Source: Neolewinella lacunae (lineage in GTDB: Bacteria > Bacteroidota > Bacteroidia > Chitinophagales > Saprospiraceae). Taken from it: 64,000 bases of DNA. The position numbers and the translations under genes were made by a program. Below the pieces are notes generated by a model. It saw nothing but the letters and a program-made list of their open reading frames with translations. It was not told the DNA's origin and searched no databases. Below, one piece after another: positions 1-64,000 of this stretch. Within the stretch, counting starts at the first letter, position 1. Each line of letters starts with the position of its first letter. The stretch spans positions 214,362-278,361 of the forward strand of contig NZ_JACSIT010000152.1 in the NCBI RefSeq assembly GCF_014349155.1, in the 5' to 3' direction.

Positions 1-95
1 CGTTGGACGCGTTTTCTGGGGTAGGGGCCCCAGAAATAAGCCGAGGGAGAGGGCAAAAAGAGTAACGTACAATCATATTCAAACGGAACAGCCTA

Positions 96-120
96 AGATT
101 AGACACCCTACTTCTAAAGG
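96..120 (+). repeat. 25-bp direct repeat, copy 1
   Basis: An exact 25-base sequence that recurs at 328-352. Copy 1 also opens a hairpin: attagac at 98-104 pairs with gtctaat at 127-133, with an inner cctac/gtagg pairing. Copy 2 lacks the closing half of that hairpin. Confidence 0.85.
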
Positions 121-216
121 TAGGCAGTCTAATTAGCCAGGCCGCAGCCGTACTCAATTTGGCCCGTTCGTTGGGGGCTCAACCCCAGATCAACCAGGGG
201 AGGCTCAAGCGCTTAA

Positions 217-291
217 TAGGTCGAGACCCTCTGGGTCGTAGGAGAATACGCCACTGTGCTTAGTTGGATCGACCCAGAGGGTCTCAACCTA
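217..291. repeat. Long inverted repeat (hairpin)
   Basis: The arms at 217-238 and 270-291 are complementary over 21 of 22 bases, with 31 bases between them. The core arm is gagaccctctgggtcg. It would fold into a strong stem in RNA or single-stranded DNA. No T-run follows, so it does not look like a simple intrinsic terminator. Confidence 0.8.
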
Positions 292-327
292 GGCAGGCCC
301 CTAAAGCGCGTACGGGTTAAACCCATC

Positions 328-352
328 AGATTAGACACCCTACTTCTAAAGG
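328..352 (+). repeat. 25-bp direct repeat, copy 2
   Basis: Exact second copy of the sequence at 96-120, about 230 bases away in the same orientation. The flanking bases differ, so the repeat unit is close to 25 bases. Confidence 0.85.
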
Positions 353-406
353 CCGTTGAAGACCAATGGGTGGTGATTATTGCCAGGGCTCAACCCCACG
401 TTAATT

Positions 407-1381
407 TCAAACCAGCCCCTCGCGCAGCAGATCGTGGAGGTGAATGAAGCCCAGGTACTGGCCGGCGGAATCGACCACGGGCAACTGGGTGATGCTGTGG
501 GCGCGGAGCATGGCGAGGGCCTGGATGGCCAGGGTATCGTTCGCCACGGTCTTCGGGGTGGCCGTCATGATGTCTTGCGCCACTACGTTCTGTAGGTCGG
601 TGGCGCGGGCGAGCATGCGGCGGAGGTCGCCATCGGTGATGATGCCGGCCAGTTGACGGGTTCCGGGGACGAGCACGGCGGTGGCGCCGAGGCACTTGGC
701 CGTCATTTCCAGCAGCGTCTCGTGGAGGGGCGTCTGGGGAAACACGGCGGGTTGCTGGTTGTGGGCGTGGAGATCGGATACCCGCAGGTAGAGTTGCTTG
801 CCGAGGGAGCCACCGGGGTGGTAGCGGGCGAAGTCCTGAGGGCTGAACCCCCGCAGGGCCAGCAGGGCAGTAGCGAGGGCGTCGCCCATGGCCATTTGCA
901 GGGTCGTGCTGGTGGTGGGGGCCAGGTCGTTGGGATCGGCCTCGCGGTCGACGGGCGTGTGCAAGACGTGCTCGGCCCGCTGGGCCAGGGTGGAGTCTGG
1001 CCGTCCCACCATGGCGATGAGCGGGTTACCCAGCTGGCGGGTGAGCAGGGCCAGCATCTTGATCTCGGCCGTCTCCCCGCTTTTGCTGATGCAGAGTACC
1101 ACGTCATTGGGCTGCACCATGCCGATGTCGCCGTGGATTGCGTCGGCGGCGTGTAAAAAAATGGCCGGGGTACCCGTAGAATTGAATGTAGCTACAATCT
1201 TTTGTGCCACTATTGCCGTTTTCCCTATTCCGGTTGCTACCACCCTTCCCTGGCTAGAGAAGATGGCATTTACACTGCCAACGAAGGCGTCGCCAAGGGA
1301 GGCACTCATCTCCCGCAGCGCACTCGCTTCGATTTCCAAGGTTTTGGTAGCCACCTGAAGAATAAGACTTGCATTTTTCAC
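407..1381 (-). CDS. kdsD: D-arabinose 5-phosphate isomerase (KdsD/KpsF/GutQ family)
   Basis: Converts ribulose 5-phosphate to arabinose 5-phosphate, the first step toward Kdo for lipopolysaccharide, in the cytoplasm. At 324 aa it has the family's usual length and order. An N-terminal SIS sugar-isomerase domain (about 1-190) carries GIGKTAIVAQK near 51, HGDIG near 88 and SKSGET near 99. The YHPGGSLGK motif with the family's conserved His follows near 188. Two CBS domains fill about 205-324, including ITDGDLRR and QLPVVD. The gene is divergent from recQ across 321 bases. The ATG at 1381 fits the family start. No Shine-Dalgarno sequence is seen, as usual for the phylum. Function is confident from family knowledge. 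Confidence 0.93.
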   Translation of the reverse strand: MKNASLILQVATKTLEIEASALREMSASLGDAFVGSVNAIFSSQGRVVATGIGKTAIVAQKIVATFNSTGTPAIFLHAADAIHGDIGMVQPNDVVLCISKSGETAEIKMLALLTRQLGNPLIAMVGRPDSTLAQRAEHVLHTPVDREADPNDLAPTTSTTLQMAMGDALATALLALRGFSPQDFARYHPGGSLGKQLYLRVSDLHAHNQQPAVFPQTPLHETLLEMTAKCLGATAVLVPGTRQLAGIITDGDLRRMLARATDLQNVVAQDIMTATPKTVANDTLAIQALAMLRAHSITQLPVVDSAGQYLGFIHLHDLLREGLV

Positions 1382-1702
1382 AAAAAAGTGTATTTTTGGG
1401 CGCTCTAAGGGGGAGCGCCGCCGTAAGAAGCTGGTGACGGACGCAAGTTTTTGCAGTCAGAAGGCACAGAATCGGCGATTCAACCCCTTAATTTTAGGTT
1501 TAGACGCCTTTACCGCGTTTTGATGCCTGACCTTTCGCCCAAATCCCGTATTTTAAACGCCGCCCCAGAGCAGTAGGCTCTGACGGCAACTCCCGAGTTT
1601 TATCAAAACCTTCCGTCGCCGACCGTCACGAAAAAAAAGTTTGTACCACGAATCCATCGGCAAAAGTAAAAGAATCAAACGGAGCAAAGCGAATCGAACA
1701 AA
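1382..1702. promoter_or_regulatory. Divergent promoter region kdsD/recQ
   Basis: This 321-base stretch between two divergent starts must hold both promoters. A TAnnTTTG-type box (TATTTTTG) lies at 1391-1398 on the plus strand, followed at once by a small GC hairpin (ggcgctc 1399-1405 with gagcgcc 1413-1419). If used, this box would give recQ a leader of about 300 bases. I see no other strong match and no gene. Confidence 0.4.
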
Positions 1703-3919
1703 ATGACCGCGAAACCAGTAGGAAGCCATCTCGAAAAAGCGTTGTTGGAACGCTTCGGGTTTGACCAGTTCAAAGGGAACCAGAAAGCCATCATCGAATC
1801 CCTTTTCGATGGTAAGGATACCTTCGTCATCATGCCCACCGGCGGCGGCAAAAGCCTTTGCTACCAGCTGCCCGGACTGATGATGGACGGCTGTGCCCTC
1901 GTCATCTCCCCCCTCATTGCCCTGATGAAAAACCAGGTGGACTCCATCCGCGCCCACGGCGAATCGGATGCCATCGCCCACTTCCTGAATTCTTCCCTCT
2001 CCAAAAGCCAGATGCGGCAGGTGAAAGACGACATCTCCAGCGGAGAAACCAAGTTGCTCTTCGTCGCACCGGAGACCCTGACCAAGGAGGAGAACATTGA
2101 GTTCTTCCGGGAGGCCAACATCTCTTTTGTGGCCATCGACGAGGCCCACTGTATTTCGGAGTGGGGGCACGACTTCCGCCCCGAGTACCGCCGCATCCGG
2201 GAAATGCTCGACCAGATTGGGCATGATATCCCCATCATTGCCCTGACGGCAACGGCGACTCCCAAGGTGCAGTCCGACATCGTGAAGAACCTCCGCATGG
2301 GGGAAGACCACAACACCTTCGTTTCTTCCTTCAACCGGGATAACCTCTACTACGAGGTGCGCCCCAAGGGCAAAAAGGAGTACACGATCAAGCAGATCAT
2401 CCAGGTTGTCAAGGAAATCCCCGGCAAGTCGGGCATCATCTACGTGCAGAGCCGCAAAGCCGCCGAAGAAATCGCCGAAGCCCTCCGGGTCAACGACGTC
2501 AAAGCCGCCCCCTACCACGCCGGCCTCGACCCCAAGACCCGTTCTAAGACCCAGGACGACTTCCTGATGGAGGAGGTCGACGTAATCTGCGCCACCATCG
2601 CTTTTGGGATGGGCATCGATAAGCCCGATGTCCGCTTCGTCATCCACTACGACATTCCCAAGTCGATCGAAAACTATTACCAGGAAACCGGCCGGGCGGG
2701 CCGCGACGGGATGGATGGCCGCTGCGTAGCCTTCTACGCTTACCGCGACATCCTCAAACTGGAGAAGTTCCTCCGCGATAAGCCCCTGATGGAGCGTGAA
2801 ATGGGTGCCCAGTTGATGCAGGAAGTAATGGCCTACTCCGAAACGACGGCCTGCCGCCGCCGCTTCTTACTGCACTACTTCGGAGAAGAATACGCCGAGG
2901 CCGACTGCAATAAGATGTGCGACAACTGCCGCCACCCCAAAAAGCGGATTGAGGTAAAGGACAAACTTGTCCACGCCCTTTCTGCCGTCCGGGAGCTCGA
3001 CCAAAACTACCCCCTCAAAACCCTCATCGAATTCGTCCTTGGCAAGGAGACGAAGCAGATGAAGGACTACAAATTCACCGCCCGGAAAGGCTTTGGCGTC
3101 GGGAAAGGCGAAGAAGAAGTCTTGTGGAGCTCGATTTTCCGCCAGGCACTGCTCAATAACTTGGTCCGTAAAGACATTGAATCCTACGGACTCATCAAGC
3201 TGACCGAAGCCGGCGAGGCCTTCCTCAAAAAGCCCGTCAGCTTCCAGATTCCGATTGACCACGACTTTGAAAAAGAGTTGGCCGACGACATCCGCAGCGC
3301 GGCCGACGACGCCCGTGCGGTGGTCCTCGATGAGGTCTTGCTGCTGGCCCTCAAAGACCTCCGCAAGAAAGAAGCCAAACGCCTCGGCATCCCGCCCTTC
3401 GTGATTTTCCAGGACCCCAGCCTGCTGGAGATGGCCACGCGCTATCCCATCACGATGGACGAAATGAAAAACATCAACGGCGTCAGCATCGGCAAAGCCC
3501 GCCGCTACGCCACCCCCTTCCTCACGCTCATCGAAGAGCACGTGGAGGAGAATGACATCGACCGCCCGCTCGATTTTGTCGTCAAGCAGGTTGCCAACAA
3601 ATCGAAGAAAAAGGTCAACATCATCCAGGGCGTCGACCGCAAGTTGCCCCTGGAAGACATCGCTTCGGGCAATCAGCTGACGATGGATGAACTGCTGGAA
3701 GAGATGGTCGTCATCGTCCTTTCGGGTACCAAACTCAACATCGATTACTACATCGAAGACGCAGTAGACGAGTACAGCCTGGAAGAAACCTACGAGTACT
3801 TCATGCGCGCCGAGACCGACGACCCCGACATCGCCTTCCAGAAACTGAAGGAAGAAGACGTCACCATCGACGAGATCAAACTCGTACGCATCAAATTCCT
3901 CTCCGAAATGGCCAATTGA
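1703..3919 (+). CDS. recQ: ATP-dependent DNA helicase RecQ
   Basis: A 3'-5' DNA helicase for recombination repair. At 738 aa it is longer than E. coli RecQ (about 610). Walker A MPTGGGKSLCYQLP is near residue 44, and the DEAH box IDEAHCISEWGHDFRP near 145. The helicase C-terminal domain contains QETGRAGRDG near 328. Zinc-binding cysteines follow near 380-410 (C-R-R-R-F, then C-N-K-M-C-D-N-C). A winged-helix RQC region and an HRDC domain (about 530-610, KNINGVSIGKARRYA) come next. The last 120 residues resemble the HTH_40-type tail of Bacteroidota RecQ proteins. The plus-strand neighbour begins after an 18-bp repeat at 3951. Confidence 0.95.
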   Translation: MTAKPVGSHLEKALLERFGFDQFKGNQKAIIESLFDGKDTFVIMPTGGGKSLCYQLPGLMMDGCALVISPLIALMKNQVDSIRAHGESDAIAHFLNSSLSKSQMRQVKDDISSGETKLLFVAPETLTKEENIEFFREANISFVAIDEAHCISEWGHDFRPEYRRIREMLDQIGHDIPIIALTATATPKVQSDIVKNLRMGEDHNTFVSSFNRDNLYYEVRPKGKKEYTIKQIIQVVKEIPGKSGIIYVQSRKAAEEIAEALRVNDVKAAPYHAGLDPKTRSKTQDDFLMEEVDVICATIAFGMGIDKPDVRFVIHYDIPKSIENYYQETGRAGRDGMDGRCVAFYAYRDILKLEKFLRDKPLMEREMGAQLMQEVMAYSETTACRRRFLLHYFGEEYAEADCNKMCDNCRHPKKRIEVKDKLVHALSAVRELDQNYPLKTLIEFVLGKETKQMKDYKFTARKGFGVGKGEEEVLWSSIFRQALLNNLVRKDIESYGLIKLTEAGEAFLKKPVSFQIPIDHDFEKELADDIRSAADDARAVVLDEVLLLALKDLRKKEAKRLGIPPFVIFQDPSLLEMATRYPITMDEMKNINGVSIGKARRYATPFLTLIEEHVEENDIDRPLDFVVKQVANKSKKKVNIIQGVDRKLPLEDIASGNQLTMDELLEEMVVIVLSGTKLNIDYYIEDAVDEYSLEETYEYFMRAETDDPDIAFQKLKEEDVTIDEIKLVRIKFLSEMAN

Positions 3920-3950
3920 CGCTCCCGGGCCGCCTGCCTGATCCTTTTTA

Positions 3951-3968
3951 GGGCGCGGTCGCAGGTGC
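3951..3968 (+). repeat. 18-bp dispersed repeat, copy 1 (1 mismatch)
   Basis: Matches GGGCGCGGCCGCAGGTGC with one change (C to T at 3959). It starts 32 bases after the recQ stop and points the same way as recQ. Confidence 0.85.
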
Positions 3969-4140
3969 AAGGTTCAGGCTTAAGGACAGGGGAAGGCCAA
4001 AGACTCCCAACGAATACGCCCCCGAGTGCCTCGACATTCGGGGGCGTAGTTCGTTACCAGCCCTGCGTAATCTTGCGTTGCATCAAGAACGGGGGAGCGG
4101 GCGGGGCCGATCTTTGCCTCCCACAACAAACTGCCCCACG

Positions 4141-4698
4141 ATGCAAGCCCGCAATACCGCCGACCTCCTGGCTGCCCTGACCCGCCGGACGGAAGAGAAC
4201 CTGGCCGTTGCCCGTTCTTTCCTTGCTTTGGATTCCGCCACCCTGCACCTGCGGCCGCGCCCGGATGCCTGGAATGCGCTGGAATGCCTGGCTCACCTGA
4301 ACCACTACGGCGATTATTACCTGCCCGAGATCCGCCGGCAAATGGCGACGACACGGCACCGGGGAGCGGCAGCCACCTTCACCTCCTCGTGGCTCGGCAA
4401 CAAATTTGCCGCCGGCATGAAGCCCGGCCCGGCGATGCGCAAGATTTCCACCTTCCGCAGCGCCAACCCCCAAAACTTTTCTGCCGCCGTCGGCCTGCCC
4501 GCCGTCGTGGAATTCATCCGCCAACAGGAAGATCTTCTGGATTTGCTCCGCCTGGCCGCGCAGGTAGACCTGACCAGAACGAAGACCGGCATCAGCATCA
4601 GCCGCCTGATCCGGCTACGGCTCGGCGATACCCTGCGCGTGGTGGTGTACCACAACTGGCGGCACATCCTGCAAGCCCAGGCGGCCATCGCCGGTTAA
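4141..4698 (+). CDS. DinB-like four-helix protein
   Basis: A 185-aa member of the DinB/YfiT-like superfamily of metal-binding four-helix bundles. Several members act as thiol-dependent transferases or hydrolases; the substrate here is unknown. Typical signs are the PDAWNALECLAHLNHYGDYY segment near 42 and the C-terminal YHNWRHILQAQ near 171, whose histidines match the usual metal ligands. The start at 4141 is chosen because upstream in-frame sequence is low-complexity and not family-like. A copy of the 18-bp dispersed repeat lies inside the gene at 4245-4262 and encodes HLRPRP just before DAWN. That position normally holds a proline-containing turn, so the repeat may be tolerated or may have arisen there. 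Confidence 0.75.
   Translation: MQARNTADLLAALTRRTEENLAVARSFLALDSATLHLRPRPDAWNALECLAHLNHYGDYYLPEIRRQMATTRHRGAAATFTSSWLGNKFAAGMKPGPAMRKISTFRSANPQNFSAAVGLPAVVEFIRQQEDLLDLLRLAAQVDLTRTKTGISISRLIRLRLGDTLRVVVYHNWRHILQAQAAIAG
4245..4262 (-). repeat. 18-bp dispersed repeat inside the DinB-like gene
   Basis: Exact reverse-complement copy (GCACCTGCGGCCGCGCCC) within coding sequence, read in frame as HLRPRP. It is the only exact copy I find inside a gene. Confidence 0.9.
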
Positions 4699-4761
4699 GC
4701 GCACTGAGGCATTTTCCGGCTTCGTCGGCCCCGGATCCTCCCAGACTGCGCGGTGGCAACG

Positions 4762-4769
4762 TACCTTTG
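4762..4769 (+). promoter_or_regulatory. TACCTTTG -7 box directly before a start codon
   Basis: A perfect Bacteroidota TAnnTTTG box. Its last base is separated from the ATG at 4774 by only four bases. Known transcription starts lie a few bases after this box, so the mRNA should begin at or next to the ATG, i.e. be leaderless. Confidence 0.6.
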
Positions 4770-4773
4770 TGGC

Positions 4774-5220
4774 ATGTACCGATTATCGTCCAACGCCACT
4801 TTGTTTCTGAAGATTTTCGTGCCCGTGTTTTGGACCACGATCCTGGCCGGCGTTACGCTCGTGGCCTGGCTGGCGGAGGCCAAATACTTTGCGGGCATCC
4901 CCCTGACGTCTTTCCGCTGGGCTACGCTTTTCACCCTCGTGGCGGCCGTGGCCAGCTTCTGGCTCCTGCTCTGGCGGCTTAAGCGGGTGGAGACAGACGG
5001 GGAGAAAGTATACATCAGCAATTACTTCCGCACGGCCTTTTACGAATGGAGCCGGGATGTGGAACGCATCTCCTACAGCCGCTTTTTTTTGCTCAAGGTA
5101 GCCACCATCGAACTCAACGGGGTGGGAAGTTTTGGCCGAAAGCTGTACTTTGTGACCAGCAGCAGTTTGCTGAATACCTTCCGCACGGACTTTCCAGGGG
5201 TACTTCCCGAAGAAAAGTAA
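4774..5220 (+). CDS. Small two-helix membrane protein, unknown function
   Basis: A 148-aa protein with two predicted membrane helices (about 10-32 and 42-65), then a soluble tail of about 80 residues rich in beta-strand patterns (RVETDGEKVYISNYF; ATIELNGVGSFGRKLYFV). That layout resembles small bacterial PH-domain-like membrane proteins, but I cannot assign a family firmly. The ATG at 4774 is preferred over one seven codons upstream because the TACCTTTG box at 4762-4769 overlaps the upstream extension. The gene stands alone between the DinB-like gene and the OmpA-type gene. Confidence 0.7.
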   Translation: MYRLSSNATLFLKIFVPVFWTTILAGVTLVAWLAEAKYFAGIPLTSFRWATLFTLVAAVASFWLLLWRLKRVETDGEKVYISNYFRTAFYEWSRDVERISYSRFFLLKVATIELNGVGSFGRKLYFVTSSSLLNTFRTDFPGVLPEEK

Positions 5221-5418
5221 CGAAAGCGGATGGCGTGGCGGAGAAGCGGAAGCGGGGTGAAAAACGTTATCTCTCCGGTCTCGATACCGGCCCAGTGGCC
5301 AGCCGGAAGCCGGGTACCGCTGATGGGCCAGTAGCGGTGGCAGACTGCATGGGAGGAAAAGCCCCATTGCAACACCCCGCCTTTCGCCGCGTTATACTTT
5401 CAAACCAAGCATTCATCA

Positions 5419-6600
5419 ATGCGACTTTATCCCTATCTCTTGACACTCACCCTTTCGATTTATGCCGCTGCGGCGCTTAGTGCGCAAGGGGATGGTACGC
5501 TCTTTCTTCGCAATCCCTCGTTTGAGGATATGCCGCGCAACAGTGCGGCACCGTTGGGCTGGACGAACTGTGGATTTCCCGTGGAAACCCCGCCCGATAT
5601 TCACCCCGATCCGAAATTCGAATTCAGCGTAAGCAAGCGGCCCTTCGACCAAAAGACCTACCTCGGTATGGTCACCCGCGAAAATGAAACCTACGAAAGT
5701 GTGGGCCAGCAACTGGGCGCGCCAATGGTGGGCGGGCAGTGCTACGAGTTCCGCATTCACCTGGCCCGCTCGGAGGTGTACCTGAGCCGCAGCCGCCTTA
5801 CGGGTGCACCCAGCAACTACAACACGCCCATCCGGCTCAAAATTTACGGTGGTTACTCCATCTGTGACCGGGCGCAGGAACTGGGCCGCTCGGCCGTGGT
5901 GAGCAACTACGACTGGCAGGAATACCGCATCAAGCTTTCCCCGGACGAAGATTACACCCACATCACGCTGGAGGCCTTTTACAATACCCCCATGCTGGTG
6001 CCCTACAACGGGAACCTCTTGCTGGACAATATCCAGCCCATCCGCCCGATTGATTGTGAAAAAGACCTGAACCTCCCCGATGGCCCGGCGGAGGCCCCGG
6101 TAGTGGTGCTCACCAACCCGGAAAACCGCATCCGGACGACGCCCGTAACGCCCCGTGGATCCCAAAACCCACCCAACGGAAGCAATTCTTCCCCCCCCGC
6201 CCCCAAGGTGAAACTGGGCCTCACCGAAGCGGCGCTCCGCGAAGGACAGGTCTTTGCCATCGAGGAAATCACCTTTAAGGCCAACAGCGCCGAACTGGAA
6301 GCGGAAAGCGAGGAAGCGCTGCAGGAAATCGTTGGGTTCATGCAACAGAACAAAAACGTGGTGGTAGAAATTGGTGGCCACGCCAGCCGCCTGGCCAGCC
6401 CCTCTTTTGCCAATAGCCTGAGCGAAAACCGTGCCCGCTCCGTAGTAAGCTACCTCAAGACCTACAACATTGGCTTCGAACGGATGCTGCCCAAAGGCTA
6501 CGGCAACAGCCGGCCCGTGTGTATGGACAACGCCCCCGACTGCAACCGCCGCAACCAGCGGGTAGAGGTTAAAATCCTTAAACTGCGCGAAAGCCGTTGA
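5419..6600 (+). CDS. OmpA-family protein with N-terminal NPSFED domain
   Basis: A 393-aa exported protein: signal peptide at 1-23 ending ALSAQ, then a domain opening NPSFEDMPRNSAAPLGW, typical of carbohydrate-binding-like beta-sandwich modules at the front of Bacteroidota envelope proteins. A Pro/Asn-rich linker (about 230-262) leads to a C-terminal OmpA peptidoglycan-binding domain (about 275-390), with NSAELEAESEEALQEI, GGHAS and SENRARSVVSYL. It probably sits in the outer membrane or periplasm and anchors to peptidoglycan. The minus-strand lipoprotein gene converges on it, with a terminator hairpin at 6630-6658 between them. The precise role is unknown. Confidence 0.85.
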   Translation: MRLYPYLLTLTLSIYAAAALSAQGDGTLFLRNPSFEDMPRNSAAPLGWTNCGFPVETPPDIHPDPKFEFSVSKRPFDQKTYLGMVTRENETYESVGQQLGAPMVGGQCYEFRIHLARSEVYLSRSRLTGAPSNYNTPIRLKIYGGYSICDRAQELGRSAVVSNYDWQEYRIKLSPDEDYTHITLEAFYNTPMLVPYNGNLLLDNIQPIRPIDCEKDLNLPDGPAEAPVVVLTNPENRIRTTPVTPRGSQNPPNGSNSSPPAPKVKLGLTEAALREGQVFAIEEITFKANSAELEAESEEALQEIVGFMQQNKNVVVEIGGHASRLASPSFANSLSENRARSVVSYLKTYNIGFERMLPKGYGNSRPVCMDNAPDCNRRNQRVEVKILKLRESR

Positions 6601-6629
6601 TTCTTCACCGCAGCGTCCCGCTAAAAAAA

Positions 6630-6658
6630 GTGCCCGGTACACATCGTGTACCGGGCAC
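6630..6658 (-). terminator. Rho-independent terminator (minus strand)
   Basis: A perfect 13-bp stem (gtgcccggtacac, 6630-6642, with 6646-6658) and a 3-base loop. Read on the minus strand it is followed by a run of seven T. It therefore terminates the lipoprotein gene that ends at 6688, and the stem may also slow plus-strand transcription leaving the OmpA-type gene. Confidence 0.85.
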
Positions 6659-6687
6659 CGTAGTTCAGGGGGTTGGGAGAATGCTTG

Positions 6688-7572
6688 TTAGTTGCAGGCT
6701 TCGCGGACGTCGGCCCAGTCTTCCCGCCCGGCGAGGGTGATCGCCTCACCGGTTTCGGTGATGGTGACGGTAACGGGGTAATCCAGGGTAATGGTTGCGC
6801 CGCGACGGGCTTCGTGGACTACGCGGTTCCACTCCCGGCGGGTGTCTACGGAGACGGAGACGGAATCCACCAGGATATTGACGGGGTAAACGTAAGTGAA
6901 GCAGGGATTGAGGTCGTGGTCGGCACGGTCGTCTTCGTGGCCACAGTTGTAGCGCAGGCGGGCCAGTTGGGCTGCGTTTTCCAGGGTCAGGGTTGAACCG
7001 TCGGCGAGGGTAACGGTGATGGGGTAATTGATCGTTACGGCAACGCCACGGCCAGCGGCAATTACCGCGCGGTGCCATTCTACGTAGTTATTTACCGTCA
7101 CGGTGCGGCGGGCGATGTTGAGTTCGATGGGGAAGTTGTAGTCGAAGCAACGCTCTTCGCGGTCACCACAGGCCAGGACAAGGCGGCGGAATTCGCGGAA
7201 GTTATCGATGGTGACTACCCGTTCGTTGGCCAGCGTGACGTCAAAAGGATAGACGAAGTTGCCGCGCAGGCTGCTGTTGCGGATGCGGGCGAGGAGCGCG
7301 CGCAGTTCGGGGCGATTCTCGGCCGTCACCGTCGTGCCATTGGAGAGGATGATCTCCACGGGGAAAACGAACTGGAAACAGTGGTAGCTTTCCTGTTCTT
7401 CCGTGATATTGGGTGGCGGCAAAGCAGCCTCGAGCAAATCGGGCATTTCCTCTTCGATTTCTACGTTGATGAGGGTTTCTTCCACGAAGGCGTCTTCATC
7501 GCAGGCGGTAAAGACGAGGGCGAAGGCCAGGAGGAAGAGGAAGGGGAGAATGTTTTTTGGGAAATTGAACAT
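6688..7572 (-). CDS. Lipoprotein built of YP-V repeats
   Basis: A 294-aa lipoprotein with a signal peptide ending in the lipobox-like FTAC (lipidated Cys near 22) and an acidic stretch after it. The rest consists of about six related units of 35-45 residues. Each has an aromatic-Y/F-P-V/I/F strand, a turn, a T-V/L-T strand and an EW/EF helix; examples are NFVYPFDVTLANERVVTIDN, INYPITVTLADGSTLTLEN and LDYPVTVTITETGEAITL. I do not recognise a named function; similar lipoproteins occur in marine Bacteroidota. The start at 7572 gives a clean signal peptide. It is divergent from the ECF sigma gene at 7720, which hints at a link but does not prove one. Confidence 0.8.
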   Translation of the reverse strand: MFNFPKNILPFLFLLAFALVFTACDEDAFVEETLINVEIEEEMPDLLEAALPPPNITEEQESYHCFQFVFPVEIILSNGTTVTAENRPELRALLARIRNSSLRGNFVYPFDVTLANERVVTIDNFREFRRLVLACGDREERCFDYNFPIELNIARRTVTVNNYVEWHRAVIAAGRGVAVTINYPITVTLADGSTLTLENAAQLARLRYNCGHEDDRADHDLNPCFTYVYPVNILVDSVSVSVDTRREWNRVVHEARRGATITLDYPVTVTITETGEAITLAGREDWADVREACN

Positions 7573-7719
7573 TGGGTAATGATTTGTGAATGGCCTTTGG
7601 GGGGCCACCCGGGTGATGAGGAGGAGTGCGTTGCGCACCCTTCATAAACCCAAATCCGAAACGCGCAATTTACCCTACCTTGGCCACGAAAATATTTTCA
7701 AAGCGTCGAATTTTCTTCC

Positions 7720-8244
7720 ATGATGCAGGCCGAAGACCAGTCCGGAGTGTGCGCACCCAGCGTGTTTGACGCCACCTTTCTGCGGGTAGCCCCGTTGCTG
7801 CGCAATTTTCTGTTTTACCGGACGGGCGACGCCGAAAGTGCGGCCGATCTGGTGCAGGAGGCCTTCGTGCGCCTGTGGGAAAATTGCAGTAAGGTATTGC
7901 CCGATAAGGCGCGGGCCTGGCTGTTTAAGGTAGGAGAAAACTTGTTTTTGCAGCAGGTGGCCAAGGCCCGGGTGGCGGGTCGTTACGCTCTGGAGATGGT
8001 CCGCACGGACGAGGCCCAGGGCGAGTCTCCGGAGGCCTTGCTGGAAGAAAAAGAATTTGCCGAGCGGCTCGACGCGGCCATCGCGGCCCTGCCCGAGGGG
8101 TCACGCGAAGTGTTTTTGCTCAATCGCATCGACGGGCTCAAGTACCGGGAAATTGCGGACCTGCTGGGCATTTCACAAAAGGCCGTGGAAAAGCGCATGC
8201 ACCGCGCCCTGGTGGAACTCCGGGAGCTGCACCCGGGCGTATAG
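7720..8244 (+). CDS. ECF sigma factor (FecI-like)
   Basis: A 174-aa RNA polymerase sigma factor of the extracytoplasmic-function type. Region 2 is near 20-85 (ESAADLVQEAFVRLWEN, ARAWLFKVGENL). Region 4 is near 115-170 (LPEGSREVFLLNRIDG, KYREIADLLGISQKAVEKRM). The next genes encode a FecR anti-sigma factor and a TonB receptor with a signalling domain, so this is the classic sigma/anti-sigma/receptor trio, responding to a ligand at the cell surface. A TACCTTGG box at 7676-7683 is a likely promoter. The ligand cannot be told from sequence. Confidence 0.92.
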   Translation: MMQAEDQSGVCAPSVFDATFLRVAPLLRNFLFYRTGDAESAADLVQEAFVRLWENCSKVLPDKARAWLFKVGENLFLQQVAKARVAGRYALEMVRTDEAQGESPEALLEEKEFAERLDAAIAALPEGSREVFLLNRIDGLKYREIADLLGISQKAVEKRMHRALVELRELHPGV

Positions 8245-8265
8245 ACCCCCGGATGGTGGGGGCCA

Positions 8266-8283
8266 GGGCGCGGCCGCAGGTGC
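8266..8283 (+). repeat. 18-bp dispersed repeat, copy 3
   Basis: Exact copy starting 22 bases after the sigma-gene stop and in the same orientation. The match with the copy at 26731 extends further (agggaaagg after the 18-mer), so some copies share a longer flank. Confidence 0.9.
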
Positions 8284-8406
8284 AGGGAAAGGGACGCTGG
8301 CAATGGCCGTCCGGACAAAAAAAGTCCGCCCCCAAAAAAAACTACGGAACCGGGGTAGGGTAAAACGCGGCCAAGCGATTACTTTAATGACACATCCTCC
8401 ATCACC

Positions 8407-9381
8407 ATGGCGCAGCCTTTCCAAGACGATACCATCCTGGCCCGCTGGCTGAGCAATGCCCTCAGTCCGGAGGAAGCGTCTGCCCTGCGGGAGCGGGATG
8501 ACTTTGCCGCCTACGAACGCATTGCCCGGGCGGCGGAGGGGCTGCGTCCTCCGCCCTACGATGCCCAGGCGGAACTGGCGCGGTTGAGGGCGACGCGCCT
8601 TGCTCCTCAAAGCCCCTCCCAGCACCTGCGCTCCGGCGCCCAGGAAGAAAAAGCGGTGGCACCCACCCGGCTGCGCCGGCTCCGCCCCTGGTACGCCGTA
8701 GCCGCTGCGCTAGCCCTGTTGCTGACGGCCTGGCTCTTCTGGCCCGACGGCGCCGTACGCTACCGCGCCGGGGCGGGAGAAACGGAGCTGGCCGCTCTGC
8801 CGGACGGTTCGACCGTCAGGATCAACGCGGGCAGTACCCTGGCATTCGACGCCACCGCCGAAAGCCGTGCGGCGGAACTGGCGGGCGAGGCCTTTTTTGA
8901 AGTAGAAAAAGCCACCGTCCCATTTGTGGTCACTACTGCACAGGGGGAAGTCACCGTACTGGGAACCTCCTTTAATGTGTACAGCCGCGACGGCGAGATG
9001 CGCGTGAGTTGCGCCACGGGCCGTGTGCGGGTAAGCTTCGCAGGCAACAGCGAAGACTTCCTGCTGACGCCAGGCAACTCCGTGGCCCTGGCGGCGGATG
9101 GCACCGTAGCAACTACCGCCACGGATGCCGCTGAGGCACTGGACTGGCTGGACGGCCAATCTGCCTTTAAAAACCGGCCACTGGCGGAGGTACTGCGCGA
9201 GCTGGAGCGGCAATTCGCCCTCAAGATCGACCTTCCTCCGGGGCTGGATGACCAGCAGTTGCTGAGCACTTCCTTCCCCAACGACGATGCCGACCGTGCC
9301 CTGGAAATTGCCCTGAGCCCCCTGAGCGGCGTGACGTACACGCGTAGCGGGCAGCGGGTCGTCCTCCGCCTGAACGAGTAG
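8407..9381 (+). CDS. FecR-family anti-sigma factor
   Basis: A 324-aa inner-membrane regulator that passes a signal from the outer-membrane receptor to the sigma factor at 7720. The N-terminal cytoplasmic part (about 1-90) is followed by one membrane helix near 98-115 (WYAVAAALALLLTAWLFW). The FecR domain comes next (about 125-225, with ALPDGSTVRINAGSTLAF and VTVLGTSFNVYS). A C-terminal STN-like DUF4974 domain ends the protein (about 250-324, NRPLAEVLRELERQF). The 20-base sequence at 8622-8641 is shared with the anti-sigma-like gene at 32407. The downstream receptor starts 3 bases after the stop, so the two are co-transcribed. Confidence 0.93.
   Translation: MAQPFQDDTILARWLSNALSPEEASALRERDDFAAYERIARAAEGLRPPPYDAQAELARLRATRLAPQSPSQHLRSGAQEEKAVAPTRLRRLRPWYAVAAALALLLTAWLFWPDGAVRYRAGAGETELAALPDGSTVRINAGSTLAFDATAESRAAELAGEAFFEVEKATVPFVVTTAQGEVTVLGTSFNVYSRDGEMRVSCATGRVRVSFAGNSEDFLLTPGNSVALAADGTVATTATDAAEALDWLDGQSAFKNRPLAEVLRELERQFALKIDLPPGLDDQQLLSTSFPNDDADRALEIALSPLSGVTYTRSGQRVVLRLNE
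8622..8641 (-). repeat. 20-bp repeat variant inside the FecR gene
   Basis: The 20 bases GCACCTGCGCTCCGGCGCCC are identical to 32857-32876 and share both ends with the 18-bp dispersed repeat. Here they encode HLRSGA in the linker before the membrane helix. Confidence 0.8.
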
Positions 9382-9384
9382 CGT

Positions 9385-12006
9385 ATGCCACGGTTCCTCC
9401 CCGGTCTGGTCCTGTTTTTCCTGGTTGGCGCAGCACTGCCGGCGCAAGCCCCCGAGCAGCTACGCATCAGCGCCGATTTTAATGCGGTACCACTGGAAGT
9501 TGCCCTGCGGCAGCTGGAGCAAGACCACGGGCTCAAATTTTCTTACCTGGCCACCACCGTGGCGGGGCAGACCGTAAGCGGCCGTTTCCGGGAGGCGACC
9601 TGGGAAGAGGTGGCCCGCCAGCTCTTTACCGCGCACCAGCTGGAGGCCACCTGGCTGGGCGATGGCTACGTGAGCCTGCGTCCACGAGGGGCTACTGACC
9701 TACCCGAGTGGTCACTTTGCCTGTTGACGAACGACGAGCGGGGGGAGTTTTTGCCTTTCGTGACGGTGGAAATAGTGGGCCAGCAGCGGGGACTGACGAC
9801 CGATGCGCAGGGCAGCTACCAAGGCGTGATCCGGGCGTCAGCTACCGACTCGCTGCGCCTCAGTTACGTGGGCTACGGCAGCCGCACCTTTGCCGTGGCT
9901 GACCTGGTGGGTACCGACTGCCGGACCATTACCCTTACTGCGGCAACCATTGAGCTGGCCTCGGTGCTCATCTCGGAATACCTCGTTGAGGGCATTACGG
10001 CGACGGCCGATGGGCGGCGCATCGATATCCGGCAGGACAAAGCGCCCCCCATCGCGGGCTACGCCGAGCAGGAAGTGTACCGCTCCCTTTCCCTCCTGCC
10101 CGGCATCAGCGTAAACAACGAGACGGCGGGCGATCTCTCCATCCGGGGAGGGACCCGCGACCAGAATCTGGTGCTGTGGGACGATATACCGATCTATTCC
10201 ATGGGTCACTACTTTGGGATGGTATCTAATTTTAGCCCGGAACTGGTCAAAGACGTCAGCGTCTGGCGGGGCCGTGCGGAGGCCGAATACGGTGGGAGGG
10301 TCTCCGGCGTCGTCCGCATTGGCACGGATGATGGCATCGAGAACACGCTCAACGTTGGGGCGGGAGCCAGCCTGCTCAACGGCGATGCCCATCTACGGAT
10401 TCCCCTGGTGCGGGATCGTTCGGACTTGTTCCTGGGCGTACGCACTACTTTGCCGGGCTTGCTGGCGGGGCCGACCTACCAGAGCTACCGGACACAGGTG
10501 TTTCAGGGCGAAGAGTTTGGGGATATCCTTAATGAGGCTTCCACGCGCCTGGCGGCGGAGGAGCATTTCGACTTTCAGGAGTTCAACGGGCGGTGGCAGT
10601 ATAATCTCGGCCGGGGGCGGCGCGTCCGGCTGAGTGCTTTTGTGCAGGACGATGACTTTCGTTACCAGCTCGGGACACCGGAGCAGGCTGGCTTTTACCA
10701 GAACTTTCTGTCCAGCCGCAATGCGGGCATCGGCCTGTTGTACGCCTGGGAGCTGGCCGGGGGCAGGACGCTGGACGTTCATTTATCGCATACCGACTTT
10801 TACAACGCGGGGCTCAATGCCTTCACCGAGGCCAGGATCAACCAAAGCAACCAGAGTACGAGTGGAATTGCGGAATCCTCCCTGCGGGCGAAGTACAGCT
10901 TTCCGGTGGGGCCCGCAGGGACACTCAAGGCGGGCGGGCAGTGGCAGCACTACACCTACCAGATGTCTTTGAGCAGCACCAACGAAACAACGGGGCGGAT
11001 CCGGGCGCTCAACATCCGGGACGGTGCGACGACGGCATTGGCAGCGTTCGGGAGTTACCACTGGGTGCCCCGGGGGCCATGGAGGGCGGAGCTGGGCCTG
11101 CGCCTGCAGTACTACCTGCCCACGGCAACGCTCTACCCCGAGCCCCGGATTTCGGGGGCCTACGCCTTGGGCAAAAACTGGCTGCTGAAGGCGGGCTACG
11201 GGCAAAACCACCAATTTGCCCGGGAACTGCTGGACCTCAACCAGGACGAGATCAGCAGCAACGCCGCGCTGTGGACCCTGGCCGACGGCGAGCGCTTTGC
11301 CGTGGCGAAAAGCCGGGAATTTACGCTGGGCTTTACCGGCAGTCCCCGCGACTGGCTGATCGATCTGGAACTCTACCAAAAGCGGATTGCGGGCATTTCT
11401 TCCCTCAATTTTAACCTCTTGCAGAGCACTTATTCCACGGGCGATTCGCGCAGTATGGGCCTGGATGTACTGCTGAAAAAGCGGTGGAGCAAGACACTGC
11501 GGACCTGGGCGGTGTATTCCCTGAGCAAAACGGAGTGGAATTTCCCCCGTATTGAAGGTGGGTACTTCCCGGCGGATAACGACCGCCGCCATCAGCTGCG
11601 GTTGGTGGGGTCCTACCAGGGCCCACGTTGGTCGGCCACCCTGGCTTGGCAGTACGCCTCGGGCGCGCGCTATACCCGCTACACCGTGGAACAACGGGAG
11701 CCCGAAGACGGCATTGGATCGGGCCCGATTGTGGTCCGCCGGGAGCTAAACCAAGCCCAGTTGCCAGCCTACCACGGGCTGGATTTCTCCCTGGCCTACG
11801 CCTGGAAACTGGGCGAGCGTGGAGTGGGGCGTTGGTCTTTATCGCTGCTCAATGTGTACGACCAGGTCAATATCCTGGATCGGGAAACGGTCGTACGGCG
11901 CAACGGGGAGGCGACTGTTTTTAGGGATCGCTTATTTACGGAGAACATTGACCGCTTGGGACTGGGCTTCACCCCCAACCTGAAAATCAGCATTGGCTGG
12001 GAGTAG
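9385..12006 (+). CDS. TonB-dependent receptor with STN signalling domain
   Basis: An 873-aa outer-membrane receptor. After a signal peptide (1-20) comes an STN secretin/TonB short domain (about 28-95, FNAVPLEVALRQLEQDH). A carboxypeptidase-regulatory-like beta domain follows (about 108-190, FVTVEIVGQQRGLTTDAQG). The plug domain is about 215-330, with ISVNNETAGDLSIRGGTRDQ as the usual IRGG signature. The C-terminal half forms the beta barrel. STN domains touch FecR, so this receptor should sense its ligand as well as import it with TonB energy. It overlaps nothing and follows the FecR gene by 3 bases. The ligand is unknown; there is no SusD partner, so glycan uptake is less likely. Confidence 0.92.
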   Translation: MPRFLPGLVLFFLVGAALPAQAPEQLRISADFNAVPLEVALRQLEQDHGLKFSYLATTVAGQTVSGRFREATWEEVARQLFTAHQLEATWLGDGYVSLRPRGATDLPEWSLCLLTNDERGEFLPFVTVEIVGQQRGLTTDAQGSYQGVIRASATDSLRLSYVGYGSRTFAVADLVGTDCRTITLTAATIELASVLISEYLVEGITATADGRRIDIRQDKAPPIAGYAEQEVYRSLSLLPGISVNNETAGDLSIRGGTRDQNLVLWDDIPIYSMGHYFGMVSNFSPELVKDVSVWRGRAEAEYGGRVSGVVRIGTDDGIENTLNVGAGASLLNGDAHLRIPLVRDRSDLFLGVRTTLPGLLAGPTYQSYRTQVFQGEEFGDILNEASTRLAAEEHFDFQEFNGRWQYNLGRGRRVRLSAFVQDDDFRYQLGTPEQAGFYQNFLSSRNAGIGLLYAWELAGGRTLDVHLSHTDFYNAGLNAFTEARINQSNQSTSGIAESSLRAKYSFPVGPAGTLKAGGQWQHYTYQMSLSSTNETTGRIRALNIRDGATTALAAFGSYHWVPRGPWRAELGLRLQYYLPTATLYPEPRISGAYALGKNWLLKAGYGQNHQFARELLDLNQDEISSNAALWTLADGERFAVAKSREFTLGFTGSPRDWLIDLELYQKRIAGISSLNFNLLQSTYSTGDSRSMGLDVLLKKRWSKTLRTWAVYSLSKTEWNFPRIEGGYFPADNDRRHQLRLVGSYQGPRWSATLAWQYASGARYTRYTVEQREPEDGIGSGPIVVRRELNQAQLPAYHGLDFSLAYAWKLGERGVGRWSLSLLNVYDQVNILDRETVVRRNGEATVFRDRLFTENIDRLGLGFTPNLKISIGWE

Positions 12007-12226
12007 TTGCGGGCTGCTTTGGTGATGAAACGGTGGGTTTGGGGTGGGCAAATGCTGATCCTGACGGTTAACGGTGGAAGATAAAAAGGACCTTGTTGGA
12101 ACGGAGATACACTTGTTAGGCATTTATATTCGTTAATTTGCGGTATGTCTCCGCCTGGCCTGGCCGTGTTTAGGGTTTGGGCGGGGGCTGGCACTCAATA
12201 GGAAAGCATCCCTACACACTTCACCC

Positions 12227-12880
12227 ATGTCTACATTTAAAGACCGCCTGCTGACCGACGTCAGTGGGCTTTGCCGGGAACTCTTCCTCCGGCGTCTGCA
12301 ACTCGTCAGGGAACAACAACTGGTCTCTGAAAAAGCCAAGGAGGACATTCGTCGGCTCATTGACCGTCTTCAAGCCTTCAGCCTCATGACGCCCTTCCCC
12401 GACGAGGCGTCGTTTGCAGATAACCCGGTGGCGGAGCTGAAGGCTTCGCTGGCCGAAGCCGGGCACGATCCCGAAGAAATCCAGTTCCGCCTGGAAGAAT
12501 GGGTAAGCACGGCCGTTCCACCACCCGCTGCTCCGCCTAAGGGAAACCCGGCGGGCACCACCCTGCCGATCAACCAGCGCATGATCGATAACCTGGACAA
12601 TCTCCGCTCGGCCATTGATAAGACCCGGACCCGTTTGCTCCTGGCCGGTGATAATTACGACCAAGTGGCCTACGTGGCAGCCCGCAACGAATTCACCCTG
12701 GCCCAATCCGTTTACGGAGAGCGCCTGCGCCTGAACCAGGTAACGAGCAGCAACGCCGAATGCGCACGGGCGGAGCAAATCCTGCTGCCCGGTATCGAGC
12801 AAGCCAAGGGGCGCAACTTCCCGGAGAAAATCCAGGATGCGGCGGATTTTATGAAAGCCAACACATTTCCCGAGGCCTGA
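12227..12880 (+). CDS. Unrecognised soluble helical protein
   Basis: A 217-aa protein with no signal peptide and mostly helical composition. The first 65 residues are highly charged and helix-forming (LCRELFLRRLQLVREQQLV). A Pro/Ala-rich break (about 98-112, VPPPAAPPKGNPAG) separates this from a second helical part (RMIDNLDNLRSAIDKTRTRL onward). I do not recognise a family. It lies 92 bases upstream of the large exported protein gene, in the same direction, and may be its partner. The two-domain helical layout with a flexible middle would suit an adaptor or chaperone (inference only). Confidence 0.65.
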   Translation: MSTFKDRLLTDVSGLCRELFLRRLQLVREQQLVSEKAKEDIRRLIDRLQAFSLMTPFPDEASFADNPVAELKASLAEAGHDPEEIQFRLEEWVSTAVPPPAAPPKGNPAGTTLPINQRMIDNLDNLRSAIDKTRTRLLLAGDNYDQVAYVAARNEFTLAQSVYGERLRLNQVTSSNAECARAEQILLPGIEQAKGRNFPEKIQDAADFMKANTFPEA

Positions 12881-12972
12881 ATCCTGGAACCTTCCGCATT
12901 TTGCCCGTCGCTTGGCTCCTCCGTGACTGCTTCCGGCAATGCGCCCCATTTATTCGCCTTTAGTATTATGGT

Positions 12973-15900
12973 ATGAGAAAGCACATGACACCATCACTTC
13001 GTTTTTTACTGCTGGGAGGCGTCTTCCTCCTCTCGTGCGTGGCTTACAGCCAAAACATTGGCCTCGATCTCCAGCGCGTTATCCGGCTGGCACCGGTGGC
13101 GCGGGAAATCGGGGAGCCGGTGGATAACCCCGCGCTGGACACCATTGTCCTTACTTTAGCGTACTACGGTGGAATGCCGGACGCGGAGCAAGTGGACCGG
13201 CTGCTTTCGGGCCCGGAACTGTTGAACCACTACCGGAATAACGCCGACGTGCGCGCGTTTCTCCTCAACGAAAGATTGGATAAGCTGCTGGAAGACTACA
13301 CGCCGCCGAGCGGCCTGGCCTTCCCTCCCACCATCGCTACCGAAGGGCGGGCTTCGTTCCTGCAGGAACTGCCCGGCGCGGAGCTTTTTTCGCGCGGCCA
13401 CAAGGTCGATCTCGGTAAGATTCGCCAAACCTTTACCAGTCCGCCGAGCACCGAATTCAACCTCAAAGCGGCAGCCGAAGGAGCCAACAACGCACCCACC
13501 GGGCTTTCTTCTGCCAATCTGGTGGGCAACGCGCTGGCCGGTCTTTCCGATTGGATCAGCCGCCGGGCCCAGGAAGAACTCACGTATACTTTCCTTACCA
13601 AATTGCGCGAGGACATTAACCGGAACAAGCTGGAACACCTCTTCCCCGAGACCTCCAACTTCCTCCCCAGCCTGGATCTGCTGAACTACAAAGCCATTTT
13701 GCCCAGCATTCGCAAGGCCTTCGTCGAAGACCTCAACGCTATTGCTTTTAACCTAGGGAATTTTCTGGAGGCGCAAGACGTAGCCGGCTTCCGCAACCCC
13801 GAAGTGTACAATGTCTTCTTGATTTACCGCATTCTCGATCTGGAAATGCGGGAAGTTCCGCTGGCCGATATCCTCGCCTTTACCTACGGAGAACTGGAGC
13901 GCGCCCGCATCGATACCCGTTGCCAGATCGATTTGCGGATGGCTAAGGTGGACACCACCAACCCGGCCTACCAGGAAATCCTGCTGGCCTTTGACGATTA
14001 CATCCGCACCACCGACAACCTTAATACCCAGTTTGCGGCGGCGGAGAACTTGCTCAGCAGCCAGTTCTTCAACCCCATTCTCGATGCGGTAGAGACGGGG
14101 GATTTGCCCGAAGATGTGCGGCAGGGCTTTTACCAACGCGCCGCTGAGCTGTTTTTGCCCCTCGACGCCGAGAAACTGCCCCTGAAGAACAACTACTGGG
14201 AGCTTAAGCCCGACCCACCTGCCACGGGCATCGTCCGGGCCTGGTTGCGTGGTCAGGAAGCCTACGAGTACTACGAGGCTTACCCCAGCCTTACCCGTTT
14301 TGATGAACTTTTCGGTCCAGAAGCATTGCCCTTTGACGCCATTGAGCGGCGGGCGGCGGGCCTTACGGCCGTCCGGGAGCTGCTGGCCCAGCGCCGGGAT
14401 CTGGAAATTTACGCGGCACAGATTGATCGCCTGGTAAACGCCCGTGCGGCTTTCATCGATCTGCGGCAGGAGGTCAGCAACTACGAAGAAGCCACCAAGC
14501 TGGCCGAGCTTTCTTCGGCCGATAAACTAAAAATCCTGTTGGAAAGCATCGATGCGGAACTGGCCTATACCCCCGCACCGGAACAGCCCGCCCTGCGCCT
14601 CTTACGCAAGATTGCCGAAGAGATCATCCCCGGTCAACCCAACGCCGATAAGCAGATCAACGCCACCCGGCAGCGGCTGGCCGACTGGGTGATGGCCCGC
14701 GGCGACAGCGGCTCCCCCTTCCTGGGAAAAATGAAAACGGGCCCCAGCGAGGCCGCCAACCTGCCCCCGTTACAAGCCGCCATCGACGCTACCGGGGAGG
14801 CTTACGACCAGCTCCACGGTGCCGTACAACGCTACAGCAGCAGCCGGGCCGATAGCCTGGTGCGGACCTACCAAAACCTCACCACTTTCGAGACGGTGTT
14901 CGGGATGGCCCAGCAAGTGTTCTTTCTCCTTTCGGATGCCGATAGTGACTTGTTCATCGACAAGAAAGACATGGCCATCTTCCAGACCAACACCAGCGCC
15001 CGCCACCTGCTGGCCGGCCTCAGCCAGGAGCGCATAACCCGGGTACCCAACCTGGGGCCACTAAACGCTCCGGGCATTGCCGACTTTTTGCTGGACTTCG
15101 GGCTCTATCTCTCCGACTTCCGCGCCTTGCCAGCGGATGAGCAACTCGCCGGCTTTCCGGAAGGAACCGTGCGGCGCATCCAGGCGGTTGCCTTCATTAC
15201 CAACACCCTCGAATCCATCCTCACCGCAGAATTGCTTCAGGATCCCAGCAGCGAAGGGGGAGCGTTTACCTTAACGGACCAATTCCCGGCCTTCGAAAAA
15301 GTACCCGAGGTAAGCCACGAGCTGAACGAAATCTTCCGCCTCAGCCAGATCGGCGAATACCGCTATGCGGTCGATAATCTGCTCAACCTGTTGCGGCTTT
15401 TCGATATTCTGCCCGCCGCCAGCAAAAAACAACAGCGGCTGGAAAGCCAGCGCGACGACCTGCGCAAACTGATCGATAACCACGTCATCGAAAAGAATGA
15501 AGCCCTGCGCGCCGTGGCCCTTGCTACCCCGTCTTCGGAGGATTTACCGATGCTGGGCGACGAGCGGGACGAGAAAAGGCTCCAATTGTACAGCAGCCAG
15601 CTCCTCAGCGAAACGGATCCCCTGAGCCGCGAAGAGATCGCCAACAGCATCCGCGACCTGAAAATCCAACGGATTCGGGAAGAACTGAACATGGTGGAAA
15701 AGCGCATCGCTAAACTGAACCCCAGCCGCGTCGATCAATTCCGCGAAAACCTCTTCCGCTACGGCACTTTTATGGCCGACGTGGCCAATGCCGAAAGTCC
15801 CGCCGAGTTTGAGAATGCCCTTAACACGGTGGCCTTGCCCGCCGGCAGCTCCCAGATCAAACGCAACCGCCCGTCCAGCGTAGAACTGGGCGCTTACTTC

Positions 15901-16353
15901 GGGGTGGCCCTGAGCCGGGAAAGGCTGGTCTTACCCGTGGATGTAGAGGATGCCAGCCTGGAAGAAGCCGTCTTCGGGGCTTCGCTCTTCGTGCCGGTGG
16001 GCTTCAGTTACAGCCGCAATATCGGGGGCAGCAAATCGCTGACTTTCTTCGGTTCCTTGCTGGATCTGGGGGCGCTAACGGCTTTCCGCCTGGAGTCGCG
16101 GGATGAAGCGCCCGGCAGTGCCCGGGTGGATCGCCTGCCCGAATTCCGCCCCGCCAACGTCATCGCTCCCGGTCTGCACGTCCTGTACAACTTTCCGAAA
16201 TCGCCGTTCAGCCTCGGCATCGGTGCGCAGGACGGACCCAGCGTCCGCAAATTCACTGCCGAGGGCTCTCCCGTCGTCCGCGAAGCCCGCTCCGTCCGGG
16301 GCATGGTCACCTTCAGCGTAGACGTGCCGATCTTCCGCTTTTTCAATAAGTAA
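12973..16353 (+). CDS. Large exported protein of unknown function
   Basis: An 1126-aa protein with an N-terminal signal peptide (about 1-27, ending VAYSQ). Residues 30 to about 960 look almost wholly alpha-helical, with many charged heptad-like stretches. The last 140 residues switch to alternating strands (VELGAYFGVALSRERL; GFSYSRNIGGSKSLTFFGSL; MVTFSVDVPIFRFFNK), as in a small outer-membrane barrel or beta-sandwich. The aromatic ending FRFF followed by N-K resembles outer-membrane proteins that need a C-terminal aromatic residue for assembly. No named domain is recognised. The gene follows an unrecognised helical protein and ends 10 bases before an 18-bp repeat. An alternative start four codons later (12985) is possible. 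Confidence 0.75.
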   Translation: MRKHMTPSLRFLLLGGVFLLSCVAYSQNIGLDLQRVIRLAPVAREIGEPVDNPALDTIVLTLAYYGGMPDAEQVDRLLSGPELLNHYRNNADVRAFLLNERLDKLLEDYTPPSGLAFPPTIATEGRASFLQELPGAELFSRGHKVDLGKIRQTFTSPPSTEFNLKAAAEGANNAPTGLSSANLVGNALAGLSDWISRRAQEELTYTFLTKLREDINRNKLEHLFPETSNFLPSLDLLNYKAILPSIRKAFVEDLNAIAFNLGNFLEAQDVAGFRNPEVYNVFLIYRILDLEMREVPLADILAFTYGELERARIDTRCQIDLRMAKVDTTNPAYQEILLAFDDYIRTTDNLNTQFAAAENLLSSQFFNPILDAVETGDLPEDVRQGFYQRAAELFLPLDAEKLPLKNNYWELKPDPPATGIVRAWLRGQEAYEYYEAYPSLTRFDELFGPEALPFDAIERRAAGLTAVRELLAQRRDLEIYAAQIDRLVNARAAFIDLRQEVSNYEEATKLAELSSADKLKILLESIDAELAYTPAPEQPALRLLRKIAEEIIPGQPNADKQINATRQRLADWVMARGDSGSPFLGKMKTGPSEAANLPPLQAAIDATGEAYDQLHGAVQRYSSSRADSLVRTYQNLTTFETVFGMAQQVFFLLSDADSDLFIDKKDMAIFQTNTSARHLLAGLSQERITRVPNLGPLNAPGIADFLLDFGLYLSDFRALPADEQLAGFPEGTVRRIQAVAFITNTLESILTAELLQDPSSEGGAFTLTDQFPAFEKVPEVSHELNEIFRLSQIGEYRYAVDNLLNLLRLFDILPAASKKQQRLESQRDDLRKLIDNHVIEKNEALRAVALATPSSEDLPMLGDERDEKRLQLYSSQLLSETDPLSREEIANSIRDLKIQRIREELNMVEKRIAKLNPSRVDQFRENLFRYGTFMADVANAESPAEFENALNTVALPAGSSQIKRNRPSSVELGAYFGVALSRERLVLPVDVEDASLEEAVFGASLFVPVGFSYSRNIGGSKSLTFFGSLLDLGALTAFRLESRDEAPGSARVDRLPEFRPANVIAPGLHVLYNFPKSPFSLGIGAQDGPSVRKFTAEGSPVVREARSVRGMVTFSVDVPIFRFFNK

Positions 16354-16362
16354 ATCTCCGCA

Positions 16363-16380
16363 GGGCGCGGCCGCGGGTGC
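16363..16380 (+). repeat. 18-bp dispersed repeat, copy 4 (1 mismatch)
   Basis: Matches the 18-mer with A to G in the AGGTGC end. It begins 10 bases after the stop of the gene at 12973, in the gene's orientation. Confidence 0.85.
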
Positions 16381-16467
16381 GGGGCCCGTCTTTCGAAGAG
16401 CAAAGTAAGGTCGCGGAAGAGGAATGTCCTCCCGGTCTTCCCCCCTCCGCTCCTTTAGGCGGCCACG

Positions 16468-16485
16468 GCACCTGCGGCCGCGCCC
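16468..16485 (-). repeat. 18-bp dispersed repeat, copy 5
   Basis: Exact copy on the minus strand, one base beyond the stop of the helicase gene (16487). With copy 4 it forms an inverted pair between two convergent genes. Confidence 0.9.
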
Positions 16486-16486
16486 A

Positions 16487-18943
16487 TCAACCGGCGTCCT
16501 GAAGTTGCCCGCTGGCCAGCCAGTTGCGGTGCGCCATCACCGCGCGGATCTGGTGGTAATCGTAGCGGTCTTCAAAGTGGTATTTGGTGAAGCCCGCGGG
16601 GGCATCGGGGTGCATCTCCAGGTGGGGCAACAAAGCGGCGAGGCACTCTTCCGGGACCAGTTGCAACACCGGGATGGCCCCCTGTTCCACCCAGTAGCAG
16701 AGGTGTCCCTGGAGGGTGCTTTCCTTGAGCCCGCGCAAGGCCGCGATTTCGGATAGGTCTTTGCCCTGGCGAAACAGATCGAGCGTAAGGTGGAAGGTGC
16801 TCGCCGCTACGTTCGGGCGTTGGGGCGGGGGCGCAGGCTGGGCCGGGCTCCCGTTGTTGCGGGTGTGGCGGGCGATGATCTGCAGGATGCTGTTGCCGTA
16901 TTTGGCCATCGCTTTGGGACCGAACTTGTGGATGCTCAGCAGGGCATCGGGGGTGGTGGGGACCACGCGAGCGATTTCGATCAAAACCGTATTGTGCAGT
17001 ACGGTGAAGGGGAGGATTTCCCGGCGCTCCGCCTCGGCAATGCGCCAGTTGGCCAAAGCCGTGTAGAGCCCGGGGTTGGTAACGTTGGCGGGGATTCTGA
17101 CGCGCCGCCGGGTAGTGATCTCCGCCGCGAAAAGATCGGTAAAATCCCAGGCCGCATCGGCTTTTCGCAGGGTATAGGCCGCCGGATCAAACGGACTGGC
17201 CAGGGCCTCGAAGAGCTGTTGCTTCACGTAGACTGTCCGCCGGAGGTCTTGCAGGGCCGTGGTGACGGCCTGGTGAACGGCCTGGTTGTCGGTCAGGAAA
17301 CTCAACTCCTGCAAGCCGGGGGAGAGGGTGTTGCGGAAGTAGCCGAGGAAGTAATCGCCGCCCGCCCGGATGCGCTCCCAGAGTGCCGTCTGTGCCGGGT
17401 CGGTAGGGCAGTCGGGGTCGTAGCCTCCCAGCGCCGGTTGAAAGCGCTGCCCTACGTTTACGGCCTTTTCGATGATTTCGCGGTGGAGACGGCGGAAGTC
17501 GGCGGGAGCAGTGCCCTGGATGGTCTTCTCGTTTTCCAGTAAGACACGGTTGAGTTGGCCAGCGGTGCGGCGCAGCTCTTCGCCACCGAACAATTCCCGG
17601 AGGCAGTCGATGGCGAAGGCCCGCCGGTCGGCCCGCCAGTTGGCTTCGGTAGGTTGTCTTTCGCTGGCCGCGTGGCTGTAGGCACTCACTACGGCGTCGG
17701 TCTTCACGCTCTGGTCTTCGATGCGGGTGCGCAGTACGATGCCCTCGAAAGTCCGGCAGCGGCTCAAGGCCACGTAGACCTGCCCGTGGGCAAAAGCATC
17801 GGCGGCGTCGATGATGACTTTGTCAAAAGTAAGCCCCTGGCTCTTGTGAATCGTGATGGCCCAGGCCAGTTTCAGCGGGTGCTGGGTGTAGGTGCCGATC
17901 ACGTTTTCTTCTACCTTTTTCGTGCTGGGGTTGAGCTCGTATTTGATGTTTTGCCAGGTGACGGCCCCAACGTGCAGCAGCTCGTCTTCGCCCGGGCAAC
18001 GGACGGCAATGATCCCTTCTTCGATGCTTTCGATGCGGCCGATCTTGCCGTTGAAATAGGCCTGGTCAATTGTGTCATTTTTATTGAACATTACCTGGGC
18101 CCCAACGCGGAACTCCAGCGTGGAGGAGTTGGGATACATTGATTCGGGGAAGACACCACTTACGGTAGCCGAGAAAATGTGCAGTTCGGTGGGGAGGGTG
18201 CCGAGCTTCTGGGCATTGATCTCGCGGGCCGTCCAGTTGTGCGAAGAAAGGGTGATGTATCCCTCCTCGTCGGGCGGAGCAAAGTTGGCCCGGAAGCGTT
18301 CGTTGAGCCGTTGGAGCAGGGGCGTATCCAGCTGCCGGTCCCGCACCCGGTTGAGCAGGTTGATAAAGTTGGCATCCGACTGCCGGAAAATTTTGGTCAG
18401 CTGGATATTGACCGGCCGTGCCTTCTCCAGGGCGCGGCTGCCGAAAAAGTAGGTCGTTCGGTAGTACTTGTTCAATTCCCGGACTTCTTCGTCGCGTACG
18501 ACCGGAGGCAGCTGGTGCAGGTCGCCGATCATCAGCAACTGCAGCCCGCCGAAGGGATCGGATGACTGCCGCAGCCGCCGCAGGACTTCGTCAATTGCGT
18601 CCAGGACATCCGCCCGCACCATGCTGATCTCGTCGATCACCAACAGGTCGAGGCTCTGGATGAGGCGGAGTTTTTCCTTATTAAAGCGGCGGCTGCGCTC
18701 CTTCACGCCGTTGGGGGGAATGACCCCGAAGGGCAGCTGGAAGAGGCTATGGATGGTCACCCCCCGGGCGTTGATGGCCGCCACCCCCGTGGGGGCAACT
18801 ACGGCCATTCTTTTGGGGATCTCCTTACGCACGCGGTGCAAGAAAGTGGTTTTGCCGGTGCCGGCCTTACCGGTCAGGAAAATGTGTCGCCGGGTTTGGC
18901 TGACGTACTTGAAGGCGAGATCTAGTTCGGGATTGCTGGTCAT
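16487..18943 (-). CDS. Pif1/RecD-like helicase with HRDC and HTH domains
   Basis: An 818-aa superfamily 1 helicase. Walker A is GKAGTGKTTFLHRV near 26, Walker B LLVIDEISMVRADVLDAIDE near 99, and the UvrD/RecD C-terminal motif AITIHKSQGLTF near 350, followed by YVALSRCRTFEGI. Residues 455-600 are an unassigned helical part. An HRDC domain lies near 640-705 (LANWRIAEAERREILPF; IHKFGPKAMAKYG). The tail (about 735-790, LDLFRQGKDLSEIAALRGLK) is an HTH_40-like domain as in RecQ. It probably unwinds unusual DNA structures. The ATG at 18943 gives the family start. It converges with the gene at 12973. Confidence 0.88.
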   Translation of the reverse strand: MTSNPELDLAFKYVSQTRRHIFLTGKAGTGKTTFLHRVRKEIPKRMAVVAPTGVAAINARGVTIHSLFQLPFGVIPPNGVKERSRRFNKEKLRLIQSLDLLVIDEISMVRADVLDAIDEVLRRLRQSSDPFGGLQLLMIGDLHQLPPVVRDEEVRELNKYYRTTYFFGSRALEKARPVNIQLTKIFRQSDANFINLLNRVRDRQLDTPLLQRLNERFRANFAPPDEEGYITLSSHNWTAREINAQKLGTLPTELHIFSATVSGVFPESMYPNSSTLEFRVGAQVMFNKNDTIDQAYFNGKIGRIESIEEGIIAVRCPGEDELLHVGAVTWQNIKYELNPSTKKVEENVIGTYTQHPLKLAWAITIHKSQGLTFDKVIIDAADAFAHGQVYVALSRCRTFEGIVLRTRIEDQSVKTDAVVSAYSHAASERQPTEANWRADRRAFAIDCLRELFGGEELRRTAGQLNRVLLENEKTIQGTAPADFRRLHREIIEKAVNVGQRFQPALGGYDPDCPTDPAQTALWERIRAGGDYFLGYFRNTLSPGLQELSFLTDNQAVHQAVTTALQDLRRTVYVKQQLFEALASPFDPAAYTLRKADAAWDFTDLFAAEITTRRRVRIPANVTNPGLYTALANWRIAEAERREILPFTVLHNTVLIEIARVVPTTPDALLSIHKFGPKAMAKYGNSILQIIARHTRNNGSPAQPAPPPQRPNVAASTFHLTLDLFRQGKDLSEIAALRGLKESTLQGHLCYWVEQGAIPVLQLVPEECLAALLPHLEMHPDAPAGFTKYHFEDRYDYHQIRAVMAHRNWLASGQLQDAG

Positions 18944-19020
18944 GTCTGATGCTTTTGGCCCCCGGCAAGCGGGGTTTCAGCCGCAAGTACCGCCCCGGCG
19001 CACCAAACAGTTGTTCTTTA

Positions 19021-19058
19021 ATCGAATATAATCGATTATAGTCGTTTAAAAACGATTT
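19021..19058. promoter_or_regulatory. AT-rich palindromes upstream of helicase and MFS genes
   Basis: Two perfect short palindromes, taatcgatta (19029-19038) and tcgtttaaaaacga (19042-19055, two-base centre), sit in the divergent spacer. They differ sharply from the GC-rich surroundings. They may be operators or part of either promoter. Confidence 0.45.
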
Positions 19059-19095
19059 AGTCACTTGCCCGTATTCACCGATTTACCCGGCCGCT

Positions 19096-19103
19096 TACCT
19101 TGG
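19096..19103 (+). promoter_or_regulatory. TACCTTGG promoter-like box
   Basis: A TAnnTTTG-like box with one change, ending 23 bases before the MFS start at 19127. Confidence 0.4.
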
Positions 19104-19126
19104 GGCTGACTTACCCAGACTGTTCC

Positions 19127-20287
19127 ATGAAATCGCTGCTGCTCATCCTTCGTACCCGCCGGTATTTTGCTCCCGCCTGGGCTTTTGCCTCGCTCAACAT
19201 TGTCGTAGGCACCTGGGCCATTTACATCCCCACAGTCAAAGACCGGTTGGCGCTGGATGATGCGGCCCTGGGCCTGGCCCTGCTGGCATTTTCCATGGGG
19301 ACGCTCTCGATCGTCCCCCTCAGTTCCTGGTTGATTGGGCGGATCGGCCTGGGGCGCACCACGGCGGCGAGTGTGGTGGCCTTCGCGTTTTCGATGATTC
19401 CGCCGTTGCTGGCCCCATCGCTGCTGGCCCTTTGCGGCTGTCTGTTCGTGGCGGGGGCGTTGGCGGGTCTGCTGGACGTGGCGATGAATTCGCTGGTCTC
19501 GGAATTGGAAAAGGCGGATGATGCGCACTTCATGTCGGCGGCCCACGGGTTCTTCAGTATGGGAGGGGTGATTGGTGCGGGAATTGGCAGTTTGCTCATT
19601 CCGCTTTTTGCGGCCCCCTGGCAGCACGCGCTGTTGGTGGCGGGCTTTATTGTGCTCACCACCGCCCTGGTAGCGGGCAATTATATCTCTTCGCGCAGCC
19701 CGGAAACCGACCGTGGGGAAGGGGGATTCCGGATGTCCCTGTTGCGGCCTCTGTGGGGTCTGGCCCTGCTGGCTTTCCTCATTATGGGCAGCGAGGGAGC
19801 CATTGAGCACTGGAGTAAACTGTATTTGCTGGACGTGGTCAAGGTGGGCTCCGACCAACTGGCGGGCTTCGGTTTCGTGGCTTTTTCGGCAACCATGATG
19901 CTGGGGCGCTTTTTGGGGGATGGCATCTCCGGTCGTTACGGTGCCATGCGCATCGTGATGGGAGGCACGTTGCTGGCGGCAGCGGGATATGTCTTGGTGC
20001 TCCTGGCCAATTACTGGCTGTCGTTGCTCGGTTTTGCGTTGGTGGGGCTGGGTTTCTCGGTCATTATCCCCGAGTTGTTCCGGCTGGCGGGCAAGACGAA
20101 GGGGGTCTCTTCTTCCGAAGGCATCGCCCTGGTGGCGGGACTGGGCTACGTTGGTTTCCTGGCCAGTCCGCCGTTGCTGGGTTTCCTGTCTACCCTCGGC
20201 ACGCTTGCGCTGAGCTTTACGGTACTGCTTGCCGCTTCCGGAGTGGCCTTTTTGCTGGCCTTTGGGCTTTACCAACGGCGGCGCTGA
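19127..20287 (+). CDS. MFS transporter (YbjJ/fucose permease-like)
   Basis: A 386-aa integral inner-membrane protein with about 12 hydrophobic helices in two halves split by a short polar loop near 192-205 (SRSPETDRGEGG). It resembles the YbjJ/FucP branch of the major facilitator superfamily: the first helix is followed by a short loop with YIPTVKDRLALDDAALGLAL, and a second repeat begins after MGSEGAIEHWSKLYL. The substrate cannot be told. The ATG at 19127 is preferred to one nine codons earlier because a promoter box overlaps the upstream extension. It is divergent from the helicase gene and stands alone. Confidence 0.85.
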   Translation: MKSLLLILRTRRYFAPAWAFASLNIVVGTWAIYIPTVKDRLALDDAALGLALLAFSMGTLSIVPLSSWLIGRIGLGRTTAASVVAFAFSMIPPLLAPSLLALCGCLFVAGALAGLLDVAMNSLVSELEKADDAHFMSAAHGFFSMGGVIGAGIGSLLIPLFAAPWQHALLVAGFIVLTTALVAGNYISSRSPETDRGEGGFRMSLLRPLWGLALLAFLIMGSEGAIEHWSKLYLLDVVKVGSDQLAGFGFVAFSATMMLGRFLGDGISGRYGAMRIVMGGTLLAAAGYVLVLLANYWLSLLGFALVGLGFSVIIPELFRLAGKTKGVSSSEGIALVAGLGYVGFLASPPLLGFLSTLGTLALSFTVLLAASGVAFLLAFGLYQRRR

Positions 20288-20340
20288 GGAAAGGGCCGTG
20301 GTGGCGGTCCCGAAATTACGGGTGGAGAGTTACTAAATGA

Positions 20341-20375
20341 GACGTCCAGCGCCGGCTGAACCGGAACTGGACGTC
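20341..20375. terminator. Hairpin between convergent MFS and sigma genes
   Basis: A 9-bp stem gacgtccag/ctggacgtc with an inner ccgg/ccgg pairing. It sits between the MFS stop (20287) and the sigma stop (20420). No clear T-run follows, so its strength as a terminator is uncertain. Confidence 0.55.
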
Positions 20376-20419
20376 AAGGGCTGGGTCAATTTTGGTTAGG
20401 GCCCCAAAGTGGGGTTTAT

Positions 20420-20929
20420 TTACGCGGCGCGGCGCTCGCCGATCATTTCTTTCATCTTCAGGCGGGCGCTGAAAATGCGGCTCTTAACGGTGCCGATGGG
20501 AATATTGAGGTGCTCGGCGATCTCCTGGTACTCGTATCCTTTGTAGAACATCAGGAAGGGCGTAGAGTAGATTTCTCCGATGCTGTTGAGCATCCGCTGC
20601 AACTCCTGCATCCGCAGGTTCTGCTCACCGGAGTTGGCAACCGTGCTGGAGTCAGCTACAAAGGCGGTGGCATCTTCTACCTTATGGTTAAGGTGGCTGC
20701 GGGTCTTGGCCTTGCGGTACTGGTTAATGAAAGTGTTTCTCATGATGGTAGTGATCCAGCTTTTGAAGTTGGTTCCTGCGGCGAAGCGCTCGCGGTATTT
20801 GAAGGCCTTGATGGTGGTTTCCTGGAGCAGGTCTTCGGCATCCTGCTGGCCCTTCGTAAGGCGGAGCGCAAAAGCGTAGAGGAGGCTGTTAAGTTCCTGG
20901 GTCTTGGTCGTGAATTCTTGGGTAGTCAT
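20420..20929 (-). CDS. ECF-type RNA polymerase sigma factor
   Basis: A 169-aa sigma factor. Region 2 is near 15-75 (QQDAEDLLQETTIKAFKYRE; TNFKSWITTIMRNTFIN), region 4 near 112-165 (YKGYEYQEIAEHLNIPIGTV, KSRIFSARLKMKEM). It belongs to the short sigma-70-like proteins common as single genes in Bacteroidota. No anti-sigma gene sits next to it, unlike the two other ECF genes in the window, so it may act constitutively or with a distant partner. Its upstream region (20930-21268) is unusually AT-rich and carries a 16-base perfect palindrome. Confidence 0.92.
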   Translation of the reverse strand: MTTQEFTTKTQELNSLLYAFALRLTKGQQDAEDLLQETTIKAFKYRERFAAGTNFKSWITTIMRNTFINQYRKAKTRSHLNHKVEDATAFVADSSTVANSGEQNLRMQELQRMLNSIGEIYSTPFLMFYKGYEYQEIAEHLNIPIGTVKSRIFSARLKMKEMIGERRAA

Positions 20930-21268
20930 GTTTCTTAGCTTTTAGTTGCCAAGATCATTTCAAATAGCGTGCCAAAGTGATAAATTATTGATTTACAGCT
21001 ATTTATGAGCAGTTGAGAAAAACGTGAAATGTTTAAATTTAAACAATTGATTATTTATCTCCTTAATCTGAAGTGCGGGAAATGCTGTGCAGTTTTTCAT
21101 ACTGCGATTCGCCCCCAAAAGGTATTTCCAGCTGCCGTTAGTGGGTGTCAATACTGAAAAGGCCGCTGAAAGTCGCAAGGTAGTGCAATGGGCTGGTAGT
21201 AATTCGTTTTGCGCGGCCGCAGGAGCTGAAACAGGTAAAAGAGCAAAGGAAGAAAACGAACCAAAGTC
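20930..21268. promoter_or_regulatory. AT-rich upstream region with palindrome
   Basis: No gene is supported here. The part from 20941 to 21090 is far more AT-rich than the rest of the window and holds the perfect palindrome TGTTTAAATTTAAACA at 21030-21045, about 100 bases upstream of the sigma start. A degenerate copy of the dispersed repeat is at 21211-21226. Confidence 0.5.
21211..21226 (+). repeat. Degenerate, partial copy of the 18-bp dispersed repeat
   Basis: Reads GCGCGGCCGCAGGAGC: the first two G are missing and one T is A. It lies 43 bases beyond the stop of the amine oxidase gene, but in the opposite orientation to that gene. Confidence 0.6.
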
Positions 21269-22366
21269 CTACTGCTCATTGAGCTTCTCCTTTTGGGCAA
21301 GGGCTTGGCATTGCCGGGCGGCCCACTCGGCACTGCGAACGGCACCATCCATGTAGCCGGGATATTCGGCAGCGGTTTCGGAGCCGGCCAGGAGAAGGCG
21401 TCCTTCCAGGTAAGGCTGCCGGAAAACGGGGTGGCCGTTGTGTTGGTGGGGCAAGACGTGGCTGGCGTAGGGCGCGAAAGTGAAGGGCTCTTGCCGCCAG
21501 ACGCCTTCTTCGTATGCCAGGTATTCATCCACTACCCCGCCGTAATACTTGCGGAGTTGGTCCAAAACCATTGCACGGCGTTCTTCCGGGCGCAGGCTGT
21601 AGTACACGCCGTTGAGGAATCCTTTGAGGGCGTAGTGGTCGTCTTCCACGTTGCTGTGGTCGTACATCTCCGAGACGGGGCCGACGTTGCTGAAGATGGT
21701 GCCGCCCGGACCGCCCGTACTGTGCCAGAAAGGTTTGGCGTAGCGCAGGCCCACTTTGATGGATTCTCCCATCCAGGTGTGGGTAGTCTCGGCGATCTCC
21801 CGTAGCGCCGTGGGCAAAGCGGGGCTGATGTGGACGGTAGCAACCAACAGGTGGGGCGGTAAGGTGGAGATGACCCGCGCGGCGCGGTATTCCCCCCGGT
21901 TGGTGTGGACCGCCAGGCCGTCGGGCAAAAGCTCCAGGTGCTCGACGCGGGTTTCCAGTTGCAGGCAGTCGGGCGGCAGGGCAGCGGCCAGTTTTTGGAT
22001 GAGGGTGTCGGTGCCGCCGGCGATCCGCAGGGTGGGTTCTTCGTTGGGGGGGAGTTGGACGACCTGCGGGGGACTGGTAGAAATCGCCTCGTAAATGGCC
22101 CGCCCGCCGGTGACTTGCTCAAAGGTCGCCAGACCAAGTTCTTCCAATAGCGCCACCAGCGCCCCGTGTTTTTGGCCCAGCCAGGTAGCCCCCAACTCCA
22201 GCGCCGCCGTGGGTGCGCTGCGGGAGGTGAGGATGCGCCCGCCCAGTCGGTTGCGGGCCTCCAGGATGAGGCTTTCCTGGCCCCGCTGGCTCAGCCGGTA
22301 GGCGAGGGTCAGGCCGCTGAGCCCGGCGCCGAGGATGATGATGGGATGGAGTCGTGGCGTAGGCAT
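21269..22366 (-). CDS. Flavin-containing amine oxidase
   Basis: A 365-aa FAD enzyme of the monoamine oxidase/phytoene-desaturase-like group. The N-terminal dinucleotide-binding motif is IIILGAGLSGLTLAYRL near 9, followed by EARNRLGGRI near 36. The C-terminal FAD-contact segment is RLLLAGSETAAEYPGYMDGA near 328. The amine substrate is unknown, and it is shorter than many family members (about 450 aa). The start at 22366 puts the Rossmann motif at the usual distance from the N-terminus; a longer version from 22426 adds 20 non-conserved residues. It lies downstream of the LysR gene on the same strand, separated by 127 bases and an 18-bp repeat. Confidence 0.85.
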   Translation of the reverse strand: MPTPRLHPIIILGAGLSGLTLAYRLSQRGQESLILEARNRLGGRILTSRSAPTAALELGATWLGQKHGALVALLEELGLATFEQVTGGRAIYEAISTSPPQVVQLPPNEEPTLRIAGGTDTLIQKLAAALPPDCLQLETRVEHLELLPDGLAVHTNRGEYRAARVISTLPPHLLVATVHISPALPTALREIAETTHTWMGESIKVGLRYAKPFWHSTGGPGGTIFSNVGPVSEMYDHSNVEDDHYALKGFLNGVYYSLRPEERRAMVLDQLRKYYGGVVDEYLAYEEGVWRQEPFTFAPYASHVLPHQHNGHPVFRQPYLEGRLLLAGSETAAEYPGYMDGAVRSAEWAARQCQALAQKEKLNEQ

Positions 22367-22466
22367 ACCGGGCAAACGCTGGGCGGGGGAAATCGGTCGA
22401 AGGGCACAGTAGGGAGGCGTGGACACGGCCTGCTCAACCTCCCTCGCTCTGTTGTTCTGAACCCCG

Positions 22467-22484
22467 GCACCTGCGGCCGCGCCC
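22467..22484 (-). repeat. 18-bp dispersed repeat, copy 6
   Basis: Exact copy, 9 bases beyond the LysR stop and in the orientation of that gene. Confidence 0.9.
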
Positions 22485-22493
22485 CTACCAGCA

Positions 22494-23426
22494 TCATTCC
22501 GGTGGGTATGCGGCCAGGTAGGCGAAGGATTGGGCCACGATTTCTTCCCCCCGCAGACGGAGGTATTCCAGAAAAGCGGCGGCGGTGGGGGTCAGGGTTT
22601 TGTCTTGTAACCAGGTGATTTGCCACTCCGTGCGCACGGGAAGGCCAGGGACCGGAAGGATGGAAAGCTGGCCGAGTTCCAGCTCGTTGCGGATGCCGAT
22701 GAGGGGCATAATGGACACCCCGAGACCAGCCATGACCGCCTGTTTTACGGCTTCATTGCTGACCAGTTCGAGTTGTGGACTGAGCGGCAGCCCGCGTTGG
22801 TAGAGGTACTGTTCGGTGACTTGGCGCGTGCCGGAGCCTACTTCGCGGAAGATCAAGGGGCGCTGCTCGAGGACCGTGCTTAGGTCAGCGTTGGGCCCGC
22901 AGTCCACTTCGGGGTGGCCAACCAGGAAGAGGATGTTGGGCAGCAGGGTCAGGCTATGCAGGGAGAGGCGCTCGGGCAGGATGCTGACAAGGGAAAAATC
23001 GACCTCGTTGGCCCGCAGGCTTTCCACCACCCGTTGGCGGTTGGTGACGTCCAGGGACAAGCGGACGCGGGGGTGCTGGGCCAGGAAGGGCCGCAGGAAG
23101 TAAGGCATGACGTACTTGCCGGTCGATACGACGGAGATGGTCAGCCGGCCGGTAAGCTCCTCGCCTTTGGTGCTTGCGCGGTGCTCCAGCAGGTCGGCAC
23201 TGTCCAGAATCTGCCTGGCCAGCTCGGCGACTTCCCGCCCCAGATCGGTGATGTAGAGCCGGCGATTGACGAGCTCCGTCAGTGGGGCATCGAACTGCTG
23301 CTGAAAATTGCGCAGCTGGATGGACACGGCCGGTTGGCTCAGGTGAAGTGCCTCCGCAGCCCGGGTGATGCTGCGGTATTGGACGACTTCGTAGAATACC
23401 CGCAGCTGGTGGAGGGTATAGTTCAT
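22494..23426 (-). CDS. LysR-family regulator (CbbR-like)
   Basis: A 310-aa transcription regulator. The N-terminal winged helix-turn-helix (about 1-65) reads HQLRVFYEVVQYRSITRAAE then LHLSQPAVSIQLRNF. The effector-binding domain covers about 92-300 (LTISVVSTGKYVMPYFLRPF; VDFSLVSILPERL). It looks most like the CbbR/RbcR branch, which often senses central-carbon metabolites. It is divergent from isocitrate dehydrogenase, and a dyad at 23430-23452 lies just upstream of its ATG. Control of icd and itself is the natural inference; the effector is unknown. Confidence 0.9.
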   Translation of the reverse strand: MNYTLHQLRVFYEVVQYRSITRAAEALHLSQPAVSIQLRNFQQQFDAPLTELVNRRLYITDLGREVAELARQILDSADLLEHRASTKGEELTGRLTISVVSTGKYVMPYFLRPFLAQHPRVRLSLDVTNRQRVVESLRANEVDFSLVSILPERLSLHSLTLLPNILFLVGHPEVDCGPNADLSTVLEQRPLIFREVGSGTRQVTEQYLYQRGLPLSPQLELVSNEAVKQAVMAGLGVSIMPLIGIRNELELGQLSILPVPGLPVRTEWQITWLQDKTLTPTAAAFLEYLRLRGEEIVAQSFAYLAAYPPE

Positions 23427-23429
23427 AAA

Positions 23430-23452
23430 TTATATTTATGACGCGAATATAA
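23430..23452. promoter_or_regulatory. Candidate LysR operator
   Basis: The dyad TTATATT-N9-AATATAA has perfect 7-base arms (23430-23436 and 23446-23452). It sits directly before the LysR start and about 70 bases upstream of icd. LysR proteins commonly bind such a T-N11-A-like dyad in a shared spacer. Confidence 0.5.
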
Positions 23453-23484
23453 AATATAAAACATTGTTTATAATCTCTTTTTCC

Positions 23485-23492
23485 AACCTTTG
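23485..23492 (+). promoter_or_regulatory. Promoter box of icd
   Basis: AACCTTTG, a TAnnTTTG-like box with one change, 27 bases before the icd start. A TTG-containing element at 23464-23467 is at about the right distance for a -33 box. Confidence 0.45.
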
Positions 23493-23519
23493 CGTTAGAA
23501 AACCAAAAACAACCAGATT

Positions 23520-24956
23520 ATGCACCGAATTACCATTGCCTGCGGAGACGGAATCGGCCCCGAAATCATGGAAGCCACCCTGCGCATTCTCGATGCGGCC
23601 GGCGTGCCCCTCACCTACGATGAGATCGCCATTGGCGAGAGCGTGTACCTGGCCGGCGAGCGCTCCGGCATTGCCCCGGAAAGTTGGGACACGATCCGCC
23701 GCAACCGGGTGCTCCTCAAGGCCCCGATTACGACGCCCCAGGGCGGTGGCTACAAGAGCCTCAACGTCACCATGCGCAAGGCCCTCAACCTCTACGCCAA
23801 CGTGCGTCCGTGCCGGAGCCTGGCACCTTTCGTCAAGACGCGCCACCCGCAGCTCGACGTGGTCATCATCCGCGAGAACGAGGAGGACCTTTACGCGGGC
23901 ATTGAGCACCAGCAGACTGCGGAGGTAGTACAGTGCCTGAAGTTGATCAGCCGGCCGGGCTGTGAGAAGATCGTGCGTTACGCCTTCGAGTACGCCCGGC
24001 AGCAAGGGCGCAAAAAGGTGACCTGCCTGACCAAGGACAACATCATGAAGCAGACCGACGGCCTGTTCCACAAAATCTTCCGGGAGATTGCGCCCGAGTA
24101 CCCCGAAATCAAGGCGGAGCACCAGATCATCGACATTGGTTCGGCGCGGCTGGCCGATACGCCGGAGGACTTTGACGTGGTAGTGGTTCCGAACCTCTAC
24201 GGAGACATTGTGTCGGACATCGTGGCGCAGATCACGGGTTCCGTCGGGCTGGCGGGCTCGGCCAACATCGGTACCCAGTGTGCCATGTTTGAGGCCATCC
24301 ATGGCTCGGCGCCGGATATTGCCGGGCAGGGCATTGCCAACCCCTCGGGCTTACTGCAGGCGGCCATCCAAATGCTCGACCACCTGGGCGAGACGGAAGT
24401 GGCGGCCACGATCCAGAACGCCTGGTTGGCCACCATTGAAAAGGGGATCCATACGGCCGACATCTACAACCCCGAGATCAGTTCCCAGCGGGTGGGGACC
24501 TACGCCTTTGCCGAGGCGGTTATTGCCCACCTGGGCCAGCGGCCGCAGCGCCTCAAGGTGGCCGAGGCAACGGCAAGCGGGGGCATCCAACTGCCCGCCT
24601 ACCGCCGGCAGCCGGCCCAGCAAAAAGACCTGCGCGGAGTGGACGTATTCGTCGACTGGGCCGGGACCAACGCCGATGAGCTCGCGGAAAAACTGCTGGC
24701 CATTGCGGGCAAGAGGCTGCAACTTACCATGATCACCAACCGGGGGATTAAGGTGTGGCCCGCTGGCTTTGAAGAAACTTTCTGCACCGACCACTGGCGC
24801 TGTCGCTTCGAGCCACTGCCCGGCACCAACGTAACCAAAGCCGACTTGATCGACCTGCTGGACCGCGCCGAGCGCAGCGGCATCGATACCATCAAAACCG
24901 AAAACCTCTACGCCTTCGATGGCACCCCGGCCTTCTCGCTGGGGCAGGGGCAGTAA
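23520..24956 (+). CDS. icd: NADP-dependent isocitrate dehydrogenase, long type
   Basis: Oxidatively decarboxylates isocitrate to 2-oxoglutarate in the TCA cycle. At 478 aa it is longer than E. coli Icd (416) and resembles the Thermus-type enzyme, with a core of about 335 residues and a C-terminal extra domain. Motifs: GDGIGPEIMEATLRILDAAG at 9, NVRPCRSLAPF near 98, IIRENEEDLYAGIEH near 117, the catalytic Lys/Asp region NLYGDIVSDIVAQITGSVGL near 225, and NIGTQCAMFEAIHGSAPDIA near 247. Residues 355-470 form the additional small domain. The divergent LysR gene probably regulates it. A small gene follows 25 bases later. Confidence 0.93.
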   Translation: MHRITIACGDGIGPEIMEATLRILDAAGVPLTYDEIAIGESVYLAGERSGIAPESWDTIRRNRVLLKAPITTPQGGGYKSLNVTMRKALNLYANVRPCRSLAPFVKTRHPQLDVVIIRENEEDLYAGIEHQQTAEVVQCLKLISRPGCEKIVRYAFEYARQQGRKKVTCLTKDNIMKQTDGLFHKIFREIAPEYPEIKAEHQIIDIGSARLADTPEDFDVVVVPNLYGDIVSDIVAQITGSVGLAGSANIGTQCAMFEAIHGSAPDIAGQGIANPSGLLQAAIQMLDHLGETEVAATIQNAWLATIEKGIHTADIYNPEISSQRVGTYAFAEAVIAHLGQRPQRLKVAEATASGGIQLPAYRRQPAQQKDLRGVDVFVDWAGTNADELAEKLLAIAGKRLQLTMITNRGIKVWPAGFEETFCTDHWRCRFEPLPGTNVTKADLIDLLDRAERSGIDTIKTENLYAFDGTPAFSLGQGQ

Positions 24957-24981
24957 CCGTAAACCGCTTAAAAAACGCAAA

Positions 24982-25311
24982 ATGAACCAGGAACAAAAAA
25001 TCGATCTCGTTCGTGGGGTTTTCAGCGATACCGACGCGCTGGAAGTACTTTCCCACCTGGTAACGGCAAAACTCAACTTCCACGGCCGCCGCGCTTTCCG
25101 CCTGAGCGAGCGGCGTGGGGAGGAGGACAAATTCTCGGAGCGCCGCATGGAAGAACTGCGCGATGCCTTAGACCAGATTGAGGCCATCATCCAGGAAGCC
25201 AGAATCAATGGTCAGCAAGTCCGCATCAATGGCACGCTGCAGATTGAGTTGACGGATGAAGCGCCGCAGTTGCGGGGCGGGGAAGTAGTGACGGCTGCGG
25301 CCTGCTACTAA
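24982..25311 (+). CDS. Small conserved-looking protein, unknown
   Basis: A 109-aa soluble, charged protein with no signal peptide. It begins MNQEQKIDLVRGVFSDTDA, has a central helical stretch (ERRMEELRDALDQIEAIIQE) and ends with a beta-like QVRINGTLQIELTDEAP. I do not recognise a family. It starts 25 bases after icd and is likely co-transcribed. Upstream in-frame ATG codons lie inside icd, so 24982 is the sensible start. A strong hairpin follows at 25362-25407. Confidence 0.65.
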   Translation: MNQEQKIDLVRGVFSDTDALEVLSHLVTAKLNFHGRRAFRLSERRGEEDKFSERRMEELRDALDQIEAIIQEARINGQQVRINGTLQIELTDEAPQLRGGEVVTAAACY

Positions 25312-25361
25312 ACGTCGCTAAAAAAACGACCAAGCGTCCGTTCTTTTCACAGGGTAAAGTG

Positions 25362-25407
25362 TGTGCATCCCCGGCAGTTTCTCCGGAAGCTGTACGGGTG
25401 ATGCACA
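25362..25407. terminator. Large hairpin between convergent genes
   Basis: tgtgcatc pairs with gatgcaca, continued by cccg/cggg after a one-base bulge and by a near-match cagttt/aagctg inside. It lies between the small gene (ending 25311) and hisA (ending 25436) and likely ends transcription from both sides, though there is no strong T-run. Confidence 0.6.
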
Positions 25408-25435
25408 TACTTCCTGGTGGACGAGCGGTGGCCCA

Positions 25436-26155
25436 TCACTCCTGGTAAGTCAGCAAGGTTTCCAGGCTGATGCGCCCTTCGTAAATGGCTTTGCCGACGA
25501 TGACGCCGTAGCAATCCAGCGCCGCCAGCGCGTCCAGGTCGTCGGTATCCGTCACGCCGCCGCTGGCGATGAGTTTTACCTCCGGCTGCTCCCGCCGGAT
25601 GCGGCCGTACAGGGCTCTAGCCGTTCCTTGCAACAGGCCGTCTTTACTTACGTCAGTACAAATCGTGTAGCGCACGCCGTGTGCCACGTAGTTGGCCAGG
25701 AACTCGAAGAGCTCCCGGTCGGAGGCCTCTTCCCAGCCGGAAACGGCAATTTTATCGCCGCGCACGTCGGTGCCCAGGATGATTTTTTCCGGGCCGTAGC
25801 GTTCCAGCCAGCTCAGGAACACCTCGGGTTGTTTCACGGCAATGGTGCCGCCGGTGACCTGGTGGGCCCCGGATTCGAAGGCGATCCGGAGGTCTTCGTC
25901 GCTTTTGATGCCGCCGCCCCAGTCGATTTCCAGCGCCGTGCCCGTCGCAATTTTTTCCAGAACGCGGTGGTTGACAATGCCGCCCCCGCGGGCTCCGTCG
26001 AGGTCAACGACGTGGAGTTTCTTCAGTCCGGCGGCGGCAAAGGCCTGGGCTACGGCGAGAGGATCCTCGTTGTAGACGGTTTTCTGGGCGTAGTCGCCCT
26101 GGGTGAGGCGGACGCATTTTCCGTCGATGAGATCAATAGCGGGAATGATGTGCAC
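25436..26155 (-). CDS. hisA: ProFAR isomerase HisA
   Basis: 1-(5-phosphoribosyl)-5-[(5-phosphoribosylamino)methylideneamino]imidazole-4-carboxamide isomerase, the histidine-pathway step before HisFH. At 239 aa it is a half-barrel-duplicated TIM barrel: MHIIPAIDLIDGKCVRLTQG at the N-terminus with the catalytic Asp 8, GGGIKSDEDL near 80, the catalytic Asp region ICTDVSKDGLLQGT near 166, and IASGGVTDTDD near 195. The other his gene in the window, hisF, lies 36 kb away, so the pathway is scattered. A CGAAGGTA box at 26207-26214 (TACCTTCG on the minus strand) is a likely promoter. Confidence 0.95.
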   Translation of the reverse strand: MHIIPAIDLIDGKCVRLTQGDYAQKTVYNEDPLAVAQAFAAAGLKKLHVVDLDGARGGGIVNHRVLEKIATGTALEIDWGGGIKSDEDLRIAFESGAHQVTGGTIAVKQPEVFLSWLERYGPEKIILGTDVRGDKIAVSGWEEASDRELFEFLANYVAHGVRYTICTDVSKDGLLQGTARALYGRIRREQPEVKLIASGGVTDTDDLDALAALDCYGVIVGKAIYEGRISLETLLTYQE

Positions 26156-26206
26156 TGCTTGGCTTGGTTTTGGGGGGCGGGAAAGGAAATTGACCTTACC
26201 CGGGCG

Positions 26207-26214
26207 CGAAGGTA
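26207..26214 (-). promoter_or_regulatory. Promoter box of hisA
   Basis: TACCTTCG on the minus strand, 51 bases before the hisA start. Confidence 0.4.
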
Positions 26215-26327
26215 CGCCAAGGGAAGCCGAAGCCGCCGGAAGGGAAAAACGCGGAAGGTCTACCTTTTTTCGGCGGCGACCGTGCTCGGTGGCCAGCTTT
26301 TGCCCAAATTTGCCCTAAAAAAAGCGC

Positions 26328-26690
26328 ATGCCCCCCGTAAACGACTGGATACAACTGCAGGATGACGTTCGTCCCTACCTGGCGTCCCTGACCACGGCAG
26401 CGGAGACCGTTGTTGATCAGGACGTGAGCAATTACCCCGTTTTTTTTGCTTACGCTGGTGAAGAAAACAACCACGCGCCTGGACTTTTCGTCCTGGATAT
26501 CTTTACTCCCCGGGGCACCCAGTGGCGGGTGAACGTCTCTACGCTGGAGGAATTGGTGGCGCGGCAGGTGGTGGACCAGGCGAAGATCGACCCCTTCCGG
26601 ACGGTGTACAAGAAGAACCCGGATGCCCTTTGCTTCCTCATCGTTGATGCCGAAGGGGCCCGTTTTGGGTTCGTCCCCAAAAACCAGTAA
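26328..26690 (+). CDS. Small conserved-looking protein, unknown
   Basis: A 120-aa soluble protein divergent from hisA. It has alternating strands and helices (YPVFFAYAGEENNHAPGLFV; MVDAEG-like ending with RFGFVPKNQ) and no signal peptide or membrane helix. No family is recognised. The ATG at 26328 is the first in the open frame. An 18-bp dispersed repeat lies 40 bases after its stop. Confidence 0.65.
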   Translation: MPPVNDWIQLQDDVRPYLASLTTAAETVVDQDVSNYPVFFAYAGEENNHAPGLFVLDIFTPRGTQWRVNVSTLEELVARQVVDQAKIDPFRTVYKKNPDALCFLIVDAEGARFGFVPKNQ

Positions 26691-26730
26691 AAGCAGCGAG
26701 GACTCCTCCGCTTGACGTAGCGCCTAATGT

Positions 26731-26748
26731 GGGCGCGGCCGCAGGTGC
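26731..26748 (+). repeat. 18-bp dispersed repeat, copy 7
   Basis: Exact copy 40 bases after the stop at 26690, same orientation. The flank agggaaagg is shared with the copy at 8266. Confidence 0.9.
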
Positions 26749-26791
26749 AGGGAAAGGACGCGGGAGCAAAGGAGAAAAGGAGTAAAGGGAG

Positions 26792-26848
26792 GAACTATGA
26801 ACTACCGAACTATACTGAACTACTGAACTACAAAACTATAAAACTACC
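26792..26848 (+). repeat. Imperfect tandem gaactac repeat
   Basis: Seven to eight degenerate units of gaactac/aaactat in a row, AT-rich against GC-rich flanks, between the dispersed repeat and the purA promoter. Confidence 0.8.
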
Positions 26849-26861
26849 CACCAACCCTTCG

Positions 26862-26869
26862 TACCTTTG
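26862..26869 (+). promoter_or_regulatory. Promoter box of purA
   Basis: A perfect TACCTTTG box 61 bases before the purA start, giving a leader of about 55 bases. Confidence 0.6.
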
Positions 26870-26930
26870 CGGACGTTTTCACGGACCCTGCCCGGAATAG
26901 TCCGGTGCATCCGCCCAAAGCCAAAGCAGC

Positions 26931-28199
26931 ATGGCCGTAGACGTACTACTCGGTCTCCAGTGGGGAGACGAAGGCAAAGGCAAGATCGTTGACGTTCTTG
27001 CGCCGCAATACGACATCATCGCCCGTTTTCAAGGCGGCCCCAACGCGGGGCATACCCTGATTTTTGACGGCAAGAAATTCGTCTTGCACACCGTGCCTTC
27101 GGGCATTTTTCGCCCCGGCCTGCTCAACCTGATCGGGAACGGCGTGGTGATTGACCCCATTACGCTGAGCAAAGAGCTCGACCAGCTCGATGCGGCCGGG
27201 ATCGACTACGCCGGGCGGCTCTTCGTTGCCCGCAAGGCCCACCTCATCCTGCCCAGCCACCGTTTGCTGGACGCCGCCCGCGAAAACGCCAAGGGAGACC
27301 GCAAAATCGGCTCCACGCTCAAGGGCATCGGGCCGACTTATATGGACAAGACGGGCCGCAACGGACTGCGGGTGGGCAACCTGGAGGCGCCCGACTTCCG
27401 CACCCGCTACGAAGAACTCAAGCAAAAGCACAAAGAACACGTTGGTCTTTACCCCTACATCGAGTTTGATCTTGCGGGTGAGGAACGCAAATGGTTTGAG
27501 GCGGTCGAGCGCTTGAAAAGCCTGCCTTTCGTCGACGGAGAATACTGGATCAACAGCGCCCTGGACGAGGGCAAAAAAATCCTGGCCGAAGGGGCGCAGG
27601 GATCAATGCTCGACATCGACTTTGGCACCTATCCCTTCGTCACCTCTTCGAACACCATCACGGCCGGCGTCTGTACGGGCCTGGGGATTGCGCCGCAAAA
27701 AATCGGAGAAGTCATTGGCATCACCAAGGCCTACTGCACGCGCGTGGGCGGCGGGCCTTTCCCTACGGAGTTGGACAATGAAATCGGCGAATTCCTGCGC
27801 CGGGAGGGCGGAGAATTCGGTGCCACAACGGGCCGCCCCCGCCGCTGTGGCTGGATTGACCTGGTACAACTGCGCTACACCATCATGCTCAGCGGCGTAA
27901 CCCAACTGGTGGTGACGAAAGTGGACGTACTCAATAAGTTTGCTACCCTGCAGGCGGCGGATGCCTACGAGGTGGATGGGCAGCTTACGGCTGTGCTGCC
28001 GTTTGACCTTTGTCACGAGAATTACCAGCCCGTTTACACGGCCATCGAAGGCTGGAATACGGATCTATCAGGCGTGAAAGAAGAAGCGCAGCTGCCGCAG
28101 GCTTGTTTGGATTACGTCCGTTTCCTGGAGGAGAAACTCGGCGTGCGCGTTAGTATGGTATCCACTGGGCCGGACCGGGAGGAATTGGTTCTGCGGTAG
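26931..28199 (+). CDS. purA: Adenylosuccinate synthetase
   Basis: Joins IMP and aspartate using GTP on the way to AMP. At 422 aa it has standard length. The N-terminal GTP-binding loop WGDEGKGKIVD is near 11 with the catalytic Asp and a downstream His (GGPNAGHTL near 37). IGSTLKGIGPTYMDKTGRNG is near 127, EGAQGSMLDIDFGTYPFVTS near 219, TRVGGGPFPTEL near 269 and TTGRPRRCGWIDL near 301. It stands alone behind a clear promoter box. The compound repeat at 28218-28300 follows its stop. Confidence 0.97.
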   Translation: MAVDVLLGLQWGDEGKGKIVDVLAPQYDIIARFQGGPNAGHTLIFDGKKFVLHTVPSGIFRPGLLNLIGNGVVIDPITLSKELDQLDAAGIDYAGRLFVARKAHLILPSHRLLDAARENAKGDRKIGSTLKGIGPTYMDKTGRNGLRVGNLEAPDFRTRYEELKQKHKEHVGLYPYIEFDLAGEERKWFEAVERLKSLPFVDGEYWINSALDEGKKILAEGAQGSMLDIDFGTYPFVTSSNTITAGVCTGLGIAPQKIGEVIGITKAYCTRVGGGPFPTELDNEIGEFLRREGGEFGATTGRPRRCGWIDLVQLRYTIMLSGVTQLVVTKVDVLNKFATLQAADAYEVDGQLTAVLPFDLCHENYQPVYTAIEGWNTDLSGVKEEAQLPQACLDYVRFLEEKLGVRVSMVSTGPDREELVLR

Positions 28200-28217
28200 A
28201 AACTAGGGCTGGTCTTA

Positions 28218-28300
28218 CCTTGCTCTCCCCCTTTGGGGGTTGGGGGGCCAACAAACTCCCCCCTTCGGGGGGGCGGGGGGGAGCACCTGCGGCCGCGCCC
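28218..28300 (-). repeat. 83-bp compound repeat, copy A
   Basis: On the minus strand this is the exact 18-bp dispersed repeat (28283-28300) followed by a C/G-rich part able to form two hairpins (ccccc/ggggg around ttcg and around ttt). It matches 35309-35392 and 43635-43716 almost base for base. Here it separates purA from mfd and points opposite to both. Confidence 0.9.
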
Positions 28301-28352
28301 CGCAAAAAACGGCAGCTGCCACAACCCAAGCCTTGGCCCCCGGGTTACTCCA

Positions 28353-31300
28353 ATGATGTCTTTACCCGATCCTACGCAACAACTGCTGCAACGCTACGCC
28401 GATAGTCCCCGTGTGGCCGAAATAACCCGGCTGAGCCGCGAGGAAAATGCCCCCCGCCTGCAATTGAAGGGCCTGGCGGGATCCCTGGAAAGTTTCCTGA
28501 TTGCGGGCTGCTACCGCCACGCCGGCGGGCACTACCTGGTAGTGGCCAACGACAAAGAAGAGGCTGCCTACATCCAGAACACGATCGCCAGCCTGCTGCC
28601 CAAGAAGCAGGTGCGGCTGTTGCCCGACAGCTTCCGGCGGCCCCAGTATTTTGATGTGCTGGACCCCACCAACGTGCTGCTGCGGACCGAGACGATCAAC
28701 TACCTGACCCACTCAAAATCCAAGGGCGAGATCGTGGTGACCTACCCCGAGGCCCTGTTTGAACGCGTGGTAGCGCCGCAGGAACTGACCAAGGCCCGCA
28801 TCGAACTCAGCAAGGGCGAGCGGCTGGATGTGGATACCATCATTGAAGTACTGGTAGAGTACGGTTTCCGGCGGCAAGAATTCGTTTACGAGCCCGGGCA
28901 GTTCAGCATCCGGGGCGGCATTGTCGATATTTTCAGCTACGGCAACGAATACCCCTACCGCGTGGAACTCTTCGACGACGAGATCGAGAGCATCCGGACC
29001 TTCGACCCACTGGAGCAACTTTCGGTGGGGCAGGTGGAGTACGTCAGCATCGTCCCCAACATCAACACCAAGTTCGGACAGCACCAGAAAACCAGCATCT
29101 TTGAGGTACTGCCGCCGGATACGACGATCTGGCTGCAGGATTTCCAGTTGCTGATGGATAAACTCGAAGAGTGCTTCCAGCGCGCCGAAGAATTTGCCTT
29201 GAACCTGACCAACATCGACGATGAGGAACTGGCGCAGATTTTCCGCGACCGCGCCTTCATCCGGCCCGGCGAAGTACTGGAGGATGTGCAGGACAAGCCC
29301 CTGGTTTTCTTCAGCAACTACCAGCAGCCCTTCGATATTGACCATACGATTGAGTGCCGCGCCAAGCCCCAGCCCAGCTTCAACAAGAACTTCGACCTGC
29401 TGATCCGCAACCTCCTGGAAAACACTTCGGGCGGCCTGACGAATTACCTTTTTGCCAGCAATCCCAAGCAGATTGAGCGTTTTTACGCCATTTTCCACGA
29501 CCTCGACGCCGGGGTGCGCTTTGAACCCATCGGCATTGCCATCCACGCGGGCTTTATTGATCCCGAGATGCAGGCGGCCTGCTACACCGACCACCAGATT
29601 TTCGAGCGCTACCACCGCTACCGCCTCCGGCAGGGATTTACCAAAGACAAAGCCCTGAACCTGCGAATGCTGCGGGACCTGACGGCGGGAGACCTCGTCG
29701 TTCACCTCGACCACGGCGTCGGGCGTTTTTCGGGCCTCGAAAAACTCACCATTGGTGGCCGCACCCAGGAGAGTGTACGACTGGTGTACAAGAACAACGA
29801 CATCCTCTACGTCGGCATCAACAGTCTGCACAAGCTCTCGAAGTACACCGGCAAGGAAGGGGCGCTGCCCAAGCTCGACAAAATTGGCGGTGAGGGCTGG
29901 AAAAACCTGAAGGCCCGGACCAAGAAAAAGATGAAGGACATGGCCGGGGAGCTCATCAAGCTCTACGCCCAGCGCAAGGCTACCCCCGGCCACGCCTTCC
30001 CGCCCGACGGCTATTTGCAAAACGAGCTCGAAGCCAGCTTCCTCTACGAAGACACCCCGGATCAACTCTCGGCCACCAACGCGGTGAAGGCCGACATGAT
30101 GAAGCCCAACCCCATGGATCGCCTGATCTGCGGCGACGTAGGTTTCGGCAAAACGGAAATCGCCCTGCGCGCGGCCTTCAAAGCCGCCGTGGATGGCAAA
30201 CAGGTAGCCGTTCTGGTACCCACCACCATCCTGGCCCTCCAGCACTTCCGGACCTTCAGCGAACGCCTGGAACCTTTTGGGGTCACGGTAGAATACATCA
30301 ACCGCTTCCGCTCGGCGAAGGAGAAAACGCAAATCTTTAAAGACCTCAAGGCGGGAAAAATCGAGGTCCTGATCGGTACCCACGCCATCCTTTCCCAGCA
30401 GGTAGAGTTTAAAGACCTGGGACTGCTGGTGATCGACGAAGAACAGAAATTTGGCGTCAAGGCCAAGGAAAAACTCCGGGCCATGCAGGTCAACGTCGAT
30501 ACCCTGACGCTGACGGCCACGCCGATTCCGCGGACGATGCAGTTCAGCCTGATGAATGCGCGGGACATGAGCGTACTCCGCACGCCGCCGCCCAACCGGC
30601 AGCCCATCCACACCGAAGTGCGGCAGTTCAACGAGCAAATGATCAAGGAAGCCATCGAAAATGAGGTCTACCGCGGTGGGCAGGCATTTTTCGTGCACAA
30701 CCGCGTGAAGTCGCTGACGGACATTGTAACGATGCTGCGCAAGCTCTGCCCCGACGTGCAGATTGCCGCCGCCCACGGGCAGATGGACCCCACCGAACTG
30801 GAAAAAACGCTCATTGCGTTCATTGACCGCAAGTACGACGTGCTGGTGTGTACCAACATCATTGAAACGGGCCTGGACATCAGCAACGCCAACACCATGC
30901 TGATCAACAATGCCCACCAGTTCGGGCTATCCGACCTGCACCAGCTGCGGGGCCGGGTGGGGCGGTCCAACAAAAAAGCCTTTTGCTACTTGCTGGCACC
31001 GCCGCTTTCGGTGCTCACGCCCGAGGCGCGCAAGCGTTTGCGGACACTGGAGGAATTCAGCGACCTGGGCAGCGGCTTCAACATTGCGATGCAGGATTTG
31101 GACATCCGGGGTGCGGGCAATTTGCTGGGCGGGGAACAGTCGGGCTTCATTGCCGACATTGGCTACGAGACCTACCAGCGCATTTTGGAAGAGGCCGTCC
31201 GGGAACTCAAGCAAGGGGAATTCCGCGACGTCTTCGCCGACCAACTGACGGAGGCCAGCGATTTCGTGCGGGAGGTCACCATTGAGACCGATACGGAGAT

Positions 31301-31769
31301 GCACATCCCCACTGCCTACGTGGAAAGCACCCAGGAGCGGCTGCGGCTGTACCAGGAACTCGACAACATCCCCGACGAAGAGGGCCTGGCCCAGTTTGCC
31401 GTGGGGCTGAAAGATCGCTTTGGGGCCATCCCCAAGGAAGTGGACGAGCTTTTTGATGGCTTGCGCCTGCGCTGGCTGTGCCGGCAGCTGGGTTTTGAGC
31501 GCCTGACGGTGAAGGAGAATACCCTGGTGTGCTACTTCGTGGAAGATGCCCAGAGCATGTACTACGACTCGGCGGCCTTCCGGGCGGTAAGCCGGGTGCT
31601 GGCCCACGAAGGTGCCTTGCGCGGGTTGAACCTGAAGCAGACTCCGCGCCGCCTCTCGCTCACCAAAGAGCGGGTGCGCTCCCTGGCCCAGGCGCAAGAC
31701 GTGCTGGAAGGCCTGGCGGACCGTATGCGGGCGGTAATGGAAGAAGAAAAAGCGGCGGCGGCGATTTGA
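28353..31769 (+). CDS. mfd: Transcription-repair coupling factor Mfd
   Basis: Removes RNA polymerase stalled at DNA damage and recruits UvrA. The protein is 1138 aa from ATG 28353 (28356 is equally possible), the usual length. Domains: UvrB-like N-terminal part (about 30-300), RNA-polymerase-interacting CarD-like domain (about 430-510, DLVVHLDHGVGRFSGLEKL), helicase with Walker A GDVGFGKTEIALRAAF near 594 and box VIDEEQKFGVKAKEKL near 697, second helicase lobe with LHQLRGRVGRSNKKAF near 860, and a C-terminal TRCF domain. A longer open frame to 28233 runs through the compound repeat and is not believed. Confidence 0.96.
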   Translation: MMSLPDPTQQLLQRYADSPRVAEITRLSREENAPRLQLKGLAGSLESFLIAGCYRHAGGHYLVVANDKEEAAYIQNTIASLLPKKQVRLLPDSFRRPQYFDVLDPTNVLLRTETINYLTHSKSKGEIVVTYPEALFERVVAPQELTKARIELSKGERLDVDTIIEVLVEYGFRRQEFVYEPGQFSIRGGIVDIFSYGNEYPYRVELFDDEIESIRTFDPLEQLSVGQVEYVSIVPNINTKFGQHQKTSIFEVLPPDTTIWLQDFQLLMDKLEECFQRAEEFALNLTNIDDEELAQIFRDRAFIRPGEVLEDVQDKPLVFFSNYQQPFDIDHTIECRAKPQPSFNKNFDLLIRNLLENTSGGLTNYLFASNPKQIERFYAIFHDLDAGVRFEPIGIAIHAGFIDPEMQAACYTDHQIFERYHRYRLRQGFTKDKALNLRMLRDLTAGDLVVHLDHGVGRFSGLEKLTIGGRTQESVRLVYKNNDILYVGINSLHKLSKYTGKEGALPKLDKIGGEGWKNLKARTKKKMKDMAGELIKLYAQRKATPGHAFPPDGYLQNELEASFLYEDTPDQLSATNAVKADMMKPNPMDRLICGDVGFGKTEIALRAAFKAAVDGKQVAVLVPTTILALQHFRTFSERLEPFGVTVEYINRFRSAKEKTQIFKDLKAGKIEVLIGTHAILSQQVEFKDLGLLVIDEEQKFGVKAKEKLRAMQVNVDTLTLTATPIPRTMQFSLMNARDMSVLRTPPPNRQPIHTEVRQFNEQMIKEAIENEVYRGGQAFFVHNRVKSLTDIVTMLRKLCPDVQIAAAHGQMDPTELEKTLIAFIDRKYDVLVCTNIIETGLDISNANTMLINNAHQFGLSDLHQLRGRVGRSNKKAFCYLLAPPLSVLTPEARKRLRTLEEFSDLGSGFNIAMQDLDIRGAGNLLGGEQSGFIADIGYETYQRILEEAVRELKQGEFRDVFADQLTEASDFVREVTIETDTEMHIPTAYVESTQERLRLYQELDNIPDEEGLAQFAVGLKDRFGAIPKEVDELFDGLRLRWLCRQLGFERLTVKENTLVCYFVEDAQSMYYDSAAFRAVSRVLAHEGALRGLNLKQTPRRLSLTKERVRSLAQAQDVLEGLADRMRAVMEEEKAAAAI

Positions 31770-31789
31770 CCCCCCCAGCCCCACACCGT

Positions 31790-31797
31790 ATATTTGT
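31790..31797 (+). promoter_or_regulatory. Promoter box of the sigma/barrel operon
   Basis: A perfect TATATTTG box about 70 bases before the sigma start and 20 bases after the mfd stop, so the sigma gene has its own promoter. Confidence 0.5.
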
Positions 31798-31864
31798 CTA
31801 ACCCACCAAGCCACGCTTTCGGCAATTACCGTGTCTATCCCCCCACAAGCCGGATGGACCACTG

Positions 31865-32410
31865 ATGTTGAGCATGAAGGAAAAGGAACTGATCGAAGGA
31901 GCCCTGCGGGGTGATGAACGCGCCTCCCGCGCGCTCTTCGAACGGTATGCCCCAATGCTGATGGGCGTCTGCCAGCGCTACTGCCGTACCCAGGCGGAAG
32001 CCGAAGACGTTTTGCAGGATGCCTTTATCCGCCTGTTTGAAAAACTGCCGATGTTCGGTTTCCAGGGTTCGTTTGCGGGTTGGGCGCGCCGCCTGACGGT
32101 CAACGTGGCCCTGAAGACTTACCAGCGCAAGCGCTACACCATGGAGCAAAACGGCATCGACCACCTCCCCGAGGAGGGCGGTGCCCCGACGGCTTACGCG
32201 GAGCTGGGGGAGCAGGAATTGCTGGAGATGATCAAGGCCCTGCCCGACGGTTACCGCCTGGTGTTCAACCTCTACGCCATCGAAGGCTACAGCCACAAGG
32301 AGATCGGTGAACTGCTGAACATCCAGGAAGCCAGCTCGCGCAGCCAACTGCTCAAAGCACGTAAAATGCTGCAGCGCCAACTCGAAATCCGCCAACGCAT
32401 TGCCATATGA
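31865..32410 (+). CDS. ECF sigma factor paired with a barrel anti-sigma
   Basis: A 181-aa sigma factor. Region 2 is near 15-85 (GDERASRALFERYAPMLMGV; TQAEAEDVLQDAFIRLFEKL) and region 4 near 118-175 (LPDGYRLVFNLYAIEGYSHK; EIGELLNIQEASSRSQLLKA). Its stop overlaps the start of the next gene by four bases (ATGA), so translation is coupled. The partner has an anti-sigma-like front, one membrane helix and an outer-membrane-barrel-like end. ATG at 31865 or 31874 could be the start. The regulon is unknown. Confidence 0.92.
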   Translation: MLSMKEKELIEGALRGDERASRALFERYAPMLMGVCQRYCRTQAEAEDVLQDAFIRLFEKLPMFGFQGSFAGWARRLTVNVALKTYQRKRYTMEQNGIDHLPEEGGAPTAYAELGEQELLEMIKALPDGYRLVFNLYAIEGYSHKEIGELLNIQEASSRSQLLKARKMLQRQLEIRQRIAI

Positions 32411-33825
32411 GCCAACTCGACGACCTATTCCGCCAGGGGCTCGGTGGCCGCAAAGCCGAGGTGCCGAACGACCTCTGGGACCGCATCCAGGCGAACCGCC
32501 CACCGACCGTCCCGCAGGACGAGCAACTCGACCAGTTCTTCGCCAGCAAACTCCGCGACCACACGGGCAGCGTACCCGCTGGCATGTGGGAGCGCATCGT
32601 TGCCGCCCGCGCGGCCAAACCCCGCTTCCGCTACGCCGCCGTGGCCTTGGTTTTGCTTCTGGCCCTTACGCTGGGCCTGGTGCGGCCCTGGGCTGCTGAT
32701 GCCGACAAGGGTGCCTCGCCACTGCCCGCTTCCGAAGGGGAAACCGCTCCGTCCAATATCCCCGCTCCGCATCCCGGACCGGCGGTGGAGACTTCGCCCG
32801 TGGCTGCTGCGGAAGTGGAGGGCGGCGCGACTTCGCTGGCCTTGCCAACTTCCCCGGCACCTGCGCTCCGGCGCCCAAATCTGGCTTCCACTCCGCGCCC
32901 CGGCGCTCCTGTTTCCGCAGGTGGTACGCTGCCGCCCGTAACGGTAGCGCGGAACACGGCCGAAGACCTTGCCCCGCCATCCGCCGCCGCGCTGGCTGCC
33001 GCCGCTGCGGACTTTTCCGCTCCTACCGCCCAGCAAAATGTGGCTTCCGCCACTGCCGAATTGCGCAACTTGACTGCGCTGGCAACGCTGGAAAACACGG
33101 ACCTTGCCGCCCTGGCAACGGCCCCCTACCTGCCCACGATCAAACGGCAGTACCGCCCCAAAGCTGAACCGTCGGGCAGCTTCCGGGCCGCACCCCGCCA
33201 CCGTTTCCAAACGGAATTCCTCTTCGGTGCCGCCTACGCCCATCAGCAGTTTAGCGTGACCGACGAGGCCAACCGCCCCCTGCGCGAAACCCGGGAGGTG
33301 ACCGAATTTGCCGAACTGAGCCACCAGGTCAGCCTGCGCGGCCGCTACCAAATGGGCAAGCGCCTGGCTTTGTTGGGCGGCTTAACCTACGCCGAAATCC
33401 GCAACCGCGTCGAGTACAGCCTCCTGGTCAACGGCACGGCGACGGACATCAACACCAACAACCAGATCCGGCAACTGGAAATTCCTCTGCTGCTGGGGTA
33501 CACCCTGCCGGGGCGGCGGCTGCAAGTGTCCCTGAACGCCGGGCCAGTGGTGAACGTGCTGACCAGCGCCCGCGGTCGTTTTCTGCATCCCGACGCGCCC
33601 GCACCCCTGAGCCTGGCCGACGACGGCAACTACCGCCGCAACACGGGCATTGGCTTGATGGCTTCGCTTTCTACTACCTATCTGGTCGGCAAGCAACAGC
33701 CCTTCGTGCTGTTGGTGGAACCATTCTTCAAGACCTACCCGGGTTCCTTTACCGTAGCCGGGGCCCCCGTCCAGGAAGATTACTGGGTGGCGGGGCTGCA
33801 ATTGGGTGTAAGGAAGTCGTTTTGA
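32407..33825 (+). CDS. Probable dual-membrane anti-sigma factor with C-terminal barrel
   Basis: A 472-aa protein with three parts. The cytoplasmic front (about 1-72) has two related units, LDDLFRQGLGGRKAEVPNDL then WDRI, and LDQFFASKLRDHTGSVPAGM then WERI. One membrane helix follows near 76-93 (AAVALVLLLALTLGLVRPW). A Pro/Ala/Ser-rich linker (about 95-255) could cross the periplasm. The last 215 residues have strand-turn patterns of an outer-membrane beta-barrel (QTEFLFGAAYAHQQFSV; LQVSLNAGPVVNVL; end GLQLGVRKSF, with terminal Phe). It overlaps the sigma gene, so it should hold that sigma factor at the inner membrane while sensing the outer membrane. Bacteroides Dma proteins have this plan (from memory). 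The 20-bp repeat variant sits in the linker. Confidence 0.8.
   Translation: MSQLDDLFRQGLGGRKAEVPNDLWDRIQANRPPTVPQDEQLDQFFASKLRDHTGSVPAGMWERIVAARAAKPRFRYAAVALVLLLALTLGLVRPWAADADKGASPLPASEGETAPSNIPAPHPGPAVETSPVAAAEVEGGATSLALPTSPAPALRRPNLASTPRPGAPVSAGGTLPPVTVARNTAEDLAPPSAAALAAAAADFSAPTAQQNVASATAELRNLTALATLENTDLAALATAPYLPTIKRQYRPKAEPSGSFRAAPRHRFQTEFLFGAAYAHQQFSVTDEANRPLRETREVTEFAELSHQVSLRGRYQMGKRLALLGGLTYAEIRNRVEYSLLVNGTATDINTNNQIRQLEIPLLLGYTLPGRRLQVSLNAGPVVNVLTSARGRFLHPDAPAPLSLADDGNYRRNTGIGLMASLSTTYLVGKQQPFVLLVEPFFKTYPGSFTVAGAPVQEDYWVAGLQLGVRKSF
32857..32876 (-). repeat. 20-bp repeat variant inside the dual-membrane anti-sigma gene
   Basis: Identical to 8622-8641 in the FecR gene but read in another frame (APALRRP here). 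It falls in the Pro-rich linker. Confidence 0.8.
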
Positions 33826-34189
33826 GGTCAAGACCTTCTCCGTCGCCAGACCTCCGGTCCGGCATTTAGCCCATGGAGTCACATGGAGGTAAAGCATGGA
33901 GTCACATGGAGTGGTCAAGACGATCCAGGTCAAGACGTTCTACGTCGTAGCTGTTCTGGTTCGGATCCGGACCTCCGGTCCGGCACTGGATTTAGCCCAT
34001 GGAGTTGCGTAGAGTATAGCATGGATTTTGTGGAGGTTTGATAGGGTAGAACCGCGGTCGGCGAATGCACGTCACAGTCAGCATCACCAAAAAAAACGGG
34101 CTGCCGCCGCCTGGCGACATTCTGACCGGCAAGAACGGATAACCTCCACGCCTCTTTTGTGTTGTACTCAGGAACGCAAACGACGAAAC
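33825..34189. repeat. Non-coding spacer with a duplicated block
   Basis: No gene is supported. Blocks recur in the same order: aggtcaagac (33825 and 33927), gacctccggtccggca (33849-33864 and 33970-33985) and tttagcccatggagt (33865-33879 and 33991-34005). A smaller unit catggagtcacatggag is also doubled (33872-33888 and 33895-33911). The palindrome ggacctccggtcc lies in the second block. This looks like a tandemly duplicated element of about 100 bases that has diverged. Confidence 0.75.
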
Positions 34190-34918
34190 ATGAAGTCTTC
34201 CCTGATTACTCCCCTGCTGTTGCTTGGCCTGCTGTTTTCCTCTACTGCCTGCGACAGCCAAAAAACCAACAACACTGCCGCGGCTCCCGAAGCGAAACCG
34301 GCCATGACCAAGGGCAACCCCGAGCCCGTGGCGGGCATCACGATTGAGGAGGTAGACCAACGCTACGAAGGCTACGCCAAGGCCTACCTGGCGGGCGGCT
34401 GTTTCTGGTGTACGGAGGCGGCGCTGGACCGCATTGAAGGCGTTATCGACGTCTACAGCGGTTACGCTGGCGGCCAGGAGGTGAACCCGACTTACGAAGA
34501 AATTGGCACCGGAAGAACGGGCCACGCCGAGGCCATTGTGGTGTATTACGACACAGCGGTGATCGACTACGCAACCCTGCTGGACGTGTTTTTTGTGGCC
34601 CACGACCCCACGCAACTCAACCGGCAGGGGCCTGATGTCGGGCCGCAGTACCGCAGTGCCATTTTTCCGCTCAATGCGGAGCAACGCGCCACGGCGACGG
34701 CCAAGATTGCCGAATTAAACGCCGGAGGCACTTTTGATAAGCCACTGGCCACCACCATCGAAGATCCTATCGTGTTCTACCTGGCCGAGGCCTACCACCA
34801 GGATTACTACGAAGACCCCAGCAACCCCAACCAGGGTTACGTCCAGAACATCTCCCGCCCCAAGGTGGAAAAAGTGATGAAAGTCTTCAAAGACCGCCTG
34901 AAAGCGGAGTTCCGTTAA
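34190..34918 (+). CDS. msrA: Peptide methionine sulfoxide reductase MsrA, lipoprotein form
   Basis: Reduces methionine S-sulfoxide in oxidised proteins. The 242-aa product opens with a lipoprotein signal (LLGLLFSSTAC, lipidated Cys near 22), so it acts on the envelope side rather than in the cytoplasm. The catalytic motif AGGCFWCTEAALDRIEGV is near 66 with its reactive Cys. YSGYAGG, GRTGHAEAI and the ending AEAYHQDYY are also typical. No MsrB domain is fused. The start at 34190 gives the signal peptide; upstream frame is not protein-like. The thioredoxin-fold ArsC/Spx-type gene follows with its own promoter. Confidence 0.93.
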   Translation: MKSSLITPLLLLGLLFSSTACDSQKTNNTAAAPEAKPAMTKGNPEPVAGITIEEVDQRYEGYAKAYLAGGCFWCTEAALDRIEGVIDVYSGYAGGQEVNPTYEEIGTGRTGHAEAIVVYYDTAVIDYATLLDVFFVAHDPTQLNRQGPDVGPQYRSAIFPLNAEQRATATAKIAELNAGGTFDKPLATTIEDPIVFYLAEAYHQDYYEDPSNPNQGYVQNISRPKVEKVMKVFKDRLKAEFR

Positions 34919-34940
34919 GCCAGCCTTTGGCGCTAAGGAT

Positions 34941-34948
34941 TACCTTTG
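34941..34948 (+). promoter_or_regulatory. TACCTTTG box directly before a start codon
   Basis: A perfect box four bases from the ATG at 34953, the same geometry as at 4762. A leaderless mRNA is expected. Confidence 0.6.
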
Positions 34949-34952
34949 CCCC

Positions 34953-35309
34953 ATGGCCAAAATGTACCAACTCAGCACCTGCAATACTTGCCAGCGCATC
35001 CTGCGCGAGCTCGGCGAGCAGCCCGACCTGGAGGTCTCCAACATCAAAGAAACGCCGATTACTGCGGCGGAACTTGATCGGATGGCCGAGTTGGCGGGCA
35101 GCTACGAGGCGCTTTTTAACCGGCGGGCCCAGAAGTTTCGCGCGCTCGGTCTGGCCGGGCAAAAGCTGGAAGAAGCCGACTACCGCCGCCTGATTCTGGA
35201 AGAATACACTTTCTTGAAACGGCCCGTCACCATCGTTGGCGACCAAATTTTCATCGGCAACGCCAAGCAGGCCGTGGCGGGTACGGCGGCTGCACTGGCG
35301 AAGAAATAG
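34953..35309 (+). CDS. ArsC/Spx-family thioredoxin-fold protein
   Basis: A 118-aa protein of the ArsC/Spx/YffB group. The N-terminal CNTC motif (near 10-13, YQLSTCNTCQRILREL) is the redox CxxC of Spx-like members, and FLKRPVTIVGDQIFIG near 86 holds the conserved cis-proline region. It is the right length for the family. Whether it reduces arsenate, acts as a glutathione/thioredoxin-linked reductase or regulates RNA polymerase like Spx cannot be told from sequence. Its TAG stop overlaps the first base of an 18-bp repeat. It follows msrA, which fits a role in thiol redox. Confidence 0.85.
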   Translation: MAKMYQLSTCNTCQRILRELGEQPDLEVSNIKETPITAAELDRMAELAGSYEALFNRRAQKFRALGLAGQKLEEADYRRLILEEYTFLKRPVTIVGDQIFIGNAKQAVAGTAAALAKK

Positions 35310-35392
35310 GGCGCGGCCGCAGGTGCTCCCCCCCGCCCCCCCGAAGGGGGGAGTTTGTTGGCCCCCCAACCCCCAGAGGGGGAGAGCAAGGT
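35309..35392 (+). repeat. 83-bp compound repeat, copy B
   Basis: The exact 18-mer (35309-35326) plus the C/G hairpin part. It begins on the last base of the ArsC/Spx-type stop codon, pointing the same way as that gene, and ends about 110 bases before hemF. Confidence 0.9.
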
Positions 35393-35462
35393 GAGGCCAG
35401 GCCAGCATTGGGATTACTGCAAGGCTTATGCCGCTCGCGCCGACGGAGCAACCGCGCTGCCT

Positions 35463-35470
35463 TACCTTCG
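35463..35470 (+). promoter_or_regulatory. Promoter-like box of hemF
   Basis: TACCTTCG, 33 bases before the TTG start of hemF. Confidence 0.4.
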
Positions 35471-35502
35471 CGGGCCCGTTCATTCCTTAAACTTTCCCTG
35501 CT

Positions 35503-36399
35503 TTGCAACCCGACCGCCAGGAAATTACCGACTTCTTCGCCACGCTTCAGGACGAAATCTGTGCCGCGCTTTCCGCCGCCGACGGAGGAACGTTTACCGA
35601 AGACAGCTGGGATCGCCCCGGCGGCGGCGGTGGCCGGGCCCGGGTACTGCTGGGCAACGACATCGAAAAGGGTGGCGTGAACTTCAGCGCAGTACACGGG
35701 GACTTGCCCCCGGCCGCCGCCAAAAGCCTGGGGACCGCCCCGGAGGAAACCTCCTTCTACGCCACGGGAGTGAGCATCGTCTTGCACCCGCGCAACCCCC
35801 ACGTCCCCATCATCCACATGAACGTCCGCTACTTCGAACTCGACGGCGGCCGTTACTGGTTTGGGGGCGGCATTGACCTTACGCCGCACTACATCGACCC
35901 CGCGCAAGCCGCCTGGTTCCACCAACAGCTCAAGGCCACCTGCGACCAGTTTGACCCCGCCTACTACCCGCGCTTCAAGGCGGAGGCCGACGACTACTTC
36001 TTCCTCCCCCACCGCAACGAAACCCGCGGCGTTGGCGGCATCTTCTACGACCGACTCGAACCCAGCACGGAAGGCAAAGACAAGCGGACGCTCTTCGACT
36101 TTACCGCCGCCGTGGGCCGCACCTTTGCACCCACTTACCTGCACCTGCTGGCCAGCAACAAAGACCTACCCGCAAGTGACGCCGAGCGCCGCTGGCAACA
36201 ACTCCGGCGCGGCCGCTACGTTGAATTTAACCTGGTGTGGGACCGGGGCACCAAGTTTGGCCTCACCACCAATGGCCGCACGGAATCCATCCTGATGAGC
36301 TTACCCCCCATCGCCGGTTGGGAGTACGATTTTCAGCCCGCACCCGGCAGCCCGGAAGCCGCAACGCTGGCCGCCCTGCGTAAAGGAATAAACTGGTAG
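35503..36399 (+). CDS. hemF: Oxygen-dependent coproporphyrinogen III oxidase (TTG start)
   Basis: Converts coproporphyrinogen III to protoporphyrinogen IX in heme synthesis, using oxygen. The 298-aa protein matches the family throughout: RARVLLGNDIEKGGVNFSAV near 46, IHMNVRYFELDGGRYWFGGG near 105, HRNETRGVGGIFYD near 168, and RRGRYVEFNLVWDRGTKFGL near 230 followed by RTESILMSLPP. There is no in-frame ATG before the conserved part, and an in-frame TAA sits 15 bases upstream. The TTG at 35503 is the only start that keeps the usual N-terminus (QEITDFFATLQDEICAAL). Confidence 0.95.
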   Translation: MQPDRQEITDFFATLQDEICAALSAADGGTFTEDSWDRPGGGGGRARVLLGNDIEKGGVNFSAVHGDLPPAAAKSLGTAPEETSFYATGVSIVLHPRNPHVPIIHMNVRYFELDGGRYWFGGGIDLTPHYIDPAQAAWFHQQLKATCDQFDPAYYPRFKAEADDYFFLPHRNETRGVGGIFYDRLEPSTEGKDKRTLFDFTAAVGRTFAPTYLHLLASNKDLPASDAERRWQQLRRGRYVEFNLVWDRGTKFGLTTNGRTESILMSLPPIAGWEYDFQPAPGSPEAATLAALRKGINW

Positions 36400-36423
36400 C
36401 ACATCTCCCTCTCAAACCCCAAT

Positions 36424-36626
36424 ACCCCACCGCTGCTCTCGTAGCCACCCCCCTGACCCCGGTAGGGGTCGAACCTGAATAACTCCGGATGGAGGATGCA
36501 CCGCATCCGGAATCAGGGGTACACCAACACCCCACCGCTGCTCCCCTATACACCCCCCTGACCCCGGTAGGGGTCGAACCTGAATAACCCCGGATGGAGA
36601 ATGCGAAGCATCCGTAATCCGGGGTA
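36424..36626. repeat. Tandem 105-bp hairpin repeat
   Basis: Two units with a period of 105 bases. accccaccgctgctc is at 36424 and 36529, and a 38-base block from 36446 is repeated at 36551-36588. Each holds a GACCCC-GGTA-GGGGTC hairpin (36455-36470 and 36560-36575) and a second stem around ccggat/atccgg. The wider stretch 36400-36731, between convergent hemF and rhomboid genes, has no gene. A partial third unit (catccgtaattcagggtactcc) follows near 36650. Confidence 0.85.
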
Positions 36627-36731
36627 CTCCCGCCAGAGGACCAACCCCCGCATCCGTAATTCAGGGTACTCCCGCCCAAGGCCCAAGCACCACATCCATA
36701 CCCCGGGATACCCCTCACACACTTCGCCCCC

Positions 36732-37415
36732 CTATTCCCAATCCCGCTTCTTCCGCGCAGCGCCCACTAGGCCGGGGGTGCCGTACCAGATCCGGAACAA
36801 AAAGCCTCCCAGTACGCCAAAGACGAAGCCGCCGATGTGGGCCCACCAGGCAATCCCCCCACTCGTGTCTCCCAGGCTGGCGTAGCCCGCCTGAGACTGC
36901 TGGAAAAACCAGAAGCCGAGGAAGAGAAAGGCCGGAACACTGAGCCGGAAAACGATCAGGTAGCCCCGGATGTTGGAGCGGGGGAACATCACAATGTAGG
37001 CTCCCATGACCGCCGAAAGGGCACCGCTGGCCCCCACGGCCGGAATCGCACTGCCCGTATTGAAGTAGATGTGGCACAGCCCCGCTACCAGTCCGCCCAG
37101 CAAGTAAAAAACGGCGAAGGGCAAATTGCCAATCGAGGCCTCGATGTTGTCGGCAAAAATCCACATGTACAGCATATTGCCCAGCAGGTGCATCCAGCTG
37201 CCGTGGAGGAACACGCTGGTAAAGAGCGTGTAGTAATCCTGTCCGCTTTCGATCTCCGCCGGAATACAGCCGTAGGCGTAGATGAAGGCTGCGCCTTCGG
37301 GGCCACCCAGTGAATGCTGGTACCAGTAGATCAACACATTGAGCGCGATCAGGCCGTAGGAAAAGAAGGGTACGTGGCCCTGGTGGACCTGGTCATCTCC
37401 AATGGGAAAAAACAT
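36732..37415 (-). CDS. Rhomboid-family intramembrane serine protease
   Basis: A 227-aa membrane protein with six or seven helices. The catalytic Ser lies in VGASGALSAVMGAYI near 128, and the catalytic His in IAWWAHIGGFVFGVLGGFLF near 192. The HGSWMHLLGNMLYMWIFADN segment near 71 is the typical loop and helix before the active site. It cleaves membrane helices of client proteins; the clients are unknown. It converges with hemF across the tandem hairpin repeat. The ATG at 37415 matches family N-termini. Confidence 0.93.
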   Translation of the reverse strand: MFFPIGDDQVHQGHVPFFSYGLIALNVLIYWYQHSLGGPEGAAFIYAYGCIPAEIESGQDYYTLFTSVFLHGSWMHLLGNMLYMWIFADNIEASIGNLPFAVFYLLGGLVAGLCHIYFNTGSAIPAVGASGALSAVMGAYIVMFPRSNIRGYLIVFRLSVPAFLFLGFWFFQQSQAGYASLGDTSGGIAWWAHIGGFVFGVLGGFLFRIWYGTPGLVGAARKKRDWE

Positions 37416-37533
37416 GGTTAGGGATTGTGCAGGGGGAAGGATACCGTCTCCGGAGAACGGGAAGGACGGCTATGGCTGATCACGGTGCAGGGCCCGGACC
37501 CAATGCCGGAGAAACGTCACGCGCCCGAGGGGG

Positions 37534-37971
37534 TTATTCCAACGCAGCTTTTTCTACCATCACCCGCAGGCGGTAGGCTTCGGGGGTGGTTTGTACCCGG
37601 GCGACGGGATAGGGGTCGAGGCCCAATACCTTCACCAGGCCGTTTTTCACGCCAAAGCGGACGGGCATTTTGGGGTCTACCTCAATGACCAGGTCTTTGA
37701 TTTCTCCGTTGGGCAGGCTGACCCGGGCGACGGCCTCACCCGCCCGTACGCAGTCTACGCCCTGGGGGCAACGGCTGTCGGACACCACCTCCACGAAAGT
37801 GAACAAGGGGGCTTCCTTGCTGACCCGCAGCGATTGCCCAGGGGCCAGCGTCTCCATTACGTCGTAAGCGACTGACTTCACCTCGCCCGTCGGCAGGCTT
37901 ACTTCCGCCACCTTCTTGTGGCAGGCGGCGCTAAAGACGAGGGCAGCAAAGAGAAAAAAACGCAGCAGCAT
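37534..37971 (-). CDS. Small lipoprotein, unknown
   Basis: A 145-aa lipoprotein with signal LFAALVFSAACHKK (lipidated Cys near 17). The mature part is beta-rich with the phrase SDSRCPQGVDCVRAGEAVAR near 67, whose paired cysteines and CPxGVxC pattern are seen in many small Bacteroidota envelope proteins. No named function is known to me. The start at 37971 is set by the signal peptide; a longer frame upstream is not protein-like. A TACCTTTA-like box lies at 38037-38044 on the minus strand. Confidence 0.8.
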   Translation of the reverse strand: MLLRFFLFAALVFSAACHKKVAEVSLPTGEVKSVAYDVMETLAPGQSLRVSKEAPLFTFVEVVSDSRCPQGVDCVRAGEAVARVSLPNGEIKDLVIEVDPKMPVRFGVKNGLVKVLGLDPYPVARVQTTPEAYRLRVMVEKAALE

Positions 37972-38172
37972 AAGGGAAAGATTGTGGGCCGCAGAAGGCT
38001 CAGTTGGAGGGGGCAAAACGGCGGATTCGCCCATCCGTAAAGGTAACGTGCCCCGGTTGAAAAAGTGCGCCTGGCCGCTGCTTGGCTGGCTTTCGACGTC
38101 TTTGTCCGCTGCATTGCACCGCAGAAATGGGCTTACTGGGTAGCTTGCCAACTTTCCCCGGGGAAAAACCAT

Positions 38173-38180
38173 TAGCTTTG
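38173..38180 (+). promoter_or_regulatory. Promoter box of the zinc protease gene
   Basis: TAGCTTTG, a match to TAnnTTTG, 32 bases before the start at 38213. Confidence 0.5.
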
Positions 38181-38212
38181 AACGTTCTGGGAATCTTAAC
38201 CATATCACATTC

Positions 38213-40648
38213 ATGAAACAAATATTTTTCCTGCTGACGCTGCTGCTCAGCACCCCCATCCTCGTTGCGCAGGCAGAAAATGCTGATACCGGGGCCTCCG
38301 AAAAAAAGGAGGACGCCAAAGACGAGAAAAAAGAGAAGAAAGACCCCTACGCCGAGCTGACGAAAGACGCTGAAATCGCCAAGGGTTTATTCGACGTCAT
38401 TACCAAAGAAGGCAAAACCTACTTTGAGCTTCCCCTGGGCTTGCTGGAGGACGAAATTCTGGTGGTCAGCCGCATCAGTGGCTTCGTCAAAGGGCTCAAT
38501 TTCGGTGGGGCGGGCGTTCGCAGCCGGCCGCAGCAAGTTATCCGCTGGCAGAAGAAAGGCGATAAGGTGCTCCTCCGCAGCGTCAGCTACAACAGTGTGG
38601 CAGACGAAAACCTGCCGGTCTACCAGTCCGTACGCAACAACAACTTCGAGCCCATCATTGCCGCCTTTGATGTCAAAGCCTACGGCAAAGACAGCCTCAG
38701 CATCGTTGCTGAGGTCACCCCATTGTTTACCACCGACGTAGAAATGATTGGTGCCGTCGACGGCGACGAGCGGAAGCGCTTCGGGATCAAGGGCCTGGAC
38801 AAAAGCCGGAGCATGGTCATGTCGGCCAAAGCCTTCCCCAGCAACGTGGAAATCCGCCACGTCCTTACTTACAACGGCGATAAGTTGCCCGATAACCAAG
38901 TCACCGGCACCCTTTCCGTCGAAATGAACCAGAGTTTCATTCTGCTCCCCGCCGACCCCATGCGCCCCCGCGTGTACGACCCCCGGGTAGGCTACTTCAG
39001 CATCCGGCAAACGAACTACGGCCTGGACGCCCAACGCGCCGAAACCCAGCGCTTCATCACCCGCTGGCGCCTGGAGCCCGTAGACATGGCCGCCTGGAAA
39101 CGCGGAGAACTGGTGGATGTGAAAAAACCCATCGTCTACTACATCGACCCCGCTACCCCCGAAGAATGGGCCCCCTACATCGCCCAAGGGGTTGACGACT
39201 GGGCCAAGACCTTCGAAGCGATTGGCCTGAAAAACGCCATCATGTCCAAACGCGCCCCCACCAAGGAAGAAGACCCCGACTGGAGCCCCGAAGACGTCCG
39301 TTACTCCGTCATCCGTTACGTTACCACCGACATTCAGAACGCGATGGGGCCCCACGTACACGACCCCCGCACGGGCGAGATCCTGGAAAGCGACATCATC
39401 TGGTACCACAACGTGATGAACCTGCTGCGCAACTGGTACCTGATCCAGACGGCCGCCGTAAACCCCAAGGCCCGCACGCCCAAGTTCGAGCGCGAAGTGA
39501 TGGGCGAACTCATCCGCTTCGTCAGCGCCCACGAAGTAGGGCATACCCTGGGCCTGCCCCACAACATGGGCAGCTCCGCCGCCTACAGCGTGGCAGATTT
39601 GCGCAAACCCGGCTTCGTGCAGGAGAACGGTACGGCACCCAGCATCATGGACTACGCCCGCTTTAACTACGTTGCGCAGCCCGAAGACAAGGGGGCGGGC
39701 CTCCACCCCAAGATCGGCCCCTACGATTTCTACGCCATCGAGTACGGCTACAAGCCAATGCCCGAAGTCAACTCTGCGGAAGCGGAAAGGCCCCTGCTCA
39801 ATAAAATGGTGAAGGCCAAGGCCAACGACCCCCGCTACCGCTACGGCGCCCAGCGCGGCAACGGCCACGACCCCAGCGCCCAAACCGAAGACCTGAGCGG
39901 TGATGCCGTTGCCGCCTCCGACCTCGGCATTGCCAACCTCAAGCGGATCGTCCCTAACCTGCCTACCTGGATGGCTGAAGACGGCAAATACTTTGAGGAC
40001 CTGGAAGAAGTTTACGACAACGTCATCGGTCAGCTGCGTCGCTACACCGGCCACGTGGCCAGCAACGTCGGTGGCGTCATTGAATGGCAACGGTCGGCCG
40101 ACGAAGGAAAGGTCGTCTACGAAACCGTCGACGCCGCCAAACAACGCGCCGCCGTAGACTTCGTCAACCGCCAGATCTTTACTACACCCACCTGGCTGCT
40201 CGACCCCGCCATCCTGCAGCGCATCTCCCCCAGCGGCGTGGCCGACAAAATCCGCGGGCTCCAAGGAACCGCCCTGAGCACCCTGATGAACCTCAGCCGC
40301 CTCAACCGCCTGGCCGAACAACAGGCCCTCACCCCCGCCACCTACGGCTTGATGGACCTGATGGAGCAAACCCGCAACGGCGTCTTTACCACCGCAAACA
40401 CGAACTCCACCTTCGGTCGTACCCTGCAATCCAACTACGTCAAAGGCTTGGCCAGTTTGCTGGAAAATGACGAAGCCGGCGCCGACGTAAAAGCCGCCGC
40501 GCGCGCCACCCTCGTGAAAGTAGCTTCCGACCTGGATGCTTCCACGGCTTCTGCCGACCAGGCTACCCTGGTCAGCGGCCACCAGATGGAACTCTCCCAA
40601 CAGATTAGCCTGGCCCTCAAAGGGGTAGAGGCTTTGTTGGAGAAATAA
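38213..40648 (+). CDS. Exported zinc metalloprotease (DUF5117/DUF4953 type)
   Basis: An 811-aa secreted or periplasmic protein with a signal peptide (1-19, ILVAQ) and a Lys/Glu-rich stretch after it (EKKEDAKDEKKEKKD). The zinc site SAHEVGHTLGLPHNMGSS near 440 is the HExxHxxGxxH metzincin-like motif; a Met-turn-like SIMDYARFNY follows near 480. The front half (ISGFVKGLNFGGAGVRSRPQ) is typical of the DUF5117 family that precedes DUF4953 catalytic parts. Substrates are unknown; the family is common in Bacteroidota. A strong terminator follows at 40671-40711. Confidence 0.9.
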   Translation: MKQIFFLLTLLLSTPILVAQAENADTGASEKKEDAKDEKKEKKDPYAELTKDAEIAKGLFDVITKEGKTYFELPLGLLEDEILVVSRISGFVKGLNFGGAGVRSRPQQVIRWQKKGDKVLLRSVSYNSVADENLPVYQSVRNNNFEPIIAAFDVKAYGKDSLSIVAEVTPLFTTDVEMIGAVDGDERKRFGIKGLDKSRSMVMSAKAFPSNVEIRHVLTYNGDKLPDNQVTGTLSVEMNQSFILLPADPMRPRVYDPRVGYFSIRQTNYGLDAQRAETQRFITRWRLEPVDMAAWKRGELVDVKKPIVYYIDPATPEEWAPYIAQGVDDWAKTFEAIGLKNAIMSKRAPTKEEDPDWSPEDVRYSVIRYVTTDIQNAMGPHVHDPRTGEILESDIIWYHNVMNLLRNWYLIQTAAVNPKARTPKFEREVMGELIRFVSAHEVGHTLGLPHNMGSSAAYSVADLRKPGFVQENGTAPSIMDYARFNYVAQPEDKGAGLHPKIGPYDFYAIEYGYKPMPEVNSAEAERPLLNKMVKAKANDPRYRYGAQRGNGHDPSAQTEDLSGDAVAASDLGIANLKRIVPNLPTWMAEDGKYFEDLEEVYDNVIGQLRRYTGHVASNVGGVIEWQRSADEGKVVYETVDAAKQRAAVDFVNRQIFTTPTWLLDPAILQRISPSGVADKIRGLQGTALSTLMNLSRLNRLAEQQALTPATYGLMDLMEQTRNGVFTTANTNSTFGRTLQSNYVKGLASLLENDEAGADVKAAARATLVKVASDLDASTASADQATLVSGHQMELSQQISLALKGVEALLEK

Positions 40649-40670
40649 GCACCGAAGACGTTCGTAAAAA

Positions 40671-40711
40671 GCAAAGCGGGCGCGGAGGAATTTCCTTCGT
40701 GCCCGCTTTGC
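40671..40711. terminator. Bidirectional terminator
   Basis: An 11-bp perfect stem gcaaagcgggc/gcccgctttgc with an inner ggaggaa/ttccttc pairing. A-rich sequence precedes and tgtttt follows, so it can end both the protease gene and the convergent phosphatase gene. Confidence 0.85.
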
Positions 40712-40725
40712 TGTTTTGGTAGACC

Positions 40726-41802
40726 CTACGCCCCCGCAATCCACCCCCGTTGCCGCGCGTGCTCCAGGGCCTCAGCGTAATCACCAATCAATTTCACTTC
40801 GATGCCCGCAGCAGATTCGATGAGTTGCTCAATGCGTTGGGCGCGGCGCTCGTGCTGGACGTCCCGGATGTAGATGGCCAGGATGCGGCCGGGGTTGTTG
40901 CGCGCGGCTTCCAGGTAGATGTCGGTATCGTGCTCGCCGGAGTCACCGACGAGGATGAAAGGCATGGTGGGGTAGGTGGTCAGGATTTTGCGGACCATGT
41001 CAGCCTTGTGGGTCCGGTAACTGAACAGGGCATCTTCGGCGGGCAGGCCAAAGTCGCGCAGCAAAATCGGGCCACGGGGGAAGTGGTGGAGCTGGACAAA
41101 GTCGGCCAGCAGGTCGTACAAGTTCCACGGAGAATTCGAGACGTAGAAAAAGGGATTGAATCCTTCCCCGTCGGTACCCAGTGCGAGGGCCTGGTAAAAG
41201 TCGGCGACCCCTGCAAAAGCCCGGCGGTTGCCCGCGTTTTTCAGCAGGGTATGTACCATCGTCTTGAGCTTCAGGCGGCTGGTCACGTCGGTCTGCAGGA
41301 TCGTATCGTCGATGTCGCTGATCACCCCGAAATCGGCTGCGCTGGGAACAACGACGTCGGAGTGGGAGACAAAGTCTACCGGGCCATCGAAGGGGGTAGA
41401 GCGGACGATGACTTCCGCCTCGTGCCAAAGCCCGTGCTCACTCACTACTTCGTCTTCCGGGGCACAGTGGTGCTCTACGTGGAAGTAGCCCTCGGAGTCG
41501 GTGATGCGCCGGAACGTGTGGTGCCCCCAGCAAATGTCCACCTCCGCGCCGGTGATTTCCCGGCTGTTGAGGCGTTTGAAGTTGTTGACGATGTTGTCCA
41601 GCAGGTTATCGCGTTCGCCGCGGCTGATGCCCCGGTCGCGAAGCACCCGCCCGGTCAGGAAGAGGTAGTCTTCCCGGCCGAAGCCGACGTAGTTGGCCAC
41701 GGAAACGGGCTTATCGTGCCCCCAGCCGAGGCGGTCTACCATTTCGTCCCACTCCCGGTGGGCAATTTTGCCAATGGCTTGCAAGGTTTGTTTAATGGGC
41801 AT
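40726..41802 (-). CDS. App1-like phosphatase (DUF2183)
   Basis: A 358-aa protein of the App1/DUF2183 group, HAD-type phosphatidate phosphatases in yeast and similar proteins in bacteria. The HAD motif DFGVISDIDDTILQTDVTSR near 181 carries the DxDxT nucleophile. FNPFFYVSNSPWNLYDLLAD near 233 and MPFILVGDSGEHDTDIYLEA near 291 match the family. The N-terminal third (about 15-160) is a beta-rich domain. The lipid or other substrate in bacteria is not established. The start at 41802 is preferred; a longer frame runs back through an 18-bp repeat. Confidence 0.87.
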   Translation of the reverse strand: MPIKQTLQAIGKIAHREWDEMVDRLGWGHDKPVSVANYVGFGREDYLFLTGRVLRDRGISRGERDNLLDNIVNNFKRLNSREITGAEVDICWGHHTFRRITDSEGYFHVEHHCAPEDEVVSEHGLWHEAEVIVRSTPFDGPVDFVSHSDVVVPSAADFGVISDIDDTILQTDVTSRLKLKTMVHTLLKNAGNRRAFAGVADFYQALALGTDGEGFNPFFYVSNSPWNLYDLLADFVQLHHFPRGPILLRDFGLPAEDALFSYRTHKADMVRKILTTYPTMPFILVGDSGEHDTDIYLEAARNNPGRILAIYIRDVQHERRAQRIEQLIESAAGIEVKLIGDYAEALEHARQRGWIAGA

Positions 41803-41870
41803 AACCCCCTTAACGTTCCGGAGGAGACGGGGTTTGCCGGCGGACGTCCTAATTCGTCCAACCTCCCCCC

Positions 41871-41886
41871 GCACCTGCGGCCGCGC
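41871..41886 (-). repeat. 18-bp dispersed repeat, copy 10 (truncated)
   Basis: GCACCTGCGGCCGCGC is exact, but the last two bases are changed (aa for CC). It lies between the divergent App1-like and porX genes. Confidence 0.8.
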
Positions 41887-42070
41887 AAATAAAAAAAGAC
41901 AATACTTTCTCCCCCGACTTCACCGTTCCAACCATCCCACCGCCTTAAACGTAGTATCTTTCCCTTCGTTTTGGCAGACTTACCACACAAAACTGCGGCA
42001 AACACGTTACTAGTTTCTTTCTCCCCGCAAGACCAAGCCTTTTCAGCAAGCTTTAAACCCCACACTCCGC

Positions 42071-43627
42071 ATGGATCAAATCACCATTCTCTGGGCTGAT
42101 GACGAAATAGACCTCTTCAAACCCCAACTGCTGTTTCTTGAGAAGAAAGGTTACGCCGTCGTCACCGTCACCAACGGACACGACGCCCTGGAGGAATTGC
42201 AGAGCAATGGGGACATCGACATAGTGTTTCTGGACGAATCCATGCCCGGCCTCACTGGCCTGGAGACCCTGAGCCGCATCCGGGAAAGCAACTCCAACAT
42301 CCCGGTGGTGATGATCACCAAGAACGAGGCCGAGCACGTCATGGAAGAGGCCATTGGCAGCCAGATTGCTGGCTACCTCCTCAAGCCCGTTAACCCCATG
42401 CAGATCCTGCTGACGCTCAAAACGATCGTCGACGAAAAGCGCCTGGTGCGGGAAAAAACCAACACCGATTACCAGCAGGATTTTCGCCAGCTGCTGATGC
42501 AAATCAACAGTGGCCTCGATAAGGCCGAGTGGGTGGAGGTCTACAAGAAAATCATCAACTGGGAGATCAAACTGGAAGACAGCCAGAGTGAGCAGATGGG
42601 CGAAATCCTGGCCGTCCAGAAAAAGGAGGCCAACGCCGAATTCAGCAAGTTCATCGACCGCAATTACCTCGACTGGGTCGGTGGCGAAGACGCCCCCATC
42701 ATGTCCCACAATCTGATGCGGGAGAAAGTATTTCCCTACATCAATAAGGACCGGCCCACGGTCCTGGTCTTGCTCGATAATATGCGCTACGACCAGTGGA
42801 AGGTCATCGAGCCCTACCTCACCCAGCTTTACAAGGTGGAGGAAGAAGACTACTTCTACAGCATCCTGCCCACCGCCACGCAGTACAGCCGGAACGCCAT
42901 TTTCGCCGGTATGCTGCCCAGCGACATCGCCAAGCACTACAAAGACTGGTGGAAAAACGACGCCGAGGAAGGCGGCAAGAACAACCACGAAGCCGACTTG
43001 CTCGGCAAACAAATCGAGCGCATCCTGCGGCGCGGAGACATCAAATGGGAATACACCAAGGTGACGCGCACCAACTTCGCCCGGCAGATGCAAGACCGGG
43101 CCCTGGATTTTTTGAACAACGACTTCAGCGTCATCGTCTACAACTTCATCGATATGCTGAGCCACGCCCGTACGGAGATGGAAGTGCTCAAGGAGTTGGC
43201 CGGCGACGAAAAAGCCTACCGCAGCCTCACCCGCAGCTGGTTTGAAAACAGCCCCCTTTGGGCCACCTTACGCAAACTCGCCGAGCGCGACATCCAGCTC
43301 ATCGTCACTACCGACCACGGCACCATCCGCGTCAATACTCCCAGCCGGGTCGTCGGAGACCGCGACACGAGCACCAACCTGCGCTACAAGCTCGGCCGTA
43401 ACCTCAACTACGAAGAAAAAGACGTTTTTGAAGTCCGCGACCCTGCCAAAGCCATGCTCCCCCGGCCCAACCTCAGCTCCACGTTCATCTTCGCCAAGGA
43501 AGACAAGTTCTTCCTCTACCCCAACAACTACAACTATTACAACAACTACTACAAGGACACCTTCCAGCACGGCGGCGTCAGCCTGGAAGAGATCATCTGC
43601 CCCATCGTTAGGCTGCGTAGCCGGTAG
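42071..43627 (+). CDS. porX: PorX: response regulator with PglZ phosphatase domain (T9SS)
   Basis: A 518-aa two-component regulator known to control the type IX secretion system. The receiver domain (about 1-125) has acidic residues in ILWADDEIDLF, the phospho-Asp in IVFLDESMPGLTG near 55, and the Lys in AGYLLKPVNPMQ near 106. The PglZ alkaline-phosphatase-like domain (about 200-515) has TVLVLLDNMRYDQWKVIEPY near 236 and IVTTDHGTIRVNTPS near 413. Family knowledge: PorX binds zinc, dimerises when phosphorylated by PorY, and acts with SigP. Neither partner is in this window. The cargo-type protein at 55253 has the matching T9SS sorting domain. The compound repeat begins 8 bases after the stop. 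Confidence 0.96.
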   Translation: MDQITILWADDEIDLFKPQLLFLEKKGYAVVTVTNGHDALEELQSNGDIDIVFLDESMPGLTGLETLSRIRESNSNIPVVMITKNEAEHVMEEAIGSQIAGYLLKPVNPMQILLTLKTIVDEKRLVREKTNTDYQQDFRQLLMQINSGLDKAEWVEVYKKIINWEIKLEDSQSEQMGEILAVQKKEANAEFSKFIDRNYLDWVGGEDAPIMSHNLMREKVFPYINKDRPTVLVLLDNMRYDQWKVIEPYLTQLYKVEEEDYFYSILPTATQYSRNAIFAGMLPSDIAKHYKDWWKNDAEEGGKNNHEADLLGKQIERILRRGDIKWEYTKVTRTNFARQMQDRALDFLNNDFSVIVYNFIDMLSHARTEMEVLKELAGDEKAYRSLTRSWFENSPLWATLRKLAERDIQLIVTTDHGTIRVNTPSRVVGDRDTSTNLRYKLGRNLNYEEKDVFEVRDPAKAMLPRPNLSSTFIFAKEDKFFLYPNNYNYYNNYYKDTFQHGGVSLEEIICPIVRLRSR

Positions 43628-43634
43628 TAGTGGA

Positions 43635-43716
43635 GGGCGCGGCCGCAGGTGCTCCCCCCCGACCCCCCGAAGGGGGAGTTAGTTGGCCCCCCAACCCCCA
43701 AAGGGGGAGAGCAAGG
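43635..43716 (+). repeat. 83-bp compound repeat, copy C
   Basis: The exact 18-mer (43635-43652) plus the C/G hairpin part. It starts 8 bases after the porX stop in the porX orientation and ends about 20 bases from the convergent patatin stop. Confidence 0.9.
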
Positions 43717-43736
43717 GAAGTCTGGCCCAGCCGGGC

Positions 43737-45986
43737 TTATTGGAGCATCCTGACGAGGCGGTCCATTTCAACCTGGACGGCTGGGTCCTGGCTGGCCCGC
43801 AGCACCTGCCGGCGTTCCTGCTCGGTGAGGTGGAAGGATACGGAGGTCCGCAGCGGGTCGTCCGCCGCCGGCTGGTAGTTGAAGCGGTAGAGGTGGAAAT
43901 TCTCTGGTCCCAGGGTAGCGGCGAGCTGCCCCAGCAGGACTTCCTGGTCCAGAATCTGGACGCTGAGGATATTGCCCGCCACCCCCACTGGCCGAAACAG
44001 GCTGGAGACCACGCCCCGATTGTCTGCGGCCTCGGGTTCGGGTTCCCGTTCGCGGAAGGCACTGATCTGCACGATGTGGACCCCCGAGGTATTTTCCAAA
44101 ATCCAATCCCGGAAGACGGATACGAAGCGGACCGCCGAGGTGATGCCGTAGTTATCGCGGTAGCCTGCGTCCATCAGGCGGATTACGGGCGTGGTGGGCA
44201 GCCGGACGAGCGGCAATACGTAGGGATAGGTGGCATTCATGCGCAACGCCGTGATGAAGCGGAGGCTATCGGCGTCTTGCCCGGCCAGCAGCCAGCGGAA
44301 ATCTACCATATCGGGCATCAAGGCCAGGTTGCCCCGCGTTGCCGCCTCCGACGCCGTCATGTACGTAACACCCTGCGGGGAAATAACCATCCTGCGGCCA
44401 TCGTCGACAATGCTGGGGGTGACAAAAAGCAGGGGGATGCGGGCCGTCCGTTCCGGCTCCCGGTAGGTCCAGATCGCTTTATCCAGCGTGTGGTCGGTAT
44501 TGATGGCCAACTCCCGTTCGAAGCCGTAGGCCCGGTCGCGGCGGTAGCTTTTTCCGCCCACCGTAACCCGGGCCAGCGGCAGGAAAACGTCGTTGCTGAC
44601 GATGGAAAAGGCTACGGGGTTGAGCAGGTCCCGGCTGATGCGATCCAGGCGGAAAACGTCGTTTTCCCGAAAGTTAGGGTCGCTCAGGTAAGCTTCCCGC
44701 AGGTAGGCCAGCCCGATTTGCCCGCCGCTGGCACCGGTCATCAGGGCGGTATGGTGCAGAAACGCTCCGTCGCTGCACCCTTCGATGGTTTGGGCGATGT
44801 GCGTGGCCCACAGCGCTGCCGTCAGGCCTCCCCCGGAGGCGCATACGATGACCAAAGGCGGGCGTTCCTCGTTTTGCTTTGCCTTCCAGTTTTCCAGAAT
44901 GGCGGTTGTAGCGGCAATGTCCTCGGCCAGCTTAGGGCTACCGTAAAGGCCCTGCAAGCGATCTTCGGAGTACGCCGCCGTCAGGTTGTAATCCAAGCCA
45001 TACGCCTGGTTGCCCAGCTGAAACCAGGGGGCGCTGGTCAGGACATTTATCGCCACCAACGACAACAGCAGCAGCGTCACCCGCCATTCCGAAAACCAGT
45101 AACTCACCGCCCCGATAAAGGCAATTACCAGACTCAGCATCACCAAAAAGCTGGCCCCCGCCGGAATTTGGAAAAGGGGGCGATCAATCAAAAGGCCCAG
45201 CCCCGCCAACAACAATGCGGTAATCACCTGAAGCAGGATGGCGTTAAGGTGGTTCTGCCGGAAAATGCCCTGCAATACGGAAGATTCGTAATGGGCCACG
45301 GAACGCACCAGGCGGGTTTTCAGCCCTTCGTTGAGGTAGGTGCGCACCCGGTAGGGGTTGTCGTACAGCCGGGTCAGGACGGGAGCCAGCGCCTGGGCCC
45401 GGTAGGGGCGATGACCCTGGGCCGAGGCCGTACCTTCACCGGGGCCCATATTCGGAGGTCGCTCCCGGTGCCGCGGGCGATAGTAGCTGATGTCCCGGTT
45501 GGTCAGGTTGAAGTAAAGCGCGTAGAGAAACAAACTGATCACGACGCCCAGGGCCAGGCCGCTCAGGCTTTCCAGCAGAATCCAGGAGTCGGTGTCCAGT
45601 CGGAAAAACCGCACCAACAAGCCAAAGTAAAAGAACAGGACGCCCAGCGGCAGGAGGGCATTGTTGATGCAAAATTTGAAAAAGGGCCGCGAAAGGCTGG
45701 CCAGGAAATTGAAATAGCCGCCGATGAGAAGGTAAGTACTCAGGTTCCAGGTCATTGCAAAAAAACCGTAGGCAATCCCCACAATCAGGAAAGACCAAAA
45801 ATCCGTCCGGTTCAAATACTCGGGGTCCAGGAAAAGGTACTGCAAACCCAGCTGGGGGCCCACCAGGCCGCTCATCATCAATAAAAGCAGCGCCCAAACC
45901 ACCAGCAACAGGAAATTGCTCCGCAGGTGCAACAACAGTAACTGCACGGAGAATGACCTGAGGATGTTTTGTAGCAAATCGACCAT
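43737..45986 (-). CDS. Membrane patatin-like phospholipase
   Basis: A 749-aa protein. The first 300 residues hold several long hydrophobic helices (LLLVVWALLLLMMSGLVG; AITALLLAGLGLLIDRPL). The patatin-like catalytic part begins near 340: an oxyanion-type segment VIVCASGGGLTAALWAT, the nucleophile elbow ALMTGASGGQIGLAYLREAY (GxSxG Ser), and the paired Asp likely in IRLMDAGYRDNYGIT, where the usual DG[GA] reads DAG. It probably cuts membrane lipids and is anchored in the inner membrane. The ATG at 45986 is chosen because TAGCTTTG (minus strand, 45993-46000) lies only 6 bases before it. Confidence 0.85.
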   Translation of the reverse strand: MVDLLQNILRSFSVQLLLLHLRSNFLLLVVWALLLLMMSGLVGPQLGLQYLFLDPEYLNRTDFWSFLIVGIAYGFFAMTWNLSTYLLIGGYFNFLASLSRPFFKFCINNALLPLGVLFFYFGLLVRFFRLDTDSWILLESLSGLALGVVISLFLYALYFNLTNRDISYYRPRHRERPPNMGPGEGTASAQGHRPYRAQALAPVLTRLYDNPYRVRTYLNEGLKTRLVRSVAHYESSVLQGIFRQNHLNAILLQVITALLLAGLGLLIDRPLFQIPAGASFLVMLSLVIAFIGAVSYWFSEWRVTLLLLSLVAINVLTSAPWFQLGNQAYGLDYNLTAAYSEDRLQGLYGSPKLAEDIAATTAILENWKAKQNEERPPLVIVCASGGGLTAALWATHIAQTIEGCSDGAFLHHTALMTGASGGQIGLAYLREAYLSDPNFRENDVFRLDRISRDLLNPVAFSIVSNDVFLPLARVTVGGKSYRRDRAYGFERELAINTDHTLDKAIWTYREPERTARIPLLFVTPSIVDDGRRMVISPQGVTYMTASEAATRGNLALMPDMVDFRWLLAGQDADSLRFITALRMNATYPYVLPLVRLPTTPVIRLMDAGYRDNYGITSAVRFVSVFRDWILENTSGVHIVQISAFREREPEPEAADNRGVVSSLFRPVGVAGNILSVQILDQEVLLGQLAATLGPENFHLYRFNYQPAADDPLRTSVSFHLTEQERRQVLRASQDPAVQVEMDRLVRMLQ

Positions 45987-45992
45987 GAATCC

Positions 45993-46000
45993 CAAAGCTA
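45993..46000 (-). promoter_or_regulatory. TAGCTTTG box directly before the patatin start
   Basis: A TAnnTTTG match six bases from the ATG at 45986, again implying a leaderless mRNA. Confidence 0.55.
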
Positions 46001-46148
46001 CGCACTAGCCAGCAGTTGGAATTTGGCGATTTGGCAAAATTTCCTCGTTAAATCGGGCCACAAAGTGCAATCCTTTCCGCATCTCTGAAGTTGAAAACCT
46101 AAGGCACTGCGCTTTATACCGTTTTACCCCCACCAAAAGAATCCCGCC

Positions 46149-46388
46149 ATGCATCTCCTCGGACTCACTTCTAAGTACGCCCGGATCGGCCTTTACGCGG
46201 GCGTGCTGGTTTTTTTCCTTGGCCAGGCCCTGGAAGACCACGATGCCCCCCCTGCCCCCCGGCCATCTATTCATGCCCAACCTTATCATTCAGCCACCAT
46301 AGTTCCCCCAACCCCGGAAGAGGCTTTACCTGATGCTATAGTTGAAAAAACAGGGGCACCAACAAGGTTGTCACCACCCAGCAGATGA
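46149..46388 (+). CDS. Possible 79-aa membrane peptide
   Basis: A short frame with an N-terminal hydrophobic segment (IGLYAGVLVFFLGQALE near 14-30) and a Pro-rich tail. Its last 53 bases overlap the 3' end of the convergent transporter gene. The tail composition is unlike a conserved protein. It may be a real small protein or chance. The rest of the 45987-46335 spacer shows only the patatin promoter. Confidence 0.3.
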   Translation: MHLLGLTSKYARIGLYAGVLVFFLGQALEDHDAPPAPRPSIHAQPYHSATIVPPTPEEALPDAIVEKTGAPTRLSPPSR

Positions 46389-48153
46389 GGTTCAGCGGAG
46401 CGCCAACGCGGGTAAAGTCGGTAAAACGGTAGCGTCCCGCGCCGTACACCATGGCGTTGGTTTGGTAGCCTACGGGCGTCATGAAGCTGGCCGAGGCGGC
46501 AATGGTGACCGTTACGAGAAGAGGCATCGGGTCCACCCCCAGCTGTTGAGCCGCAGCAATGGCCACCGGCGCCAACAGGGCGGCTGTGGCGTTGTTGCTC
46601 ATTACTTCCGTCAAAAGGTTAGTAACCAGGTAGAGGGCGGCAATCAAAGCGTAGGTGCCCCACTGGCTCACTACGCCGGTTAGCAGGCTGGCGACCTGGG
46701 TATCCAGCCCGCTGTTGCTCATCGCCCGCCCGAGGCTGAGGGCACCCGCCAGCAGGAAGATGATTTTCCAGTCAATGGCTTCGTAGGCTTCCTTCATCGT
46801 CAGCGTCCGGCCCAAGACGAGCAAGCATACGCCCCCCAAAGCCGCAATGCTGATGGGGGTAATGCCCGCCGTAGCCAGCACGATGAGCCCGACGATGGTG
46901 GCCAGCACGAAGTAAAAACGCGTCCGCTTAAAATCACTGATGGTGTCGCTCGAGAGCAGAATGAAAGGACTGTCCTGGCGCTGCTCAATACGCTGGAGCT
47001 CAGTCAGGTAATGGCTCTTGATTTCGGCCAGGATGACGTCGCCCGCCTTCAGGGGCAACTGGTAGAGGTTTTCGTGCAGCGTCTCTTCCCGGTGGCGTAC
47101 GGCCAGGGGGACGGCCCGGAAGCTGCGCCGGAAGTCCACCTGCCGGAGGGTCTTGCCAACGAACTCGGAATTGGGCGTTACCACCATTTCTACCAGGCTG
47201 GAATTGTCCCGCTCTAATCCCGTACCCATAACCCGCACGCTGCCCGAGTGATCGACCAGGCGGACCCAATCCTTCAGGCTTTTGATTTTTTCCCGGTCGC
47301 AACGGACCTTAAGGGTATCATCGGCCGCCAGCCGGAAGTCGCCCGGGGGCAGGGTAAATCGATCGCTGCCCCGGCGCACTTCAATGATGTCCATGTCCAG
47401 CTCCCGTACGATGGGAGAATCCATGATGCGCACGCCCGCCAACTTGGGATTGTCAAGGATGACAATTTCCGCCAGGTAATCGTGCAGGGCGAATTGTTCG
47501 GCCAGACTGACGTCCTCATCCCGGTCTGGCAACAGCCGTCCGCCCAGGTAAGTCAGGTACAGTACCCCGAGCACCAGCAGGCTGAGCCCCACCGGAGCAA
47601 GGGTAAATACCGAAAAGCCGGGCAGGCCTTTCGATTCGGCAATTCCACTGACGAGGATATTGGTGGAAGTGCCGATCAGCGTACACATCCCGCCCAGGAT
47701 GCTGGCGTAGGAAAGGGGGATCAGCAATTTCGAAGGCTTAATCTTCGCCGAAGCCGCAATCCGTCCCACGATGGGAATGAAGACCGCCACCACTGGCGTA
47801 TTGTTGATGAACGCCGAAACGGAAGCCACCACCAGAATGAGGAGCATCGTCGCTTGTTTGGGGCGCCGGCGAAAGCGCTCCGCCATCGACCCCGCCAGCA
47901 GTTGCAATGCGCCCGTTTTCAGCAACGCCGCCGAGAGCACAAACATGAAGGCAACCGTCAGCGTAGCCCCGTTGCTGAAACCCTCCAGGCCTTCTTCCGG
48001 GCTGATTACTCCGGTGGCCACCAGCGTCACCAGAATGAGCATAGCAATCAGATCCACCGTCAGCCACTCCGTAACGAAGAGCAGCACGGCAGCCAATGCA
48101 ACGAATAAAGTGATGGTGGCAGTTGACAAGTGAAGGGGGGTATTACCGGCCAT
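46336..48153 (-). CDS. DASS/SLC13-type transporter with two TrkA-C domains
   Basis: A 605-aa inner-membrane anion or cation symporter. About 11 hydrophobic helices are split by a cytoplasmic pair of TrkA-C (RCK-C) domains (about 210-400, IVILDNPKLAGVRIMDSPIV; EMVVTPNSEFVGKTLRQVDF). The family signature SAFINNTPVVAVFIPIV is near 113, with the matching second-half segment EVMSNNATAALLAPVAIAAA near 525. This layout is common in sodium/sulfate or divalent-anion transporters of bacteria. The substrate is unknown. The start at 48153 fits the first helix; a TATCTTTG box at 48226-48233 (minus strand) is a likely promoter. Confidence 0.9.
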   Translation of the reverse strand: MAGNTPLHLSTATITLFVALAAVLLFVTEWLTVDLIAMLILVTLVATGVISPEEGLEGFSNGATLTVAFMFVLSAALLKTGALQLLAGSMAERFRRRPKQATMLLILVVASVSAFINNTPVVAVFIPIVGRIAASAKIKPSKLLIPLSYASILGGMCTLIGTSTNILVSGIAESKGLPGFSVFTLAPVGLSLLVLGVLYLTYLGGRLLPDRDEDVSLAEQFALHDYLAEIVILDNPKLAGVRIMDSPIVRELDMDIIEVRRGSDRFTLPPGDFRLAADDTLKVRCDREKIKSLKDWVRLVDHSGSVRVMGTGLERDNSSLVEMVVTPNSEFVGKTLRQVDFRRSFRAVPLAVRHREETLHENLYQLPLKAGDVILAEIKSHYLTELQRIEQRQDSPFILLSSDTISDFKRTRFYFVLATIVGLIVLATAGITPISIAALGGVCLLVLGRTLTMKEAYEAIDWKIIFLLAGALSLGRAMSNSGLDTQVASLLTGVVSQWGTYALIAALYLVTNLLTEVMSNNATAALLAPVAIAAAQQLGVDPMPLLVTVTIAASASFMTPVGYQTNAMVYGAGRYRFTDFTRVGAPLNLICWVVTTLLVPLFFQL

Positions 48154-48225
48154 CCCTCGGCGGGCGGAAGCGCACTCCGTCTCAGCGCCAGCCCCGGGAG
48201 GCAGGCCCAGACACGGGCGCAACGC

Positions 48226-48233
48226 CAAAGATA
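48226..48233 (-). promoter_or_regulatory. Promoter box of the DASS transporter
   Basis: TATCTTTG on the minus strand, 72 bases before the start at 48153. Confidence 0.5.
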
Positions 48234-48289
48234 AAAGCGGTGCCAGCTATTCCTAGCAATTCAGCAAAACAAAGCCAGGAAGTAAAACA

Positions 48290-48307
48290 GGGCGCGGCCG
48301 CAGGTGC
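48290..48307 (+). repeat. 18-bp dispersed repeat, copy 12
   Basis: Exact copy between two minus-strand genes, pointing opposite to both. It lies 48 bases beyond the TPR gene stop. Confidence 0.9.
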
Positions 48308-48355
48308 TGCGAACGTTGAAGGAGCCAGGCCAGGCCAGCCCGCTGCTCCACAAGC

Positions 48356-50158
48356 CTACTGCACCGCATCCCCCCGCAATTCCCGGTATTTCTTGCGGGC
48401 TTCGACGGCAAGAATGCTTCCGCTGTAGTCGATGAAAAGCGTCTCGTACAACTCCTGGGCCTTGGCCAGGTCGCCGAGTTGTTTTTCGTAGAGACCCGCT
48501 AAGGCAAAAAGGCTGTTGTCCAGGCGAATGCTTTCCGGGAAGCCGTCGATCAGGCTCTGGTAGGCCGTCGCTGCATCCTGGTAGCGCCGCAGCTTCTGGT
48601 AGATATTGGCCTTCAGGTAAATGATGTCGTCTTCCAGGTCGTGGCCGGGGAAATCTCTTTTCAATCCATCCAGGGTGTTGAACGCTTCGTCGAAACGGTT
48701 TTGGAACACCAGCAACTCCGCGTCGGCGTAAGTTTGCAGGGCCCGGGCGCTGGTGTCGAGCCCCAGGTTATCGAGGATGAACACGGAAAGATCCAGCGCA
48801 TCGTTGGCAATGAGGCGGGAAGTAGAGGCTTTGAGAACGTCAAACTGAGACTGTGCCCATTCAAAGTCTCCCCGGAAATAACTCAGGCGGGCGTTGCGGA
48901 AGCGCGCTTCGTGGCCGAGGAGGTCTTCCTTAAATTTTTTGTCCACCTGGGAGTAGAGGAGGGTAGATTCCCATTCTTCGCCCTGCATGAGGTAGAAGTC
49001 GGCCAGCGAAAGCTTGGCGGTAGCCTGGGTTTTGTCCTGAATGCCTGGCGTTTCCACTACGGTGGTGAGGATGGAGATGGCCCGGTCGAGGTCATTGAGA
49101 AAGAGGGCTTCCAGTTCGGCCAGCTGGATAGCAATGCCTGCGGAGGCCGGGTTGATGCCAAACTCGTCGAGAAAATCGGTGTAGGCCGTTTCCAGGATGC
49201 GGAGGTCTTGCTCGGTGTAATCGTACCCGTCCGTGATGGCCCGCCGCCGGGTAAGGAGGCCTTCGCGCTTGGCTTCCAGGTAGAGGGGGCTGGCCGTGCC
49301 TTTGGTGTCGGTAATGTAATCGAAGGAACTGATGGCCGTTTCGTAATCGCGGGCGTTGGCGGCCATTTGCCCGATGCGGAAGACCCGTTCGCCGGATTCG
49401 TCGAGGCGCTTATCCAGGGCGCGGGCCTGGCGAAGGGCCGATTTGTAGTCCTTGAGTTGGATGAAGACCCAGGCCAGCATTTCGGGGTAGCTTGTATCGT
49501 TGGGGTTACCTTCCTGGATCCTGGTGTAGAGTTGTTTCTGGGCCTCGAGCAGTCCTTCTTTATCGAGGTAGCGCTGAAAGTAGGTCTCCACCTGTTGCTG
49601 CCGTTTGGGCTCAGCGGCCAGTGCGTCCAGGTAGTTGCTGATCATGGGTTCGTTTTCCCCCTTGCGCCGGTAGAGGTCGCCCAGGTTGTAACTGAAGAGG
49701 CCCTTATTTTTGAGCAGGGTACTCCCTTTTTCGTAAGCGGCGATGGCGAAATCGTACTTCGTCATCCCGATGAAGGCATTGGCCAACTGGGTGATGCGGA
49801 ATTGGTCGGCCGGCAATTCCTCGATGGCCTTGGCGTACTGTTTTTTGGCGCCTTCTTCGTCAAATTTTTCCTCCAGCAGCTGCCCGTACTTTACGTACAG
49901 GGCCACTTCCTCGGGCTGTTGCCGCAATTGCCGTTTGAGGGCCGCCTCGGCTTCGTCAAAGCGTTGAAGCTGAAGGAGGCTGGTGACGTAACGATCAAAG
50001 TAAAAGCTGTTCTCGGGCCGCTCTTTGAAGAGTTGTAAGTAGAGGTCGGCAGACTTTTCGTATTCGCCGTCCAGAAAGTATTGCTGGGCCAGCTGTTGGT
50101 TTTGGGCGGCGAGGGGAAGCAGAGCGGCCAGCAGAGCGAAAAGAAAGAGCAGGCGCAT
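48356..50158 (-). CDS. Exported TPR-repeat protein
   Basis: A 600-aa protein with a signal peptide (about 1-18, ALLPLAAQ) and tetratricopeptide-like repeats along its whole length. Examples are YFLDGEYEKSADLYLQLFKE near 25, RFDEAEAALKRQLRQQPEEV near 60, YDFAIAAYEKGSTLLKNKG near 130 and RYQDAATAYQSLIDGFPES near 540. Such periplasmic or outer-membrane-attached TPR proteins act as scaffolds in Bacteroidota; a specific partner is not visible. The start at 50158 is set by the signal peptide. It is downstream of tonB on the same strand but separated by 242 bases with a hairpin and a dispersed repeat. Confidence 0.85.
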   Translation of the reverse strand: MRLLFLFALLAALLPLAAQNQQLAQQYFLDGEYEKSADLYLQLFKERPENSFYFDRYVTSLLQLQRFDEAEAALKRQLRQQPEEVALYVKYGQLLEEKFDEEGAKKQYAKAIEELPADQFRITQLANAFIGMTKYDFAIAAYEKGSTLLKNKGLFSYNLGDLYRRKGENEPMISNYLDALAAEPKRQQQVETYFQRYLDKEGLLEAQKQLYTRIQEGNPNDTSYPEMLAWVFIQLKDYKSALRQARALDKRLDESGERVFRIGQMAANARDYETAISSFDYITDTKGTASPLYLEAKREGLLTRRRAITDGYDYTEQDLRILETAYTDFLDEFGINPASAGIAIQLAELEALFLNDLDRAISILTTVVETPGIQDKTQATAKLSLADFYLMQGEEWESTLLYSQVDKKFKEDLLGHEARFRNARLSYFRGDFEWAQSQFDVLKASTSRLIANDALDLSVFILDNLGLDTSARALQTYADAELLVFQNRFDEAFNTLDGLKRDFPGHDLEDDIIYLKANIYQKLRRYQDAATAYQSLIDGFPESIRLDNSLFALAGLYEKQLGDLAKAQELYETLFIDYSGSILAVEARKKYRELRGDAVQ

Positions 50159-50280
50159 AAGGCGGTTCGTTGGGGAAGGAGTAATTAGACGGAATCCGAT
50201 AGGTAAAGCTAACGCTTTTCGGGGGCTTTTAGGTGTAGTCCGTGCGGGTCCGTTCGGGCATTGCCCCGGTCTTTCCCCTG

Positions 50281-50298
50281 GCACCTGCGGCCGCGCCC
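50281..50298 (-). repeat. 18-bp dispersed repeat, copy 13
   Basis: Exact copy, about 100 bases beyond the tonB stop in tonB orientation, after the hairpin at 50343-50378. Confidence 0.9.
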
Positions 50299-50342
50299 CC
50301 GGAAAACGGCGCTCCGCACCCCACCGGGTCGCCCCGGAATGC

Positions 50343-50378
50343 GAAAGCCGACGCTCCGGGGAAGGAACGTCGGCTTTC
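50343..50378 (-). terminator. Hairpin downstream of tonB
   Basis: An 11-bp perfect stem gaaagccgacg/cgtcggctttc with a 14-base loop, 23 bases after the tonB stop. No clear T-run, so it may stabilise the 3' end or terminate weakly. Confidence 0.65.
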
Positions 50379-50400
50379 GTACGGTGCGTGGAGCAAAGGA

Positions 50401-51327
50401 TTACTCGAGCTTGAACTTCACGGGCAGGTTAAACTGTACGCGAACGCTGCGTCCGCCTTGCTTACCTGGGGTCCATTTCAGGCCCTTTTCATTCATCATT
50501 TCCACTACGCGGAGGGCTTCTTCACCGGTCTTTGCACCGGGGTTGCGCACTACTTTAGCATCGGTTACCGTACCGTCTTTCTCGACGACGAAGGAAACCA
50601 CGGCCATCCCCTCTACGCCGTTTTCACGGGCAATGGCGGGGTACTTGATGTTGCCGTAGATGAATTCCAGCATCTTCTTATCGGCGCAGGCTTTGCGGTC
50701 TGCGTAGCTGCTGATGTCTTCACAACCGGGGAACAAAGGCATTTGCTCTACGACTTTGAAGATCTCGTCAACTTTCGGCGCGGGTGGTGGTGGCGGAGGA
50801 GGTGGGGGTGGTGGCGCCTTCTCCACTTTTACTTCGGGAGGGGCTTCCATTACCGTATTCTCATCAACGGAAGTATCTTCAAATTCCGGTGGATCTTCTT
50901 CAATCAATTCATCTTCCGGAACCTCTTCAATCACCGGAGGGGGTGGGGGGGGAGGGGGTGGGGGTGGTTCCGCCGTACGGGGTGGCTCCATCTCGATTTC
51001 TTCGTCGAGGTCGAGGGCACCGTCGGGGATATAAATTTCCTTCGAGTACTGCGTCCAGCCGAAGGCGAGGAGCGAAAGGCCCACCGCGAGCGCCAGCCCG
51101 AAGTTGAAGAAGGTAGAGCTCAGCCCGAAAACGTCCAACGGTTCGTACTTCGCCCGGTTGGCGATGTAAGACTTGTTGGCGTCATCGGCTGCCCGGTACT
51201 CACCCTGCAGTGCCTTCTCCGAACGCTTATTGTAAACCGATCTCATGAAATAGACCAGCCCGATAAGCCCTGCGAAGATGAGGACGAGAATGATTCCCAG
51301 GGTACCTCCGGAGTATGAGATATCCAT
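50401..51327 (-). CDS. TonB-family energy transducer
   Basis: A 308-aa protein that passes inner-membrane energy to outer-membrane receptors. It has an extra N-terminal helix (about 8-28, TLGIILVLIFAGLIGLVYFM), a soluble loop, then the usual anchor helix near 75-93. Two polyproline runs of about 11 residues lie in the periplasmic linker (near 120 and 174), separated by an acidic stretch. The C-terminal TonB domain (about 220-308) has KYPAIARENGVEGMAVVSFV and KGLKWTPGKQGGRSVRVQFN. No ExbB/ExbD genes are adjacent. It is the last gene of a probable gltA-gcvH-vanZ-tonB run. Confidence 0.92.
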   Translation of the reverse strand: MDISYSGGTLGIILVLIFAGLIGLVYFMRSVYNKRSEKALQGEYRAADDANKSYIANRAKYEPLDVFGLSSTFFNFGLALAVGLSLLAFGWTQYSKEIYIPDGALDLDEEIEMEPPRTAEPPPPPPPPPPPVIEEVPEDELIEEDPPEFEDTSVDENTVMEAPPEVKVEKAPPPPPPPPPPPAPKVDEIFKVVEQMPLFPGCEDISSYADRKACADKKMLEFIYGNIKYPAIARENGVEGMAVVSFVVEKDGTVTDAKVVRNPGAKTGEEALRVVEMMNEKGLKWTPGKQGGRSVRVQFNLPVKFKLE

Positions 51328-51346
51328 GACAATTGGGTTTAAAAAG

Positions 51347-51793
51347 TTAATTGTTGTCTTCCACCGGAGTGGAAGGTGAAGTAGTGATTCGTTGTAAGAC
51401 CAGGTAGCAGATGCCCCCGAAGGCGGCCCCCAGGAGGTTGGCGACCATGTCTACGGGGTCAAAACTACGGCCGGCCGTCACCGTGCCTTGCAGTACTTCC
51501 ATCAGGCCTCCGAAAGTGCCGGCAAGACCGATGGCCGCAATTAGGCCCCACAACTTACGGCGTTCCGTGAAGATGGCCGACAATAATAGGGCAAAAATGG
51601 CGTAAACGCCAAAATGCGCAATCTTATCGGGGGAAAAAAGCAGGTTCCAATCGGGAACCACCGGCAGGGCGGCTCCGGGGAGCAAGCTGATCACGAGTAC
51701 GAAACAGGCGTAGGCTGCGGCCGCAAACCGTTGTATGCGGCGGGTTTGGGGGGAAGATGCCTCCCGCTTTTGCTTTGGTGGGTGGCCGGGCAA
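51347..51793 (-). CDS. VanZ-like membrane protein
   Basis: A 148-aa protein with four predicted helices. FSPDKIAHFGVYAIFALLLS near 53 contains the DKxxHFxxY pattern of the VanZ family, and DPVDMVANLLGAAFGGICYL near 112 is the conserved C-terminal part. Despite the name, most members outside glycopeptide-resistance clusters have no known function. It starts 5 bases after gcvH and ends 19 bases before tonB, so the three are likely co-transcribed. Confidence 0.85.
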   Translation of the reverse strand: MPGHPPKQKREASSPQTRRIQRFAAAAYACFVLVISLLPGAALPVVPDWNLLFSPDKIAHFGVYAIFALLLSAIFTERRKLWGLIAAIGLAGTFGGLMEVLQGTVTAGRSFDPVDMVANLLGAAFGGICYLVLQRITTSPSTPVEDNN

Positions 51794-51798
51794 AAAAA

Positions 51799-52188
51799 TC
51801 AGGAAATTAATTCGCCGTAGGCCTCGGCCGTGAGCAAGCCACTGTGGTCTGCGGGATCAGCAAGTTCAATTTTTACGATCCATCCTTCACCGTAGGGGTC
51901 TTCATTGACCAGGGTGGGGTTGTCTCCGTCCTTTTCATCGAGCGCGCTGTTGAACTCCAGAATTTTGCCGGCGAGGGGCAGGAAGAGGTCGCTGGTGGTT
52001 TTGACGGCTTCGACGGTGCCGAAGATATCGTTCCGTTCCAGGGTCTCTCCTACGGTATCGACTTCTACGTAAACGAGTTCACCGAGCTGGTCTTGGGCGT
52101 AGTCGGTGATGCCAACGGTGGCAATATTGCCTTCGATGAGGACCCATTCGTGCTCGTGGGTGTACAGCAGGTTAGCGGGAATATTCAT
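51799..52188 (-). CDS. gcvH: Glycine cleavage system H protein
   Basis: Carries the lipoyl arm between the P, T and L proteins of glycine cleavage. The 129-aa protein is standard. YTHEHEWVLIEGNIATVGIT is near 9, the lipoylated Lys lies in GTVEAVKTTSDLFLPLAG near 57-74, and EDPYGEGWIVKIEL is near 97. Starts further upstream add non-conserved residues, so 52188 is used. No gcvT or gcvP is in the window. It lies 54 bases after citrate synthase on the same strand. Confidence 0.96.
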   Translation of the reverse strand: MNIPANLLYTHEHEWVLIEGNIATVGITDYAQDQLGELVYVEVDTVGETLERNDIFGTVEAVKTTSDLFLPLAGKILEFNSALDEKDGDNPTLVNEDPYGEGWIVKIELADPADHSGLLTAEAYGELIS

Positions 52189-52242
52189 GTTGCTTAGTAG
52201 GTACGCAGTCGCGCACGGCAAAAAGTGGAAAAAAGAGGTGCG

Positions 52243-53544
52243 TTATTTATTGACTTGGGCCTTGAGCCAGTCGCTGGTTACTGACTTGGGCCTTTCCAGG
52301 GGCATACCCAGGGCGCGGCTCCAGATGCCGGCGGCCAGTACGCCGAGGGCCCGGCTGACGCCGAACAGGACGGTATAGTAGCTGTACTCCCGGAAGCCGT
52401 AGTGTACGAGGAGGGCACCGGAGTGGGCATCGACGTTGGGCCAGGGGTTTTTGACTTTGCCGAGGCCTTCGAGGATGGGGGGGACAACGTCAAAGATGTT
52501 CCAGACGGTGGTGATCAGGTTGCTGTCCTTGATGTACTGCTCGGCAAACTTGCGCTGGGCGGTAAAGCGGGGGTCGGGCTCCCGCAGTACGGCGTGGCCG
52601 TAGCCGGGGATGACCTTGCCTTCGGCCAGGGTGTTGTTTACGTAGTCCGCAATCTGTTCTTTCGTGGGGCGGTCGGTGCCGAGGGCTTCGATCATTTCGA
52701 AGATCCACTTGATCACTTCCTGGTTGGCCAGGCCGTGGAGGGGGCCCGCCAGCGCATTCATGCCAGCGGCGAAAGACAGGTAAGGGTCGCTCAGGGTGGA
52801 GCCTACCAGGTTGACGGTGTGGGCCGATGCGTTGCCCCCCTCGTGGTCAGCGTGGATGGTGAGGTACAGGCGCATGAGGCTGCGGAAGTCTTCGTCGTCA
52901 CTGCCCAGCATGTGGGCATAGTTGGCGCTGTAGTCGAGGGTGGTATCCGGAGCGATGTGCTTACCCCCTTTGAACGCGCGGCGGTAGATGTACGCCGCCA
53001 CGCGCGGCAAGCGGGCGATGAGGTTCATGCTGTCTTCGTAAACCGCATCCCAGTATTCGCTTTTGGGCATGCCCTCGGCGTAGCGCCGTTCGAAGATGCT
53101 GGTGGGCTGCATGGCCATGATGCCGATGGTGAACTGCGTCATCGGGTGGGTGTCTTCCGGAAGGCTGTCCAGGGTCTTGAAAACCTGGTCGGGGACGCCA
53201 GCGCGGGCGTGCCAATCGGCCGTCAGCCCGTCCACCTCCGCAGCGGTAGGAATTTCGCCCGTGAGCATGAGCCAGAACAAACCTTCGGGCTTGGGTTCTC
53301 CCTGGGGGCCGCTGGGGAGTAATTCTTTCAACTCGGGGATGGAATAACCACGAAAACGGATGCCCTTGATGGCGTCGAGCTGGCTGGTTTCCCACAGCAT
53401 CATCTTGATGCTTCGCGCCCCTCCGGTGATCTGTCCCAGGGTTACTTCGTCCACCTTTAAATCACCGTGGGCCTTGTTGATTTCACGCAGCTCCTGGTAA
53501 AGGGCAATGGCTTTTTCAGCGAATTTCTGTTTAAGGGATTCCAT
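52243..53544 (-). CDS. gltA: Citrate synthase, mitochondrial-like type
   Basis: Condenses acetyl-CoA and oxaloacetate in the TCA cycle. The 433-aa protein looks closer to eukaryotic mitochondrial citrate synthases than to E. coli GltA: GLFWLMLTGEIPT near 88, the catalytic His block LTIHADHEGGNASAHTVNLV near 228, AAGMNALAGPLHGLANQEV near 260, PGYGHAVLREPDPRFTAQR near 313, and the Asp in NVDAHSGALLVHYGF near 370. It heads a minus-strand run with gcvH, vanZ and tonB. Together with icd at 23520 it supplies two TCA steps. Confidence 0.95.
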   Translation of the reverse strand: MESLKQKFAEKAIALYQELREINKAHGDLKVDEVTLGQITGGARSIKMMLWETSQLDAIKGIRFRGYSIPELKELLPSGPQGEPKPEGLFWLMLTGEIPTAAEVDGLTADWHARAGVPDQVFKTLDSLPEDTHPMTQFTIGIMAMQPTSIFERRYAEGMPKSEYWDAVYEDSMNLIARLPRVAAYIYRRAFKGGKHIAPDTTLDYSANYAHMLGSDDEDFRSLMRLYLTIHADHEGGNASAHTVNLVGSTLSDPYLSFAAGMNALAGPLHGLANQEVIKWIFEMIEALGTDRPTKEQIADYVNNTLAEGKVIPGYGHAVLREPDPRFTAQRKFAEQYIKDSNLITTVWNIFDVVPPILEGLGKVKNPWPNVDAHSGALLVHYGFREYSYYTVLFGVSRALGVLAAGIWSRALGMPLERPKSVTSDWLKAQVNK

Positions 53545-53760
53545 GGATCGAAGGGTAAGTTTTTATTTGGTTTTGGGGAAGCCACGTGAATCTGTGGCTC
53601 CGTTGTCCATCAGGTAACACCTTCCCGTACTTCGGGTTGGGGGAGAAAGCGTTGCCAAACGGCTTAGCGGGCAAATAACGTGATTTCCCCACTTCTTTCC
53701 CCGGATTGGACCCGAAAGTTTCCCGGAAAACCAAATTTTCGTTGGCACGACAAGGAACCT

Positions 53761-55113
53761 CTACGCCAGCCCCCGTTTTTTTAGTTCCAGGTACTTATTA
53801 ATCACCGCTCCCGTGAGATCTTCCGGACGGGTCAGAACGACGTTGACCCCGTTTTGCCGCAGCCGGGCGGCCATCAATTCCCGTTGTTGCAGGAAACGGC
53901 GGGCGGTAGACTTGCGGTAAACGTCTTCCACCTCCCCCGTCGGCACATCCAGCAACTCCGCAATTTCCGTGTTTTCGAAGAGGATGACCACGAGTTGGTG
54001 CGATTTACTGATGCGCCGCAACCCCGGCAATACGCGGTCGAGGGCGTAGTTGCTCTCGAAGTTGGTGAACAGAATGATGAGGCTGCGCCCACCGAGCAGC
54101 TTGCGGCTGGCGTAGTACAGCAGGTCATAATTGCTTTCTCTTTGCCGGTCCTGCTGGCGGTAGAGCGCTTCCATGATGCGCCGGAGTTGGTCGGGCTTGC
54201 TGTCGGCGGGCAATACCGTGCCGATCTTGTCGGAAAAAGTGATGAGCCCGGCGCGGTCTTCACGGGTCAGGATGACGTTGCTCAGGGCCAGGGTGGCGTT
54301 GATGGCGTAGTCCAGCAGGCTCAGCCCGTTAAAGGGCATGAGCATGGTCCGCCCCTTATCGATGCAACAAAAGACCCGCTGCGCGCGCTCGTCTTCGTAC
54401 TGGTTGATCATCAGGGCGTTGTGGCGGCTGGTGGCCTTCCAGTTGATGCTGCGGAAGTCATCCCCCTTTACGTATTCCTTGATTTGGTCAAATTCGTAGC
54501 TCTTGGCCAGTCTGCGCAGGCGGCGACGCCCCGGGGCGGGTACCGTCGTTTTGGCCTGGAGGGCGAACTGGTTCATCTGTAAAATGCTGGGGTAAACGGG
54601 GACGACCTGGGCGGCAGCAAATTCCAGCCGCCGTTCCGCCAGCCGCCAGTTCGTCTTCAAAAAGATGTTGAGGTTGCCAAATTGGTACTCCCCGCGACTG
54701 AGCGGTAAAATGGGATAACTCAATTCGCGATCTTCCCCGGCGGGTAATTCAAAAGGAAGGTAGTGGTCGCGGATCTGCAATTCCGGCGGCAGTTCATCCG
54801 TCAGGGCCGCGTTAATGTTAAAAGTGCCCCGGTTACTTACCAGTACCCGCACGGGCATGCGGTCTCCCAGCGAAAAAACCCTGGGGGTGCGGCGCGTAGC
54901 CTCCACCGTGCCGGCCATGCGGTAAAGCTGTACCGTATCAAAGACCAAAGCCCCCAGCAACGCAACCAAGCCTGCGATGGCCAGGTAAAACAGCCAGCTC
55001 CAGTAAAAGCCCACGGCCGACGACAAAATGACGGCCCCCAGGCCCACAAAAAAGCGGTTCCCCAAATAGAGGTGGCGCAGGTGTTCGTAAATAGGCTTGA
55101 ACCAGTTTTGCAT
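53761..55113 (-). CDS. DUF58-domain membrane protein
   Basis: A 450-aa protein with two N-terminal helices (about 21-60, FVGLGAVILSSAVGFYWSWL) and a large soluble part. The DUF58 signature EYVKGDDFRSINWKATSRHN is near 215. It is followed by a von-Willebrand-A-like region (RVFCCIDKGRTMLM; RAGLITFSDKIGTVL). DUF58 proteins usually accompany MoxR ATPases in membrane-stress or protein-maturation modules; no moxR is in the window. A TACCTTTC box lies at 55121-55128 on the minus strand, only 7 bases before the ATG, so the mRNA may be leaderless. Confidence 0.9.
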   Translation of the reverse strand: MQNWFKPIYEHLRHLYLGNRFFVGLGAVILSSAVGFYWSWLFYLAIAGLVALLGALVFDTVQLYRMAGTVEATRRTPRVFSLGDRMPVRVLVSNRGTFNINAALTDELPPELQIRDHYLPFELPAGEDRELSYPILPLSRGEYQFGNLNIFLKTNWRLAERRLEFAAAQVVPVYPSILQMNQFALQAKTTVPAPGRRRLRRLAKSYEFDQIKEYVKGDDFRSINWKATSRHNALMINQYEDERAQRVFCCIDKGRTMLMPFNGLSLLDYAINATLALSNVILTREDRAGLITFSDKIGTVLPADSKPDQLRRIMEALYRQQDRQRESNYDLLYYASRKLLGGRSLIILFTNFESNYALDRVLPGLRRISKSHQLVVILFENTEIAELLDVPTGEVEDVYRKSTARRFLQQRELMAARLRQNGVNVVLTRPEDLTGAVINKYLELKKRGLA

Positions 55114-55120
55114 CGGGTCG

Positions 55121-55128
55121 GAAAGGTA
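55121..55128 (-). promoter_or_regulatory. TACCTTTC box directly before the DUF58 start
   Basis: A TAnnTTTG-like box (last base C) seven bases from the ATG at 55113. Confidence 0.5.
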
Positions 55129-55252
55129 CGTTTTGTTCCGAAATTGCGCAGCACGCCCCCCCCCCCGCGTGGCCCGCGGGCCGGAAAACGGGAAAGCAGC
55201 GACTTCCCCACCGGAAACCGCTGCTCTCCCAAGCAAAAATGACGGACCAGAA

Positions 55253-57331
55253 TTACCGCTTGACCATCCGCACCCGGCCGGTGCGGGTCCCGTCAGTCCA
55301 CCGCACAAAGTACACGCCGGCGGGGAAGGCCGCCAGGTCCACCGCAATCCGGGGCTGACCCGTGAAGACGTTGTGCTGCACTACCCGACGGCCGTTGCCG
55401 TCGAAGACTTCGATCTGGCCCTGCCCGCCCGTCCGCAGCTCGGGAAGTTCAAGGGTGAACTCCCCGCCCGTCGGGTTGGGGTAGGCCCGCAGTGCCAAAG
55501 CCGCCGGGCGGTCGGGGGAGCGGGTACTCGTCAGGAGTGCGTCGAGGTCGTGGCGCACGATGAAGCCGTCACCGCCGCTGAACCAGTAGCGGCCGTTCGG
55601 GGTCAGGGCACCGGCACGGAACGCGTAGCAATTGTAGGCAACGGCTTCCCAGGTGACTCCGTTGTCGCGGGAGACCGCTACTTCCCCGTTGTTGCCGGAA
55701 GCAAAGCGGTTGGTGAGCAGCAAGCCGTCGCTCGCCCGGCGGGTGATGTCGTAACCTCCCTGGTCGTTCTGGCTGGTCCAGGTCATGCCGCCGTCGGTCG
55801 TCACGTGGCGGCTGGAGGCGGTGGATACCCAGCCGTTGGTGGGAGTGGTGAAGTAAACGTCGACGGAGTTGTTGGCCGGCCCCACGCCCGCCGTCCAGGT
55901 CTGGCCGCCGTTGGTAGTGGTGGCAAACTGCGACTGCCGCCCCACGGCGTAGCCCCGGTTTTGGTCCAGAAAGAAAATGGCCGAAGGCTCGTAACCGAGG
56001 CTATGGGCAATCGCCGTCCAGCTCTGCCCATCGTTGGTCGTCACGTAAGCAAAGGTGCCCGACATCAGGTACAGGTCACCGTTGGGCTTCACCCCGATCC
56101 TCTGTGGGGTGTTGTTATCCGTCACCACGGCCCCGGGGAGGAACGGCGTAAAACTGGCACCCCGGTCGGTGGTAATCTGCACCCCGGACGAGCCCAAAAC
56201 GATGGCCGCACCGTTGCTGAGTGCGTGGAGATCCCGGCCGAATTGGTTCATTTGTGTCCGCGTCCAGGTCAGTCCCGCGTCGGTAGTGGAAAGGAGTTCG
56301 TTGCCATTGATGGCGTAGCCCAGGGTGTTGGTGGCAAAGGCCAGGTGCTCAAGCCGATCCAGGCGGCCGAAAGGGGCCAGCTCTACGAAATTGGCAAAAT
56401 CCTGGGGGGAATAAAGCAACTGGCTCTGGTTGCCTACCGTAAAAATTTCGTTCCCCCGGCGGTGGTACTTTTCGTTTACCCGCTGGGTGCTGGCCGGGAT
56501 AAATTCGTTGCGCGTCCACGTCACCCCACCGTCGAGGCTCTCCAGGCGGCTGTTCACCACCTGGGCCCCTACGAGGTGGGTGGCGGAAAGGGCGATGAAC
56601 CAATTGACGGAAGTGAGCTGGGAAGTAGGGTTGAGCAGGGTCCAGGTAGTCCCCCCGTTGGTGGTGCGGTAAAAAAGGCGGTCGGAGTCAAACAACCAGC
56701 CGCGGCTGGCGTCCAGCCAGGCCTGCTTCAGTACCGTTTTGGGGTGGGTGTAGCTCGTAGCGGTGAACGTGGCACCGTTGTCGGTACTCCGGTACAGCGT
56801 GTTGTCAATGAAGACGAAAATATTGTTGGCGACCGAAAAGTCCATATTCCCCCTGCTGTTGCCGGGAAAATCGATGGAAGTCCAGGTGCGGCCGCCGTCG
56901 GCGGAGCGGTCGTAGTAATTGCCGCCCGTTTCGTGGATTACTACGTTGGCAGTGAGCCAGTGGAGCTGGCCGTTGCTCGTGAAGTCGGGGTAATCGACGG
57001 GGCTCCAGACGTTACTGGCCAGGCGGAAAAAGCCGGTTTCAGTGGAGAGCATGGCCGTTGCGCAGCCGCCCGGGGCGCAGGCAATGCTCTCAATGTTCTC
57101 GTCGGTGGGGGAGGTCACCGTCGTCCAGCTTTGGCCACTGTCGGTCGTGCGGCGCAGGACTCCGCAGGTGCCTGCGGCAAAGCCCACGCCGGCAGCGTCA
57201 ATGTGGATGTCCTGGAAATGGGTGATGAAATCCGCTGGGTAGCTAACCGGGATATCCGCCTGGGCGCGGACGCAGGTGCCTGCGAACAGGACGAGGAGCA
57301 GGGGAAGGCAGAGATGGGCAAGGGAGCGCAT
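55253..57331 (-). CDS. Secreted YCF48/BNR-repeat protein with T9SS sorting domain
   Basis: A 692-aa exported protein with a signal peptide (about 1-23, LFAGTCVRAQ). About 12 YCF48/BNR-like beta-propeller blades recur, each with a T-DGG/N-G-x-T/S-W core (TTDSGQSWTTV; SADGGRTWTSIDFPG; TTNDGQSWTAI; TTNGGQTWTAG; VSRDNGVTWEAV). The last 75 residues form a type A Por sorting domain (RAYPNPTGGEFTLELPEL; FPAGVYFVRWTDG then RMVKR) that directs export by T9SS and surface attachment. It likely binds or displays an extracellular ligand; the ligand is unknown. It is transcribed away from thiL. Confidence 0.9.
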   Translation of the reverse strand: MRSLAHLCLPLLLVLFAGTCVRAQADIPVSYPADFITHFQDIHIDAAGVGFAAGTCGVLRRTTDSGQSWTTVTSPTDENIESIACAPGGCATAMLSTETGFFRLASNVWSPVDYPDFTSNGQLHWLTANVVIHETGGNYYDRSADGGRTWTSIDFPGNSRGNMDFSVANNIFVFIDNTLYRSTDNGATFTATSYTHPKTVLKQAWLDASRGWLFDSDRLFYRTTNGGTTWTLLNPTSQLTSVNWFIALSATHLVGAQVVNSRLESLDGGVTWTRNEFIPASTQRVNEKYHRRGNEIFTVGNQSQLLYSPQDFANFVELAPFGRLDRLEHLAFATNTLGYAINGNELLSTTDAGLTWTRTQMNQFGRDLHALSNGAAIVLGSSGVQITTDRGASFTPFLPGAVVTDNNTPQRIGVKPNGDLYLMSGTFAYVTTNDGQSWTAIAHSLGYEPSAIFFLDQNRGYAVGRQSQFATTTNGGQTWTAGVGPANNSVDVYFTTPTNGWVSTASSRHVTTDGGMTWTSQNDQGGYDITRRASDGLLLTNRFASGNNGEVAVSRDNGVTWEAVAYNCYAFRAGALTPNGRYWFSGGDGFIVRHDLDALLTSTRSPDRPAALALRAYPNPTGGEFTLELPELRTGGQGQIEVFDGNGRRVVQHNVFTGQPRIAVDLAAFPAGVYFVRWTDGTRTGRVRMVKR

Positions 57332-57490
57332 AGTTCAGGTTTTTGCGTAGGGACGAAAAAGGGAGGGAGATTCCATAAAACTAAGGACTTTTGTCCGCAA
57401 TTCCCTTGCCGGGCCAACAAGTTCCCCGCCGTCGGGCAACTTGCTGCCGGGCGGAGGGTTACCTTCATTGCACCCAAAGCGACTTTCTTT

Positions 57491-57508
57491 GCACCCGCGG
57501 CCGCGCCC
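57491..57508 (-). repeat. 18-bp dispersed repeat, copy 14 (1 mismatch)
   Basis: One mismatch, the same A to G change (plus-strand reading of the consensus) as at 16363. It lies between the divergent T9SS-cargo and thiL genes, 48 bases from thiL. Confidence 0.85.
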
Positions 57509-57555
57509 GTTTGTTGCTGCCGCCACCGCCGCAGCGTAGCTAACCCCACCCCCTT

Positions 57556-58590
57556 ATGGCAACCCGTACCGACGTAAATACCCTGGGCGAATTTGGCCTG
57601 ATTGACCGCCTGACCGCCCCTTTCCAACTCCGCCAGCCAAGCAGCCTGCTGGGCATTGGCGACGACGCGGCCATCATCGATACCGGCGGCCACGAACACC
57701 TCGTGGTCAGTACCGATATGCTCGTGGAAGGCATCCACTTTGATTTTGCCTACACCCCCTTGAAACACCTGGGCTACAAGGCCGTAGCCGTCAACGTGTC
57801 CGACATCTGCGCGATGAACGCCCGGCCCCAGCAGATCACCGTCAGTATTGCCCTGAGCAACCGCTTCAGCGTGGAAGCCCTCGAAGAACTCTACGCGGGC
57901 ATCCAGGCCGCCTGCGAGGCCTACGGCGTGGACCTGGTGGGCGGCGATACGACGAGCTCCACCAAAGGACTCATCATTTCCGTTACCGCCATCGGACGGG
58001 CCCCGGCCAGCCGCATCACCCGCCGCAGCGGCGCCAAGGCGGGCGATCTCATCTGCATCACCGGCCACCTCGGCAGCGCCTACCTCGGCCTCCAACTCCT
58101 CGAACGGGAGAAGCAGATTTACCTGGCCAACCCCGGCACCCAGCCGGAAATGAAGCCAGAAAACAAAGACCTCTACGCCGCCATCCTCCGCCCCGAAGCA
58201 CGTACCGATATGGTCGATCTGTTCGCGAAAAATGACATCGTACCCACGGCCATGATTGACATCAGCGACGGACTGGCCAGCGAGCTGATGCACATCTGCA
58301 AGGCCAGTCAGGTGGGCGCCATCCTTGAAGAGGCCAACGTCCCCATCCGTCCCGAAGCCCAGCTGCAAGCCCTCGAATTCAACCTCGACCCCATCACGTG
58401 CGCCCTCTCCGGCGGCGAAGACTATGAGTTGCTTTTTACCATCGACCCCAAAGACCTAGAAAAAATCCGCTTCCTGCCCGATATCTACATCGCTGGCGAG
58501 ATCGTCCCGACGGCCGATGGCATCAAGCTCCACACCGTCGGCGGCAACATCCACGACCTGAAGGCCCAGGGGTGGAGCCACTTCGGGTAG
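57556..58590 (+). CDS. thiL: Thiamine-monophosphate kinase
   Basis: Phosphorylates thiamine monophosphate to the pyrophosphate cofactor. The 344-aa protein has the ThiL/PurM-like signatures: LLGIGDDAAIIDTGGHEHLV near 32, STDMLVEGIHFDFAYTPLKH near 53, AVAVNVSDICAMNARPQQIT near 77 and YGVDLVGGDTTSSTKGL near 122. ISDGLASELMHI is near 236 and SGGEDYELLF near 282. It stands alone, with no other thi genes in the window. Confidence 0.95.
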   Translation: MATRTDVNTLGEFGLIDRLTAPFQLRQPSSLLGIGDDAAIIDTGGHEHLVVSTDMLVEGIHFDFAYTPLKHLGYKAVAVNVSDICAMNARPQQITVSIALSNRFSVEALEELYAGIQAACEAYGVDLVGGDTTSSTKGLIISVTAIGRAPASRITRRSGAKAGDLICITGHLGSAYLGLQLLEREKQIYLANPGTQPEMKPENKDLYAAILRPEARTDMVDLFAKNDIVPTAMIDISDGLASELMHICKASQVGAILEEANVPIRPEAQLQALEFNLDPITCALSGGEDYELLFTIDPKDLEKIRFLPDIYIAGEIVPTADGIKLHTVGGNIHDLKAQGWSHFG

Positions 58591-58616
58591 TGGGCTGAAT
58601 GCAGTGTGCATTCAGC

Positions 58617-59075
58617 TTAGGGCTCTTGTCTGCCTTCTTCTTCCTGCGGAAAATTCTCGCGGATGTGATCGAGAAGGCGGGTGAGTTCGGCGTAGTCGCT
58701 GGCCGTCAGGCCCGTCCAGGCACGGATGCGGAGTTCCTCGACGCGGGGGAAGAGCAGTTCGTGGGCCTGCTCGCCGGCCTTGGTGAGGGCTACCATGTAG
58801 CGGCGGCGGTCGTTGGGGAAACGCCGGCGTTCGGCCAGTTTTTTGGTGGCCAGCTTATCGATGATCCGGGAAACGGTGGGCGCATCTTTGAAAGTGCCGT
58901 TGGCCAGGTCGGTTTGGGAAGAGGCCCCGGCCTTGTAGAGGTGGTCCAGCACCACCCATTGTTCGGGCGTAATGTCTACGCCAGCGTCGCGGAAAGCACG
59001 CTGGAATTCCGCCTTGAGGAGGCGGGTGGTACGGTCGAGCATCGTGCCGACGTTGGCGTAGGAGAGTTGGCTCAC
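58617..59075 (-). CDS. MarR-family transcriptional regulator
   Basis: A 152-aa winged-helix regulator. ITPEQWVVLDHLYKAGASSQ near 35 and TVSRIIDKLATKKLAERRRF near 70 give the DNA-binding helix; DRRRYMVALTKAGEQAHELL near 90 is the wing. It converges on thiL with 26 bases between stops. A TACCTTCG box at 59103-59110 (minus strand) is a probable promoter. The target and effector are unknown. Confidence 0.9.
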   Translation of the reverse strand: MSQLSYANVGTMLDRTTRLLKAEFQRAFRDAGVDITPEQWVVLDHLYKAGASSQTDLANGTFKDAPTVSRIIDKLATKKLAERRRFPNDRRRYMVALTKAGEQAHELLFPRVEELRIRAWTGLTASDYAELTRLLDHIRENFPQEEEGRQEP

Positions 59076-59102
59076 GTGTTAAATTCCGGGTGGTTATACC
59101 GG

Positions 59103-59110
59103 CGAAGGTA
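59103..59110 (-). promoter_or_regulatory. Promoter-like box of the marR gene
   Basis: TACCTTCG on the minus strand, 27 bases before the start at 59075. Confidence 0.4.
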
Positions 59111-59266
59111 AGGATTAAGCGCGGCTATGTTAATTTCTGGTAAGCATACAAAGCGTCAAAACACGGGCTTTTATCCGGCAGCTACCGTGGCGGGGAGTGG
59201 ATGAACCGGGGGCGCTTGGCGCTTTTCCGGGGCGTTTGGGCGGTTTTTGCCCTTGGTCTTTGCCCG

Positions 59267-59284
59267 GCACCTGCGGCCGCGCCC
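59267..59284 (-). repeat. 18-bp dispersed repeat, copy 15
   Basis: Exact copy 7 bases beyond the stop of the hydrolase gene and in its orientation. Confidence 0.9.
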
Positions 59285-59291
59285 ATCTGTT

Positions 59292-60146
59292 TTACCGCGC
59301 TAGGTAGTAGTTGTAGAGCAACTGTTCGGGCAGCCAGTGGCTTCCGGAGTAGGGCATGACCTGGACCGAGGGTAAGGGGCCGTAGACGGCTTCGAGGCGC
59401 TCGTGGTGTAGTAAGGGGTCGCGGTCGCCAGCAAAAACGGTGGCAGTGATGTTGCGCTTGCGCAGGGCCATTTCGAGTTCCTCCGGGCGGGGCGGAAAGT
59501 GAAGGATGCTGCGCAGCGACCCGGCCAGTCGGCGGCGGAAAGTGCCGTCTTTGAGGTTGTAGCTGAGGTACTCAGCCGAATATTTATTGATGACGCCCCG
59601 GCGGCGGAGCCACTGGCTGAGGCGCAGCAGGTAGCGGGGGCGTTCGGAAAACTTGGCCAGCGGGCGCACCAGCGAGCGCGGTAAAGTATCGATCCAGTTC
59701 GTGTAGCGGCCGCCGGCACCGTCGGGGGCCACCAGGGCGAGATCGCGCACGTCGGGATGCTCCAGCAGCGGCAGGGTTGCGCTGAGCAGGCGGCCACCGA
59801 GGCTGTGGCCCAGGAGGTAAACGGGCTGGTCTTGGTAATCGGCCAGCAAGCGATTAAACAGGGCAGCCAATTCCGCTGGAAGGTACTGTTGCCGCACCCA
59901 TTCCGACTTTCCGTGGTAGGGCAGGTCAGGGGCGAAGGTGGTAAAGTGCTCGCCCAGCGCCAGGGCCAGGCGCTCCATCCGGCGGCCGTTGCGGCCAAAG
60001 CCGTGGACGGAAAGCATGATCCGCGGCCCGTGGCCGTAGTGGTGCACGTAGAGGCGGTCTTGGGAAATGGGCGTATCCAAGGTTTCCCGACCGTCTTTGG
60101 TCAGGAAAAAATCAGCGGGCGGTGCAGAAGTCAGGCGGGTAAGCAT
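59292..60146 (-). CDS. Alpha/beta-hydrolase
   Basis: A 284-aa esterase/lipase-type enzyme. The oxyanion segment is LSVHGFGRNGRRM near 46, the nucleophile elbow VYLLGHSLGGRLLSATLPLL near 108 (GHSLGG Ser), the catalytic Asp probably in FAGDRDPLL near 239 and the His in YSGSHWLPEQLL near 267. There is no signal peptide, so it is cytoplasmic. The substrate is unknown. The start at 60146 is taken because longer upstream frame crosses a dispersed repeat and is not family-like. Confidence 0.88.
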   Translation of the reverse strand: MLTRLTSAPPADFFLTKDGRETLDTPISQDRLYVHHYGHGPRIMLSVHGFGRNGRRMERLALALGEHFTTFAPDLPYHGKSEWVRQQYLPAELAALFNRLLADYQDQPVYLLGHSLGGRLLSATLPLLEHPDVRDLALVAPDGAGGRYTNWIDTLPRSLVRPLAKFSERPRYLLRLSQWLRRRGVINKYSAEYLSYNLKDGTFRRRLAGSLRSILHFPPRPEELEMALRKRNITATVFAGDRDPLLHHERLEAVYGPLPSVQVMPYSGSHWLPEQLLYNYYLAR

Positions 60147-60277
60147 CGGTAAATACGGCCCGGCTTTGCGGCGACGGGGCAGCGAGTATACGCCTGGGAA
60201 GGGGTAAGGGTTCAGCCAAAGCTTTAGGGGACAGCCCCGGAAACAGCGCTTGGCGGGCTCCAGGGGCGTGTTGAAAG

Positions 60278-60295
60278 GGGCGCGGCCGCAGGTGC
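60278..60295 (+). repeat. 18-bp dispersed repeat, copy 16
   Basis: Exact copy between two minus-strand genes, pointing opposite to both, 46 bases past the GNAT stop. Confidence 0.9.
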
Positions 60296-60341
60296 CAGGC
60301 AAGGTAAAAGGAGCCGGGGAAGTAGGCCCGTGGGGGACAGG

Positions 60342-60791
60342 TTAGCGTCGCCCAACGCGCTCTGCCCAGGCCCCGTGGCGCATGGTAAACTTAATTTCTC
60401 CTTTCCCGTGTACCCCCGTTTCTTCCCAACCGGCTTTCTGGTAAAATTGCTCCGCCCGGGTTCCCGGCTCCGTTCCCAACCAGATGGGCAGGGTAGTTTG
60501 GTGGAAATACCAGTCGAGCATAACCTCGTGCAGTTGTCGTCCGATACCTCGCCCGCTGTACTCAGGTTTTAAAAAGAGCGCCCAAACGTTATTCTCGTGG
60601 AGGTCGACGATGGAAAAGCCCACAATTTCGCCCCCGATCTCGGCCACCCAGCCCCTGCCCCGGGTGCTAAGGTACTCGGCGCAGTCCGCATCAGTCACCA
60701 GATCTGGGTTAGAAAGCATATTCTCGGTCACGGAATTCCTGACCAGCTGAATTTGCGGGATGTCGGCCAAAGTGGCTACACGGAGGTGCAT
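60342..60791 (-). CDS. GNAT-family acetyltransferase
   Basis: A 149-aa N-acetyltransferase. The acetyl-CoA motif FLKPEYSGRGIGRQLHEVML near 73 has the R/Q-x-x-G-x-G/A pattern. GWVAEIGGEIVGFSIVDLHE near 47 and EPGTRAEQFYQKAGWEETGV near 107 are typical flanks. The acceptor is unknown. It starts with MHLRVATLADIPQIQLVRNS and is the first gene after the rhodanese pair, 89 bases away on the same strand. Confidence 0.88.
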   Translation of the reverse strand: MHLRVATLADIPQIQLVRNSVTENMLSNPDLVTDADCAEYLSTRGRGWVAEIGGEIVGFSIVDLHENNVWALFLKPEYSGRGIGRQLHEVMLDWYFHQTTLPIWLGTEPGTRAEQFYQKAGWEETGVHGKGEIKFTMRHGAWAERVGRR

Positions 60792-60880
60792 GGGGGCGTT
60801 TGAATGGTGGGTGGCTACTGGTTAAAAATTACTTCTTCCCAGAGCGCCCTTTATTAAACTCGGCCTTTTGGAATTAAAAT

Positions 60881-61294
60881 CTACTCCTCCTTCCACGCCG
60901 CGTACCCTCCCCGCAGGTTATACACCCGCTCGAAGCCCGCGTCGTTGAGCATGGTGCAGGCTTTAGCACTCCGCCCACCCACGGCGCAGTAGACGAGGTA
61001 GGTCTTGGTGGGGTCGAGGGCCCGCAGGCGCTCGGCAAAATCACTGCCCCGGAGGTCCATCTCCACCGCACCGTCGATTTTGCCAGCGGCAATTTCGGCG
61101 GGGGTGCGGACGTCCAGTAAAACGGTATTTTCATCACCAATGCGTTGGGCAAATTCGGCAGGGCTGAGGTCCTGGTAAACCGGCGGTGGGGTCTCCGTGG
61201 CTGTTGTTACGGGGGCTGCCGACTGGCTATCGGCCGGCGCACCACAGGCAAAAAGACAAAGCAGAAGGAAGAGGGGAAGGAAGCGGAGAATCAT
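60881..61294 (-). CDS. Rhodanese-domain lipoprotein
   Basis: A 137-aa lipoprotein (signal LFLLLCLFACGAP, lipidated Cys near 17) with one rhodanese domain: NTVLLDVRTPAEIAAGKIDG near 56 and the active Cys in YLVYCAVGGRSAKACTML near 99. It acts in the envelope, probably in sulfur or thiol transfer; substrates are unknown. Its ATG (61294) overlaps the upstream rhodanese stop in a TGATG arrangement, so translation is coupled. A TTG one codon earlier is possible but the ATG is preferred. Confidence 0.88.
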   Translation of the reverse strand: MILRFLPLFLLLCLFACGAPADSQSAAPVTTATETPPPVYQDLSPAEFAQRIGDENTVLLDVRTPAEIAAGKIDGAVEMDLRGSDFAERLRALDPTKTYLVYCAVGGRSAKACTMLNDAGFERVYNLRGGYAAWKEE

Positions 61295-61656
61295 CAATCT
61301 TGGTATGCGTTGATTCCACCGTCGAGGTGGATAAGGTGGTTGAATCCAGCGTTGCGCATCAGCGTACAGGCCCGCACGCTGCGGCGGCCGCTGCGGCAGT
61401 ACACGAGGTATTCCTGGGCGGGATCGAGGCTTTCCATTTGCTCCAGGAAGTCAGGCCCCAGGTAGTTGAAGTTGATGGCGCCGGGGAAGTGGTAGGCGGC
61501 AAACTCCGCTTCGGAGCGTACGTCAATCAGCGTGCCCGCCGGGGCGGCTTTCCGCAGGCGGTCAAATTCCTGGGGGCCAACGTTGCGGAGTTCCTGCTTG
61601 AGCAACTGCCAGCGGGGAATCGGGCAGGCGGGGGGAGCGTCGTTTTTATCAGACAT
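61294..61656 (-). CDS. Cytoplasmic rhodanese-domain protein
   Basis: A 120-aa single-domain rhodanese without signal peptide: GTLIDVRSEAEFAAYHFPGA near 41, active Cys in YLVYCRSGRRSVRACTLMRN near 83, and HLIHLDGGINAY near the end. It overlaps the lipoprotein rhodanese by one base (TGATG), making a coupled cytoplasm/envelope pair. The two domains are related but clearly diverged (CRSGRRS against CAVGGRS). Confidence 0.9.
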   Translation of the reverse strand: MSDKNDAPPACPIPRWQLLKQELRNVGPQEFDRLRKAAPAGTLIDVRSEAEFAAYHFPGAINFNYLGPDFLEQMESLDPAQEYLVYCRSGRRSVRACTLMRNAGFNHLIHLDGGINAYQD

Positions 61657-61781
61657 AGCGGCTTTTCGTTTCTGCGGGTGCCCGGGGGCAAGTAAGCAAT
61701 CGTGGAATGCTTTAAATCAACGCCCGGTTGGGCAATTCGTTGTCCTCCCATTTCCAGGTTAAGGTAAACGGGAGGATGGTG

Positions 61782-62540
61782 TTAGACTGGCCGGACGGGA
61801 ATACCTTCCTGGGCCAGGTAGCTTTTCAGTTCGCCGATGCCTACTTCGCCGAAGTGGAAGATGCTGGCGGCGAGGCCTGCGTCGGCCTTGCCCGTGGTGA
61901 ACACCTCCGCAAAATGCTCTTTGTTGCCTGCGCCGCCGCTGGCGATGATGGGGATGCTGAGCCGTTCACTCAGGGCCGCCAGCGCCGCGTTGGCAAAGCC
62001 GGCTTTGGTGCCGTCGTGGTCCATGCTCGTAAAGAGGATCTCCCCCGCGCCGCGCTCCTGGGCTTCGTGGGCCCAGTCGAAGAGCTTGTGCTCCGTTTGG
62101 ACCCGGCCGCCGTTGAGGTAAACGTACCACTCCCCATCCTTTTCTTTCGCGTCGATGGCCACCACCACAAACTGGTTGCCAAAGCCGTAGGCCAGCTCAT
62201 CGATCAACGCGGGTCGGCGGACGGCCGCAGAATTGATGCTCACCTTATCCGCCCCAGCGTTGAGCAGGGCATCAACGTCGGCCAACTCCCGGATCCCCCC
62301 GCCAATGGTGAAAGGGATGTTGAGGTGGCGGGCAATGTCGCGGGCCAGGTCGGCCAAGGTCTTGCGGCGTTCGTGCGTGGCGGTGATGTCCAGAAAAACG
62401 AGCTCATCCGCGCCGGCCAGGGAATACTTGGCTCCCAACTCTACGGGGTCTCCCGCGTCGCGCAAATTCACGAAGTTGACGCCCTTGACGGTGCGGCCGT
62501 CCTTAATGTCGAGGCAGGGGATGATGCGTTTGGCTAACAT
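61782..62540 (-). CDS. hisF: Imidazole glycerol phosphate synthase subunit HisF
   Basis: Cyclase subunit of the HisFH complex, forming IGP and AICAR. The 252-aa TIM barrel has [20 protein letters not shown] at the N-terminus with the catalytic Asp 11, [20 protein letters not shown] near 78, [15 protein letters not shown] near 169 with catalytic Asp near 177, and [20 protein letters not shown] near 198. No hisH is next to it, so the glutaminase is elsewhere. hisA lies 36 kb away in the window. Confidence 0.96.
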
Positions 62541-62978
62541 GGGATTTACAAATTACAATTTACAAAGTACCATTTAAAATTTGCTTCGCACGAGGAGAGA
62601 TGGTTCTGACCAAGTTAGATCTTCGGGTCCTTAGCGGTTCAAGAAATGGTGGAGACGTTTCACCTTGACTGTAAACCTTTTTGAGGAGGTTTACTTGAAT
62701 TGTGGTTCGGCCAACATTTTGCCGTACAACAACTCGACCGGGGGGCACCTGACACTTCGCCGCATAGCGGCTCAACCAAGCGCAGCACCAAAAAAAGCTT
62801 AGTGAACTTAGTGTTCTTAGTGGTTCAAAATAAAGCGCGAAGCTCCTTCCCCAAGCTTAGTTCCTCTTCGTGTCCTTAGTGGTTCAAAAAAAGAGCGAAG
62901 CTCTTCTCACCTAGCCTAAGGCGCTCCGCCGGACGGGACGTCCGCAACCGGCGTACATCTGACATCACACATCTTACA
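62541..62978. repeat. Non-coding spacer with short tandem repeats
   Basis: No gene is supported in 438 bases. Units of cttagtg recur with a 9-base period at 62798-62826. The block (t)ccttag(c/t)ggttcaa occurs at 62628-62642, 62814-62830 and 62873-62889, the last two followed by similar gcgaagct hairpins. acatcacacatc is doubled at 62962-62973 and 62976-62987, the second running into the lgt stop. These resemble intergenic repeats common in Bacteroidota. Confidence 0.7.
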
Positions 62979-63773
62979 TCACACATCCTTCGCCCGAGCC
63001 ACCAACACCATCACCAATCCCGCCAACACGCAAGGGACGCTCAACCACTGACCCGTAGTCAGCGCCTGCCCAAAACCACCCTGGTCGCTCTTGAAATACT
63101 CCCAGAGGAAGCGGAAACCAAAGATGCCAATGAACCACAGCCCCGTCAGCAAACCCGGTTTTTTCCAGGCGTCGCGCTGCCAGTAGAGCCACAGCAGGAC
63201 GCCGAAAACCAGCAGGTAGCTGAGCAATTCGTAGAGCTGAACGGGGTGCCGCGGTACGGCTGCCAGTTCAGCCGGAGTGGCATTGACGAACTTGAAAGCC
63301 CAGGGGCGGTCGCTCGGCGTCCCCACGATCTCGGAGTTCATCAGGTTGCCGAAGCGGATCATCGCCCCCACCAAGGCAATGGGTGCCGCAACTTTATCAC
63401 TGACCCAAAAGAACGACTTCTTACTCACGAAACGGCTGAACAACCACAGGGCCGTTACCACCCCGATGACGCCGCCGTGGCTGGCCAACCCCCCTTCCCA
63501 GATTTTGATGATCTCGCTGGGGTGCGTCGAGTAGTACTCCCATTCGTAAAATAACACGTGGCCCAGGCGTGCGCCCAGCACCGTACCGCCGATGAGGAAG
63601 TAGAACAGGTAATCCAGCCAGGCTTCGGGGGCTTTTTCGGCCAAAAACATGCGCCGCACGAGCCAGAACCCGATCATGAAGCCAAAGGCAAACATCAGTC
63701 CGTACCAGCGTACGTGAATGGGGCCAATGGAAAAAATTTCGGGGGAGGCAGTCCAGGTAATGTAAGCAAGCAT
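62979..63773 (-). CDS. lgt: Prolipoprotein diacylglyceryl transferase
   Basis: Adds the lipid to the Cys of prolipoproteins, the first step of maturation for the lipoproteins in this window. The 264-aa integral membrane protein has about seven helices. GPIHVRWYGLMFAFGFMIGF near 17 and GARLGHVLFYEWEYYSTHPS near 67 are typical. EGGLASHGGVIGVVTALW near 91 holds the conserved His; GNLMNSEIVGTP near 142 matches the Lgt signature with Asn/Glu. It lies 40 bases from lysS on the same strand. The last sense codons overlap a short acatcac repeat. Confidence 0.95.
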   Translation of the reverse strand: MLAYITWTASPEIFSIGPIHVRWYGLMFAFGFMIGFWLVRRMFLAEKAPEAWLDYLFYFLIGGTVLGARLGHVLFYEWEYYSTHPSEIIKIWEGGLASHGGVIGVVTALWLFSRFVSKKSFFWVSDKVAAPIALVGAMIRFGNLMNSEIVGTPSDRPWAFKFVNATPAELAAVPRHPVQLYELLSYLLVFGVLLWLYWQRDAWKKPGLLTGLWFIGIFGFRFLWEYFKSDQGGFGQALTTGQWLSVPCVLAGLVMVLVARAKDV

Positions 63774-63813
63774 GGGCCGGGGGGATTGGTATTTGCGGGA
63801 AAAGAGCCAGTAC

Positions 63814-64000
<187 letters not shown>

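Follow-up and report, generated by a model that had tools for sequence, protein, structure and literature searches.

Copies of a two-block motif built on an 18-bp sequence are scattered through the genome of the marine bacterium Neolewinella lacunae far above chance expectation and exclude one another at short range on the same strand. We see an even chance that the motif serves as a directional signal for the uptake or transfer of DNA and is maintained by molecular drive, in the manner of the USS of Haemophilus and the DUS of Neisseria. Analysis of the window (the whole 64-kb stretch of DNA under study) revealed 19 places matching the 18-mer at ≤3 mismatches compared with 0.46 expected by chance, the maximum of 100 shuffles being 3. 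The genome carries 596 exact copies (308 on one strand and 288 on the other; reversed control 0), and 1,191 motif copies were identified when the variable positions were relaxed (control 0). These data confirmed the excess above chance that the earlier note had claimed; a large excess on both strands is a property of USS and DUS. The 17 positions reported in that note all hold, with the exact 18-mer at 12, one mismatch at 3951, 16363 and 57491, two at 41871, and a degenerate copy (3 mismatches) that starts at 21209 instead of 21211. One copy absent from that list, at 57262 (+, 1 mismatch), lies inside a gene, and the 19th match, at 52311 (3 mismatches), looks like chance. The window copies and the block B sequences assigned to them are as follows.

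3951-3968, + strand: GGGCGCGGTCGCAGGTGC, 1 mismatch; intergenic, same-strand stop 31 nt before
4245-4262, − strand: exact; antisense within a called DinB-like gene (4141-4698, +), reads LHLRPRP
8266-8283, + strand: exact; intergenic, same-strand stop 21 nt before
16363-16380, + strand: GCGGGTGC form (1 mismatch); pairs inward with the 16468 copy; ORF end at 16353
16468-16485, − strand: exact; genes on either side convergent; pairs inward with the 16363 copy
21209-21226, + strand: degenerate, 3 mismatches, followed by block-B-like sequence
22467-22484, − strand: exact; intergenic, same-strand stop 9 nt before
26731-26748, + strand: exact; upstream of the adenylosuccinate synthetase gene; the same region has a copy of this orientation in 4 of 19 further species compared
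28211-28232, − strand: block B of the 28283 copy, purine-rich GGGAGAGCAAGGTAAG; ends approximate
28233-28282, − strand: two C-rich hairpin inserts that separate the two blocks (A and B) belonging to the 28283 copy; limits approximate
28283-28300, − strand: exact; 4 of 20 further species compared have an aligned copy in the same orientation
35309-35326, + strand: exact; a TAG stop ends on its first G; 3 of 18 further species compared have a copy in the same orientation
35377-35400, + strand: block B of the 35309 copy, beyond two C-rich hairpin inserts
41871-41888, − strand: TTGCGCGG form, 2 mismatches
43635-43652, + strand: exact; same-strand stop 7 nt before
43702-43725, + strand: block B of the 43635 copy, beyond two C-rich hairpin inserts
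48290-48307, + strand: exact; intergenic
50281-50298, − strand: exact; intergenic
57262-57279, + strand: GGGCGCGGACGCAGGTGC, 1 mismatch; antisense in the signal peptide of a BNR / Por_Secre_tail protein (55253-57331, −), reads GTCVRAQ
57491-57508, − strand: GCGGGTGC form (1 mismatch); pairs inward with the 57262 copy, 229 bp apart
59267-59284, − strand: exact; same-strand stop 7 nt before
60278-60295, + strand: exact; intergenic

The motif consists of block A (GGGCGC[GT]GNCGCAGGTGC) followed about 15 bp on by the purine-rich block B. A 13-position core was found intact in 211 copies and with one mismatch in 16 (reversed control, 0 and 7), in contrast to motif position 9, which was not C in 27%. 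The core is thus unmutated while neighbouring bases diverge and the spacer varies, as in a USS or DUS, where the core is kept against mutation and the flank is variable. Block B was present in 86 of 116 held-out copies compared with 2 upstream and 6 shuffled; this test supersedes an earlier, unfair control in which refitting a motif to the upstream side had likewise scored 136 of 232. About 58 N. lacunae copies have a common C-rich hairpin insert (58 of 63 hairpins), which is private to this genome. Pairs closer than 400 bp comprised 23 inward, 5 outward and no same-strand pairs, and the close inward pairs lay between tandem (9), divergent (4) or convergent (2) genes. Among the scored copies, 35 had a strong downstream partner (at least 15-20 bits); no degenerate partner arms were found beside solo copies, a partner being either strong or absent.

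Spacing along the chromosome depended on strand. In N. lacunae, 3 same-strand pairs lay within 2 kb of one another compared with 50.0 by random placement, while opposite-strand pairs showed no avoidance (55 versus 52.6 expected). Permutation of the strand labels gave a mean of 28.2 same-strand pairs, and none of 5000 permutations was as low as 3. Three other species, G005, G014 and G013, had 3, 0 and 1 such pairs versus 13.2, 8.9 and 14.1 expected (3, 30 and 0 of 5000 permutations as low, respectively), and exclusion was weak from 2 to 4 kb (11 versus 13.0, 6 versus 8.5 and 10 versus 13.2). G010, a species of the same genus with a fully different motif, shows the same spacing pattern, with 1 same-strand pair within 4 kb versus 8.2 expected among the first 66 of its 328 places. 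Strand alternation was strong in N. lacunae and slight on G013 contig C11 (28 versus 21). Alternation as a rule was rejected on short samples (alternating versus same: G005 2/8, G014 2/6, G013 2/6, G008 3/4); the real property is short-range same-strand exclusion.

The earlier note had described a bias of the copies to gene 3' ends and to one strand, placing about ten downstream of stop codons. This was nearly right for the window, where nine copies (3951, 8266, 16363, 16468, 22467, 26731, 35309, 43635 and 59267) lie 0-40 nt past a stop in gene orientation, and where, by crude gene calls, 13 of the 15 copies with an intact core are between genes and two (4245 and 57262) inside them. The 3' bias proved local. 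Examination of 841 kb (six contigs, four of them chosen as the top of the genome hit list; genes called by crude hexamer scoring) revealed 152 intergenic copies, 73 pointing away from a same-strand gene 3' end and 79 from an opposite-strand gene 5' end; between tandem genes, 44 copies had the same orientation as the genes and 39 the opposite. On this count a 3'-end or intrinsic terminator role was rejected. Nor was there a genome-wide strand bias: the exact copies are split almost evenly, and net orientation was uncorrelated with GC skew (39 blocks, r = −0.05), giving no sign of a replication-linked orientation. The placement of copies is thus largely indifferent to stop codons and orientation, an outcome the earlier note had named as counting against its claim, and the feature is nonetheless more unusual than was described.

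Copies also occur in coding sequence, apparently without insertion, as for USS and DUS: 55 of the 211 intact cores lie inside called genes, and one comparison of homologues showed equal length. In this comparison, the G005 homologue of the protein encoded at 55253-57331 has the motif in its signal peptide and the G018 homologue lacks it. Fourteen of the genic cores are antisense, ≤52 nt from the start, and in a single frame that reads TC[VGA][RS]A, a signal-peptidase site; comparable copies are present in five other species. Judged from these sequences, the signal-peptide copies look to have been made by mutation, not insertion. Large copy numbers were confined to the genus Neolewinella (genus by inference), with many copies in some species and few in others. 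Relatives in the genus are about 75-80% identical to N. lacunae, and the motif differs by species within it, as do the dialects of USS and DUS.

Pasteurellaceae and Neisseriaceae are known to take up DNA in a sequence-specific manner, and in the USS, as in the Neolewinella motif, positions flanking the core are also involved. Drive, dialects, copies within genes and an even distribution have been reported for known USS and DUS. The Pasteurellaceae USS resembles our motif in having about a thousand or more copies on both strands, some within genes, with no chromosomal orientation bias, and in the even spacing reported and point-mutation evolution proposed for it. The Neolewinella core is longer, however, and we recognised no type IV pilus ATPase. 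Orientation of the USS is reported to be irrelevant to uptake in Haemophilus; the strand-specific spacing seen in Neolewinella is therefore not a known USS property, which counts against the uptake reading. The Neisseriaceae DUS shares dialects within one family, inverted pairs and coding copies, but in Neolewinella most inward pairs lie elsewhere than between convergent genes, a fully different motif exists within the genus, and ComP-type pilin machinery is not in evidence.

The uptake reading would work as follows. A receptor would recognise block A together with block B, and motif orientation would set the strand or DNA direction for uptake or transfer. The DNA would enter through a route for which ComEC is present, and then recombine with the chromosome. 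Alleles with a good motif would be transferred more often, and point mutation with molecular drive would therefore build up copies of the motif at any place where the sequence permits: between genes, in genes with tolerable residues and above all in signal peptides. A second same-strand copy within one transferred stretch (about 2-5 kb) would bring no gain, so that each strand would come to carry its own evenly spaced set of copies, and a change of receptor between species would give dialects. The sequence, the counts, the constraint on the core, the strand-specific spacing, the coding copies and the dialects are observed; receptor, uptake or transfer, and drive are what we infer. ComEC was found in 21 of 21 genomes, which proves little because it was matched in 10 of 14 control genomes too. 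No type II secretion or type IV pilus ATPase was recognised in the 21 genomes (PF00437 matches of 20-25 bits over short stretches, the one checked being ClpB), and the uptake machinery would therefore differ; for the same reason we call the motif uptake-signal-like, not a USS or DUS. The copies with the common hairpin insert count against accumulation by drive, since they need a copying process beyond point mutation, and so, for uptake generally, do the weak exclusion past 2 kb in the three other species and the slight alternation on C11.

The main rival, which we consider unlikely, is a site read in one direction inside the cell, Chi-like or otherwise: a RecBCD/AddAB-type helicase-nuclease or other translocase that reads a strand would need one site per strand every several kb, and redundant same-strand copies would not be maintained. 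Chi sites are 5-8 nt long and are read directionally on one strand. Such a one-way reader predicts strand-specific exclusion with independent strands, and genic copies without a transposase link fit it; however, with 13 near-invariant positions among 18 and block B besides, the motif is far longer than Chi, and a full motif change between species of one genus is odd for a repair enzyme. E. coli Chi has an orientation bias with GC skew, in contrast to our motif. A gene transfer agent that starts packaging at a pac-like site, or some other transfer machine on the donor side, could drive a motif directionally and would account for strand-specific exclusion at a headful-like length. This is very doubtful, as Phage_portal (PF04860, the sole portal family searched) was found in 2 of 21 genomes and was absent from N. 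lacunae.

Among the options raised in the earlier note (uptake words, chromosome-organising words or a REP-like family), an uptake word fits best, on grounds of drive, dialects, coding copies and gene-neutral orientation; the reasons given there fail. A REP/MITE-like family spread by a transposase as solo units and tail-to-tail pairs is rather improbable. REP, REPIN-RAYT and Correia-type repeats likewise form hundreds of short intergenic copies and inverted pairs, and the uneven copy number between species, the inward pairs and the private C-rich insert agree with this. It does not explain strand-specific exclusion, and an unmutated core amid diverging bases, one-frame copies found where unrelated proteins have their signal-peptidase site, and homologues that differ in the motif but not in length, argue against it. 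The RAYT-like transposase proposed for searching showed no link beyond chance: motif-like sequence occurred at 5 of 20 Y1_Tnp loci versus about 4 expected from densities, no copy lay within about 1.5 kb of L050, the one examined of the N. lacunae Y1_Tnp loci L050 and C73, and G018 lacks Y1_Tnp yet has 646 motif copies. A transcription terminator or regulatory site is extremely improbable. Inward pairs could form long hairpins and some copies abut stop codons, but orientation to genes is random, close inward pairs are mostly between tandem genes, and copies of both senses lie deep inside genes. Rfam and tRNA searches of the window gave no match.

Searches of the open-access literature for uptake sequences in Bacteroidota or Lewinella yielded no report of the 18-mer motif. 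A Bacteroidota species, R. columbina, favours its own DNA in transformation; the available part of that paper, which counted k-mers up to 10 bp, names no such motif. We tentatively propose, at somewhat less than even confidence, that Neolewinella may have strand-directional, type IV pilus-independent self-DNA uptake or transfer with a long two-block signal, whose readers diverged until one species of the genus came to use another motif with an unchanged rule of spacing, and which shaped the signal peptides of the secreted proteome. The recurring signal-peptide end TCV[RSP]AQ would then be explained as the trace of a DNA signal, and strand-specific spacing would allow a directional reader, and the DNA length handled per event (about 2-5 kb), to be recognised quantitatively from genome sequence alone. 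If this is true, sequence-specific uptake would have evolved again in Bacteroidota with other machinery, with no recognised pilus ATPase.

The 18-bp NotI-containing motif was matched 19 times in the window at up to 3 mismatches, compared with 0.46 expected. In the genome as a whole, a 5.8-Mb draft in 154 contigs, 308 and 288 exact copies were counted on the two strands and none of the reversed control; the claim in the earlier note that the motif is too frequent for chance was thus borne out. The exact motif was found in 18 of 120 genomes, all from one genus. A relaxed pattern with the variable positions loosened (GCGSKGNCGCAGGTGC) gave 1,191 copies in the genome carrying the window and 1,065, 750, 646 and 618 in its relatives G005, G014, G018 and G013, respectively; the lowest counts within the genus were 2 (G010) and 1 (G001). 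Outside the genus, 4 of 99 genomes had one match each. The matches listed in the pattern scan included many Neolewinella/Lewinella contigs and also single ones in unrelated, mostly high-GC genomes.

Motif anatomy was analyzed using 205 copies (up to 2 mismatches, full flanks) from 841 kb of the genome. The 5' edge was abrupt and positions 3-6 and 10-18 were near-invariant, with G or T at position 7 and any base at position 9 (C in 73%). A purine-rich block, roughly rAAGGAGCARGGRAAG, followed with a gap of 7-10 bases to its first conserved base, shifted by about 22 or 43 bases where one or two C-rich hairpins intervened; it scored at least 7 bits in 86 of 116 held-out copies, compared with 2 upstream and 6 shuffled. 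The 13 core positions were intact in 211 copies and carried one mismatch in 16 (reversed control, 0 and 7, respectively). The spacer differed among copies at many positions, and an unmutated core beside such divergence should not be expected of a neutral repeat. A subfamily, GGGCGCGGCCGCAGGCGATAGTCCCGGAGGATTTCGGGATGC, has another small hairpin 3' of the core (e.g. C19:52661, C19:59444, C32:66034, C19:18040 and C123:11050).

In dozens of copies 0, 1 or 2 C-rich hairpin modules of about 21-22 bp lie between the two blocks, and 58 of 63 such hairpins directly followed the motif. Copies with these modules in the window are:
28211-28300, motif copy with C-rich hairpin modules
35309-35400, motif copy with C-rich hairpin modules
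43635-43725, motif copy with C-rich hairpin modules
No such hairpins were found in 1.59 Mb sampled across ten other species; among the species sampled, the modules occur only in this one. Other repeats were seen in relatives, namely tandem arrays of the unit GTCGGCCGACGAC (G017:C3:100001-120000, about 130-700) and palindromic units CTACGCGTAGCGACGGCTT repeated about 107 bp apart (G006:C1, about 78.3-79.9 kb, at the end of an 80-kb stretch). A window gene at 42071-43627 (+) encodes a response-regulator receiver and a PglZ domain, a combination found in PorX, a type IX secretion regulator.

Copies on the same strand avoided one another. Only 3 same-strand pairs lay less than 2 kb apart compared with 50.0 expected under random placement, and 22 compared with 48.3 at 2-4 kb, the ratio being about 1 from 4 kb upward; opposite-strand pairs below 2 kb numbered 55 (52.6 expected). 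The mean same-strand gap was 7.8 kb (CV 0.50). Permutation of strand labels with positions fixed gave a mean of 28.2 same-strand pairs below 2 kb, and none of 5000 permutations was as low as 3. Same-strand pairs below 2 kb were likewise depleted in G005 (3 vs 13.2 expected; 3/5000 permutations as low), G014 (0 vs 8.9; 30/5000) and G013 (1 vs 14.1; 0/5000), with 41 opposite-strand pairs in the three together compared with 37 expected; the deficit at 2-4 kb was slight and CVs were 0.82, 0.65 and 0.72. Motif pairs up to 400 bp apart were inward in 23 cases, outward in 5 and same-strand in none, and inward pairs below 150 bp numbered 15 compared with 2.0 expected. Within the 841 kb, inward tail-to-tail pairs at 60-150 bp exceeded outward pairs, and most were not between convergent genes.

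Based on crude gene calls, 152 of the 205 copies were intergenic, 51 in genes and 2 at gene edges, at 1.0, 1.3 and 1.4 copies per kb in tandem, divergent and convergent gaps. Orientation relative to neighbouring genes was random (73 vs 79; tandem gaps 44 vs 39). The proposed 3'-end bias corresponds to one feature of placement: 49 of 73 copies downstream of a same-strand gene lay within 40 nt of the stop codon, often right after it. Called genes contained 55 of the 211 core copies. Fifteen antisense copies lay within 52 nt of a predicted start, and 14 of these shared one frame, encoding TC[VGA][RS]A, in most cases with Q as the next residue, where the signal peptide ends. Five other species had such copies in unrelated proteins, and by eye 13 of the 15 candidates resembled signal peptides; the residues shifted with the species-specific dialect of the motif (VSAQ in G013, VPA in G008 and G017, VRAQ in G014); no signal-peptide copies were found in 80 kb sampled from each of five further species. 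Homologues were inspected for one window protein:
55253-57331, protein with BNR repeats and Por_Secre_tail
An intact motif was present in 2 of 13 homologues inspected. A G005 homologue (57% identity) has the motif. A G018 homologue (63% identity over its first 309 residues) reads MRSEFYPSLLLLLGLFLSTGVRAQSDIPVS compared with MRSLAHLCLPLLLVLFAGTCVRAQADIPVS in the window protein, with the same length and without the motif.

Three window sites (28283, 26731 and 35309) were compared with corresponding regions from up to 20 species. The corresponding gap held a copy in 4/20, 4/19 and 3/18 species, respectively, in the window's orientation in 11 of 11 cases. At 28283 all four aligned exactly or with an offset of one base, and at 35309 two did so; distances differed at 26731. 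With coding identity at these places of about 75%, no recognisable similarity should be left in neutral sequence. Further copies occurred near, not at, these sites, one of them upstream in opposite orientation (G013, site 26731).

Because a long motif persists only where maintained, same-strand exclusion implies that a second copy is superfluous if it lies within a few kb on the same strand, but not if it lies on the opposite strand. The maintaining process would then have to read DNA with polarity. A Chi-like reader would account for the spacing, but leaves the length of the motif and its change unaccounted for. A mobile family would account for the shared hairpin inserts but not for the other properties, and the transposase link of the suggested REP-like family was not supported, Y1_Tnp being present in 20 of 21 genus genomes and unrelated to motif copy number. 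Directional uptake or transfer with molecular drive, the reading we favour, would account also for the dialects, origin by point mutation and coding copies; it does not account for the spread of identical hairpin inserts to so many copies. ComEC domains were found in 21 of 21 genus genomes, yet also in 10 of 14 controls, and a phage portal in 2 of 21. T2SSE matches were weak across the 21 genomes; the one candidate checked was ClpB.

For uptake sequences, one paper reports even spacing (citing Karlin), evolution by point mutation and, in Haemophilus, no effect of orientation (PMC1939737). Long fragments and USS pairs are described in another (PMC7811141), and dialects, coding copies and inverted pairs of DUS in a third (PMC3630211). 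The Bacteroidota species R. columbina prefers its own DNA, and k-mer counts (up to 10 bp) for it named A-rich words alone (PMC7965970).

G010 (sample GC 0.505), without the motif, carries a different one of its own, GNCTTCAAAGTAGCANNG, in 328 copies, with none in 59 other genomes searched. Among 66 listed of these 328 places, same-strand pairs below 4 kb numbered 1 compared with 8.2 expected, and opposite pairs 13 compared with 8.1. In G001, 80 kb contained 11 matches to CGGCGGAGCGCAGGT at up to 2 mismatches. That two dissimilar motifs obey the same spacing rule suggests a single kind of process whose reader changes.
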